A stretch of DNA of 39,272 nucleotides from Dactylosporangium sp. (GTDB lineage: Bacteria; Actinomycetota; Actinomycetes; Mycobacteriales; Micromonosporaceae), in the NCBI GenBank assembly GCA_025965915.1, contig JAOPWA010000123.1, forward strand, positions 1-39,272, given 5' to 3'. The position numbers and the translations under genes are program-made. The notes under the pieces are model-generated. The model saw only the letters and a list, made by a program, of their open reading frames with translations. It ran no database searches and was not told the DNA's origin. Each line of letters opens with the position of its first letter. The first letter of the stretch is position 1. Below, piece after piece: positions 1 to 39,272 of this stretch.

Positions 1-1
1 G

Positions 2-124
2 CACGGACCCGCCGGTGAGTACATGATGATCACCGGCGTCCGCCAGCACGGATCGACGCTGTGGCTGGGCAGCCTGACCGAGAACGCCGTCGCGCGGGTG
101 AGCTTGGACGCGGCCGCGGGTTAG
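2..124 (+). CDS. C-terminal end of an SMP-30/strictosidine-synthase-like beta-propeller protein (partial)
   Basis: An open frame enters from the left edge and ends at TAG 122-124, giving 40 residues. The stretch TGVRQHGSTLWLGSLTE, followed by AVARV, resembles the last propeller strand of SMP-30/gluconolactonase and strictosidine-synthase-like proteins, whose C-termini often read TGVrE...lylGSLtepavar. Members are calcium-dependent lactonases or related hydrolases. Too little is present to name the substrate. The stop codon overlaps the -35 element proposed for the next gene. Family assignment rests only on this short tail. Confidence 0.55.
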   Translation, partial: HGPAGEYMMITGVRQHGSTLWLGSLTENAVARVSLDAAAG

Positions 125-143
125 CGCACCGGGCGCTGGGTAC
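119..143 (+). promoter_or_regulatory. Sigma-B-type promoter candidate for the hemerythrin gene
   Basis: GGTT (119-122), a 15-base spacer and GGGTAC (138-143) fit GNNT-N14-16-GGGTAY, the consensus of Streptomyces sigma-B-like stress sigma factors. Transcription would begin near 150, 26 bases before the GTG start. It is one of eight such matches in the first 14 kb. Confidence 0.5.
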
Positions 144-175
144 CGGGGCGGTGACCCAGCTACCGGGAGGGCGCT

Positions 176-739
176 GTGACCACACCTCAGGAGCGCAGCG
201 AAGACCTCGTGGACGTTCTCATCCACGACCACCGCGGGATCGAGGAGATGTTCGGGGACGTGGCGACCGAACCCGGCGCGGAGCAACGCCGCCGGCTGGC
301 CAACGCGATCGTGGCTGAACTGGTCCGTCACACCGTCGCGGAGGAGCAGTACCTGTACCCGACGGTGCGCAGGGTGCTCCCCGAAGGTGACCGGATCGCC
401 GACCACGAGATCCACGATCATTCCGAGGCAGAGGCGGACATGAAGCGGCTGGAGGGTCTCGACGCGACCGACCCGGACTTCGAGTTCGTGCTCACCAGGC
501 TGATGACCGAGATGCGCCAGCACATGCTCGAAGAAGAGGTCGACCTCTTCCCCCGACTGCGGGTGGCGGCCGACCCGGACGAGCTGCGGGAGTTGGCCCG
601 CAAGGCGCAGCAGGTCAAGAAGTTCGCGCCGACCCGACCGCACCCGGGCGCACCCGATCGCCCGCCGGCCAACAAGCTGCTCACGCCGGCCCTCGGCCTC
701 GTCGACCGGATCCGGGACGCGCTGAGCCGGCGCACGTAA
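176..739 (+). CDS. Hemerythrin-like HHE-domain protein
   Basis: This 187-residue protein should form a four-helix bundle with a non-haem di-iron site binding O2 or a related ligand. The expected ligand pattern is visible: HDHRGIEEMF near residue 17, HTVAEEQYLYP near 52, HDHSEAEADM near 80 and HMLEEEVDLFP near 116. The tail beyond about residue 140 is basic and proline-rich, as is common in actinobacterial members. The GTG start at 176 is supported by GGGAGG at 165-170. A sigma-B-like promoter lies upstream, which fits a stress or oxygen-related role, but the physiological ligand is unknown. The stop codon lies inside a 26-bp tandem duplication. Confidence 0.9.
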   Translation: MTTPQERSEDLVDVLIHDHRGIEEMFGDVATEPGAEQRRRLANAIVAELVRHTVAEEQYLYPTVRRVLPEGDRIADHEIHDHSEAEADMKRLEGLDATDPDFEFVLTRLMTEMRQHMLEEEVDLFPRLRVAADPDELRELARKAQQVKKFAPTRPHPGAPDRPPANKLLTPALGLVDRIRDALSRRT

Positions 740-768
740 ACGACGCGCTGAGTCGGCGCACGTAAACG
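717..768 (+). repeat. 26-bp tandem duplication across the hemerythrin stop codon
   Basis: Units 717-742 and 743-768 differ at one base (c/t). The first copy contains the last codons and TAA stop of the hemerythrin gene. The second repeats them downstream, ending just before the converging beta-helix gene stops at 772. Confidence 0.95.
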
Positions 769-771
769 GGG

Positions 772-2829
772 TCAGCCGGTGTACAGGGGAACGGCGCGGC
801 CATCGCCCCGCCAGTATGTCTGCTGCCTGGGCAGATCCTTGCTGGTCTCGCCCTGCCGCTGGCGGACCAGGACCTGGTAGACGCCGTAACCAGGCCCCAT
901 GGTTGCGAACGACAGCGCCATTGAGGCGCTGTCGACGCATTCGAAGGCCACGGCATCCCCGCTCGGCGCCTCGTACACCGCGCCGCCGAGCACCTCGGTG
1001 CGGCCGCCGCGCTCGGCGCGCAACAGCGGCCCGCTCCGCTCGGTCTCAAGGCCCAGCATCCACACCGTTGCCCCGGCGTTGACCAGCAGCGGAGAACGAT
1101 TCTCGGTTTCGCTGCCTCGGTCGAGGTGGTTGAACTGGCGCGCCCACACCTGTTGCGGCTGGTCGAACTGCCAACCGGCGGCGGATACGTTCTCCAGGTA
1201 CAGCGGACCGGCCCCGGCGTGGGCCTGGTAGCTGGTCTTGACGTCGCCGCAGTCGACGTCCTTCAACACCAGCGGGCGGCCGGTGTGCTGGGCGAACCCG
1301 ATCAGGCCGGCGGCCGGTGAGGTGGTCCTGGAGGTGCGGGTGATGGTCAGGCCCGAGACCGTGACGTCGCGGGCGGTGCCGTCGTCGACCTGGATGACGG
1401 CGGCCGGGGCGTTGCCGTCTTTGAACGCCGTCCCGCCTGCGACCAGCGTGGACCCGAAGCCGGCCAGCTGCCGTACAGCGCCCTTGATGTGCAGCGTCTT
1501 CGAGATCACGTACCGGCCGGTCGGGAGGTAGACGACGGGCTTGCCGGTGTCCAGGGCCTTCTGGATCGCGGCGGTGTCGTCCTCGCCGTCGTCGGGCTTC
1601 GCGCCGTACGCCGTGGCGCTGACCCAGTCCGTCGGCTGCGCGGCGAGGAAGTCGGGTGTCTCGCGTACCGGGAGATCGACGGCGGGACTCTGCGTCTCGG
1701 GGAACGGTGCGAACGGGGTCTTCGACACGTACTGGGTCAGCTCGTTACCGGTGATGATCCGTCCGCCCTGGGTAACCGCCGACCGGTATCCGGCGGTGCG
1801 CACCCGGCGGGTCATCAGTTCGCCGTTGCTCTGGATCGCGCTGAAGTCGGTGGTGCCGCCGGTCAGCTTCGCGTCGATCAGGGAGACGAAGCCGACACGG
1901 TCGCCGCTGCGTATCGCGGGCACCGTGTTGACGCTGGTCAGATCTCGGATGGCGAGGATGTTGCCGCTGTTGTCGAGTCCGGCGATCTTCTGCTCGGACA
2001 GGCTGAGGTGCTCGAGCGTGAGCCCGTGCTGTCCCTGCGCGACCCTGATGCCGTAGTCGAAGCCCTTCACGACCAGTCGGGAGATCAGGGCCGGCCCGGG
2101 CAGGCCACGGGTAATGGACAGGCCGGTGGCGCCGTGGCCGGTGATCGTGAGCCGCCGGATCGACGCGACGGTGCTTCCGGTGTAGTCGATGCCGGTGGCG
2201 CCCGGGTTGGCGCCGGTGTCGACGGTGAAGTTCTCCAGTTGGTTGCCGTACCCGCTGGCTTCGCCGGGGCGGCCGACCCCGTCGATGCTGGCGGCGCCCG
2301 TCCGCAGGAGTGGTCGTGGACTCCAGTGGTCGCCGAAGCCGGCGGCGCGGTCTTTCAGCCTGATGACCGTGCTGTTGCGCTGCTCGCCGACGATTCGCAG
2401 GCCGGACTGCCAGCGCCCGGCCTTGTCCCGCGCTTCCAGGGCCTTGCTGACGAGGTACGTGCCGGCGGGCAGGTACAGCGTGCGGCCGGGATTCTCGGTG
2501 ATCGCCTTCTGTAGCGCGGCCGTGTCATCGGTGCTGCCGTCGCCCTTGGCCTGGTAGGTGACCTTGACGTTGACCACCGCCTCGGCCGGGAAGAGCAGCC
2601 GGGGATTATCCAGCGTGGGGTCGCCGGTGGACGTCGGGTCGGGGGCCGGCGCGGCGGGCGCGGGGGCCGCCGGAGTGTTGACCACGTGTGCCGGCGGGTT
2701 CGCCGCGGCCTGGCTCTCCGGCCGGACGCCGACACCGGCGGTTAACGCCACCGCCAGCCCGCCTACCAGGCTCAACACGGTCAGTGCGGCCGTTGCCACC
2801 GTCTCCGACGATGGTTGATTCTTGGTCAT
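772..2829 (-). CDS. Exported right-handed beta-helix protein (pectate-lyase-3/GH55-like)
   Basis: The 685-residue product starts at ATG 2829. An N-terminal hydrophobic stretch (residues about 12-33) should act as a signal peptide or membrane anchor, followed by an Ala/Pro linker (about 40-68). Two copies of the pectate-lyase-3 entry motif follow: GDGSTDDTAALQKAI near residue 96 with LYLPAGTYLVSK, and DDGEDDTAAIQKAL near 415 with VYLPTGRYVISK. Twin beta-helix modules of this kind occur in GH55 exo-beta-1,3-glucanases and in surface polysaccharide-binding or -cleaving proteins. No catalytic residue can be assigned by eye. The gene converges with the hemerythrin gene. An extracellular glycan role is inferred. 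Confidence 0.8.
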   Translation of the reverse strand: MTKNQPSSETVATAALTVLSLVGGLAVALTAGVGVRPESQAAANPPAHVVNTPAAPAPAAPAPDPTSTGDPTLDNPRLLFPAEAVVNVKVTYQAKGDGSTDDTAALQKAITENPGRTLYLPAGTYLVSKALEARDKAGRWQSGLRIVGEQRNSTVIRLKDRAAGFGDHWSPRPLLRTGAASIDGVGRPGEASGYGNQLENFTVDTGANPGATGIDYTGSTVASIRRLTITGHGATGLSITRGLPGPALISRLVVKGFDYGIRVAQGQHGLTLEHLSLSEQKIAGLDNSGNILAIRDLTSVNTVPAIRSGDRVGFVSLIDAKLTGGTTDFSAIQSNGELMTRRVRTAGYRSAVTQGGRIITGNELTQYVSKTPFAPFPETQSPAVDLPVRETPDFLAAQPTDWVSATAYGAKPDDGEDDTAAIQKALDTGKPVVYLPTGRYVISKTLHIKGAVRQLAGFGSTLVAGGTAFKDGNAPAAVIQVDDGTARDVTVSGLTITRTSRTTSPAAGLIGFAQHTGRPLVLKDVDCGDVKTSYQAHAGAGPLYLENVSAAGWQFDQPQQVWARQFNHLDRGSETENRSPLLVNAGATVWMLGLETERSGPLLRAERGGRTEVLGGAVYEAPSGDAVAFECVDSASMALSFATMGPGYGVYQVLVRQRQGETSKDLPRQQTYWRGDGRAVPLYTG

Positions 2830-2981
2830 ACGCTCCCTCGGGCGAACCGGTGGCAGGCGGCATCACCTTACTCAACCGTCGATGGACTTCACACCCCGCG
2901 TGGTGGGGTCAGTTAACCGGCTCACCTGGTGTTTTGGATGAAATCTTGAAATATCGGGCACCGAGGTATGGTCCGGACCCC

Positions 2982-3104
2982 GTGGACCTGATGTGGCGCC
3001 GCGACGGCTCGTCGTTTCGCAGCGAGTACACCTGCGTCCCGATCTTCGGTCCCACCGGGATCGTGGGCGTCGTGGTCACGTTCACCGACATCAGCTCGGC
3101 CTGA
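2982..3104 (+). pseudogene. Remnant of a PAS sensor domain (C-terminal part)
   Basis: The frame ending at TGA 3102-3104 encodes a segment with MWRRDGSSFRSEYTCVPI and then GIVGVVVTFTDIS. This is the last third of a PAS domain (typical form: rDG..fpveyt..Pi...G.ivGvVvtFtDIt). The helical first half of the fold is absent and no ribosome-binding site precedes a plausible start; the only nearby ATG is at 2991. It lies in an otherwise gene-free stretch between the beta-helix gene (start 2829) and the next gene (3158). I read it as the decayed end of a PAS-containing kinase or phosphatase. A 38-41-residue expressed peptide cannot be excluded. Confidence 0.6.
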
Positions 3105-3157
3105 CCCTGGCGTGATCGACGGACAGGGTGGGGGAGCGGGGCGGTACGCTCGCATGC

Positions 3158-3577
3158 GTGGCCCGGTTCCTGACGCCCTCGTGGCTGGTGCGTCACCTGC
3201 TGATGTTGATGCTGGTCACCGCGTTTCTCGTGCTCGGCTGGTGGCAGGTCGGCCGGGCCCGCGGCGGCAACACGCTCAGCTTCGGGTACGCGCTCGAGTG
3301 GCCGCTGTTCGCGGGCTTCGTCGTGTTCGTGTGGATCAAGGAGATCCGCGCTGAGCTGCGAAAGGGCCAGCCCGTTCCCGAGCAGGTCCCGAGGGTGACG
3401 GTCCCGGAGGAACTGGCCGGGCAGCCGGGGTACGTTCCGTTCCGGGCCGCCCCGGTATGGCGGGCGCCGGGGGCCGATGACGGCGACCCGGATCTCGTGG
3501 CGTACAACCGGTACCTGGAATGGCTGGCCGCCAACCCCGGTCGCCGGCCCAGCGAATATCCCCGATCGGAAGGATGA
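3158..3577 (+). CDS. Small membrane protein with two hydrophobic segments, upstream partner of a DUF3817 gene
   Basis: Starting from GTG 3158 the product is 139 residues and begins MARFLTPSW. Hydrophobic segments lie at about residues 9-26 (ending LVLGWWQVG) and 39-57 (WPLFAGFVVFVWIKE). A basic and then proline-rich cytoplasmic tail follows, ending in a YNRYLEWL motif. I recall such proteins as conserved, uncharacterised partners of DUF3817 genes in Micromonosporaceae and other actinobacteria. An upstream in-frame GTG at 3128 is less likely. CGGACA (3120-3125), N19 and TACGCT (3145-3150) would place transcription at or next to 3158, implying a leaderless message. Its stop overlaps the next start (ATGA, 3574-3577). 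Function unknown. Confidence 0.75.
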   Translation: MARFLTPSWLVRHLLMLMLVTAFLVLGWWQVGRARGGNTLSFGYALEWPLFAGFVVFVWIKEIRAELRKGQPVPEQVPRVTVPEELAGQPGYVPFRAAPVWRAPGADDGDPDLVAYNRYLEWLAANPGRRPSEYPRSEG

Positions 3578-3921
3578 CCGGCGTGCAGTCCGCTCTCACC
3601 CGCTACCGCGTTGCCGCGTATGTCGTCGGGGTCTTCCTGCTGATCCTCACGCTGGTGGCGATGCCGCTGGAGTACATCGCCCATGACAAGACCATGGTCG
3701 CCGTCGTGGGGCCGATCCACGGCTTCCTCTACATGGTGTACCTGGTCGTCGCGTTCGACCTGTCGATGCGTGCCCGCTGGCCGTTCAAGTACACACTGGC
3801 GGTCCTGCTCGCGGGTACGATCCCGTTCCTGTCGTTCGTCGCGGAGCGCAAGGTCACCCACCGGGTGCGTGCCGCCCTGGCCGCGGCGGGAGCGGAGCCG
3901 GTCAGATCAGCCGCGAGATAG
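3574..3921 (+). CDS. DUF3817 family membrane protein
   Basis: The 115-residue product has three hydrophobic segments: YVVGVFLLILTLVAMPL, then a region around GPIHGFLYMVYLVVAFDL, then a segment ending LLAGTIPFLSF and the basic ER-RKV tail. The GPIHGFLYMVY core is the family signature. No biochemical role is known. ATG 3574 overlaps the upstream stop (ATGA), so the pair is translationally coupled. However, GGAAGG at 3568-3573 abuts this ATG, and GTG 3583 nine bases downstream is better spaced, so the true start may be 3583. The 3' end overlaps the converging anti-sigma kinase gene by 20 bp. Confidence 0.85.
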   Translation: MTGVQSALTRYRVAAYVVGVFLLILTLVAMPLEYIAHDKTMVAVVGPIHGFLYMVYLVVAFDLSMRARWPFKYTLAVLLAGTIPFLSFVAERKVTHRVRAALAAAGAEPVRSAAR

Positions 3922-4336
3922 GCGACTGGGGCTCCCACTCGAGTTTCTTCTCGAAGTGCATGATCGTGCCGCGCTTCGGGTGATGCGCCAGCCGGACGTT
4001 CTCCGTCAGCATGCGGATCAGGTGCAGCCCACGGCCCTCTTCGGCGTTGGGGTGCGGCATCGACGCCTGTAGCGTCTCCTCGTCGTAGCCGCGGCCACTG
4101 TCGATGACGTCGATGCTGCAGGTGCTGCCTTCGATCGCGATGGTCACTTCGTATTCGTCTGAGTACGCCGCGTGCTGCACGACGTTGGCGCAGGCCTCCG
4201 TCAGTGCCAGTTCCACGTCGTAACGGATGTCTTCGACGACGCTCAGAGCCTGGAGCGCCGAGCGCACGACCCGGCGGCTGATCGCAACGCTCGACGTGTC
4301 TCTCGGCAAGCAAAGCTTGACGGTCACCTGCACCAT
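3902..4336 (-). CDS. RsbW-type serine kinase/anti-sigma factor (HATPase_c_2)
   Basis: The 144-residue protein has the GHKL ATP-binding fold of anti-sigma factors: N-box ELALTEACANVVQHA (Glu and Asn present), G1 box DVIDSGRGYDE and G2 box EEGRGLHLI. Such proteins bind a sigma factor and release it when a dephosphorylated STAS antagonist takes its place; they phosphorylate that antagonist on Ser/Thr. A STAS protein of that kind is encoded at 6437-6802. ATG 4336 is preferred over GTG 4360 because GAGGGG lies 4-5 bases upstream. The sigma factor itself is not encoded nearby, so the pairing is inferred. Confidence 0.85.
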   Translation of the reverse strand: MVQVTVKLCLPRDTSSVAISRRVVRSALQALSVVEDIRYDVELALTEACANVVQHAAYSDEYEVTIAIEGSTCSIDVIDSGRGYDEETLQASMPHPNAEEGRGLHLIRMLTENVRLAHHPKRGTIMHFEKKLEWEPQSPISRLI

Positions 4337-4417
4337 GTGGCCCCTCACGATCGGCCGCACATCCGCCGAGATCGGCCGACTGTGCGACAGAAGAGGATAA
4401 TTGCCGTTACGCTACAC

Positions 4418-4465
4418 TGTTCTGTCCAGTAATGCCCTCTGTGTTCTGTCCAGTAATGCCCTCTG
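4418..4465. repeat. Perfect 24-bp tandem duplication
   Basis: Two identical 24-base units, 4418-4441 and 4442-4465, each starting tgttctgtccag. They lie about 80 bp upstream of the anti-sigma kinase start on the - strand. The identity of the copies suggests a recent slippage or duplication event. Confidence 0.97.
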
Positions 4466-4641
4466 GTAGTCATCGACAAACCGGAGGAAGGGGCGGTCAC
4501 GGGGTGCGGGGGCGGTCGCGGGACATCGCCACCCGGAACTTCTAAGCTCCGGCCGACGTCTCCCGATGGTTATCGCGCCGGACCCCACCACCCGCCGGAC
4601 CGCTCGCCGCCGGGCTGGGGTCCGGCTCCGACGCCACACCG

Positions 4642-4675
4642 TCGAGGACGTCACATCTTCGAGGACGTCGCACCT
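4642..4675. repeat. 17-bp tandem duplication, two mismatches
   Basis: Units 4642-4658 and 4659-4675 share tcgaggacgtc-cac-t with two differing bases. They end 10 bp before the stop of the SnoaL-like gene, i.e. in its 3' untranslated region. Confidence 0.85.
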
Positions 4676-4685
4676 ACGAGCGCGA

Positions 4686-5162
4686 TCAAAGCAGCGCGTC
4701 GGAGGTGTCGAACTCCTCGATCTCGCGGCCGCTCATGAAGGTCTCCTCGCTGACCGTGCCGCCCTCGTCGGAGTCGTAGTCCAGGGCGATCCGCCAGATA
4801 CCGTTGCGCTTGCGGCAGATCGTGTGGAAAAGCCCGTACCAGAGACGCTCGTCGGCATCGGGATAGGTCAGAGCGAGCCGGTAGACCCCGCGCTCGGACG
4901 AAGCGTCGTCGCCGGTGTGCCGCTCCAGAAAGCGGAACCGGATATCGAGCCGGCCCTCCTGCACCGCGACCCACTGGAACCACTCGCGAAGGCGCCCGGC
5001 GTACTCCTCGTAGCCGCCGACCCAACCGCCGTTGCCTTCCACCCGGATCACCTCCGGGGAGTGCAGCGCGATGAAGGCTTCCGCGTCGCCGTCCGCGTAC
5101 GCGGCGGAGAAGGGGATCCAGACGTCACGGTTGATCTGGGTGAGTAGGTCCGCATTCGCCAA
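4686..5162 (-). CDS. SnoaL/NTF2-like fold protein
   Basis: The 158-residue protein has the cone-shaped NTF2-like layout. An N-terminal helix (INRDVWIPFSAAYADGDAEAFI) is followed by the ALHSPEVIRVEG strand, a helix (YEEYAGRLREWFQ), and long strands ending in GIWRIALDYDSDEG. The family includes ketosteroid-isomerase-like enzymes and many non-catalytic binding proteins. No substrate can be assigned. The TTG start at 5162 is chosen because AAGGAG lies 7 bases upstream (plus-strand 5170-5175); the upstream in-frame GTG at 5195 has no such site. The neighbours give no clear functional link. Confidence 0.75.
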   Translation of the reverse strand: MANADLLTQINRDVWIPFSAAYADGDAEAFIALHSPEVIRVEGNGGWVGGYEEYAGRLREWFQWVAVQEGRLDIRFRFLERHTGDDASSERGVYRLALTYPDADERLWYGLFHTICRKRNGIWRIALDYDSDEGGTVSEETFMSGREIEEFDTSDALL

Positions 5163-5274
5163 CCGGTCGCTCCTTCTTGGGCGCCCCACCGACACTCGCG
5201 CCGTACGTTAACACCGTCCGGTGAGGACTGTTAAGGGGTCGTGCACCCGCACGCAACCCTCGAGTAGGGGTCCG

Positions 5275-5775
5275 TCATCGGCGGGGCAGCGCATGGAGCG
5301 TCACGTCCACCAGTTTGCCGTCGCGGATCTCGGCGGTCATGTACGTCGCGACCGGCTGGCGACGCCGGTCGGTCGGTGACCCGGGATTGAGTAGACGCAG
5401 GCCCCCGGGTGCGACGCTGTCCCACGGTATGTGGCTGTGGCCGAAGACGAGCACGTCGGCGTCGGGAAAGCGCTCGGCGCAGCGGCGCTCGCGGCCGGTT
5501 GCCGCGCCGGTCTCGTGGACCACGGCCAGCCGTAGCCCGGCCAACTCGACCCGGGCCACTTCCGGCAGCCGGGCGCGCAGCGGCGGGCCGTCGTTGTTGC
5601 CGTACACCCCGACGAGCCGAGCGGCGCGGGCCTGTAGCTGGTCGAGCAGCGTCACGTCGACCCAGTCGCCGGCGTGCACCACCGCGTCAGCCGCCTCGAT
5701 GGCGTGCCAGAGCGGCTCGGGAAGATCGCGGGCGCGCTTCGGGACGTGGGTGTCAGCGGTCAGCAGGATCCGCAT
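5275..5775 (-). CDS. YfcE/MJ0936-type metallophosphoesterase
   Basis: The 166-residue calcineurin-like phosphoesterase shows the full metal-binding set: TADTH at residues 6-10, HAGDW near 35, GNND near 59, VVHETG near 85 and FGHSH near 111-115. These ligands hold two divalent metals. Relatives hydrolyse phosphodiesters or phosphomonoesters in vitro, with poorly known natural substrates. The length matches the minimal single-domain family. ATG 5775 is the only sensible start. A 15-bp repeat separates it from the zinc-ribbon gene upstream, from which it may be co-transcribed. Confidence 0.85.
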   Translation of the reverse strand: MRILLTADTHVPKRARDLPEPLWHAIEAADAVVHAGDWVDVTLLDQLQARAARLVGVYGNNDGPPLRARLPEVARVELAGLRLAVVHETGAATGRERRCAERFPDADVLVFGHSHIPWDSVAPGGLRLLNPGSPTDRRRQPVATYMTAEIRDGKLVDVTLHALPRR

Positions 5776-5778
5776 GGC

Positions 5779-5823
5779 TTCTCATCGCGCTCGTTCTCAT
5801 CGCGCTCGTTCACATCGTGCTCA
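5779..5823. repeat. 15-bp tandem repeat, three copies
   Basis: Units 5779-5793 and 5794-5808 (ttctcatcgcgctcg) are identical. A degenerate third, 5809-5823, runs into the stop codon of the zinc-ribbon gene. The array fills the gap between two co-directional - strand genes. Confidence 0.9.
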
Positions 5824-6357
5824 GTACTGTTCACGCACGGCGCGCCACCGCGGGCCCATCCGGGTTCCGAGGTCCGCGAGGAACGCTTGCGACAGCTGTG
5901 GCCAGTTGTTGAACCGCACCGCGAGCTCACCGACCAGGTATCCGTCGGGCCACTCGCCGAGCGGGCGGACCGCGCTGCAGCCGGCGCAGCCGACCCGAGG
6001 CTCGTGGCCGTCCAGCCATGGTCGGATCAACGCTTCCAGGGTCGCCTCGGCCAGCTCGTGCCCGCAGTCCGGGCAGGCCGGGGCCTCGTGCGGTGAGGTG
6101 TCGCGGTAGAGCTCACGCTCGACGAGGATGTCGACGCCGTTGTTTGCGAGGGTGTAGTCGGTGCCGCCGAAGCCGGGAGCGGCGGCCGGCGCCTGCGGCC
6201 CGGGCAGGTAGGCGCTGGGCTGCCAGGCGCTGCCTCGCACCGGGTTGGGCACGATGACCCCGGTGTCGACGAGCCACCGGATGACGGCGTCGGCCCGATC
6301 GGCGGCCTCCAGCGCCCCGATCGACATCTCAACCACCGTGACGCATTCGTCACCCAC
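5821..6357 (-). CDS. Conserved hypothetical protein with zinc-ribbon-like Cys pairs
   Basis: The 178-residue protein is not one I can name. Its N-terminal part (IGALEAADRADAVIRWLVDTG) looks helical. The middle holds two CxxC pairs, CPDCGHEL near residue 94 and CAGCSAVRPLGEWP near 123, spaced like a zinc ribbon. The C-terminus (AVRFNNWPQLSQAFLADLGTRMG) is reminiscent of small actinobacterial proteins of unknown function. GTG 6357 is the longest start; ATG 6327 is an alternative and neither has a strong ribosome-binding site. A near-perfect 28-bp palindrome lies 26 bp upstream of the GTG. Confidence 0.65.
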   Translation of the reverse strand: MGDECVTVVEMSIGALEAADRADAVIRWLVDTGVIVPNPVRGSAWQPSAYLPGPQAPAAAPGFGGTDYTLANNGVDILVERELYRDTSPHEAPACPDCGHELAEATLEALIRPWLDGHEPRVGCAGCSAVRPLGEWPDGYLVGELAVRFNNWPQLSQAFLADLGTRMGPRWRAVREQY

Positions 6358-6382
6358 GGTGCACCAGCCTAGGTGACCTGCG

Positions 6383-6410
6383 GGTATTGAGCGACCCGTC
6401 GGTCAATACC
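6383..6410. promoter_or_regulatory. 28-bp near-perfect palindrome (operator or weak terminator)
   Basis: GGTATTGA (6383-6390) and TCAATACC (6403-6410) are exact inverted arms. The inner bases also pair (CGAC/GTCG) apart from one mismatch, so the whole element is almost symmetrical around 6396/6397. It lies between the STAS gene stop (6437) and the zinc-ribbon gene start (6357). No T-tract follows on either strand, which favours a protein-binding operator over a terminator. Confidence 0.55.
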
Positions 6411-6436
6411 GGCCTCCTTGATCGGTAAGGAGACTG

Positions 6437-6802
6437 TCAGGGGCCGACCACGACAAGGCCGCCCGCGTCGGCGCGACGTGCGGCGTCAACGGTCTGGTAT
6501 GCCGGGAACGCGTCGAGCAGGCCGACGACCGCCAGTACCCGCGCGACGTTGCGGGTGGGCGCGGCCAGCCGCAGATAACCACCCAAGGCAAGGCAGTCGT
6601 TGTTGGCGCGGATGAGGGTGCCGATACCCGTCGAGTCGCAGAAGACCAGGTCGGCGACGTCGACGATAAGCCGGGTGTGCCCGGCGTCGACCAGGCTGCG
6701 GATACGGTCCGCGAGTTCGCCGGCAGAGGCGAGGTCCAGCTCGCCGGTCAGTGAGACGACCGTCGGATCCGTGTCCTCCACGGTTGCGATGCTGAGATCC
6801 AT
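6437..6802 (-). CDS. STAS-domain anti-sigma factor antagonist (RsbV/SpoIIAA type)
   Basis: This 121-residue protein is a single STAS domain: the SLTGELDLASAGEL strand-helix start, then VDVADLVFCDSTGIGTLI. Ser in DSTG is the residue phosphorylated by RsbW-type kinases; the unphosphorylated form would pull the anti-sigma factor off its sigma factor. ATG 6802 is chosen because GGAAGGG lies 6 bases upstream; a longer frame to 6877 has no support. Likely partners in this window are the kinase at 3902-4336 and the kinase domain of the fusion at 7734-8507. Partner choice is inferred. Confidence 0.88.
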   Translation of the reverse strand: MDLSIATVEDTDPTVVSLTGELDLASAGELADRIRSLVDAGHTRLIVDVADLVFCDSTGIGTLIRANNDCLALGGYLRLAAPTRNVARVLAVVGLLDAFPAYQTVDAARRADAGGLVVVGP

Positions 6803-6883
6803 TGCTCGCCCTTCCGACGTGTTGGCGTGAGCATACGTGCCCCTGATGGGGGCAGGTTCAAGCGGCACGCTGGTCAAGGCTCA

Positions 6884-6915
6884 GCTCAGATGGGGTTCGG
6901 CTCAGATGGGGTTCA
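6884..6915. repeat. 16-bp tandem duplication
   Basis: Units 6884-6899 and 6900-6915 (gctcagatggggttc plus g or a) differ only in the last base. They end immediately before the stop of the GAF-ANTAR gene at 6918, in its 3' untranslated region. Confidence 0.93.
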
Positions 6916-6917
6916 GC

Positions 6918-7643
6918 TCAGGCGGACCGACTGCCGATCGCGGCGACCAGCCGGTCGGCCACCTCGTGCAGTGGCGCGCGCAGGGTGAGTGAAGCCTGTT
7001 GTAGGACCTCGAGGGCGTCTTCGGCGCGGCAGCCACGCTGTGCCATCACGATGCCGATCGCCCGGTTGACGGTCTCCCCGCTGGCCAGGGCCTCGGAGAG
7101 GTCGGCGGCGAGACCGGCGAGGCGACTGCGGTCGAGCACGGCCGCAAGCAGCAGTCCGGCATGCTCGGCGACCAGCATCGCCGCCAGTTGGACGTCGGGG
7201 GAGAAGGCGTGGGGCTCGCCCACGTACAGGTTCAGTGCCCCGATCACCTGGTCGTCGATGTCGAGCGGCATCGACAGTATGCCCGAAATGCCGTCCTCGG
7301 CGGCGGCCTCGCGCCACTGCGGCCACCGAGTCTCGGCAGCCAGGTCCCTGACGACGACCATCTCCCGGGTACGGATCGCGGTGAGCGCCGGGCCCTCGCC
7401 GATCTTGTACTGGATGTCGTCGACTCTCGCGGTCAGCGGGCTCGACGCGGCCTGGGTGGTCGGCGCCCCGGCCCGGATCAGCGTGATCCCGCACCAGGAC
7501 TCGCCCGGCACCGCCTGAGCGGTCGTGGCGACCAGCGACTCCAGCGCCTCGTCGAGGTCATCGCTCGTGATGAGGCCGGCGGTCAGTTCCCGCAGCAACG
7601 AGGCGATCTCGACCACGTGGAGCTGACCGGTTCCCTTACCCAT
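6918..7643 (-). CDS. GAF-ANTAR domain protein (putative RNA-binding antiterminator)
   Basis: The 241-residue protein has a GAF domain (about residues 15-160; VDDIQYKIGEGPAL and GILSMPLDIDDQVIGALNLY) followed by an ANTAR domain (about 175-235; VNRAIGIVMAQRGCRAEDALEVLQQAS). ANTAR domains bind paired RNA hairpins and prevent transcription termination; the GAF part would sense a small ligand or redox state. Proteins of this layout are abundant in actinobacteria. ATG 7643 is preferred (GGGGAG 8 bases upstream) over the 7712 frame start. A GTTT-N14-GGGTAG promoter candidate lies 44-67 bp upstream. RNA targets cannot be seen from here. Confidence 0.88.
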   Translation of the reverse strand: MGKGTGQLHVVEIASLLRELTAGLITSDDLDEALESLVATTAQAVPGESWCGITLIRAGAPTTQAASSPLTARVDDIQYKIGEGPALTAIRTREMVVVRDLAAETRWPQWREAAAEDGISGILSMPLDIDDQVIGALNLYVGEPHAFSPDVQLAAMLVAEHAGLLLAAVLDRSRLAGLAADLSEALASGETVNRAIGIVMAQRGCRAEDALEVLQQASLTLRAPLHEVADRLVAAIGSRSA

Positions 7644-7686
7644 CCTTGTTTCTCCCCTCAGGGCGCGCTGGCACGCCGGCGTCTGG

Positions 7687-7710
7687 CTACCCCACGGGGC
7701 TGTCGGAAAC
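7687..7710 (-). promoter_or_regulatory. Sigma-B-type promoter candidate for the GAF-ANTAR gene
   Basis: On the - strand: GTTT (7710-7707), 14 bases, GGGTAG (7692-7687). It fits GNNT-N14-16-GGGTA and points at the start at 7643. Confidence 0.5.
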
Positions 7711-7733
7711 ACATACGTGACAGTCGGATCGTC

Positions 7734-8507
7734 TCACGCGTGCGTCGCCGCGACCTTCGCCCACACCACCTTCCCGTCGCCGACGCACGTCATTCCCCAG
7801 TCCTTGGAGAGGGCGTCCACCATAAGTAAACCCCGTCCGTGCTCGTCGGACGGCATGGACACACGCTGGTGCGGCAGCGCCCGGCTGTCGTCTCCGACCG
7901 AGATCTGAAGGTCGCCCTGGCGCAGCGACACGGTGAGCATGACCCGGCTGCCGGCGTGCTGGACCGCGTTGGCGACCAGTTCGGTGGTGACCAGCTCCGC
8001 GGGTTCGAGTAGCTCCTGGACCGACCAGGAACGGCAGGCCCGGCCGAGTAGTTGTCGGGCGACGGGCGCGGCCACCGGGGAGGCGGGCAGCGCCTCGCGC
8101 AACCGGTACCGGGGCCCGTCGGTGCCCACTCGGTCGCGGGCGGCGTCCACCGACGGGTACGACGCGATGTCCGTGCCCTCCCGGCGTAGCGCGGCCACCA
8201 GGGCCGGCGACGCGCAGGCGAAGACGAGGGTACTGCCGGGCCAGGTCATCGTCTGGCAGGACAGAATGGCGAATACCGTGACGCACTCGTCGGCGGCGAC
8301 GCTCAGGTCGGCCACGTCCAGGACGATCGCGTCCGGCTCGGCCGCCAGACAGTCCCGGACGCAGGCCTGCAGGTCGGTTACGCCGTCCGGGTCCAGCCGC
8401 CCGCAGAGGTGGATCACCGCGACCGGGTACTCGGACTCGATACTGCAGGTCAGGGCCCGGTCCGGGGGTTGGCTGCCCGCGTCGCAGGTCCATCGGTTCA
8501 TGCCCAA
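7734..8507 (-). CDS. STAS domain fused to RsbW-type ATPase/kinase domain
   Basis: The 257-residue protein joins an N-terminal STAS-like fold (about residues 20-115; VAVIHLCGRLDPDGVTDL and IVLDVADLSVAADEC) to a C-terminal HATPase_c_2 domain (about 125-250; N-box LVTTELVANAVQHA, G2 box EHGRGLLMVDAL). The STAS half lacks the usual phosphorylatable DSSG/DSTG serine and reads ADEC there. The kinase half looks intact. It may be a self-contained or decoy partner-switch module. TTG 8507 has GAGGG six bases upstream; if the promoter at 8511-8535 is used, ATG 8501 near the message 5' end is more likely. Confidence 0.8.
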   Translation of the reverse strand: MGMNRWTCDAGSQPPDRALTCSIESEYPVAVIHLCGRLDPDGVTDLQACVRDCLAAEPDAIVLDVADLSVAADECVTVFAILSCQTMTWPGSTLVFACASPALVAALRREGTDIASYPSVDAARDRVGTDGPRYRLREALPASPVAAPVARQLLGRACRSWSVQELLEPAELVTTELVANAVQHAGSRVMLTVSLRQGDLQISVGDDSRALPHQRVSMPSDEHGRGLLMVDALSKDWGMTCVGDGKVVWAKVAATHA

Positions 8508-8510
8508 TTT

Positions 8511-8535
8511 CTACCCTCGGGTAGGAGGCCCAACC
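8511..8535 (-). promoter_or_regulatory. Sigma-B-type promoter candidate for the STAS-kinase fusion
   Basis: On the - strand: GGTT (8535-8532), 15 bases, GGGTAG (8516-8511). The -10 also forms one arm of CTACCC-TC-GGGTAG (8511-8524). A start near 8504 would make the message leaderless or nearly so. Confidence 0.45.
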
Positions 8536-8571
8536 GTCGCCGTCTGTATTGCGACACCCGCTGCCATGACC

Positions 8572-8597
8572 GTTTCGGTCCGCTTCTGGGTGGGTAG
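8572..8597 (+). promoter_or_regulatory. Sigma-B-type promoter candidate for the small acidic protein gene
   Basis: GTTT (8572-8575), 16 bases, GGGTAG (8592-8597), 34 bp before the ATG at 8631. It diverges from the promoter at 8511-8535. Confidence 0.5.
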
Positions 8598-8630
8598 GCA
8601 GATACGGAACGTTACGGAAGGGGACCTCCG

Positions 8631-8945
8631 ATGAACGCACCCCGTGATGACAAGGCACCCGGACCCCGGGCGGACAACGTCAGCGCACCGCGCGACGAAT
8701 CCGGTATATGGCGGGACGACAAGGAGTTGCCCCTGTCGGAGCTGAACAAGGCGATAGCGGTGTTCTCCTTCGACGGCCACATCGACGACCCCACCGGCGG
8801 GGACGCCGCCTCCGAGCAGAAGTTCGGCGACCTGGAGCGGTTGGCTCAGTGGGACAAAGTAGCCGCTGACCACGACCCGGACCCGGACACCGAGGAGGGG
8901 CGTCGCGTGCGTCCGTCGTTCGAGGGGCATTCCGGGCCGGGCTGA
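8631..8945 (+). CDS. Small hydrophilic acidic protein, unknown function
   Basis: The 104-residue product is rich in Asp, Glu, Pro and Gly and has no membrane segment or recognised domain. The central part (ELPLSELNKAIAVFSFDGH) may fold as a helix and strand; both ends look disordered. ATG 8631 has the strong site GGAAGGGG about 8 bases upstream. With its stress-type promoter and position between partner-switch genes it resembles small stress-induced hydrophilic proteins, but no family was recognised. Confidence 0.75.
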   Translation: MNAPRDDKAPGPRADNVSAPRDESGIWRDDKELPLSELNKAIAVFSFDGHIDDPTGGDAASEQKFGDLERLAQWDKVAADHDPDPDTEEGRRVRPSFEGHSGPG

Positions 8946-8966
8946 GCCCGCCCGATCACCTCGGCT

Positions 8967-9137
8967 TCACGCTGGCGCGAGCTGGTTGAGCCGGGGCAGC
9001 AGCCACGGGGCGATGACCTGCTGGACACCTTCGGGGGTGAAGTGCAGGCCGTCGTTGCGTACCCGGATGTCTCCGACCGAGGAGGTGAACGTACCGCCGG
9101 GACGTTCCCGGAAGCGGGTGAAGCGGATGTTCGGCGG
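8967..9137 (-). pseudogene. C-terminal remnant of an SGNH-type hydrolase
   Basis: On the - strand a frame ending at TGA (8969-8967) encodes PPNIRFTRFRERPGG, then SVGDIRVRNDGLHFTPEG and APWLLPRLNQLAPA. The DGLHFTPEG part matches the last catalytic block of SGNH/GDSL hydrolases (Asp-x-x-His of the triad). The frame continues upstream without a start codon and without the GDS block, and its upstream part overlaps the promoter and start of hldE. It is best read as the surviving tail of a degraded acyl-hydrolase gene of the OafB/SGNH kind. Confidence 0.65.
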
Positions 9138-9163
9138 CGTAGCGCACCCCGTGAACGCCGATG

Positions 9164-9187
9164 GTTTGCCGGCTCCGCGCGGGGTAT
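9164..9187 (+). promoter_or_regulatory. Sigma-B-type promoter candidate for hldE
   Basis: GTTT (9164-9167), 14 bases, GGGTAT (9182-9187). Both elements match the stress-sigma consensus exactly. Transcription would start near 9194, ahead of the ribosome site and the ATG at 9225. Confidence 0.55.
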
Positions 9188-9224
9188 GCCCGGTGGGAGA
9201 CTCCGGGACGATAGGAGGGCGTCG

Positions 9225-10757
9225 ATGACGCTGACCGACCTACCCGCGCGGTGGCGCGGCGCCACCGTACTCGTCGTGGGTGACGCGCTGCTCGACGGCT
9301 GGCTCGTGGGCGCACCGCGCCGGATGTGCCGGGAGGCGCCCGTGCCGGTACTCGAGGTGGAGCGCACCACGTACGCGGGCGGCGGGGCCGCCAACACGGC
9401 GGTCAACATCGCCGCGTTGGGTGGGCGCGCCGTGCTGGTGGCGGCGATCGGCGAGGACCCCGACGGCGGCCGGCTGCGCCGCCGGCTGGATGCCGCGGGG
9501 GTCGACCACCGGCTCATACCCGTACGGGGTAGGCGCACGCTCGCGAAGCGGCGGCTGGTCGCCGAAGAGCAGATCATGCTGCGCTTCGACGAGGGCGACA
9601 CCGGACCGCTTCCGGCGAGATCCGTAACCGCCCTGGTCGAGACGGTCGCCGCCGCGCTGGACGAGGGTGTCGACGCGGTGGTCGTCGGCGACTACGGCGG
9701 GGGTGGGGTCGACGATTCCGTGCGGGCGCTGCTGACGCGGCGGCGCGGTGACATCCCGCTGCTGGTGGTCGACGCGCACGACCCTCGGCCGTGGGCGGGC
9801 GTAGGCCCGGACCTGGTCACGCCGAGCTTCGCCGAAGCCTGCCGGCTGCTGGAGTGCGATCCCGCCATGGCCGGCGCGCGCCGGGCCGAGTGGGTGGTCG
9901 AGGCCGCCGACCGGCTGCTCGCCCTCGCCGGGGCGCCCGCGGTGGCGGTGACGCTCGACGTCGACGGATCCGTCGTGCTGACCGAGCAGGTCGAGCCCGT
10001 ACGCACGTACGCGCAGCCGGCGCCCGCCAGCCACACCGTCGGCGCCGGTGACGCCTACGTCGCCGCGTTCACGCTGGCGCTCGCCGCGCGGGTACCACTC
10101 GCCGACGCCGCCGAGGTGGCGCAGCTTGCCGCGACGGCGGCCACCCGCGGCCACACGCCGGGCACCGCGGTCTGTGACACGCACGGACTGCTCGAGGTCG
10201 GTGGGGAGGCCGACCAGGGGGCGCTCTCGGCTACCGACCTGGTCGCCGCGGTGTCGGCGCACCGCAAGCAGGGCCGGCGGATCGTGTTCACCAACGGCTG
10301 TTTCGACGTGCTGCACCGGGGCCACGTCGGCTACCTCAGCCAGGCCCGTCGCCTCGGTGACGTACTGATCATCGCGGTCAACTCCGACGACTCGGTACGC
10401 CGCCTCAAGGGCCCCGAGCGTCCGGTCAACTCCGCCGAGGACCGGGTGGCGGTGCTCGCGGCGTTAGCCTGCGTCGACCATGTCGTGGTCTTCGAGGAGG
10501 ACAGCCCCGCCAACCTCATCGCGCTGGTCCGGCCGGACCTGTACGTCAAGGGCGGCGACTACCGGCCGGAGATGATCCCGGAGGCGGCACTGGTACGCGA
10601 GCTGGGCGGCGAGGTGCTGACGCTGGACTACCTGCCGGACCGGTCGACCACGAAGCTGATCGGCCGCATCCGCGCCGGCACGACCCGGCCGGCCGCCCAC
10701 TCCGCGAAGCAGGGACATCCGCTCGATACTGCGCGGGTTCGGCGTACCCGGCCCTGA
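9225..10757 (+). CDS. hldE: Bifunctional heptose-7-phosphate kinase / heptose-1-phosphate nucleotidyltransferase
   Basis: The 510-residue protein has a PfkB-type kinase half (GGGAANTAVN at 52-61; GAGDAYVA at 273-280 with catalytic Asp276) and a cytidylyltransferase-fold half (FTNGCFDVLHRGH at 355-367 with HxGH, STTKLI at 474-479). Together these are the two activities of HldE, converting heptose 7-phosphate to the 1,7-bisphosphate and later the 1-phosphate to ADP-heptose. ATG 9225 has AGGAGGG five bases upstream; the frame is open further up without support. The isomerase (gmhA) and phosphatase (gmhB) are not in this window. The C-terminal 30 residues are basic and probably disordered. A glycosyltransferase gene follows. 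Confidence 0.9.
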   Translation: MTLTDLPARWRGATVLVVGDALLDGWLVGAPRRMCREAPVPVLEVERTTYAGGGAANTAVNIAALGGRAVLVAAIGEDPDGGRLRRRLDAAGVDHRLIPVRGRRTLAKRRLVAEEQIMLRFDEGDTGPLPARSVTALVETVAAALDEGVDAVVVGDYGGGGVDDSVRALLTRRRGDIPLLVVDAHDPRPWAGVGPDLVTPSFAEACRLLECDPAMAGARRAEWVVEAADRLLALAGAPAVAVTLDVDGSVVLTEQVEPVRTYAQPAPASHTVGAGDAYVAAFTLALAARVPLADAAEVAQLAATAATRGHTPGTAVCDTHGLLEVGGEADQGALSATDLVAAVSAHRKQGRRIVFTNGCFDVLHRGHVGYLSQARRLGDVLIIAVNSDDSVRRLKGPERPVNSAEDRVAVLAALACVDHVVVFEEDSPANLIALVRPDLYVKGGDYRPEMIPEAALVRELGGEVLTLDYLPDRSTTKLIGRIRAGTTRPAAHSAKQGHPLDTARVRRTRP

Positions 10758-10761
10758 AACT

Positions 10762-10787
10762 GGATTGCGTGCGCCCGTAACGGGTAG
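10762..10787 (+). promoter_or_regulatory. Sigma-B-type promoter candidate for the 56-residue gene and glycosyltransferase
   Basis: GGAT (10762-10765), 16 bases, GGGTAG (10782-10787); GATT with a 15-base spacer also fits. It lies between hldE and the start at 10821. Confidence 0.45.
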
Positions 10788-10820
10788 CAAGTCGTACGGA
10801 GTCTGTAACAAGGGGGAGCG

Positions 10821-10991
10821 ATGCCCAACATTCAGCAGCCGGAGATGCGCCGCAACGAGCACGACCCGCTGGTGACCGACCACGCGGAGGAGACAGCTCA
10901 GGACGCGCTCCCGCAGTCCAGGGACGACCGGGCGCTGCACAAGGTGCCGGAGGACGAGCGGTCTCCGTACGGCCCGCAGCCGACCGAGTGA
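10821..10991 (+). CDS. Short acidic protein of 56 residues, unknown function
   Basis: ATG 10821 is preceded by AGGGGGAGC, a strong ribosome-binding site, and the frame runs to TGA 10989-10991. The product is highly charged and has no hydrophobic segment; it includes NEHDPLVTDHAEETAQDA and ends SPYGPQPTE. Its stop overlaps the GTG start of the glycosyltransferase gene (GTGA, 10988-10991), so the two are translationally coupled. I recognise no family. The good ribosome site, own promoter candidate and coupling argue that it is real. Confidence 0.7.
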   Translation: MPNIQQPEMRRNEHDPLVTDHAEETAQDALPQSRDDRALHKVPEDERSPYGPQPTE

Positions 10992-11926
10992 GCGCACAGC
11001 ACAACGAGCCGGCCCCCCCGGCCCGGCACTACCCCCTGCCCTCCGCCGGCTCGCGCGCGCTGGACCCGGGCGACCCCGCGGAGTTCGCGCGCGACCGTGA
11101 ACTGGATGTACTCGTACCCACGCGCAACCGCCCGGTCGAACTGGCGGCCACACTGGCCGGTCTGGCCGCGCAGAGCGTCGCGTTCGGCGTCGTGGTCAGC
11201 GACCAGTCCGACGGGGAACCGTCCTGGCGGCATCCCGCATGCGCCGGGTTGGTGCGCGCGTTGCGCCATGGCGGGCACCCGGTGCTGCTCGGCCAGCACC
11301 TTCCCGCGCGCGGTCTTGCCGAGCACCGCGCATACCTGCTGTCGCGATCGCAGGCCCGGTACGTGCTCTCCCTCGACGACGACATCTGGCTGGAACCGGG
11401 CACGGTCGCCCGACTGCTGGCCGCCATCCGGCAAGTTGGGTGCGGCTTCGTCGGCAACGCACCGCACGGGCTCTCGTACCTCGGCGAGCACCGCCCGCAG
11501 CAGGAGTCGTCGTTCGAGGAGTGGGACGGCCCGGTGTTACCGGAGCGGGTGGACGTGCGGGGCCCGCAGTGGAATCGGCACACCGTGCACAGCGCCGCGA
11601 ACCTGCTGCACATCACCCGCCGGCTGGAGCTTCAGGCCGGGGAGTGGCGGGCGTACAAGGTCGCCTGGATCGGTGCATGCGTGCTGTACGACCGGGCGAA
11701 GCTGCTGGCCGTCGGCGGGTACGACTTCTGGCGGAACGTGCCGTCGGTACACGCGGGTGAGGACGTGGTGGTGCAGTTGCGGCTGCAGGCGGCGTACGGG
11801 GGAGCCGGCATCATGCCCAGCGGTGCGTACCACCTGGAGTCCCCGACCACCGTCCCGGACCGCAACGTCCAGTGCTTCGACGTGGTACCCGTGACCGCCG
11901 AACAGGGCGAGGTCCGCGTCACCTGA
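10988..11926 (+). CDS. GT2-like glycosyltransferase
   Basis: The 312-residue protein begins its catalytic domain at LDVLVPTRNRPVELAATLAGL (about residue 36). It has VVVSDQSDG near 63 and LSLDDDIWLEPGTV near 127, the Asp triad that holds the sugar nucleotide and metal in GT-A folds. Downstream, GACVLYDRAKLLAVGGYDFW and HAGEDVVVQLRL correspond to the acceptor-side motifs of GT2 enzymes (the ED pair). No membrane segment is seen, so it should be cytosolic. Following hldE and a coupled small gene, a role in transferring an activated heptose or other sugar is possible, but neither donor nor acceptor can be read from the sequence. Confidence 0.8.
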   Translation: MSAQHNEPAPPARHYPLPSAGSRALDPGDPAEFARDRELDVLVPTRNRPVELAATLAGLAAQSVAFGVVVSDQSDGEPSWRHPACAGLVRALRHGGHPVLLGQHLPARGLAEHRAYLLSRSQARYVLSLDDDIWLEPGTVARLLAAIRQVGCGFVGNAPHGLSYLGEHRPQQESSFEEWDGPVLPERVDVRGPQWNRHTVHSAANLLHITRRLELQAGEWRAYKVAWIGACVLYDRAKLLAVGGYDFWRNVPSVHAGEDVVVQLRLQAAYGGAGIMPSGAYHLESPTTVPDRNVQCFDVVPVTAEQGEVRVT

Positions 11927-11935
11927 CCACAGAAT

Positions 11936-11980
11936 CTCCCTGGTTGACCGACCCTCCCTGGTTAACAGACCCTCTCTGCT
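11936..11980. repeat. 18-bp tandem repeat, about 2.5 copies
   Basis: ctccctggtt recurs at 11936 and 11954, with a degenerate ctctctgct at 11972, a regular 18-bp period. It fills the gap between two converging genes. Confidence 0.85.
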
Positions 11981-13104
11981 CAGAGGTGCCGAGTTGACGC
12001 GTCGGCGTAGCGCAGCAGCGCGCCTACCCCGCCGCCGAGGTCGATCTCGTCGGGCGTGACGAGGACCAGGTCCGCGTCGGTCGCGGCGAGCGCGCGCAGC
12101 AGGGCCGCGTCCGCGCGTACCTGCTGGGGGTTCTCGGCACCCAGGGCTCTGACCTCCTCCTCGGTTATCGCGATCTCGAACGGCCGCTCGCCGACCCACA
12201 GCCGTGCGGTCGAGGACAGGTCGTTGATGAGCAGGGCGGTTTTGACCTGGGATCGCTGCAGCGCCGTCACGAGCGCCGGTAGCCCGACCTCGGCGGCCGC
12301 GTTGTGCGCCCGCTGGATCTCGAACCGTTCCAGGACATCGGCGATGTGCTGATCGGCCAGCCGGGCGATGGACTGGAGCGTGAAGTCGTCGAGTGGCTCG
12401 GGGTCGGCGCCGGGTGCGCGGGAGCCGACGTCGCTTTCGATATACCGCTTCTGCCACCACTCGGGCAGGTGCTCGATGAGCATGTGGCGCGCCTGCGGAT
12501 CGCCCGCGAGGATGAGGACCTCGGCGGCCATGGACGTCGCCATGTCTCCCACCGCGTCGGCGATCTCCTGGGCGTTGCGCTGCCACGTCATCTGCGCCGC
12601 GCGCTGATAGCGGGCACCGGACCAGCCGCCCGCCTTGGCGCGGTGGATCGGGTAGTCGTTGTGGCCGCTGATCTGGCCGTGGCGCGGGCTGCCGCCGAGG
12701 GTGGCGCCTTCGAAGTCGGCGCCGACGCGGTTGACGACGATTCGCAGCCAGGCGACCTGCTCGCCGTAGCCGGCGATCATCGGCATGGCGTGCGGCAGTG
12801 GCCCGAATGCGGCGACATGGTCGCGGGGAGTGGCGACGATCGGCAGCGTCAGGGCGACTTCGCCGCGGGTGGCGAAGGCGGCCAGCCAGTATCGCCCGGG
12901 TACGGGTCGGTGGTTCAGGACGGTGTTCTCGAGAGCGGCCAGCGTGGGCTCGTCGGCGCCTTGCGCCGCCAGTTCTTCCCGGGCGGCCCGCCAGCGCAGC
13001 TCGATGGCCTTGGCGGCGTCCTCCGTCTCGTGCGTGGCGTCGAGCACGATCGATGCCCAGGGGCCGGGGCGCTCGGCCAGCGGGCGAAGCAGCGAAAGAT
13101 TCAT
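11980..13104 (-). CDS. Rv2629-like protein (baeRF / Vms1-like release-factor fold)
   Basis: The 374-residue protein matches the layout of Mycobacterium Rv2629-type proteins, which belong to the bacterial eRF1-like/Vms1-Ankzf1 group. An N-terminal domain starts MNLSLLRPLAERPGPWASIVLD and carries GRYWLAAFATRGEV. A central domain has WSGARYQRAAQMTWQRNAQEIADAV, and a C-terminal L7Ae-like part ends in LGGGVGALLRYA. Relatives are proposed to act on stalled ribosomes or peptidyl-tRNA; the mycobacterial gene is linked to dormancy. ATG 13104 has AGGGGG six bases upstream, so the longer frame to 13215 is not used. A GGGTAG lies at 13138-13133 on the coding strand but lacks a properly spaced -35. Confidence 0.75.
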   Translation of the reverse strand: MNLSLLRPLAERPGPWASIVLDATHETEDAAKAIELRWRAAREELAAQGADEPTLAALENTVLNHRPVPGRYWLAAFATRGEVALTLPIVATPRDHVAAFGPLPHAMPMIAGYGEQVAWLRIVVNRVGADFEGATLGGSPRHGQISGHNDYPIHRAKAGGWSGARYQRAAQMTWQRNAQEIADAVGDMATSMAAEVLILAGDPQARHMLIEHLPEWWQKRYIESDVGSRAPGADPEPLDDFTLQSIARLADQHIADVLERFEIQRAHNAAAEVGLPALVTALQRSQVKTALLINDLSSTARLWVGERPFEIAITEEEVRALGAENPQQVRADAALLRALAATDADLVLVTPDEIDLGGGVGALLRYADASTRHL

Positions 13105-13145
13105 TTGATACCCCCTGGTTGACGCCTTCGTTCTACCCTCGTCAG

Positions 13146-13170
13146 GCTTGTTGTCACGCAATTGGGGTAC
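13146..13170 (+). promoter_or_regulatory. Sigma-B-type promoter candidate for the HAD phosphatase gene
   Basis: GCTT (13146-13149), 15 bases, GGGTAC (13165-13170). Transcription would begin near 13177, inside the first copy of the duplicated start region. Confidence 0.45.
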
Positions 13171-13172
13171 TG

Positions 13173-13217
13173 CCGGCGACTTGGGGTGGTCATGACCGGC
13201 GACTTGGGGTGTCATGA
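13173..13217 (+). repeat. Duplicated 22/23-bp start region of the HAD gene
   Basis: Unit 1 (13173-13195) and unit 2 (13196-13217) both read ccggcgacttgggg-tcatga; unit 2 lacks one g. The gene's ATG (13214) is in unit 2. Unit 1 carries an ATG at 13192 that is 22 bases away and therefore out of frame. Confidence 0.95.
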
Positions 13218-13711
13218 CCGGAGACGATGTGCACGTGAAGCCGATAGCCGTATTCGACGTGGACGGCGTCGTCGCCGACGTCCGTCACCGCCTGCACCAT
13301 GTGGCGCACCGCCCCAAGAACTGGCGGCGGTTCTTCGCGGGCGCCGACCGCGACCCCGCGCTGGCCCCGGGAGTGGAGCTGGCGCGCGAGTACGCCCGCG
13401 ACCACCGCCTTGTCTGGTTGACCGGGCGACCCGAGTATCTGCGCCCGGTCACCGAGCGGTGGCTGGCCCGTCACGGCTTGCCGGTGAACGAGCTGCTGAT
13501 GCGGCCGACGTCGGACCACCGGCCGGCGCGCGAGTTCAAGGTGGAGCAGATGCGCCGCCTCGGCGAAACCGGCGAGGTCGAGATCGTGGTCGACGACGAC
13601 CCGGCGGTGGTGTCGAAGCTGTCGGAGGCCGGCTGGCCGGTGCGGCTGGCCGACTGGGTGCCGTACGCCGAGTCGTTGCGGGAGGCTCAGGAGCGAGAAG
13701 GCCGCACCTGA
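13214..13711 (+). CDS. HAD-superfamily phosphatase (polynucleotide-kinase 3'-phosphatase-like)
   Basis: The 165-residue protein carries the HAD motifs in order: VFDVDGVVAD (motif I with both Asp, residues 13-22), LVWLTGRPEY (motif II, near 73-82), the EFKVEQMRR lysine region near 112, and EIVVDDDPAVV (motif IV, near 127). No cap domain beyond a short helical insert is present, so the substrate may be large, as in T4 PNKP-type phosphatases. Start choice is uncertain: ATG 13214 lies in the duplicated element, while GTG 13229 has GGAG five bases upstream. It converges with the DUF3140 gene, three bases apart. Confidence 0.8.
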   Translation: MTGDDVHVKPIAVFDVDGVVADVRHRLHHVAHRPKNWRRFFAGADRDPALAPGVELAREYARDHRLVWLTGRPEYLRPVTERWLARHGLPVNELLMRPTSDHRPAREFKVEQMRRLGETGEVEIVVDDDPAVVSKLSEAGWPVRLADWVPYAESLREAQEREGRT

Positions 13712-13714
13712 GCG

Positions 13715-14113
13715 TCAGGTCGCCGTGGTGGTCGCGGCCCGGAGGAGCACCTCCGCGTCGACGTCGCGCGGCGAGTCCGGTCGCAGCGGGTCGTGGCCGA
13801 GCGTGAGCAGGGTGTCCCGCCACGGTTCGTTGGCTGCTTCTTCTGGTGGTGCGTTCATCAGGCGACCCACGACCAGCTCTGTTACGAGTTGCATCGTGGC
13901 GACGTCGTCGTCGGTGAGGTCGACGCGCCGTTTCTCCAGGATCCGGAGTACCCGCTCGCCGAGTGCGTGGATGTCAATGCCGGGCTCCGGCGCGTACGCG
14001 GCCGCGCCGTCCGGGGTCGAGAGCAGCCAATCGCGCAGCTCCGGGGAGGGCATGTTCACCACCCGGTGGAAGACGTCCCACTTCTGCTCGATCTCTGGGT
14101 TGCTTCGGGTCAT
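13715..14113 (-). CDS. DUF3140-like protein
   Basis: The 132-residue product has the DUF3140 pattern: MPSPELRDWLLSTPDG, then GERVLRILEKRRVDLTDDDVATM, and WRDTLLTLGHDPLRPD near the end (family form: WryslmNWGHDP). The family is small, soluble and uncharacterised. Compared with the usual form the RH-QRP block is replaced by VVGRLMNAPP, so this is a diverged member. ATG 14113 is chosen over GTG 14122 because AGGGGG stands 8 bases before it. A GGTT-N16-GGGTAA promoter candidate lies upstream. Confidence 0.75.
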   Translation of the reverse strand: MTRSNPEIEQKWDVFHRVVNMPSPELRDWLLSTPDGAAAYAPEPGIDIHALGERVLRILEKRRVDLTDDDVATMQLVTELVVGRLMNAPPEEAANEPWRDTLLTLGHDPLRPDSPRDVDAEVLLRAATTTAT

Positions 14114-14139
14114 CTCGATCACCCCCTAGGCCGTCTTAC

Positions 14140-14165
14140 TTACCCCGGTGCGTGCCGAGTGAACC
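14140..14165 (-). promoter_or_regulatory. Sigma-B-type promoter candidate for the DUF3140 gene
   Basis: On the - strand: GGTT (14165-14162), 16 bases, GGGTAA (14145-14140). The last base departs from GGGTAY. Confidence 0.4.
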
Positions 14166-14221
14166 GTCCGGGACGAGAGTGGGATGGGCGTGACAACCCA
14201 ATACGCCCGTCACGCCCAGCT

Positions 14222-15145
14222 ATGACCGAATTTATCGATATAGTGCGCTTCATGCGCACTAGCCGTCCGGACCCCGCCGTCGAGTCCGCCGTCGAGCCCG
14301 CCGCCGAGCCCGCCGCCGCAACGACCGCCCGCCGTTCCGACCGCACTCAACGCCTGCTCGGCGTCGCCGCGGCCGCACTGCTGATCGGCGGTCTGGCCAC
14401 GGTCGGCGCGACCGGTTTGAACTGGTGGTCGCGGATCCACCGCATCGAGGCCAACCAGGTGAAACTCGCGCGTACGGTCGACGTCGAGTGGCCGCGGAGC
14501 CCCGAGCACCATCAGGCGGGACGGGCGGGCAACGCGATGTCGGTCCCCGTCGCGCAGGGCACGGCCGCGCAGGGCACGGCCGCGCAGGACACCAGCGCCC
14601 CGAGCGCCACGCCGTTGCCGTCTGGGTCCGCGCTGCCGTCCGGGTCCGTGTCGCCGTCCGGGTCCGCGCTGCCGTCCGGACCCGCGTCGTCGTCGTCCGG
14701 CGCCGTCGCCCGGCTCCACATACCCCGGCTGCGTCTGGACCTTGTCGTCGTCGAGGGCGCGGGCGAGGCGGACCTCCTGCGCGGGCCGGGGCACATCTCC
14801 AACACGCCTTTGTTCGGACAGCCGGGCAACGTGGGGATCGCCGGTCACCGGTACCCCGGGGTCTTCTGGGACCTGGACCGGCTCCGCGACGGTGACCACG
14901 TGGTCGTGGAGACCCACGACGAGTGGTACGTCTACCGCGTCAGCCGGGAGATGATCGTCGGGCCGTCCGACGTCGACGTGCTGGCCCCACGTCCTGCCGG
15001 CGCACCCGAGGGCGCGCGGAACTTTCTCACCCTGGTCACCTGTGACCCGGTCTTCACCACCCTGCACCGGCTGATCCGGCAGGCGGTGCTGGTGCGGGCC
15101 ACCCCCCGGGCCGACGGCGCGCCGCCGGAACTGGCGATTAACTAA
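14222..15145 (+). CDS. Class E-type sortase
   Basis: The 307-residue protein has one membrane segment (about 44-68, starting RLLGVAAAALLIGGLATVG), a long Ala/Ser/Pro linker (about 100-162), and a sortase barrel with His209 in AGHRYPG, Cys274 in TLVTCDP and Arg283 in LHRLIR. Sortases cleave a C-terminal sorting signal and join the protein to cell wall or pilin. The linker encodes two tandem repeats: AQGTA units (from 14552) and PSGSAL-type units (14617-14688). ATG 14222 is used; ATG 14252 is an alternative, since TATAGT lies 8-9 bases before it. No sorting-signal substrate is in this window. It stands alone upstream of cheA. Confidence 0.85.
   Translation: MTEFIDIVRFMRTSRPDPAVESAVEPAAEPAAATTARRSDRTQRLLGVAAAALLIGGLATVGATGLNWWSRIHRIEANQVKLARTVDVEWPRSPEHHQAGRAGNAMSVPVAQGTAAQGTAAQDTSAPSATPLPSGSALPSGSVSPSGSALPSGPASSSSGAVARLHIPRLRLDLVVVEGAGEADLLRGPGHISNTPLFGQPGNVGIAGHRYPGVFWDLDRLRDGDHVVVETHDEWYVYRVSREMIVGPSDVDVLAPRPAGAPEGARNFLTLVTCDPVFTTLHRLIRQAVLVRATPRADGAPPELAIN
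14552..14688 (+). repeat. Two coding tandem repeats in the sortase linker
   Basis: A 15-bp unit (gcgcagggcacggcc) occurs at 14552-14566 and 14567-14581 with a partial third copy. An 18-bp unit (gccgtc-gggtccgcg-) occurs four times from 14617 to 14688. Both keep the reading frame and lengthen a disordered linker. Confidence 0.9.
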
Positions 15146-15168
15146 CGTCTGCCTGGTTTAGGCAAATT

Positions 15169-15196
15169 CTCAGCTGGGTCCGGGTCGTGCCGATGT
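15169..15196 (+). promoter_or_regulatory. FliA/WhiG-type promoter of cheA
   Basis: CTCA (15169-15172), 16 bases, GCCGATGT (15189-15196). It matches the sigma-28 family pattern (Streptomyces WhiG: TAAA-N15-GCCGATAA). Transcription would start near 15204, which excludes an upstream GTG at 15195 as the cheA start. Confidence 0.8.
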
Positions 15197-15221
15197 GAGC
15201 CTCGTAGAAAAGGAGGCGGCC

Positions 15222-17567
15222 TTGGACGAGCTCGGCGACATCGTTCAGGAGTTCCTCGTGGAAAGCCACGAGAACCTGGACCAACTGGACCGCGACCTGG
15301 TGGCGCTTGAGCAGGAGCCAGGATCACGGGAACTGCTGTCAAGTATTTTCCGCACTATTCACACGATCAAGGGTACGAGCGGCTTCCTGGCTTTCAACAA
15401 GCTTGAGCGCGTGACGCACGTGGGCGAGAACCTGCTTGCCCGGCTGCGCGACGGTACCCAGGTGATGACTCCCGAGACGACCAACACGCTGCTGCGCATG
15501 GTCGACGTCGTCCGGACCCTGCTGACCGCGATCGAGGAGAGCGGCGCGGAGGGCGACGTGGACGTCGACGGCGTCATCGAGGCCGTGACCCACTGCATCG
15601 AAACCGGTAACGCGACCGTCAATCCGGCTGGCTCCGAGCCGCCTGCCGCGAAGGCGGCCCCGGCTGTCGCCACGACGACCGCGAGCGCGCCCGAGACCAA
15701 GGAAGTAAGCGCACCTGTGACCGCGGAGGCGACGCCGGATCCCGTGGCGACGCCGACTGTGGACGCCGACGTCGAGACGGCACCGGCCGCCCCGATGGCC
15801 TCGATCGTGTCGGCCGAGGAGGACAACGCCGGTGGTGAGCCCGGCACCGGACAGGCCCGGCGCAGCATCGCCGACAGCTCCATTCGGGTCGATGTCGATC
15901 TGCTCGACACGCTGATGCGGCTGGTCGGTGAGCTGGTGCTCACCCGCAACCAGATGCTGCGCGCGGTCACGGAATCGTCGGACCCGGCACTGGCCCGGAC
16001 CGGGCAACGGCTCAACCTGATTACCAGTGAGCTGCAGGAAAGCGTGATGAAGACGCGGATGCAGGCCATCGACCACCTGTGGTCGAAGCTGCCCCGCGTG
16101 GTGCGTGACCTGTCCAGCTCGGTCGGCAAGCAGGTCCGGCTGGCGATGGAGGGCCGCGAGACCGAGCTGGACCGAAGCCTGCTGGAAGCGGTCAAGGACC
16201 CGCTGACGCACCTGGTGCGTAACGCCGTCGATCACGGTATCGAGGCCGCCGCCGACCGTAAGGCCGCCGGCAAGCCGGCCGAGGGCGTGCTGACGTTGCG
16301 CGCCTACCACGAGGGTGGGCACGTCATCGTCGAGGTCGCCGACGACGGCAAGGGCATCGACCCGAACCGGATCGCCGAGGTGGCGATCCAGCGCGGGCTG
16401 CTGACCCGCGACCAGGCATCGCACCTGGATCGCCGGGAGATTCTCAACCTGCTCTTCCGCCCGGGTTTCTCCACCGCCGAGAAGGTCACCAACGTGTCCG
16501 GCCGGGGTGTCGGGATGGACGTGGTCAAGACCAACATCGAGCGGATCGGCGGGGCGGTCGACGTCGAGTCGACGCTGGGTGAGGGCACAACCTGGCGGCT
16601 GACGATCCCGCTGACGTTGGCGATCATCCAGGCGCTGACGGTGGAGTGCGGCACCGAGCGGTACGCGATTCCGCAGGTCGCCGTGCACGAGCTGGTCTAC
16701 CTTGACGGCCAGAACGGCCGGGTCATCGAGCACGCTATGGGTGCGCAGGTGTACCGCCTGCGCGGCAAGCTGCTGCCGCTGGTGCGTCTCGACGAGACCC
16801 TCGGGTTGACCGCGGGTAGCGGCGACCGGGACGTTTACGTGGCCGTGCTGCAGGCCGAGGGGCGCAAGTTCGGCCTGGTGGTCGACCGGGTGCTCAACAC
16901 CGAAGAGGTCGTGGTCAAGGCCTTGTCGTCGCGGTTCAAGGAGATCGGCATGTACGCCGGGGCGACCCTGCTCGGTGACGGCAGGGTCGCGTTGATCCTC
17001 GACGTGCCGTCCCTGGCGCGCCGGGCCCATCTCAACGTCGGCGCGGTCGAGCGCGGAAAGCAGGAGATCGACGTCACGACCAGCGGCGCCAAGGAGAACG
17101 TCGACCGGCTGCTCATCGCCGGCGTCGGTGACCGGCGGGTGGCGATCCCACTGGACATGGTGACCCGGCTCGAGGAGTTCCCGCTGGAGCGCTTCGAGCG
17201 GGTCGGCAGCCGGGAGGTCGTGCAGTACCGCGACCAGATCCTGCCGGTGCTGCGCCTGGCCCAACTGCTCGGCGTGTACTCGCAAGACCAGGACGTCACG
17301 TCGGTGCCGGTGGTCGTCTACACCGAACGTGGGCGCAGTGTCGCCCTCGCGGTGGACCGGATCATCGACATCGTCGAAGACGTCGTGGGTGCCGAGCGCG
17401 ACTTCGGCGACGACGGACTGAAGGGCTCTGCGGTCATCCAGTCGCGGGTCACCGAGCTGCTCGACGTCCGTCGCGCGATCATGGCCGCGGACCCGCGGTT
17501 CGACGCCGAGAGCTCCGACGCCGAGGGCGGCGCGTACGACATCGACTCGATGATGGTGGGAGCGTAA
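15222..17567 (+). CDS. cheA: Chemotaxis histidine kinase CheA with two CheW-like domains
   Basis: TTG 15222 is preceded by AAGGAGG (15210-15216), giving 781 residues. The domains in order are: HPt (1-105; phospho-His47 in FRTIHTIKGTSGF); a Pro/Ala/Thr-rich linker (about 130-215) where a folded P2 is not evident; the dimerisation helices with LMRLVGELVLTRNQML; the GHKL ATPase (N-box HLVRNAVDHGIE, G1 VADDGKGID, G2 GRGVGMDVV); a CheW-like P5 domain (about 465-600); and a second CheW-like domain (about 625-760; LLIAGVGDRRVAIPLDMV). It would phosphorylate the CheY proteins and CheB encoded nearby, in receptor arrays. The second P5-like domain is unusual compared with the standard enzyme. Confidence 0.95.
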   Translation: MDELGDIVQEFLVESHENLDQLDRDLVALEQEPGSRELLSSIFRTIHTIKGTSGFLAFNKLERVTHVGENLLARLRDGTQVMTPETTNTLLRMVDVVRTLLTAIEESGAEGDVDVDGVIEAVTHCIETGNATVNPAGSEPPAAKAAPAVATTTASAPETKEVSAPVTAEATPDPVATPTVDADVETAPAAPMASIVSAEEDNAGGEPGTGQARRSIADSSIRVDVDLLDTLMRLVGELVLTRNQMLRAVTESSDPALARTGQRLNLITSELQESVMKTRMQAIDHLWSKLPRVVRDLSSSVGKQVRLAMEGRETELDRSLLEAVKDPLTHLVRNAVDHGIEAAADRKAAGKPAEGVLTLRAYHEGGHVIVEVADDGKGIDPNRIAEVAIQRGLLTRDQASHLDRREILNLLFRPGFSTAEKVTNVSGRGVGMDVVKTNIERIGGAVDVESTLGEGTTWRLTIPLTLAIIQALTVECGTERYAIPQVAVHELVYLDGQNGRVIEHAMGAQVYRLRGKLLPLVRLDETLGLTAGSGDRDVYVAVLQAEGRKFGLVVDRVLNTEEVVVKALSSRFKEIGMYAGATLLGDGRVALILDVPSLARRAHLNVGAVERGKQEIDVTTSGAKENVDRLLIAGVGDRRVAIPLDMVTRLEEFPLERFERVGSREVVQYRDQILPVLRLAQLLGVYSQDQDVTSVPVVVYTERGRSVALAVDRIIDIVEDVVGAERDFGDDGLKGSAVIQSRVTELLDVRRAIMAADPRFDAESSDAEGGAYDIDSMMVGA

Positions 17568-17570
17568 GAG

Positions 17571-18017
17571 ATGGCAAGTCGTCAGTACGCCACGTTCGAG
17601 GTGGCCGGCCAGCTGTTCGGGCTGGACGTGGCGAAGGTGCAGGAGGTGCTGTCGTTTCACGAGTACACCCCGGTGCCACTGGGGCCGCGCTCGATCGGCG
17701 GGCTGTTCAACCTGCGCGGCCAGGTCATCGCCGCCGTCGACCTGCGCGTCCAGCTCGGGCTGGAACCCCGTGACTTCGAGGGCCCGGCGATGAACGTGAT
17801 CGTGCGGACCCCGGATGAGTCGGTGAGCCTGCTCGTCGACCGCATCGGTGAGGTCGTCGAACTCGACGACGAGACGTTCGAGCCACCCCCGGACACGCTC
17901 ACCGGCCCCAGCCGCGAGCTGATCACCGGCGCGTTCAAACTCGACGGCCGGCTGATGCTGGCGCTCGACACGGCGCGGGCGGTGCAAACCTCGACGAGCT
18001 CCGGCTCCGGTGAGTAG
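17571..18017 (+). CDS. cheW: Chemotaxis adaptor CheW
   Basis: The 148-residue protein is a single CheW domain: YATFEVAGQLFGLDVAKVQEVL at the start, IGGLFNLRGQVIAAVDLR (the receptor/CheA-binding NLRG region) near 42-59, and LLVDRIGEVVELDDE near 85. It bridges chemoreceptors and CheA. The start lies three bases after the cheA stop, so the two form one operon. A hairpin follows the gene. No methyl-accepting receptor gene is present in the window. Confidence 0.95.
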   Translation: MASRQYATFEVAGQLFGLDVAKVQEVLSFHEYTPVPLGPRSIGGLFNLRGQVIAAVDLRVQLGLEPRDFEGPAMNVIVRTPDESVSLLVDRIGEVVELDDETFEPPPDTLTGPSRELITGAFKLDGRLMLALDTARAVQTSTSSGSGE

Positions 18018-18030
18018 GTACTATCCGATC

Positions 18031-18070
18031 TTGGGCACCTGTGGGACCTACGGGCCGCGCAGGTGCCCAA
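18031..18070 (+). terminator. Hairpin after cheW
   Basis: Arms ttgggcacctg (18031-18041) and caggtgcccaa (18060-18070) pair perfectly over 11 bp with an 18-base loop. No real T-run follows, so it may be a weak or Rho-assisted terminator, or an mRNA-stabilising element. Confidence 0.6.
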
Positions 18071-18158
18071 GACTCGTTTGGTAAGAGATTCACGCAGAGT
18101 TACGTAGGTAACCGATCGGGGGACGCAGCGGGGAGTGCGACGGTTGCAGACTGGGTGC

Positions 18159-19055
18159 ATGTACAGCCTTGTCAGTGCTCCCGTTCTCGGATTCGACCTG
18201 TCCCGCCTGCCTGGCGGGTCGGCAACCGCCGATGTGCTTCTCCGCGGGCTTTCGCTTACTGACGGTGACATTGATGTCCTCGCCAACTTCCGGATGGATG
18301 ACTGGGACCGGCTGGCCCTGTGGCAGGACGTGGACGAGGCGGCTCGGCAGCGCCAGACCGTACGCGACCTGTCGGCCGACCCGAGCGACGCCCACCAGAC
18401 GCTCGCCCTGCTCGAGCAGGCCCCTATCGGCACGGTTGACGGATTGCTGCAGTGTGTACGCCACGACGTCCTGGGCTGGACCTGGAAGTCCACCGGCGAT
18501 TCCCCGGCGGCGCAGAGCGGGACCGCCGCCCAGGCGACGTCCGTCATCTGCGATGCGGTCGTCGCCGCGTACCTGCGCGACCTGCTGCCGGTGCAGTCCC
18601 GCCGCAGCCTCGCGGTCGGCTGGCTCTCCGCGGCACGCTGGCTGCCGGTACGCCCAATGCACCTCGGACCGCAGCATGATGACATTTCCGCGCTGTTGAG
18701 CCGGGTGCGCGCGCTGAGTCCGGCCGAGCTCGCCCGGCTGGGCGTCGCCGCCGAGGTGGCCCGCCGCAGTGCCAGCGACTGGGCGCCTGCCGTACACGCG
18801 GCTTCGTGGGCGGTCTACGTCTCGGAGCGGGTACGGGCCGCGGCCGCCGCCCAGTTGATGCTCGTCCAGGCTGTCGACGACGCGGGTATCCCGGTGGCCG
18901 ACCGCGCCGGTGGGGCGTGGAACCTGCTCAGCGGTGCCGTCCAGGCCATGATGGTCCGCGACCTGCTGGCTGCCGAGACGGTGCGGCGGCTCGTCGACCC
19001 GCTGCTGGTGGCGCTCGGCCCGACCGAGGTCACCGAGGGCGGTTCCCGCCAGTAG
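18159..19055 (+). CDS. Unknown protein encoded between cheW and cheB
   Basis: From ATG 18159 the product has 298-299 residues and no recognised domain, signal peptide or membrane segment. It looks largely alpha-helical. An acidic N-terminal region has LSLTDGDIDVLANFRMDDWDRLALWQDV. The centre contains VICDAVVAAYLRDLLPV, and the C-terminal half is rich in Ala with VHAASWAVYVSERVRAAAAAQL. Start choice is uncertain: GTG 18135 is also in frame and neither has a strong ribosome site. No CTCA-N16-GCCGAT promoter precedes it, unlike the che operons on both sides. An inverted repeat GTTAC-GTAG-GTAAC (18099-18112) lies upstream. A chemotaxis-related role is suggested only by position. Confidence 0.7.
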   Translation: MYSLVSAPVLGFDLSRLPGGSATADVLLRGLSLTDGDIDVLANFRMDDWDRLALWQDVDEAARQRQTVRDLSADPSDAHQTLALLEQAPIGTVDGLLQCVRHDVLGWTWKSTGDSPAAQSGTAAQATSVICDAVVAAYLRDLLPVQSRRSLAVGWLSAARWLPVRPMHLGPQHDDISALLSRVRALSPAELARLGVAAEVARRSASDWAPAVHAASWAVYVSERVRAAAAAQLMLVQAVDDAGIPVADRAGGAWNLLSGAVQAMMVRDLLAAETVRRLVDPLLVALGPTEVTEGGSRQ

Positions 19056-19119
19056 CAAGCAGGATTCCCGGATAGTTCGGGATTCCCCGGAATAGTGCGG
19101 TTCATCGGTACGCACTTTT

Positions 19120-19147
19120 CTCATCCGTCACCCGATCGCGCCGATAT
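19120..19147 (+). promoter_or_regulatory. FliA/WhiG-type promoter of the cheB operon
   Basis: CTCA (19120-19123), 16 bases, GCCGATAT (19140-19147). It would drive cheB-cheR-cheY-cheX-like-cheY2 and the last gene of the operon. Confidence 0.8.
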
Positions 19148-19201
19148 GGGCAGGGAACGGATGGCCGGGCGGTGGCCGTCCCAGTGCGGGGAGGCCGCTA
19201 C

Positions 19202-20386
19202 GTGATCTCGGTCCTGGTCGTTGACGACTCTGTCGTCATTCGACGCCTGGTCACCGATGCGCTAGCCGAGGACCCGGAGATCCGGGTGGTAGGTACTGCT
19301 CCCAACGGGCGCGTCGCCTTGGCGAAGATCGAACAGCTCAGACCCGACCTGGTGACCCTCGACATCGAGATGCCCGTTCTTGACGGCCTCGGCACCCTTC
19401 GCGAATTGCGCCCCCGCTACCCGCGACTGCCGGTGATCATGTTCAGCACGCTGACCGCGTCGGGGGCGACCGCCACGCTCGACGCGCTTGCCGCGGGTGC
19501 GAGCGACTACGTCACGAAGCCCTCCAACGTGGGCAGCTTCGAGGAGTCGAAGCGCAGCGTACGGGAGCAGCTCATCCCGCGGATCCACGCGCTGTGCGAG
19601 CGGGGCTCCGTTCGTCGGCCGCGTCGCTATGCGGCGCCGAATCCACCGGGCACCGCACCGCCCACCGGCGGCTTCGCCTTCGCGCCAGCCCTGCCCGGCC
19701 TGGCCGGCGTGCCGCGCATCGGGAAGCCACCGGCGGGTACGTCGGTCGCCTCGTCGGCGGCCAACCGCCCGCGTACCGAACGGGTGGACCTGCTCGCGAT
19801 CGGCTGTTCCACGGGTGGACCGGACGCCCTGTCCAAGGTCCTCCAGTCTCTGCCCGCCACCCTGCCGGTCCCGATCGTAGTGGTCCAGCACATGCCGCCG
19901 GTGTTCACGAAGATGTTCGCCGAGCGGCTCAACCGCATCTGCGCCCTGGAGGTGATCGAGGCGGCGGGGAAGGAGCAGGTGCGCCCCGGCACCGTCTACA
20001 TCGCACCGGGCGACTTCCATCTCGAGGTCGTCCGCTCCGGTACCTCGGTGTTGACGATGCTGCAGAGCGGCCCTCCGGAGAACTTCTGCCGGCCCGCCGT
20101 CGACATCCTGTTCCGATCGGTCGCGCGAGCTTACGGAGGCAAGGTCCTGGCAACTGTTCTGACCGGTATGGGCCAGGACGGCAGGCGTGGCGCCGAGGTG
20201 CTGCGCGCCGAGGGCGCCGAGATCGTCGCCCAGGACGAAGCGACATCCGTCGTGTGGGGCATGCCGGGCGCCATCACCCACGCCGGCCTCGCCGACGCCG
20301 TCCTTCCCCTACCTGACATAGCCAACTATCTCGTTTCGCGCATCGCCGCAGGGCGCGGCGCACGGTCCCAGGAGGTGACCCGATGA
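19202..20386 (+). CDS. cheB: Chemotaxis protein-glutamate methylesterase CheB
   Basis: GTG 19202 with GGGGAGG at 19188-19194 gives 394 residues. The receiver domain (1-125) has VVDDS and phospho-acceptor Asp54 in VTLDIEMPVLDG. A linker of about 65 residues follows. The methylesterase domain has the triad Ser203 (AIGCSTGG), His230 (VVQHMPP) and Asp326 (TGMGQDGRRG). It removes methyl groups from, or deamidates, chemoreceptors to reset signalling, opposing CheR, whose gene overlaps its 3' end by four bases. A longer frame from GTG 19172 lacks a ribosome site. Confidence 0.96.
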   Translation: MISVLVVDDSVVIRRLVTDALAEDPEIRVVGTAPNGRVALAKIEQLRPDLVTLDIEMPVLDGLGTLRELRPRYPRLPVIMFSTLTASGATATLDALAAGASDYVTKPSNVGSFEESKRSVREQLIPRIHALCERGSVRRPRRYAAPNPPGTAPPTGGFAFAPALPGLAGVPRIGKPPAGTSVASSAANRPRTERVDLLAIGCSTGGPDALSKVLQSLPATLPVPIVVVQHMPPVFTKMFAERLNRICALEVIEAAGKEQVRPGTVYIAPGDFHLEVVRSGTSVLTMLQSGPPENFCRPAVDILFRSVARAYGGKVLATVLTGMGQDGRRGAEVLRAEGAEIVAQDEATSVVWGMPGAITHAGLADAVLPLPDIANYLVSRIAAGRGARSQEVTR

Positions 20387-21237
20387 CATTGAGTGCTCAG
20401 GAGTTCGCCTACGTCAGCGACCTGGTGCGTCGCAACTCCGCCATTGTGCTGGATACGGGCAAGGAGTACCTGGTGGAGGCCAGACTGCTCCCGCTGGCCC
20501 GCCTGGCCGGCATACCCACCGTTTCCGAGTTCGTCAGCCGGGTGCAGCAGCGGCCCGAGCCGGCGACGCACGAGAAGATCGTGGACGCGCTGACGACGAA
20601 CGAGACGTCGTGGTTTCGCGACAGTGAGCCGTTCCAGGCGATAACCGCCAAGGTGCTGCCCGACCTGATTCCGGCCAGGTCCGCCAACCGGACCCTTCGC
20701 GTCTGGTCTGCCGCCTGCTCCAGTGGGCAGGAGCCGTACAGCCTTGCCATGGTTCTGCAGGAGTCGCTGCCGGCCGGGTGGACCTACGAGATCACCGCCA
20801 CCGATATCTCCCAGGAGATGCTGTCCCGGGCCGAAACGGGGCGCTTTACGCAACTCGAGGTCAACCGTGGTCTGCCGGCGAACATGCTGGTGCGCCACTT
20901 CGAGCGGGACGGCACCCACTGGCAGGTGGCAGCCGGCCTGCGCGAGAACATCGCGTTCAAGCGAATGAACCTGGCCGTTGCGCTGCCGCCGATGCCACAG
21001 TTCGACCTCGTCTTCCTGCGCAACGTACTGATCTATTTCGACGTCGAGACCAAGCGTCAGGTCCTGTCCCGGGTCAGCGCCGTCATGCGCCCCGACGGCT
21101 GGCTCTTCCTCGGCTCCGCCGAGACGACCATCGGCATCGACGACCGGTTCGAGCGGGTGTCCGCCGGCCGTAGCTCCGCGTACCGCCTGCGTGGCGGCCA
21201 GACCACGGCGTCCGCCGCCGCATTGGGAAAGGAGTGA
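20383..21237 (+). CDS. cheR: Chemotaxis methyltransferase CheR
   Basis: The 284-residue protein has the N-terminal helical CheR_N domain (about 1-75) and a SAM-dependent methyltransferase domain. Visible motifs are TTNETSWFRDSEPFQ near 65-79, the SAM-binding WSAACSSGQEPYSLAMV near 107-123, EITATDIS near 135 and FDLVFLRNVLIYFD near 208. It transfers methyl groups to glutamates of chemoreceptors. ATG 20383 overlaps the cheB stop (ATGA), and AGGAGG lies just upstream. The length is the usual one for a CheR without TPR repeats. Confidence 0.96.
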   Translation: MTLSAQEFAYVSDLVRRNSAIVLDTGKEYLVEARLLPLARLAGIPTVSEFVSRVQQRPEPATHEKIVDALTTNETSWFRDSEPFQAITAKVLPDLIPARSANRTLRVWSAACSSGQEPYSLAMVLQESLPAGWTYEITATDISQEMLSRAETGRFTQLEVNRGLPANMLVRHFERDGTHWQVAAGLRENIAFKRMNLAVALPPMPQFDLVFLRNVLIYFDVETKRQVLSRVSAVMRPDGWLFLGSAETTIGIDDRFERVSAGRSSAYRLRGGQTTASAAALGKE

Positions 21238-21243
21238 TCACCG

Positions 21244-21630
21244 ATGCTTGCTTTGGTGATCGATGATTCACGGGCGATGCGGATGATCCTCACTCGGATC
21301 ACCGGTCAGCTCGGGTTCGAGGTGTGGCAGGCGGGCAACGGGCGGGAGGCCCTGGACCTGCTCCAGGCCACCGAGACCGTTCCCGAGTTGGCGCTCGTGG
21401 ACTGGAACATGCCGGAGATGAACGGGCTCGAGTTCGTCGTCAATGTCCGCGCAGATCCGAAATATCGAGCAATGACCCTGATGATGGTCACGACCGAGGG
21501 CGAGCAGAGCCAGATCGTACGAGCCCTGGCGGCTGGCGCGCACGAGTACGTGATCAAGCCTTTTACCCCGGACGCCATCGAAGAAAAGCTGGCGCTATTG
21601 GGAGTGTTGACGAATGGAGCCGCGGCATGA
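21244..21630 (+). CDS. cheY: CheY-type response regulator (first copy)
   Basis: The 128-residue single receiver domain has the acidic pair IDDS at 6-9, phospho-acceptor Asp53 in ALVDWNMPEMNG, the switch Thr83/84 in MMVTTEGE and Lys105 in YVIKPF. It lacks any output domain, so it should act by binding the flagellar switch or as a phosphate sink. AAAGGAG precedes ATG 21244. Its stop overlaps the next start (ATGA). Which of the two CheY proteins binds the motor cannot be told from sequence. Confidence 0.93.
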   Translation: MLALVIDDSRAMRMILTRITGQLGFEVWQAGNGREALDLLQATETVPELALVDWNMPEMNGLEFVVNVRADPKYRAMTLMMVTTEGEQSQIVRALAAGAHEYVIKPFTPDAIEEKLALLGVLTNGAAA

Positions 21631-22097
21631 CCCGTAATCCCACCCTCACGAACGAGGATCTGTTCGCGATCGCGGAGCAGATATGGGCCTCGTACCTCGA
21701 TGTCGAGGGTACGAGGCCCCTCCTGCCCGCGCTGCCGACGGCTCCTTCGCCTGACGTCTGCGCGTCAGTGTCGGTGACCGGTGCATGGCGCGGTCACGTC
21801 GTCGTGAGTTCCTCCATGACCGCCGCGCGTAACGTCGCGGCCGCGCTTCTGGGTGTCGACCTCGATGACGTCACGCCTGAGGACGTCAGGGACGCGCTCG
21901 GCGAGTTGGCCAACATCATCGGGGGCAACGTCAAGAGCCTGATGCCGGAGCCGGCGGCGCTGTCGCTGCCGGTCGTCCTGATCGACGGCAACACCGGTTG
22001 GCCCTCGGTCGTCGAGGTGTCTCACCTTGACGGCGAGTGGCTGGGTGAGCCGATCGCCGTGCAGGTCCTAGAGAGCAGTGCCGAGAGGGAAGTGTGA
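21627..22097 (+). CDS. CheX/CheC-like chemotaxis phosphatase
   Basis: The 156-residue protein has the CheX-like fold signature: a helix with EQIWASYLD, the strand CASVSVTGAWRGHVVVSSS, and the helix GELANIIGGNVKSLMP with the E-x-x-N pair that in CheC/CheX dephosphorylates CheY-P. A substrate pair (two CheY proteins) is encoded on either side. ATG 21627 overlaps the cheY stop. Only one E-x-x-N helix is clear, as in single-site family members. CheD, the usual CheC partner, is not in the window. Confidence 0.8.
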   Translation: MTRNPTLTNEDLFAIAEQIWASYLDVEGTRPLLPALPTAPSPDVCASVSVTGAWRGHVVVSSSMTAARNVAAALLGVDLDDVTPEDVRDALGELANIIGGNVKSLMPEPAALSLPVVLIDGNTGWPSVVEVSHLDGEWLGEPIAVQVLESSAEREV

Positions 22098-22468
22098 CGG
22101 TACCGATGAAGATTCTGATCGCGGACGACAGCCGCGTGATGCGGCAGATCGTCACCCGTACCCTGCGTCAGGCCGGTTACGACGGTCATGACCTGGTGGA
22201 GGCCGCGGACGGCCAGCAGGCCTACGACGCCGTGGTGAACGACAACCCGGACCTGGTGCTGTCGGACTGGAACATGCCCGAGATGACCGGCATCGAGGTG
22301 CTGCGCAGGCTGCGCGCCACCGGCATGCAGGTTCCCTTCGGGTTCGTGACCTCGGAGGGTACCCCGGAGATGCGCAACGCCGCCGAGGAGGCGGGCGCGC
22401 TCTTCCTCGTCACCAAGCCGTTCACGGCTGAGGCGTTTCGTGACGTTTTGGACCCAATTTTAGGATAA
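22094..22468 (+). CDS. CheY-type response regulator (second copy)
   Basis: The 124-residue receiver has ADDS at 10-13, Asp58 in VLSDWNMPEMTG, Thr86 in GFVTSEG and Lys108 in LVTKPF. It shares the DWNMPEM core with the first CheY but differs elsewhere, so it is not a recent duplicate. GTG 22094 overlaps the upstream stop (GTGA); ATG 22106 is an alternative that gives MKILIADDS. It sits between two genes with possible phosphatase-like E-x-x-N motifs. Confidence 0.92.
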   Translation: MTVPMKILIADDSRVMRQIVTRTLRQAGYDGHDLVEAADGQQAYDAVVNDNPDLVLSDWNMPEMTGIEVLRRLRATGMQVPFGFVTSEGTPEMRNAAEEAGALFLVTKPFTAEAFRDVLDPILG

Positions 22469-22476
22469 TGTGAACT

Positions 22477-22959
22477 ATGCGCTTCCAGCTTCCCGTACCC
22501 AAAGATGTTCGTGATCTCTTCGAGGATCTCCTTGGACGCCCCATCACCGTGGGTACGGCCGATCCGGTCCTCGTGGAGGGCTTGAAGACGACGCTCGTGA
22601 GCCTGTACACCGATGACAAGAAGAAGCTCTGGGCAGTCGCCGGCATGGACCTGCCGCTGACGGTGTACGCCGGGGCGGCGCTCGGTCTGCTTCCTCCCGG
22701 GGGTGCCCAGGACTGCGTCGACGACGGCGTCGTCACGGAGACGGTGGCGGAGAACGTCCGGGAGGTCTGCAACATCATGACCGTCCTGCTCAACCGCGAG
22801 GGTGGCCCGCACCTCAAGCTCTACCAGGTCTTCCTGCCTGGCGAGCCGCCACCCAACGACGCCGGTGCGATCCTGCTGGCGCTCGGCCGTCGCCTCGACC
22901 TCACGGTCGAGGTCGGTGGTTACGGCAGCGGCAAGGTTTCCATCGCCCTGGCTGAGTAG
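22477..22959 (+). CDS. Unknown protein of the che operon with a possible CheC-like E-x-x-N motif
   Basis: The 160-residue soluble protein follows cheY2 by eight bases and ends the operon. It contains PVLVEGLKTTLVSLYTDDKK, then MDLPLTVYAGAALGLLPPGG, then ENVREVCNIMTVLLNREGG, where E-x-x-N resembles the catalytic pair of CheC/CheX. It ends with LDLTVEVGGYGSGKVSIAL. I do not recognise a named family. Similar proteins appear, as I recall, beside cheY in other motile actinobacteria. A role as a CheY-P phosphatase or switch accessory is inferred from the motif and position only. A strong terminator follows. Confidence 0.75.
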   Translation: MRFQLPVPKDVRDLFEDLLGRPITVGTADPVLVEGLKTTLVSLYTDDKKKLWAVAGMDLPLTVYAGAALGLLPPGGAQDCVDDGVVTETVAENVREVCNIMTVLLNREGGPHLKLYQVFLPGEPPPNDAGAILLALGRRLDLTVEVGGYGSGKVSIALAE

Positions 22960-22972
22960 GTCGTTACCCCCG

Positions 22973-23021
22973 AAAACGAACTCCCCGCGCGACAACGGCG
23001 TCGCGCGGGGAGTTCGTTTTT
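22973..23021. terminator. Bidirectional terminator between che and flhA operons
   Basis: Perfect 21-bp arms (22973-22993 and 23000-23020) with a 6-base loop. A T-run ends the + strand arm and the A-run beginning the left arm gives a T-run on the - strand. It separates the converging che operon (stop 22959) from the last gene of the flhA operon (stop 23040). Confidence 0.95.
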
Positions 23022-23039
23022 GTCGCGGGCACCCAGCGC

Positions 23040-23390
23040 CTACTCGGCGTTGTTGTCGGTGGTCTCTCTATCGGTGCTGCGCCGGGCTGCCGCCATCAGC
23101 GCCGGGTTCGCACGCGCGACTTCCAGGGCTTCGATGGCCGCCTCCTGGGTGCTCTCGCGGGCGGTCTCATGCGTGATCTCCGGCGCGGTCTCACGGGCGT
23201 CGGCCTCGTTGGCGCGGCGGTACCCGTTCGCCATCGCCCGCAGCAGTGCCAGCATCACCGCCGCCACCACGACCGCGATCAGGTACCTGATCAACGCCGC
23301 CGTGTAGTCCATGTCGTGTGCCACGAAGGCGTGGTACAGCGCCGGGCTGTCCAGCAGCGCGGCGAGCAGGAGCGTGGACAACTTCGCCAT
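23040..23390 (-). CDS. Small membrane protein at the end of the flhA operon
   Basis: The 116-residue product has an N-terminal amphipathic stretch, one clear membrane helix (about 32-52; LIRYLIAVVVAAVMLALLRAM) and a charged C-terminal region, probably a coiled coil (EADARETAPEITHETARESTQEAAIEAL in several pieces). No family was recognised. It lies 17 bases after the PilZ gene stop in the same direction. A structural or anchoring role at the flagellar base is possible but unsupported beyond location. Confidence 0.7.
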   Translation of the reverse strand: MAKLSTLLLAALLDSPALYHAFVAHDMDYTAALIRYLIAVVVAAVMLALLRAMANGYRRANEADARETAPEITHETARESTQEAAIEALEVARANPALMAAARRSTDRETTDNNAE

Positions 23391-23407
23391 GTCCCGCAGG
23401 CCTCCCG

Positions 23408-24070
23408 TCAGTAGTCCGCGTCGGCGGCCGCGCGGCGGGCCAGGATCTGCTGGTGCATCACGTACCGGCGCACCATCTCCGCCTGGCGCTCGCTCAGCTC
23501 CAGCATCACGATCATGTCGACCGTCTTGGCGATGGGGTCTTCGATGGTCCGCAGGACCGATCCGTCGGCGTCGAGCATGTCGTCGCCGAGCTGCACCACC
23601 GCGCTGACCGCCTCACCGTCGCCCAGCCTGACCCACTCGTCGCTGTCCGGTCGGGCGTCCTTGATCTTGAACCGGACACCGCCCTCGCTGACGTCGGACG
23701 CGGAACCGGAGATCATGACGTCGCGCTCCTTCGCCCTGACCCGGACCGGCTCACCGCCACCCGCGCGCACGAACCGGCGCCGCTGGTGAAGCACGGGCGC
23801 CGACTCGACGGTCAGGGTCCAACACCGGGTCGGTACTCCCTCGACCCGCGACGTCGACACCAGCCTGGCGTCGACGACATAGCGTCCACGTGGCCCTGCG
23901 ACCCAGCCCAGCGCGATGATGGCCCCGATCTCGGGGATCTCGACCGTCTCGTTGAACGGCGCGGACACGACCACGTTCTTGCCCTCGATCAACTCGATCC
24001 GCGACTCGAGCTCGGTCCCCTCATGCGTCAGGCTGACCGGTGAACTGATCTCCGGCATCGGCTCGGTCAT
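23408..24070 (-). CDS. PilZ-domain c-di-GMP-binding flagellar protein (YcgR-like)
   Basis: The 220-residue protein has an N-terminal YcgR-like beta domain (about 15-95; GKNVVVSAPFNETVEIP) and a C-terminal PilZ domain (about 98-205). Both c-di-GMP ligand motifs are intact: RRRFVR (RxxxR form) near 101 and DVSEGG near 131. Such proteins slow or bias the motor when c-di-GMP rises. ATG 24070 overlaps the stop of the FlhF-like gene (ATGA). An EAL-HDOD protein encoded in the same locus could share the signal. The two-domain plan is intact, so binding is likely; the motor target is inferred. Confidence 0.87.
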   Translation of the reverse strand: MTEPMPEISSPVSLTHEGTELESRIELIEGKNVVVSAPFNETVEIPEIGAIIALGWVAGPRGRYVVDARLVSTSRVEGVPTRCWTLTVESAPVLHQRRRFVRAGGGEPVRVRAKERDVMISGSASDVSEGGVRFKIKDARPDSDEWVRLGDGEAVSAVVQLGDDMLDADGSVLRTIEDPIAKTVDMIVMLELSERQAEMVRRYVMHQQILARRAAADADY

Positions 24071-25347
24071 TCCACTACCTCTTCCAAGCGGCGGCACAGC
24101 AGTTCGGCCCAAAGGCGCGGGGTGGCGACGCGGGCGTCGATCATGGCCACGGGTATCCCCAGTTGCAGGACGGTAGCGGGGTCATCCGTTTCCGCGCACC
24201 CGTACGCCGCGATCGCATCCACACGGCCGATATCGGCAAGCCGACGCGCACTATCCGCAGTCTTACGTGTGGCGTCCGTCACGCCCCAAATCGCCGCAGC
24301 GTCGCAACTTTCGATGATCGAGCGGGCCCGTTCGGTGCCGCTACCGTCAGTCGGTACGTCGACGACGACGACGATCGGCAGGTCCGCCTTGCGTCGCAGC
24401 CTGGCGATCCGTCTGGCCGTGTACTCGGGGCCCTTCATCCGCCGGCTCGGGTGGATGCCGGTGCCCTTGCAACTCGCGGCAGCCAACGCGATGCGGGTCG
24501 GCGGCAGGTCCAGCGACTCGGCGACGGTCCGGGCCACCTCCAGCGCCCTGTGCAGTTCGCCGGCGATCACGAGGACCTCGCCGTCGCGCGTCACCTTCGG
24601 GGCGTCCGGCAGGAGCTTGACGACCCTGACGATCTCACGGTACGAGTCGAACCCGGTGACCAGCTCGGCCAACTGCGTCGGCAGGCCGAGGCGGGTCAGC
24701 ACGGTTGACACCGAGGAGTAGGTCGGCAGTCGGCCGGGCTGGTAACGCGGGATCAGCGGAGCGGCCGGCGTGGCCGGGGGTGTGACGGCGGGAAGTTCGG
24801 TGACGGGAAGTTCGGTGACGGGAAGTTCGGTGACAGGCAGTTCGATGGCGGGCGCCGCTGTGACCGGGGTGGCGTCCGCCGGTGCGGTGGCCTCGACAGC
24901 GGTGGGGGCATCACCCGGCACGAGGGGAACCCATGCCGGCGCGGCGTAGCCGGCCAGTACGTCGGCGAAGGCCGCCGCTCCGGCGCTGACCTCCTGCGCC
25001 GCCTGCATGGCGTTGTCAGCAGAGGCCGACTCGTCCGGGCCCAGGTACGGCAGCAGTTTCCGTTCCTGCGCCTCGACCAGCGCGACCAGTGCGTCGGCCG
25101 GGCTGGCAGCACTCGCCGGGCTGGCCGGTTTCGTGCTGGCCGTGGACGGTAGGCCCGGCTTGCCGGTGGCAGACCCGTCGGCCACCTCGATGGTCAATTC
25201 GAAGCGGTGGCGGGTGAACAGGCCGCCGACGCCCGCGGCGCGAACCCGGTCGGCCGACACGATCTTGGCCGCAGGTCCGTGCTCGGCGCGCACCCGCGCC
25301 AGCAACTGCTGGATGTCGTTGCCCTCAAGCAGCAATCGAGTAGGCAC
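24067..25347 (-). CDS. FlhF-like protein lacking the P-loop
   Basis: The 426-residue protein starts like FlhF (LLLEGNDIQQLLARVRAEHGPAAKIVSADRV, in pieces, residues 5-35), has a Pro/Thr-rich middle with four PVTEL-type repeats, and ends with a region resembling the SRP54-type GTPase fold. That region includes LPIVVVVDVPTDGSG (Walker-B-like), AAIWGVTDATRKTADSARRL and VDAIAAYGCAETDDPATVLQLGIPVAMID. No GxxxxGKT/S P-loop and no TKxD base-binding motif is seen; the P-loop place reads IALAAASCKGTGIHP. GTG 25347 overlaps the flhA 3' end by 23 bp. FlhF normally sets the flagellar site with FlhG. Here GTP binding is unlikely. Confidence 0.7.
   Translation of the reverse strand: MPTRLLLEGNDIQQLLARVRAEHGPAAKIVSADRVRAAGVGGLFTRHRFELTIEVADGSATGKPGLPSTASTKPASPASAASPADALVALVEAQERKLLPYLGPDESASADNAMQAAQEVSAGAAAFADVLAGYAAPAWVPLVPGDAPTAVEATAPADATPVTAAPAIELPVTELPVTELPVTELPAVTPPATPAAPLIPRYQPGRLPTYSSVSTVLTRLGLPTQLAELVTGFDSYREIVRVVKLLPDAPKVTRDGEVLVIAGELHRALEVARTVAESLDLPPTRIALAAASCKGTGIHPSRRMKGPEYTARRIARLRRKADLPIVVVVDVPTDGSGTERARSIIESCDAAAIWGVTDATRKTADSARRLADIGRVDAIAAYGCAETDDPATVLQLGIPVAMIDARVATPRLWAELLCRRLEEVVE
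24791..24850 (-). repeat. 15-bp coding repeat, four copies
   Basis: ggaagttcggtgacg-type units at 24791, 24806, 24821 and (degenerate) 24836 encode PVTEL repeats in the linker of the FlhF-like protein. Confidence 0.93.
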
Positions 25348-27364
25348 TGTTCACCACTCCCACGGTCTCGACGCGCAGCGCGCATTGGGCAATCTCGGCG
25401 TACGACAGGACGGGCAGCCGCGGTGCGGCCATCTGGAGCAGGCGCCGCAGCGCCAGGCGGAGCTGGGGCGAGCAGACGACCACGGGGCTGGCGCCGCGCT
25501 GCTCGGCGGCTTCGACCAGCCGGTTCAGCTCTTCCATGATCGATTCCGCGCGAGCGGTGTCGACCAGCAGTTGCAGGCCGTTCTCGGTGGGGCGTAGCGA
25601 CTCGAGCAGCGACTGCTCAAGGCGCGGGTCGAGCGTGACGACCGTGAGCGCGCCGTCCGTGGCGTACCGGGCGGCGATGGCCGGGCCGAGCGCGGCGCGG
25701 CTGGCTTCCAGCAGAGAATCGTGATCGGTGACGTTCTTCGCGGTCAGTGAGAGCGACTCGAAGATGCGGACGAGGTCACGGATCGGTACGTCCTCGTCGA
25801 GCAGTGCCTGCAGCACCCGCTGCACCTGGCCGAGGCTGAGCAGGGCCGGGGTGAGCTCCTCGACGACGACCGGATTGGTCTGCTTGACGACCTCGGTGAG
25901 CGCCCGCACGTCCTCACGCCCGAGCAGGCGGCTGGCGTTGGCGCGGACGACCTCGGCGAGGTGCGTGATGACGACCGACGCCCGATCCACCACGGTCGCG
26001 CCGGACAGGTCGGCCTGGTGTCGCAGCTCGGCCGGTACCCACTTGCCGGCCAGGCCGAAGACCGGCTCGACACCGGCCCGGCCGGGCAGGAACTCCAGGT
26101 TCTCACCGATCGCGAGGACTGTGCCGGGAGGCGCCTGGCCCTGGGCGACGTCCACGCCGCTGATGCGGATCGCGTACGTCGACAGCGGCAGGTCCAGGTC
26201 GTCGCGGGTGCGTACCGGCGGCATCACGATGCCCAGGTCGAGCGCGACCTTGCGGCGCAGCGACCGTACCCGGTCCAGCAGGTCCCCGCCGGCGCCGTCG
26301 ACGAGGTCGACGAGGTCGGGGGAGAGCGCCAGCTCGAGCGGGTCGACGCGCATCTCGCCGAGCAGAGTCTCGGTCGCGTCGGGTGCGGTCGGCGCGTTGG
26401 TCTGGGACTCATCGGCCTCTTCGGCCTGGGTGGCGGGCATCCGCTGCGCGATGAACAGCACGACTCCGCCGACCAGCAGGAAGGGAATTTTGGGCAGGCC
26501 CGGGATCAGGCACAGGGCAAGGGCCGAACCGCCGGCGATCCGCAGGGCGTTCCGGTGCTGGCCGAGTTGCAGGGCCACGTTGGTGCCCATGTCGCCGTCG
26601 GTCGCCGAGCGGGTCACGATCAGACCGGTCGCGACCGACAGCAACAGCGCGGGAATCTGCGAGACCAGGCCGTCGCCGACGCTCAGGAGGCTGTACTTCT
26701 GGATGGCCTCGACAGGGGACAGGCCCTTCTGGATCATGCCGACGACGAAGCCGCCGATGAGGTTGATCAGCGTGATGACGATGGCCGCGATCGCGTCGCC
26801 CTTGACGAACTTGGAGGCACCGTCCATCGCGCCGTAGAAGTCGGCCTCGGAGGCGACCTCCGCACGCCGCTTGCGCGCTTCGACGTCGTCGATCAGGCCG
26901 GCGTTGAGGTCGGCGTCGATCGCCATCTGCTTACCGGGCATGGCGTCGAGGGTGAACCTGGCGCCCACCTCGGCCACCCGTTCGGCGCCCTTCGTGATCA
27001 CGAGGAACTGGATCACGACCAGGATCATGAAGATCACCAGGCCGATCACGAGCTGGCCGCCGACCACGAAATGGCCGAACGCGTCGATGACCTTGCCGGC
27101 GAAACCGTCCATGAGGACCAGGCGGGTGGCGCTGATGTTCAGCGCGAGCCGGAACAGCGTGGCTATCAGCAGCAACGACGGGAAGGTGGAGAAGTCCAGC
27201 GGGCGCTTGACGTACATGCTGACCAGCACGATCAACAGCGCACCGGTGATGTTCAGCGCGATGAAAAGGTCGATGAGCATCGAGGGCAGCGGAACGACCA
27301 TCATGACGATGATCAGAACGACGCCCAGGGGAACGGCGAACTGGCTCAACCGGCGACCGGACAC
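25325..27364 (-). CDS. flhA: Flagellar export gate protein FlhA
   Basis: From GTG 27364 the product has 679 residues, the family length. Eight membrane segments fill the first half, including VPLPSMLIDLFIALNITGALLI and the GDAIAAIVITLINLIGG region; the FHIPEP-type cytoplasmic loop contains RFTLDAMPGKQMAIDADLNAG. The C-terminal cytosolic domain (from about 330) binds export substrates and chaperones. FlhA forms the nonameric gate of the type III export apparatus with FlhB and FliPQR. The start is fixed downstream of the FliA-type promoter (27438-27465); GGAAGG lies 4 bases before this GTG. The frame is open to 27490 but that part lies across or upstream of the promoter. Confidence 0.95.
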   Translation of the reverse strand: MSGRRLSQFAVPLGVVLIIVMMVVPLPSMLIDLFIALNITGALLIVLVSMYVKRPLDFSTFPSLLLIATLFRLALNISATRLVLMDGFAGKVIDAFGHFVVGGQLVIGLVIFMILVVIQFLVITKGAERVAEVGARFTLDAMPGKQMAIDADLNAGLIDDVEARKRRAEVASEADFYGAMDGASKFVKGDAIAAIVITLINLIGGFVVGMIQKGLSPVEAIQKYSLLSVGDGLVSQIPALLLSVATGLIVTRSATDGDMGTNVALQLGQHRNALRIAGGSALALCLIPGLPKIPFLLVGGVVLFIAQRMPATQAEEADESQTNAPTAPDATETLLGEMRVDPLELALSPDLVDLVDGAGGDLLDRVRSLRRKVALDLGIVMPPVRTRDDLDLPLSTYAIRISGVDVAQGQAPPGTVLAIGENLEFLPGRAGVEPVFGLAGKWVPAELRHQADLSGATVVDRASVVITHLAEVVRANASRLLGREDVRALTEVVKQTNPVVVEELTPALLSLGQVQRVLQALLDEDVPIRDLVRIFESLSLTAKNVTDHDSLLEASRAALGPAIAARYATDGALTVVTLDPRLEQSLLESLRPTENGLQLLVDTARAESIMEELNRLVEAAEQRGASPVVVCSPQLRLALRRLLQMAAPRLPVLSYAEIAQCALRVETVGVVNSAYSIAA

Positions 27365-27437
27365 GACACCTTCCACTGTGTGGCGACTGCGATGAAGCCC
27401 GTTCCGTGGCCGTATCTGTGCCGTCCTGGCGATGGAC

Positions 27438-27465
27438 ACATCGGCCCTGTCTGCCGTCACGTGAG
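27438..27465 (-). promoter_or_regulatory. FliA/WhiG-type promoter of the flhA operon
   Basis: On the - strand: CTCA (27465-27462), 16 bases, GCCGATGT (27445-27438). Its -35 stands 7 bp from the -35 of the divergent promoter for the EAL-HDOD gene. Confidence 0.8.
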
Positions 27466-27472
27466 GGTTTTC

Positions 27473-27500
27473 CTCAGCAGCTGCCGACAATTGCCGATCG
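27473..27500 (+). promoter_or_regulatory. FliA/WhiG-type promoter of the EAL-HDOD gene
   Basis: CTCA (27473-27476), 16 bases, GCCGATCG (27493-27500). The GTG start at 27508 is separated from the -10 by 7 bases, so the mRNA is probably leaderless. Confidence 0.8.
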
Positions 27501-27507
27501 GTGCGGC

Positions 27508-28788
27508 GTGTCCACCACCTCTGAAGCTCAGGCCGGGCAGATCGTGCACGTCGGGCGTCAGCCGCTGTACAACCCTGCCGGCGACGTCATCGGGTACGAG
27601 CTGCTCTTCCGTGGCGCCAATACCGAGGTAGAGGCGTCGCGCCGCAACGCGTACGCGACCAGCCAGGTGATCGTGAACGCCTTCACCGAGTTCGGGCTGC
27701 CGGAACTGGTGGGCGACCACATGTGCTTCATCAACCTCACCCGTGAGTTCATCGTCGGTGAACTGGCGCTGCCGTTCGAGCCCAATCAGGTCGTCCTGGA
27801 GATCCTGGAGACCGTCGAGGTGGACGACGAGGTCATCGCCGGGGTCACCCGCCTGGTCGAGGGCGGGTACCAGATCGCGCTCGACGACTTCGTCTTCGGC
27901 CTCGGCCACGAGCGGCTGCTGGACCTCGCGTCGTACGTGAAGATCGACGTGCTCGACGGCGACGTAGAGCGCATCACCTCAGTGGTGGGGGCCTGCCGAA
28001 AATACCCGGGTATCAAGCTGGTCGCCGAGAAGGTGGAGACCGCCGAGCACACCATGCTCGCCCATGACCTCGGGTTCGAGCTTTATCAGGGGTATGCGCT
28101 GAGCCGCACCCAGGTGGTGTCGATCGCCACCCTCGCGCCGTCGCGCCTTCGCCGTCTGGAGTTGCTGGGTGCGCTGACCGGACCCGAGACCGACCTCGAC
28201 CATGTCGTGTCGATCGTGACCAGCGACCCGGCGCTCGCGTTCCGGGTACTGCGGGCCACGAACGCCGCCTCCGGCGGCCTGTCGCGCCGGATCTCCTCGG
28301 TACACGAGGCGGTCGTCATGCTCGGCGGCCGCCGGATCCGGGAGTGGGTGACGCTGATGCTGGTGTCGGACATCGCCGAGGCGAGCGACGATCACCTGTC
28401 GACGGCCATGGCCCGGGCGCGGTTGTGCCAGACCATAGCTGCCCGGCTGGATGCCTCGGGCGACGCCGCATTCATCGCCGGCCTCCTGTGGGGTATCTCG
28501 GACGTGCTCGGCGTTCCGGTGGCGGACCTGGTCAGCAGGCTGCCGCTCGCCGAGGAGGTGACCGACGCGCTGGTGCACGGCACCGGTCCCCTCGGTGAGG
28601 TGCTGTCGATGGTGCGGGCGTACGAGGGCGCCGACGACGAGGCGCTCGTCCACACGAAGGTTTCCCCATCGGAACTGGCCAAGGCGTACCTGAGCGCTGT
28701 GGGCTGGTCCGTGCGGACCGTCCAGGGCGTCCTCGGCCGGTCCGCGCCGCACGAGACTCCCCCCGACGACGTTTCGTCTACCGCCTGA
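27508..28788 (+). CDS. EAL and HDOD domain signalling protein (YuxH type)
   Basis: The 426-residue protein has an EAL-like domain (about 10-205) and an HDOD domain (about 215-370; DPALAFRVLRATNAASGG and IREWVTLMLVS). The EAL signature reads ELL. The other conserved acids and Asn are largely kept: FINLTREF, VVLEILE, ALDDFVFG, YVKIDVLD and VAEKVET. It may be a weak or inactive phosphodiesterase, or a c-di-GMP sensor. GTG 27508 is the start because of the promoter position. The gene splits the flagellar block, with flhB converging 6 bp away and flhA diverging, and may report c-di-GMP to motility together with the PilZ protein. Confidence 0.88.
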   Translation: MSTTSEAQAGQIVHVGRQPLYNPAGDVIGYELLFRGANTEVEASRRNAYATSQVIVNAFTEFGLPELVGDHMCFINLTREFIVGELALPFEPNQVVLEILETVEVDDEVIAGVTRLVEGGYQIALDDFVFGLGHERLLDLASYVKIDVLDGDVERITSVVGACRKYPGIKLVAEKVETAEHTMLAHDLGFELYQGYALSRTQVVSIATLAPSRLRRLELLGALTGPETDLDHVVSIVTSDPALAFRVLRATNAASGGLSRRISSVHEAVVMLGGRRIREWVTLMLVSDIAEASDDHLSTAMARARLCQTIAARLDASGDAAFIAGLLWGISDVLGVPVADLVSRLPLAEEVTDALVHGTGPLGEVLSMVRAYEGADDEALVHTKVSPSELAKAYLSAVGWSVRTVQGVLGRSAPHETPPDDVSSTA

Positions 28789-28806
28789 CCCCTCTCAGCG
28801 GGTCAG
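28785..28806. terminator. Small hairpin covering both stop codons of the EAL-HDOD gene and flhB
   Basis: CTGACCC (28785-28791) and GGGTCAG (28800-28806) pair over 7 bp with an 8-base loop. Both stop codons lie within it. There is no T-run, so termination strength is doubtful. Confidence 0.4.
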
Positions 28807-29877
28807 CGCCGGAGCCCGGTGCAGACCCGCCGCCGAGCCTCGGGTCTTGAGCATCATCACGAAGGCCAGGATCCGCGCGACCGCGCTGTACAGGTCCGCC
28901 GGGATCTCACTGCCCAGGTCGCATGCCTTGTACAGGGCGCGGGCCAGGGGTACGTCCTGCACCATCGGGATACGTTTTTCCGCCGCCACCTCGCGGATCC
29001 GGGCCGCCACGGCCCCCGCGCCCTTCGCCACCACCCGCGGCGCGCCCCTGCTCGGGTCATAACGCAGCGCGACCGCGACATGGGTGGGGTTCACGAGCAC
29101 GACGTCGGCCTTCGCGAGGTCGCTCATCATCCGCTGTCGGCTCATCGCCATCTGCCTCGAGCGGATGGCACCCTTGAGGAGCGGGTCGCCTTCCTGCTGC
29201 TTGTGCTCCTGCTTGACCTCGTGCTTGCTCATCTTGAGCTGCTTGCCGACGCGCCGGCGGACCACCGCGTAGTCGGCGACCGCCATTACCAGTCCCGCCG
29301 CAGCCGCCGAGCGCACTAGTGACACGACGGTGCCGGCGATCAGGTCTATCAGGGCCGGCAGTGGTATCGAGCCAGCCGTGACCAGAGTGGGCAGCATGTG
29401 GCTCAGCTGCGTGTACAGCACGATCCCGAGTACCGAGGTCTTGACGGTCGCCTTGACCGCCTCCCACAGCGCGTGCGGACCGAACGTCTTCTTGATGCCA
29501 GACAGCGGGTTGAGCCGCTTGAAGTCCGGCTTGAGGAGTTTGACCGCTGGACGGAGACCACCCTGTGCCGCCGCGGCGATGACGCCGGTCGCCATCATGC
29601 CGAGCGCGAGTGGCGCGACGGTTGTCGCCGCGTCCTGCAGGCCGGTGACCATGACCTTCATGGCCTTGGTCGGGTCCGGGTCGGTGATCACCGCGGTGGA
29701 CAGGTAGAGCAGTTTCTCGGCGGTCTTCATGGCGCTGCGAACCAGCATCGGCAACAGCATGCTCGCGACAAGCAGCCCACCCCACGAGCCGAGATCAGGA
29801 GTACGCGCGATGCGCCCCTCCTTGCGCGCTTCCCGCTTGCGCTTCTCGGTGGGCTTCTCGGTCTTCTCGCCGCTCAT
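28795..29877 (-). CDS. flhB: Flagellar export switch protein FlhB
   Basis: The 360-residue protein has the basic N-terminus EKTEKPTEKRKREARKEG, four membrane segments, and a cytosolic domain with the self-cleavage motif NPTH at 263-266. Cleavage there switches export from rod/hook to filament substrates, together with FliK. ATG 29877 is the start. It follows fliR by 34 bp and is the last gene of the flbD-flhB unit. No change from the family pattern is seen apart from a somewhat long C-terminal tail. Confidence 0.96.
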   Translation of the reverse strand: MSGEKTEKPTEKRKREARKEGRIARTPDLGSWGGLLVASMLLPMLVRSAMKTAEKLLYLSTAVITDPDPTKAMKVMVTGLQDAATTVAPLALGMMATGVIAAAAQGGLRPAVKLLKPDFKRLNPLSGIKKTFGPHALWEAVKATVKTSVLGIVLYTQLSHMLPTLVTAGSIPLPALIDLIAGTVVSLVRSAAAAGLVMAVADYAVVRRRVGKQLKMSKHEVKQEHKQQEGDPLLKGAIRSRQMAMSRQRMMSDLAKADVVLVNPTHVAVALRYDPSRGAPRVVAKGAGAVAARIREVAAEKRIPMVQDVPLARALYKACDLGSEIPADLYSAVARILAFVMMLKTRGSAAGLHRAPALTR

Positions 29878-29911
29878 GACACCCCCGTGGATCTTGAGGG
29901 GGAGTGGCCGG

Positions 29912-30685
29912 TCATGTGCCCATCGCCTGCAGGACGGCCTTGACGGACTTGTCGACGAGGTGAGCGACAGCCTGCGGAAGCATGGTCAGCGCCAGCCCGG
30001 CCCCAGCCAGCGTCAGCATGATTTTCACCGCGAAGCCGAGCGAGAACACGTTCAGAGCCGGCGCCACCCGGGACAGCAGCCCGAGCCCGATGTCGGCGCA
30101 GAACAGAACGGCGACCAGCGGGCCGGCGATCTGGAGGGAGGCCATGAACATCTCGGTGACGCCGTCGGTGACCAGGTGCTGGAGGTTGCGCAGCGACAGC
30201 GTGCCGTCTAGCGGCAGCACGTTGTAGGAGCTGGTGAAGCCACGTAGGACGAGCTGGTGGCCGTCGGTCACGAACAGCAGCGTGATCGCCATGATGTTGT
30301 AGAAGCGGCCGAAGACCCCGCTGCCGCCGTTACCGGTGGCGCCCATGGGGTCGAACGCGAACGCCAGCGAGAAACCGCCGAACAGGTCGATCAGGCTGCC
30401 GGCGGCCGATACGGCGGCGAACAGCAGGGCGGTCAGGAAACCCAGCGCGGTACCCAGTACGACCTGCTCCGCGACGCTGACGACCATCGCGGTGGTGTCC
30501 AGAGCGGGCACCTTCGAGACCAGGGACGGCACGACCGGCACCGCGATCGCGACCGACAGTAACGCCTTGACCTGGGCCGGGACCACCCGGGAGTTGAACG
30601 GCGGCGAGATGGCCAGCCAAGCGGCGGCCCGCACCGAGGCCAACAGCAGTGCGGTCAGCTCCGCCGTCGGGAAGGCAAGATTCAT
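29912..30685 (-). CDS. fliR: Flagellar export gate protein FliR
   Basis: The 257-residue protein has six or so hydrophobic segments and FliR family landmarks: RAAAWLAISPPFNSRVVPAQVKALLSVAIA in the first part, VAEQVVLGTALGFLTALLFAAV in the middle and VLFCADIGLGLLSRVAPALNVF in the last third. FliR caps the FliP5Q4R1 export gate. ATG 30685 overlaps the fliQ stop (ATGA), so they are coupled. Confidence 0.95.
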   Translation of the reverse strand: MNLAFPTAELTALLLASVRAAAWLAISPPFNSRVVPAQVKALLSVAIAVPVVPSLVSKVPALDTTAMVVSVAEQVVLGTALGFLTALLFAAVSAAGSLIDLFGGFSLAFAFDPMGATGNGGSGVFGRFYNIMAITLLFVTDGHQLVLRGFTSSYNVLPLDGTLSLRNLQHLVTDGVTEMFMASLQIAGPLVAVLFCADIGLGLLSRVAPALNVFSLGFAVKIMLTLAGAGLALTMLPQAVAHLVDKSVKAVLQAMGT

Positions 30686-30957
30686 GCGCTCTTGAGCAGA
30701 TCGGGGATCTGCGCGAACAGCATCGTGGTGAACGAGACGATCTCGTGCAGCATCCAGTTGCCGGTCACCAGCAGCGCCACCCCGACGCCGATCGCCTTCG
30801 GCACGAAGGACAGCGTCGCCTCCTGGATCTGGGTCACGGACTGGAAAAGCGACACGGCAAAGCCGATGAGCAGCGCGGTGAGCAGTACCGGTGCGCCCAG
30901 TTTCGCCGCCACGGTCATGGCCTGCAGTCCGATGTGGACGATCTGGTTGTCAGTCAT
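30682..30957 (-). CDS. fliQ: Flagellar export gate protein FliQ
   Basis: The 91-residue protein consists of two membrane hairpins: IGLQAMTVAAKLGAPVLLTALLIGF and VPKAIGVGVALLVTGNWM, with the conserved SVTQIQEATLSFVPK loop between them. It fits the usual 86-92 residue length. ATG 30957 lies 13 bp after the fliP stop. Confidence 0.95.
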   Translation of the reverse strand: MTDNQIVHIGLQAMTVAAKLGAPVLLTALLIGFAVSLFQSVTQIQEATLSFVPKAIGVGVALLVTGNWMLHEIVSFTTMLFAQIPDLLKSA

Positions 30958-30970
30958 GAGAAGCGCGCCC

Positions 30971-31825
30971 CTAGTGGTAACTGGCGACCAGGGCGGTGAC
31001 GACCAGTCCCCAGCCGTTGACGAGTACGAAGAGCAGCATCTTGAACGGCAGCGACACGGTGACGGGGGGCAGCATCATCATGCCCAGACTCATCAGTGAG
31101 GCTGACACGATCATGTCGATGACCAGGAACGGTACGTAGATGACGAAGCCGATGATGAACGCGGCGCGCAGTTCGGACAGTGCGAAGGCCGGAATGATCG
31201 TCGACAGTGGCACCGCATCGCGGTTCTGCGGCATCGGGCGGTTGGCGACCTTGGTGAAGAGCGCCAACTCGTCCTTGCGGGTGTGGTTGAGCATGAACTC
31301 GCGCAGCGGCTTCACGCCGTCGTTGAATGCGACGGTCTGGGTCTTTTCGCCCTTGAGGTAGGGCTGCACGCCGTCGTGGTTCATCTGCGACATGACCGGT
31401 CCCATGATGAACAGGCTGATGAACAGCGCCAGTCCGGCCAGCACCTGGTTGGGCGGCACAGTGCTCAGGCCGATCGCGTTGCGGGTGATACTCAGGACTA
31501 CGAACACCTTGGTGAAGCTGGTGCACAGCAGCAGCAGGGCCGGGGCCACCGACAGTACGGTGAGCGCGATCAGGATGACGATCGACTGGCTCGGCTTGCT
31601 GTTGCCCAGGTTGACGCTGACGGTGCCCTGCGGCGCTGCCGGCGGTGCGGGCGGCGCCGGCGCCACCGGTGCGGTGATCGGAGAGAAGGTCATCGGCGAG
31701 AACGCGATCGCAGCCGTCGATGCCGGGGCCTTCGGGTGCGCGGCCGCGGCGACACCGGGCGTACCGAGCAGCAGCGCCACGCCGACGCCGACGGTGGCGA
31801 GGGCCAGGCGGATCGGATGCTTCAC
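30971..31825 (-). CDS. fliP: Flagellar export gate protein FliP
   Basis: The 284-residue protein begins with a cleavable-type signal sequence (LALATVGVGVALLLGTPGVA). An Ala/Pro-rich stretch follows, then the FliP core from SVNLGNSKPSQSIVILIALT, with SFTKVFVVLSITRNAIG, PPNQVLAGLALFISLFIMGP and IYVPFLVIDMIVSASLMSLGM. GTG 31825 overlaps the fliO stop (GTGA). The frame extends open to 32197 but that part is the antisense-frame shadow of fliO. FliP is the main pore subunit of the gate. Confidence 0.95.
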   Translation of the reverse strand: MKHPIRLALATVGVGVALLLGTPGVAAAAHPKAPASTAAIAFSPMTFSPITAPVAPAPPAPPAAPQGTVSVNLGNSKPSQSIVILIALTVLSVAPALLLLCTSFTKVFVVLSITRNAIGLSTVPPNQVLAGLALFISLFIMGPVMSQMNHDGVQPYLKGEKTQTVAFNDGVKPLREFMLNHTRKDELALFTKVANRPMPQNRDAVPLSTIIPAFALSELRAAFIIGFVIYVPFLVIDMIVSASLMSLGMMMLPPVTVSLPFKMLLFVLVNGWGLVVTALVASYH

Positions 31826-32253
31826 GACTTGCGTACCGTCCGTTCGCGCAGGAACTGCATGGTCTGCGTCCAGGTGCTCCGGGCGAGCAGCGAACCGCTG
31901 AGCGGCCCGTTCGGCCGGAGTTCGGCCAGTACTGCCGGCTGCGAGTCGAGCGACTCCAGGGAGAGTGCTTCGCGCCTGACCGGCGCCTCCGGCTGGTACT
32001 CCTCGATCGCCGCCAGATCGGTCTCGGCGATCAGGCTCACCTGGCCGTCCGTGACGCCGAGCACCATCGCCTTGTCGGCGACCCGCACCACCGCCACCGA
32101 GGCGCCGCGGCTGAGCTGCTGGCGACCCAGGACCTCGATCAGGCCACCACCCCGGCGTATCCCGAGCGGCTTGCGAGCCAGCTTGGCCATGCCCCACATG
32201 AGGGAGACGACCACGAGCAGCGAGAAGACGATCCGGATGGTCAGCTCGATCAC
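31822..32253 (-). CDS. fliO: FliO-type flagellar assembly protein
   Basis: The 143-residue protein has one membrane segment (VFSLLVVVSLMWGMAKL, about 9-25), a short basic stretch, and the FliO core strand pattern GGLIEVLGRQQLSRGASVAVVRVADKAMVLGV. FliO is a scaffold for FliP ring assembly. GTG 32253 has GAGGGG five bases upstream. Its position between fliN and fliP is the standard one. The tail beyond about residue 90 is low-complexity. Confidence 0.9.
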   Translation of the reverse strand: MIELTIRIVFSLLVVVSLMWGMAKLARKPLGIRRGGGLIEVLGRQQLSRGASVAVVRVADKAMVLGVTDGQVSLIAETDLAAIEEYQPEAPVRREALSLESLDSQPAVLAELRPNGPLSGSLLARSTWTQTMQFLRERTVRKS

Positions 32254-32262
32254 GCGTACCCC

Positions 32263-33030
32263 TCAGGACCGCTGGTCGGACAGGGAGACGATCTCGGTGA
32301 CCCGGAGGCCGAAGTTCTCGTCGATCACCACGACCTCGCCCCGGGCGATGAGCCTGCCGTTGACCAGCAGGTCGGCCGGCCCGCCGGCGGCGCGGTCCAG
32401 TTCGACGACGGTGCCGGGGGTCAGCGCGAGCAGTTCCCGCACGCTCATTCGGGTACGCCCGAGCTCGGCGGTGACCTCCATCTCCACGTCGTGGAGCAGG
32501 TCCAGGCCGGTACGCGGGGGAGAGGCCGGCAAGTCCTTCGTGGACGGGGTGGACGGGGTGGATGGGGTGGACGGCGTGGTGGCGGCCGTCGTGTCGACCT
32601 TGACCAGCAGGCCCACGACGCCACGCACGTCGGTGCCGTCCGTCAGCGGTACGAGCGTCCCACCCGCGGCGACCAGCGAAGCGAGCGCCTCGGCGGCGTC
32701 GGTGACGTTGCCCGGGTCGACGACGACCGGCCCGAGCGTAGCCGCGGCAGCCTCGATGGCCGGGCGTACGGCCTGGGTTACGTCCAGCGAGCCGAGCGGG
32801 GTCTCACCCAGCGCGTCGACCAGGTCCTGGGCGACCATGACGAGGATCTCGCCCTGGGCCGCGCCGGCGAAGCGGGCCCGGATCGCCTGTCCCTCGAGCG
32901 TGATCTCGGCCGCGTCCTGGACGGGCGTACCGGCCGAAAGTGGGCTGCTCGCGGGCAGCAGGGCCACCGCGGCCTCGGCCGCCGCGAGCGCTCGGCCCAG
33001 ATCCTGCGAGGTATTGGTCGGAGCGGTCAT
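32263..33030 (-). CDS. fliN: Flagellar switch protein FliN with an extra N-terminal domain
   Basis: The 255-residue protein ends in a SpoA domain (about 172-250; [32 protein letters not shown] and [15 protein letters not shown] in pieces) typical of FliN. The first 150 residues form a separate alpha/beta domain ([29 protein letters not shown]) resembling the CheC/CheX-like part of FliY. A TPS repeat linker (9-bp units at 32542-32577) joins them. A standard FliN is about half this length. No E-x-x-N phosphatase motif is evident in the extra domain. ATG 33030 shares one base with the fliM stop. Confidence 0.88.
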
Positions 33031-33983
33031 CAGCGGTCTTCCTCCTTGGCGGGTGCCACGATGAGGCACGCCAGGCGAGAGCCCTGGCTGCCGGGTACGG
33101 CGTGGGCGAAGGTCATGCCGGCGGTAGTGACCGCGAGCGGCTGCGTCACCGGGTGGTTGAGCGTGACGACGTCACCGGGGCGCAGGCTGATCAGTTCCTC
33201 GGGGCGCATACGCATCTGCTGGAATCGCACGGCCACATCGAGCGGGACGCTCTCCATGCTGGCGACGAGGTTGTTATGGGCCACCTCGCGGGTGGCGCGC
33301 TGCGCGGGGCTGAGCTGGACGTCGGCGCGGTCGCCCTGCAGCTTCGGAAAGATCATTCCGAACGGCAGGCAGATCGTCGCGACGCACTCCTCGGCGCCCA
33401 CGCGCATTTCGAACGAGGCGACGATCACCGGGTCGGAAGCGCCGCCGGCCTGCACGAACTGCGGGTTGTACTCGATACCGGTCAGCTGTGGCCGGATTGA
33501 CGCGATGCCTTCGAACGCGTAGCGCAGCTCGCCGAGCATGCGGCCGAGGAGGCCCTGCAGCAGCGGTGTCTCGATCTCGCTCAGCGGCCGCTCGGGCTGA
33601 GGGCCGCCGGAGCCGCCCAGCATGTGGTCGATGGAGGTCATCGCGATGGCCAGTGAGAACTCGGCGATCGCGGTGCCGGGCAGGGGCTCCATGCTGAGCT
33701 TGGCCACGATGGTCGGGCTCGACAGCGACGCGATGTACTCGTCATAGGTGAACTGCTCGATCGACAACAGCGTGACCTGCGATACCGCCCGCAGGCTCGT
33801 CGTCAGGATGGTGCTGAACTGGCGCGCGAAGGTCTCGTACGCGATCTGCAGCGTACGGGTGTGTTCGCGGGACAGGTTCGTGGGGCGTCGGAAGTCATAC
33901 GGCGCCGGTCCGGCGCTCTTGGACCGGCGGTTGATGCGACCGGCGGTGCGGGAGGGGCCGGCCATGGACGACGCTTGAGTCAC
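33030..33983 (-). CDS. fliM: Flagellar switch protein FliM lacking the CheY-binding peptide
   Basis: The 317-residue protein has the FliM core from [18 protein letters not shown] (about 29) through the CheC-like middle domain ([12 protein letters not shown]) and a C-terminal SpoA-like part ([21 protein letters not shown]). The usual N-terminal LSQ-EIDALL peptide that binds CheY-P is absent; instead there are about 27 Ser/Arg-rich residues. GTG 33983 lies 7 bases after the -10 of a FliA-type promoter (33991-34018), so a missing upstream segment is unlikely and the mRNA is probably leaderless. FliM forms the C-ring with FliN. Confidence 0.93.
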
Positions 33984-33990
33984 GTCGCAA

Positions 33991-34018
33991 CCATCGGCCG
34001 GCCCGGGCCCGGCTTGAG
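33991..34018 (-). promoter_or_regulatory. FliA/WhiG-type promoter directly upstream of fliM
   Basis: On the - strand: CTCA (34018-34015), 16 bases, GCCGATGG (33998-33991). It is an internal promoter within the flbD-flhB block, in the 86-bp gap between fliL and fliM. Confidence 0.75.
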
Positions 34019-34069
34019 GAAACCGTGTCGGCTGATTGGGTGATATGTAGTAGCCGGTAGGCGGGCGGG

Positions 34070-34507
34070 CTACTGCATCACGAACTCGGTGAAGTACAGG
34101 TCCATGACCTCGTCCTTGTACGCCTTGTTGATCTTTTCGCGAAGCGACGCCTTCGCCTTGTCGCGGGCCGCGTTGGAGGCCAGCTCGGCGAGGGGCCGGT
34201 TGCTGAACTCGGAGATCGCGATGTCCAGCGCCTGGCTTCCGTCCGGGTCCGCGACGGCGGTCGAGGTCGCCTGCAGGGCGAGTTTGAGCTTGAGGAAGTG
34301 CCCGTCGGCCAGGTTGACGGTGATCGCGTCCAGCGGGACGACCTTGCCCGGCTTGGGCGGCGGCGGCGTGCTGGGCCCGGTGAAGAACATGAAGTACCCG
34401 CCGGCACCGCCGCCGAGCAGGACCACCACCGCGGCCACCATGATGATCAGCTTCTTCTTCGACCTCTTCTTCGGCGCCTCTTCGGCGGCCTTCTCATCTT
34501 TTGCCAT
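34070..34507 (-). CDS. fliL: Flagellar basal body protein FliL
   Basis: The 145-residue protein has a basic N-terminus (APKKRSKKKLI), one membrane helix (IIMVAAVVVLLGGGAGGYFMFF) and the FliL periplasmic domain, with ITVNLADGHFLKLKLALQ and a C-terminal VMDLYFTEFVMQ motif. FliL surrounds the stator and affects torque. ATG 34507 lies 33 bp after the motB stop. Length and plan are normal. Confidence 0.93.
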   Translation of the reverse strand: MAKDEKAAEEAPKKRSKKKLIIMVAAVVVLLGGGAGGYFMFFTGPSTPPPPKPGKVVPLDAITVNLADGHFLKLKLALQATSTAVADPDGSQALDIAISEFSNRPLAELASNAARDKAKASLREKINKAYKDEVMDLYFTEFVMQ

Positions 34508-34540
34508 GATCTTTCCTTTGTTCGCGCCGGCAGGGGCAGG

Positions 34541-35452
34541 TCAGTTGGCGCGCACGGCCGAGGGCAGCAGGGCGCGCTCCGCGGCGGGCAGCGTGGACAG
34601 GACGATGATGTCGACGCGCCGATTGAGGCTCGGCGCTTTCGGGTCGCTGGGCGGATACAGCGGCCGCTCGCCCGCGAAGCCGGCCGCCGACAGCCGGGAC
34701 GCCGGCAGGTGGCCCTGGTCGATCAGGTAACGCACGACCGTCGAGGCACGGGCCGAAGACAGCTCCCAGGCGCTGGGGTAGTACTTCGTCGGTACCGGCA
34801 GCTGGTTGGTGTGCCCATCCACCTCGATGTGGTTGGGCAGCGGCGTGAGGGCCGGCGCCACCACGTCGAGGATGCGCTGGCCCGCCACGAGCAGGTCGGC
34901 GCGGTCGCCGGCGAACACCACCTCGCTGGTGACGATCGTGACGACGAGACCGCGCTCGTCGATGGCGAAGCGCACGGCGTCCTCCATGCCCTGCTGCTTC
35001 GCCGCCTCCAGGATCTGCCGCTTGACCTCCTCGAGGTTGGTGACCTCTTTCTGCGCGGAACTCTGCATTCGCTGCTGGCGAGCCCGGTCGGCGTCCTGCA
35101 CGGCCTTCTGCAGCGCCGGGTCCTGAGCATTGTCGACCTTGGCGTTGGCGAGGTCCGGCTTCGCTCCGACACCGGCGGCGACGTCGATCGAGCTGGACTG
35201 ACCGCCCGCGGTCTGGACAGCGTTGTTCGTGCCCGACATGACCGCCGGTGCGCCGAAGCCCTTGGCCAGGCCGTCACGCAGCGCCGTGAACTTCTTCTGG
35301 TCGACCTGGCTCATCGCGAACAGCACCACGAACAGCACCATGAGCAGCGTCAGCATGTCCGCGTACGTGACCAGCCACCGCTCGTGGTTCTCGTGCTCCT
35401 CCTCGTGACCGCCGCTGTGCTTCCTGCCGCGGGCCGCGTTGGGGTTGCTCAT
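34541..35452 (-). CDS. motB: Stator protein MotB
   Basis: The 303-residue protein has one membrane helix with the proton-carrying Asp32 in YADMLTLLMVLFVVLFAMS. A long charged/helical linker follows (about 110-150, AQKEVTNLEEVKRQILEAAKQQ), then an OmpA-like peptidoglycan-binding domain (about 165-290; VDGHTNQLPVPTKYYPSAWEL and NRRVDIIVL). It pairs with MotA. ATG 35452 is 49 bp after the motA stop. Conserved Asp and peptidoglycan motifs are intact, pointing to a functional proton-type stator. Confidence 0.95.
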   Translation of the reverse strand: MSNPNAARGRKHSGGHEEEHENHERWLVTYADMLTLLMVLFVVLFAMSQVDQKKFTALRDGLAKGFGAPAVMSGTNNAVQTAGGQSSSIDVAAGVGAKPDLANAKVDNAQDPALQKAVQDADRARQQRMQSSAQKEVTNLEEVKRQILEAAKQQGMEDAVRFAIDERGLVVTIVTSEVVFAGDRADLLVAGQRILDVVAPALTPLPNHIEVDGHTNQLPVPTKYYPSAWELSSARASTVVRYLIDQGHLPASRLSAAGFAGERPLYPPSDPKAPSLNRRVDIIVLSTLPAAERALLPSAVRAN

Positions 35453-35501
35453 GCCGGCGGCTCGCCTCGCAGGTGGGCGGCGCGCCGGGGCCCGGCGCTC
35501 A

Positions 35502-36275
35502 TCAGGCCGCCGCCTTCTTCTTGGACTCGGTGCCCGGCGGCAGCAGGCTGCGCAGCTTCTGGGCAACCAGGCGCGGGTTGGCGCCGGCCTGGATGTTGAT
35601 GATGCCGGCGATCACCAGCTCCATCTGGCCGCACTCGACCTCGGACAGGCGCTTGAGCCGGTTGCCGATCGGCAACCAGATCACGTTGGCGCTCAGGATG
35701 CCCCACAGCGTCGCCACGAACGCAGCCGCGATCAGCTCACCGAGGGTCGCCGGTTGGCTGAGGTTGGACAGTACGTGGACCAGGCCGATGACAGTGCCGA
35801 TGATGCCGATGGTCGGCGCGTAGCCGCCCATGTCGGCGAAGATCTTCGCGCCGGCCTTGTCCGCCTTGCGCTTCGCGTCGACCTCGCCCTCGAGGATCTC
35901 CCGCAGCTCTTCGGAGTCGGTACCGTCGATCGCCAACTGCAGGCCGCGCCTCAGGAACGGGTCAGCGACGTCCTTCATCGCGTCTTCGAGGGCCAGCAGG
36001 CCCTCTCGCCGCGCCTTCTCGGCGAGCTTGACCATCGTCTCGACCAGCTCGTCGGGCTTGCCGGGCTTGGCGAGGAAGGCCCGCTTGATCTGGCTGACCA
36101 GGCCGGTGGCGTCGCGCAGCAGGCCGCCGGCCATACCGACGCCGATCGTGCCGACGAAGACGAGAATGAGCGGTGCCGGCAGCATGATGTGCGAGATCGG
36201 GGTGCCCTCAAGGGTCATGGACAGGAAGATGGCGGCGAACGCGAGTCCGACGCCGATCAGGCTTGCCGGATCCAT
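35502..36275 (-). CDS. motA: Stator protein MotA
   Basis: The 257-residue protein has four membrane segments: 1-22, about 28-50 and the pair near 150-205, with GGYAPTIGIIGTVIGLVHVL and AAFVATLWGILSANVIWLP. The large cytoplasmic loop (about 65-145) carries EGLLALEDAMKDVADPFLRRGLQLAIDG, typical of the family. It forms the ion channel with MotB and contacts FliG (not in the window). ATG 36275 shares a base with the flbD stop and has GGGAG five bases upstream. Confidence 0.95.
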   Translation of the reverse strand: MDPASLIGVGLAFAAIFLSMTLEGTPISHIMLPAPLILVFVGTIGVGMAGGLLRDATGLVSQIKRAFLAKPGKPDELVETMVKLAEKARREGLLALEDAMKDVADPFLRRGLQLAIDGTDSEELREILEGEVDAKRKADKAGAKIFADMGGYAPTIGIIGTVIGLVHVLSNLSQPATLGELIAAAFVATLWGILSANVIWLPIGNRLKRLSEVECGQMELVIAGIINIQAGANPRLVAQKLRSLLPPGTESKKKAAA

Positions 36276-36583
36276 CAGCGCTCCCTGCGGTGAAGCTGGA
36301 CGACATTGGCACCGGGCTCGGCGGGGTTCTCGTCGTCACCGTTGTCGTGCGGTACGGCCTCCCGGCGCGCCTCGGCGGGCTGGGTGACCATCTGCTGTGC
36401 GTCGGCGACCACGGACGCCCGGTACCGCCGGATCAGCGCGACGAACTCGGCCAGCGACTCACCCACGACGTACTTCGTGCCGTCCACCAGGGTGACGACG
36501 GTGTCGGGGGTGGAGTCGGCGCGCTCGACCAGGTCAGGGTTGAGCGCGAACACCGGGCCGTTCAGGCGCGTCAGGAGTATCAC
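36275..36583 (-). CDS. flbD: FlbD-family flagellar protein
   Basis: The 102-residue product starts with the family core ILLTRLNGPVFALNPDLVE, then ADSTPDTVVTLVDGTKYVV and GESLAEFVALIRRYRA. This core is normally about 60-70 residues long and its role is not firmly known. A hydrophilic tail of about 35 residues is added here. GTG 36583 is chosen; AAGGA stands 9-10 bases upstream. It is the first gene of a unit that begins at the FliA-type promoter 36683-36710. It is distinct from the Caulobacter regulator of the same name. Confidence 0.88.
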   Translation of the reverse strand: MILLTRLNGPVFALNPDLVERADSTPDTVVTLVDGTKYVVGESLAEFVALIRRYRASVVADAQQMVTQPAEARREAVPHDNGDDENPAEPGANVVQLHRRER

Positions 36584-36682
36584 GGTGGTCCGTCCTTGGA
36601 GCGGTGGTCGGGCGATCATCGAGCCGCGGCTCGTGGCCGGGGCACGGACAGTCTGCGGACCCTTCCCTGGGCCCACCTGCAA

Positions 36683-36710
36683 CATCGGCCGATATCGGGC
36701 AGGGCTGAGG
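36683..36710 (-). promoter_or_regulatory. FliA/WhiG-type promoter of the flbD-motA-flhB unit
   Basis: On the - strand: CTCA (36710-36707), 16 bases, GCCGATGT (36690-36683). Transcription would start near 36676, about 93 bases before flbD. Confidence 0.8.
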
Positions 36711-36731
36711 GATTGTCGGCTGATAACGACG

Positions 36732-36777
36732 AAGGGGTGACGGACCGGCTGACGCGGCAGCCGGTCCGTCACCCCTT
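36732..36777 (-). terminator. Strong hairpin after flgE
   Basis: Perfect 20-bp arms (36732-36751 and 36758-36777) with a 6-base loop lie 20 bp after the flgE stop. They separate the fliK-flgD-flgE unit from the next promoter at 36683-36710. A short T-pair rather than a run follows on the - strand. Confidence 0.85.
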
Positions 36778-36796
36778 CCGGCGTGGTCGCTCAGGC

Positions 36797-38005
36797 TCAA
36801 CGCTTGAGGTTCACGAGGTCATTCAGCAGCTCGTCGGACGTGGTGATGACCTTCGAGTTCGCCTGGAAACCGCGCTGGGCGATGATCAGGTTGGTGAACT
36901 CCTGGGCCAGGTCCACGTTGGACATTTCCAGCGAGTTCCCCTGCAGGTCGCCCCGTCCGCCGGTGCCGGGCGTGCCGAGCTGCGCCAAACCTGAGTTGGC
37001 GGTCGTGCGGAACATCGAGCCGCCAGCCTTCTCCAGACCGGGCGGGTTGTTGAACGTCGCCATGGCGATCTGCGCCACCGGCTGCTTGAGATTGTTGGAG
37101 AACACCCCGACGAGGGTGCCATCCGGCGAGATCGTGAACGACTGCAACGTACCCACAGCCGCGCCGTTCTGGCTCTGTATCCCGACCGTCGACGAGCCGG
37201 CGTAGCTGGTGAGGCCACTCAGCTTGATATTGACGCCGGTCAGCGAGCCGCCGGCGAACGTGATGCTGGTCGGCGACGGCGGCCCACCGCCGTTGGCCGC
37301 GAAGGCGAGATCGGGCGGCGAAGGCAGCGATACGGTCGTCGTTCCGTCCGTAGCGGACACTTTCCAGTGGGTCGCGTCGACGCGGGTGAAACTCACACTC
37401 AGGGTGACCTTGTTGCCCTGCGGGTCGTAGACGGTCTCCGCCATGGTGATCGGCGCCGCGCTCGTGGAGTCGGCGGGCAGGTTACCGGCCATGACCATGC
37501 TCGTGGTCTCGGTCGGCGGCATCAGCGTGCCGACGGCGAGCTTCACGTCGGTTGGGGTGGCGTTGGTGTTGATGACGCCACCCGGGCCCGCGAGCCAGCC
37601 CTGCACGACCCCGCCGCTGTTGTTGGCCAGGACGCCGTTGGCGTCGAAGGTGAACGAACCGGCGCGGGTGTAGACCTGCTCGCCGCCGTTGCTGACCACG
37701 AAGAACCCGTCGCCGTTGATCATCAGGTCGGTGCTGCGCCCGGTGTTCTGGGTGGCGCCCTGGGTGAAGTTGGTGTTGATGCCGGCCACTCGTACGCCGA
37801 GGCCGATCTGGGCCGGGTTGGTACCGGCAGCGCCCGCTTGGGGCGCGCCTGCGGCCTTCAGCATCTGGCTCAGCGTGTCCTCGAACACGCTCTGCGAGGT
37901 CTTGAAGCCCGCGGTGTTGACGTTGGCGATGTTGTTGCCGGTCACGTCCATCATGGTCTGGTGGGCGCGCAGGCCGCTGATGCCGCTGAACAGAGAACGG
38001 AGCAT
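36797..38005 (-). CDS. flgE: Flagellar hook protein FlgE
   Basis: The 402-residue protein has the conserved N-terminal rod/hook helix MLRSLFSGISGLRAHQTMMD followed by GNNIANVNTAGFK, then GRSTDLMINGDGFFVV near 93. A variable outer domain spans about 150-300. The C-terminal D0 helix has LEMSNVDLAQEFTNLIIAQRGF and NSKVITTSDELLNDLV. It polymerises to the hook after export. ATG 38005 has GAGGAAGG four bases upstream. flgD follows the usual order just upstream, with a 28-bp gap. Confidence 0.95.
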   Translation of the reverse strand: MLRSLFSGISGLRAHQTMMDVTGNNIANVNTAGFKTSQSVFEDTLSQMLKAAGAPQAGAAGTNPAQIGLGVRVAGINTNFTQGATQNTGRSTDLMINGDGFFVVSNGGEQVYTRAGSFTFDANGVLANNSGGVVQGWLAGPGGVINTNATPTDVKLAVGTLMPPTETTSMVMAGNLPADSTSAAPITMAETVYDPQGNKVTLSVSFTRVDATHWKVSATDGTTTVSLPSPPDLAFAANGGGPPSPTSITFAGGSLTGVNIKLSGLTSYAGSSTVGIQSQNGAAVGTLQSFTISPDGTLVGVFSNNLKQPVAQIAMATFNNPPGLEKAGGSMFRTTANSGLAQLGTPGTGGRGDLQGNSLEMSNVDLAQEFTNLIIAQRGFQANSKVITTSDELLNDLVNLKR

Positions 38006-38033
38006 GGTGCCTTCCTCGGTAAGGGGATGCCGG

Positions 38034-38462
38034 TCAGCCGGCGGTGCTGCTGCGGACTTCCTTGACAGAGGACAGCGGTACGTCCGTGTTCCCGACCTTG
38101 AGGGTCGGGTTGCTGCCCGTGAATGTGACGGCCGAGACGACCCCGGTCGCCTGCTTGCCGTCGGCGCCGGTGTAGCTGACGGTCTTGCCGACGAGGTTGC
38201 TGGCGCCGAACTGCATCTGCGCCGTGACCAGTTGCTGTTGAGCGTCGTCGAGGTTGGTGAGCTTCTCCAGCATGGTGAACTGGGCGGTCTGTGCCATGAA
38301 CTGGCTCGGGTCGGCCGGGCTGCTCGGGTCCTGGTAGCGCAACTGGGCCACGAGCAGCTTCATGAAGTCGTCCTTGCCCAGTTCGCCACCGGTCTTACGG
38401 GCGGCCGAGGGCGTCGGCGCGGCGCCGCTAGCCTGGAGAATGTCGTTGATTGGGCTGGTCAC
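38034..38462 (-). CDS. flgD: Hook-cap protein FlgD (short form)
   Basis: The 142-residue protein has the FlgD core: GKDDFMKLLVAQLRYQDPSSP and ADPSQFMAQTAQFTMLEKL, then GKTVSYTGADGKQATGVVSA and a C-terminal VPLSSVKEV. It lacks the longer immunoglobulin-like and Tudor-type insert of enterobacterial FlgD, as in many Gram-positive versions of about 140 residues. GTG 38462 is supported by AAGGAG four bases upstream. It caps the growing hook. fliK ends 13 bp upstream. Confidence 0.93.
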   Translation of the reverse strand: MTSPINDILQASGAAPTPSAARKTGGELGKDDFMKLLVAQLRYQDPSSPADPSQFMAQTAQFTMLEKLTNLDDAQQQLVTAQMQFGASNLVGKTVSYTGADGKQATGVVSAVTFTGSNPTLKVGNTDVPLSSVKEVRSSTAG

Positions 38463-38475
38463 GGAACTCCTTCGG

Positions 38476-39272
38476 TCAGACGTGCAGGTCGAGGCCGGGG
38501 CGGCCGGGGCGCGGGGCGCGTTCGCCCGTCGAGTCCCGGTGTCGCTCCGTGCGCTCCTCGCGGCCCGGGTCGGTACGGGGCCCGGGCTGGTGCTCGCGGG
38601 CCTGCCGGCCCGGCGCACCGCCTTGGTCTGGTGTGCCACGGCCGGGCGCGTCGTGCGACACGTCCAGTGAGCTCGAGCCGAACCCGGAGCCCTGCAGCTC
38701 CTTGCGCAGCTCGGGAAGTGCCGCACGCAGCGCCTCCCGGGCGGCGTCGGTCGCGCCGGCGAGGTGTACATGGATGTCGCCGGTGCGGACTTCTGCCGTC
38801 ACACTGATCGGCCCCAGATCCACCGGGTTGAGGTGGATTGTCAAACGATGTACGCCGTCCGGCCCCTTCTGCAGCGGAGCCAGGCGCTCAGCGAGCTGGG
38901 TCGCATGCGTCGCGGGAGTGGCGGGCGCTCCTGCCCCGGGCGTCTCGGTCGGTGCGACGGTCGAGGTCGGGGTGGGTGCCGTGGTGGCCGCGTACGCGTC
39001 GGGGCCGGTAGCGGTCGGCGTCGCGTTGGCGTCGGTATCGGTATCGGTGCGGTCCTGACGGATGCGGCCCGTTGGCGCGGCACCGGCAGAAGCGTCCGGC
39101 CCGGCAGCCGAAAGCTGCTGCGTCGGTGCGCCCGGGGCCGATGCGGCAGCGGCGGCCGGCGTAGCGGTGGCGGCAGTCCTGCCGGGTTTTGCGCCGCTGG
39201 TGGCGGGCTGGGCCGAAGGCGCACCGCTCGTGAGCGTCGCACCCGGCGCCGGGGCGTCGGTCGGCTGGCCGG
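38476..39272 (-). CDS. fliK: Flagellar hook-length control protein FliK (5' end outside window)
   Basis: An open frame on the - strand runs from the right edge to TGA at 38478-38476 with no start inside, so the gene is partial. The first roughly 130 residues seen are a very Ala/Pro/Thr-rich linker. Then comes the FliK C-terminal domain: HRLTIHLNPVDLGPISVTAEV, then GDIHVHLAG and ALPELRKELQGSG. A charged, disordered tail of about 55 residues follows. FliK measures the hook and triggers the FlhB substrate switch. It is directly followed by flgD and flgE, as in many Gram-positive loci. Confidence 0.88.
   Translation of the reverse strand, partial: GQPTDAPAPGATLTSGAPSAQPATSGAKPGRTAATATPAAAAASAPGAPTQQLSAAGPDASAGAAPTGRIRQDRTDTDTDANATPTATGPDAYAATTAPTPTSTVAPTETPGAGAPATPATHATQLAERLAPLQKGPDGVHRLTIHLNPVDLGPISVTAEVRTGDIHVHLAGATDAAREALRAALPELRKELQGSGFGSSSLDVSHDAPGRGTPDQGGAPGRQAREHQPGPRTDPGREERTERHRDSTGERAPRPGRPGLDLHV

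Follow-up and report, generated by a model that had tools for sequence, protein, structure and literature searches.

Six genes or operons of a flagellar and chemotaxis locus from a Dactylosporangium sp. (contig JAOPWA010000123.1, 39,272 nucleotides, hereafter the window) are preceded by the same element, CTCA-N16-GCCGAT: cheA, cheB, an EAL-HDOD gene, flhA, fliM and flbD. Are these elements promoters and, if so, which sigma factor reads them? The first-pass annotation proposed that one sigma-28-family factor serves export, motor, chemotaxis and c-di-GMP genes. This is still the best reading, except that the factor would be FliA and not WhiG. From the sequence, we put at about 0.92 the probability that all six serve as promoters for RNA polymerase with the genome's single FliA-type sigma, encoded on contig C471.

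The six sites of the window

All six sites are present on the strands first given, with a spacing of exactly 16 bases, and each is oriented toward its own gene; Pfam matches bear out the gene names (Table 1). The motif is 26 bases long, so that the intervals reported initially, among them those of cheA and flhA, were each two bases too long. The GCCGAT -10 box is exact at 6/6 sites, while the following AA is not kept. The -35 element is CTCA at N16 and, as had been remarked, differs from the TAAA of WhiG. FliA promoters have TAAA at 15-16 bp, in place of which the sites carry CTCA-N16 or, in register, CTCAG-N15, as in the class consensus; three of the six have G as the fifth base. The -35 is better written CTCAG-N15, a register equal to that of the textbook cTAAA-N15. 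In their position, upstream of motility and chemotaxis genes, the sites are like FliA promoters, and CTCA is treated here as a FliA-promoter variant because the same form is reported for Actinoplanes missouriensis (see below).

Table 1. Predicted promoters and associated features, by position in the window
Feature	Position	Strand	Evidence
cheA(-cheW) predicted FliA-type promoter	15169..15194	+	exact motif; exact in 2/2 testable congeners
cheA ORF as listed (start probably 15222)	15195..17567	+	Pfam Hpt, H-kinase_dim, HATPase_c, CheW
cheB-cheR-cheY predicted FliA-type promoter	19120..19145	+	exact; exact in 3/3 congeners, 0/6 other family loci
cheB	19172..20386	+	Pfam CheB_methylest, Response_reg
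flhA ORF as listed	25325..27490	-	Pfam FHIPEP 9e-252, from residue 60
flhA predicted FliA-type promoter	27440..27465	-	exact; exact in 3/3 congeners, 7/12 other family loci
EAL-HDOD ORF as listed (start probably 27508)	27406..28788	+	Pfam HDOD 4.5e-18, EAL 3.3e-11
EAL-HDOD predicted FliA-type promoter	27473..27498	+	exact motif in window
fliM	33030..33983	-	Pfam FliM 4.7e-43
fliM predicted FliA-type promoter	33993..34018	-	exact; exact in 3/3 congeners, 8/10 other family loci
flbD ORF as listed	36275..36772	-	Pfam FlbD 1.8e-21; domain from residue 65, downstream of promoter
flbD-motA-motB-fliL predicted FliA-type promoter	36684..36709	-	exact motif; exact in 3/3 congeners
Seventh exact copy	38807..38832	-	within fliK coding DNA, with flgD downstream; absent from first-pass annotation

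Three congeners keep CTCA-N16-GCCGA[AT] in 17/17 testable orthologous upstream regions, 16 of them with T. Mean spacer identity at these sites is 0.50-0.75 per promoter; the core and the spacing are kept while the spacers diverge. Outside the genus, the flbD, cheB and EAL-HDOD sites are often missing or altered. At ten other family loci the flbD promoter has no exact N16 match, three exact N17 matches and four with one mismatch. The EAL-HDOD promoter is kept in 3/3 congeners (one with GCCGAA) and in 0/3 other family loci.

Several start codons deserve comment. The flhA and EAL-HDOD promoters are divergent, and the real flhA start codon probably lies downstream of its promoter. The cheA transcript is predicted to start near 15204, and the likely start codon of CheA is a TTG, preceded by AAAAGGAGG. 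The EAL-HDOD GTG lies 9 nt past the -10 box, hence its mRNA is probably leaderless; an ATG or GTG occurs 9 nt past the motif in all three congeners. The same argument applies to fliM, whose GTG (33983) is likewise 9 nt past the -10 box, pointing to a probably leaderless mRNA; a GTG stands at this distance in all 11 exact relatives (3 congeners and 8 family loci).

The candidate sigma factor

One FliA/WhiG-type sigma in the genome scores over the NCBIfam cut-off (L042:2314-3210, minus strand), with 192.1 bits against TIGR02479, the FliA/WhiG family, for a cut-off of 189.6. It belongs to an actinobacterial FliA clade apart from the WhiG clade (SH-aLRT 100 each), and its recognition helix, ESRVSQLRAE, differs from that of WhiG, ESRICQMHTK or a near variant. 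R236 occupies the usual His position. Arg is invariant here in this FliA type and His is found in nearly all other FliA/WhiG proteins; two FliA outside the clade, L110 and L112, also have Arg. The C-terminal helix is conserved in the clade. Ten flagellated genomes had been grouped as FliA-less; this grouping was given up when a profile search found a far-diverged FliA in nine, all but G238.

Could the sites instead be read by a WhiG-type sporulation sigma? According to PMC8325347, WhiG is a flagellar-clade sigma with a close consensus (TAAA, GCCGATAA), Actinoplanes has WhiG, and WhiG-like flagellar sigmas direct Actinoplanes flagellar genes. However, no WhiG was found in the 86% complete genome, a search at E 1e-45 returning only divergent FliA; the next best matches reach at most 113 bits versus ~280 for WhiG. 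Moreover, WhiG is common in non-flagellated genomes of the class, whereas FliA of at least 330 bits, present in 42 of 394 genomes, tracks FlhA in 40 of the 42 (G078 and, in part, G074 being the exceptions); two further genomes devoid of FlhA, G190 and G120, carry weaker relatives. As the assembly is 86% complete, another sigma may be missing from it. Altogether, reading by WhiG seems very unlikely.

FlgM, expected of a FlgM-gated flagellar cascade, was not found either: a PF04316 search of the 86% complete assembly gave no match down to E 1. PMC10746217 describes FlgM as absent from later actinobacterial classes.

Comparison with known systems

This promoter type has reportedly been mapped already in A. 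missouriensis. Jang et al. (2016) reportedly determined eleven flagellar start points by 5' RACE, which led to CTCA(N15-17)GCCGAA, and are said to have inferred a single sigma for all flagellar genes. In a candidate A. missouriensis 431 genome (8,773,466 bp), we find CTCA-N16-GCCGAT before fliM and CTCA-N17-GCCGAA before flbD; the scan before flhA gave no site. The window differs from A. missouriensis in its constant spacing of 16, in the T that ends each -10 box, and in that EAL-HDOD, as well as several diguanylate cyclases elsewhere in the genome, are included. GCCGAA with N15-17 shows no clear enrichment in the Dactylosporangium genome (44 versus 30 for the reversed control).

Sigma-28 and WhiG promoters have a spacing of 15-16. 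The -10 box of the window is identical to theirs, and the spacing is equal if CTCAG is aligned to cTAAA; the third and fifth -35 bases are C and G in place of A and A. The textbook form of these promoters is TAAA, GCCGATAA, according to PMC8325347. The same paper describes the Rubrobacter WhiG regulon, which is similar in that a flagellar-clade sigma has promoters before c-di-GMP enzyme genes, but differs in its type IV pili targets, in TAAA being searched as the -35, and in its RsiG anti-sigma.

A probable class-wide code and its proposed switch

Unbiased counts at further flagellar loci of the class recover the motif. At 32 other flagellar loci the top tetramer and spacing before GCCGAT is CTCA at 16 (34 occurrences versus a background of 2.0). 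Among tetramer-gap-pentamer pairs in upstream regions, CTCA-N16-GCCGA ranks first in two of five groups, with 21/122 (the group that includes the window) and 15/128. For f31, f39 and a mixed far group this enumeration gave no result, and it took a mismatch scan of the regions preceding flhA, fliM and flbD to find their promoter. Enumeration over whole loci, tried on genomes with far-diverged FliA, returned coding repeats only and was dropped in favour of upstream regions.

Altogether, 51 flhA loci yielded 87 distinct sites, among them the seven copies of the window; 24 lie before flhA, 19 before flbD and 10 before fliM (eight of these ten in a predicted leaderless arrangement), and 27 have no assignable gene. 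An exact N16 copy is found at 33 of the 40 flhA loci with this FliA type; the seven without one (4/5 of f31, 2/2 of f34 and one of f42) include some near matches. Genome-wide, the median motif density is 6.39 per Mb in flagellated genomes with this sigma versus 3.89 in non-flagellated ones, a 1.6x difference, and eleven flagellated genomes whose FliA is of a different type or lacking, at 4.57 per Mb, are slightly above the non-flagellated (two-sided p 0.03). The pattern alone is therefore a weak predictor.

One FliA sub-clade with an altered recognition helix also has an altered -35. Its predicted promoter, CTWAC-N15-GCCGAYAGT, occurs in 6/8 sub-clade genomes versus 0/72 others, and ESR[VI]SQ in the helix is replaced by H[SA]AVSQ in seven of the eight genomes, G138 having PSAVTQQ. 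We consider it probable that motile Actinomycetes have their own FliA clade with a private CTCAG-N15-GCCGAT code, and that helix and detectable promoters switched once within it. As far as our literature search reaches, the clade's own recognition helix and -35 (CTCAG), both altered in one sub-clade, are new; no report of a class-wide code or switch was found in the open-licence PMC literature.

These data also bear on the idea of an operator or anti-terminator function for the repeated element. Conserved position and sequence would suit a protein-binding site as well, but the element has a fixed direction relative to the gene, a rigid spacing and a -10 half identical to that of sigma-28. An ATG or GTG is enriched 7 and 9 nt past it (15 and 10 of the 87 sites, where the other 38 offsets average 2.6), and its code changes along with the recognition helix of the sigma. 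An operator or anti-terminator is thus very unlikely.

Copies and candidate targets in the rest of the genome

The promoter reading leaves coding copies to be explained. It had been stated that the other copies of GCCGAT or ATCGGC checked in coding DNA lack the CTCA partner; this does not hold for every coding copy, as the one in fliK demonstrates (Flg_hook, E 5.8e-11). It encodes LNPVDLGPI, its 'spacer' is 94-100% identical between congeners, as in coding DNA, and it is probably a coding look-alike. Genome-wide there are 42 exact copies in 6.13 Mb, versus 6 for the reversed pattern. The 35 outside the window lie mostly in coding DNA, unrelated genes included; ten immediately precede a gene on their own strand and 25 do not. 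Five of these ten (L001, L017, L021, L022, L038:3402) lie inside ORFs as first called and count only on condition of a later start codon, for which a candidate is visible. Equal frequency in unrelated coding DNA had been named as grounds for abandoning the proposal, which survives the genome scan. Although such coding copies, the seventh probably among them, are what chance would supply, a chance origin in a GC-rich window is hardly credible given seven exact copies where rest-of-genome density predicts 0.23 per 39 kb, 14 with at most one mismatch when 100 shuffles gave a mean of 3.52 and never more than 8, and the conservation in relatives.

Off-window sites precede fliC, a fliS-adjacent glycosyltransferase, a 4HB chemoreceptor and four GGDEF genes. 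Of 21 testable GGDEF genes, 10 have the motif near their start when one mismatch is allowed, versus 0.89 expected (reverse strand, 1/21), which indicates that diguanylate cyclases belong to this regulon. The five MCP loci have no exact motif; three have a one-mismatch site, upstream on the gene strand in two. An MCP that does carry an exact site (L006) is truncated by its contig end. The sigma gene may be autoregulated, having a single one-mismatch site ~500 bases upstream.

Proposed mechanism and significance

In the mechanism that we infer for FliA-directed transcription, the -35 CTCAG, extended roughly to GAAnccCTCAGGt, would be recognised by sigma region 4, and the -10 GCCGAT, 15 bases from CTCAG, by region 2. 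Transcripts would start about 7-10 bases past GCCGAT, which at fliM and EAL-HDOD would coincide with the GTG start codon and yield leaderless mRNAs. Because no FlgM was found, genes for export, motor, chemotaxis, flagellin, a chemoreceptor and several c-di-GMP enzymes may come on in a single tier, presumably timed to a zoospore stage, which we assume, by analogy with its relatives, the source organism to have.

A motif spotted by eye thus becomes a defined actinobacterial motility regulon with a candidate sigma open to test. The paired change of helix and -35 constitutes a natural experiment on how a sigma and all its promoters may switch code together, and offers named residues and bases for swapping between the two codes. 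If true, the sub-clade switch would mean that an entire sigma regulon has been rewired in nature.

The probable FliA sites of the window

The first-pass annotation had placed CTCA-N16-GCCGAT upstream of cheA, cheB, the EAL-HDOD gene, flhA, fliM and flbD, and had proposed that one sigma-28-family factor switches them on together. All six sites are found, and the six genes agree with Pfam. These sites are very probably FliA promoters (roughly nine chances in ten); the observation was right, the interpretation nearly so. A seventh exact copy was absent from that list. Four ORFs of the flagellar/chemotaxis cluster (24067-25347, 22222-22995, 23040-23390 (-) and 18135-19055 (+)) gave no Pfam match at E 0.001.

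Exact copies of CTCA-N16-GCCGAT in the window
Site	Extent	First base	Strand	Basis
before cheA		15169	+	exact motif; Pfam gene
before cheB		19120	+	exact motif; Pfam gene
before EAL-HDOD gene		27473	+	exact motif; Pfam gene
before flhA		27465	-	exact motif; Pfam gene
before fliM		34018	-	exact motif; Pfam gene
before flbD		36709	-	exact motif; Pfam gene
seventh copy	38807-38832	38832	-	exact motif; inside C-terminal Flg_hook domain of fliK

The fliK copy consists of codons for LNPVDLGPI, in the C-terminal domain of FliK. Between congeners this copy's 'spacer' keeps 94-100% identity, as against a mean of 0.50-0.75 for the spacers of the six sites, and protein coding therefore explains it. A role as flgD promoter is possible. 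The copy is a caution for motif scans.

Flagellated members account for 39 of the 150 genomes sampled from the window's family. Across three congeners, the six genes offer 17 upstream regions that could be tested, and all have CTCA-N16-GCCGA[AT], with T in 16; the eighteenth, a cheA start, lies outside the fetched stretch. Twelve further family loci were compared, none with a testable cheA start. There, the exact N16 site precedes fliM in 8/10 and flhA in 7/12, and is absent before flbD (0/10; N17 in three, one mismatch in four), cheB (0/6) and the EAL-HDOD gene (0/3). At all 11 exact fliM sites of genus and family a GTG stands exactly 9 nt after the -10 (33983 in the window). The same distance separates the -10 from an ATG or GTG at all three congener EAL-HDOD sites (GTG at 27508 in the window). 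Both mRNAs are thus predicted to be leaderless.

Copies elsewhere in the genome

The assembly of the window's own genome (6.13 Mb, 685 contigs, 86% complete) holds 42 exact copies versus 6 of the backwards-read pattern. Ten of the 35 outside the window lie immediately 5' of a same-strand gene, five of them (L001, L017, L021, L022, L038:3402) on the assumption of a start codon later than the first called. The ten precede the flagellin gene fliC, a glycosyltransferase gene itself downstream of fliS, a 4HB chemoreceptor gene, four GGDEF-domain genes (contigs C29, C98, C407, C478), two genes of unknown function, and a gene on C480 whose frame appears to run on into a GGDEF domain.

The genome is rich in diguanylate cyclase-like genes (46 GGDEF matches). 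Thirty of these matches entered a test for sites near the start, nine being skipped since the frame ran off the locus. A site with at most one mismatch was present at 10 of the 21 testable genes (two exact) versus 0.89 expected; the reverse-strand control gave 1/21. GCCGAA with N15-17 occurs 44 times, versus 30 in the reversed control. Near-identical stretches carrying CTCA-N16-TCCGAT lie on two contigs, upstream of the sigma gene (L042:3715, -) and near a chemoreceptor gene (L262:1315, +).

The motif across the class

Of the 394 genomes sampled from the class, 51 have an FlhA match (E 1e-50). Sixty flhA loci entered the motif test; 28 were removed for a common 60-mer, leaving 32, the window not included. 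Among all tetramers and spacings before GCCGAT in these 32 loci, CTCA at spacing 16 ranks top (34 vs 2.0). With upstream regions only, CTCA-N16-GCCGA comes first in two of five groups (21/122 in the window's group, and 15/128), and not in f31, f39 or the mixed group. The 87 distinct sites, the fliK copy counted, give an extended consensus of roughly GAAnccCTCAGGt-N13-GCCGAT, the final base being T in 86%.

The median genome-wide density is 6.39 per Mb in 40 genomes with the window genome's FliA type versus 3.89 in 29 non-flagellated ones (Mann-Whitney p 2e-7). It is intermediate, 4.57, in 11 flagellated genomes with another FliA type or none (two-sided p 0.03 versus non-flagellated). The background is thus high, and the motif by itself is no proof of a promoter.

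A divergent FliA

Only one gene of the window's genome (L042:2314-3210, -) passes the FliA/WhiG cut-off; six other matches score at most 113 bits. Two sigma groups occur across the class: WhiG (about 280 bits), found in non-flagellated genomes too, and a divergent FliA whose gene frequently lies close to flhA. A quick tree search over 89 sigmas, in which the program flagged long branches, puts divergent FliA in a clade of its own (SH-aLRT 100) with a long stem, separate from WhiG (100). FliA scoring at least 330 bits against profile A1 occurs in 42/394 genomes; FlhA accompanies it in 40, the other two being G078 and, in part, G074. Weaker relatives occur in G190 and G120. The FliA relatives of these four genomes (L256, L257 (partial), L258 and L259) come from assemblies, some incomplete, with no FlhA match at E 1e-50.

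In the 32-row alignment A1, Arg236 is invariant. The corresponding residue is His in the WhiG rows, in E. coli FliA and in almost every outside FliA read; among the latter, L110 and L112 share Arg, and L080 and L124 differ from both. A1 members further have a C-terminal extension, where R269 and Y273 are invariant and a confident helix is predicted at residues 265-281 (model mean pLDDT 84.7, pTM 0.44). WhiG matches to the 289-position profile mostly stop at around 240; in the outside FliA read, the sequence finishes shortly past the recognition helix. The C-terminal ~45 residues of the window genome's own sigma hold the conserved helix of actinobacterial FliA, around G-C-x-A-R-R-R-x-A-Y; none was seen in WhiG or other FliA read.

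A probable switch in one sub-clade

A far-diverged FliA is found in eight flagellated genomes, of families f39, f48 and f6. Its helix reads H[SA]AVSQ[QM] in seven, versus ESR[VI]SQ[LM] in the other type, and PSAVTQQ in G138; HAAVSQQ is the helix at two named Arthrobacter loci. Together the ten sequences make up a single clade (100) nested within actinobacterial FliA, so the change was a single evolutionary event rather than several.

At flhA loci, CTCA-N16-GCCGA[AT] occurs in 0/8 switched genomes versus 33/40 of the other type. The N16 copy is also absent from the remaining three flagellated genomes, G390 (intermediate FliA), G238 (no FliA found) and G114 (distant sigma only). Conversely, CTWAC-N15-GCCGAYAGT, standing before flbD and fliM, occurs in 6/8 versus 0/40; the flhA loci of G138 and G382 have neither pattern. 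Among nine named loci, from Arthrobacter, Microbacterium, Cryobacterium and similar genera, FliA was seen in two only, and one locus is probably from one of the eight genomes; the CTWAC pattern occurs in 6/9 and CTCA-N16-GCCGA[AT] in 2/9. A whole-genome scan of 80 genomes found 12 CTWAC copies in six genomes, all switched, and none in the other 72; the reversed control gave four, one in switched G297. Of the 12, all but one are found next to fliA or no more than 20 kb away from flhA; the exception, in G297, is some 26 kb from flhA. When the textbook cTAAA-N15, the window-type CTCAG-N15 and the switched CTWAC-N15 are aligned in register, -35 positions 3 and 5 are those that vary. We infer that the changed helix residues cause the changed -35.

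Relation to known promoters

In A. missouriensis, Jang et al. 2016 reportedly mapped eleven flagellar start points with CTCA(N15-17)GCCGAA. No description of the class-wide code or its switch was found in the open-licence PMC papers searched. PMC8325347 gives TAAA/GCCGATAA as the flagellar consensus and has WhiG-like sigmas directing Actinoplanes pili and flagella. PMC4255298 states that the actinobacteria with WhiG orthologues studied there have no FlgM-like protein and that, for simple motile actinobacteria, an analysis of what these sigmas do was still to come. Genes strongly raised in A. missouriensis on day 3 include 29 flagellar-cluster and 9 chemoreceptor genes, according to PMC11960193. 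The window's promoters are thus further instances of an already known promoter type.
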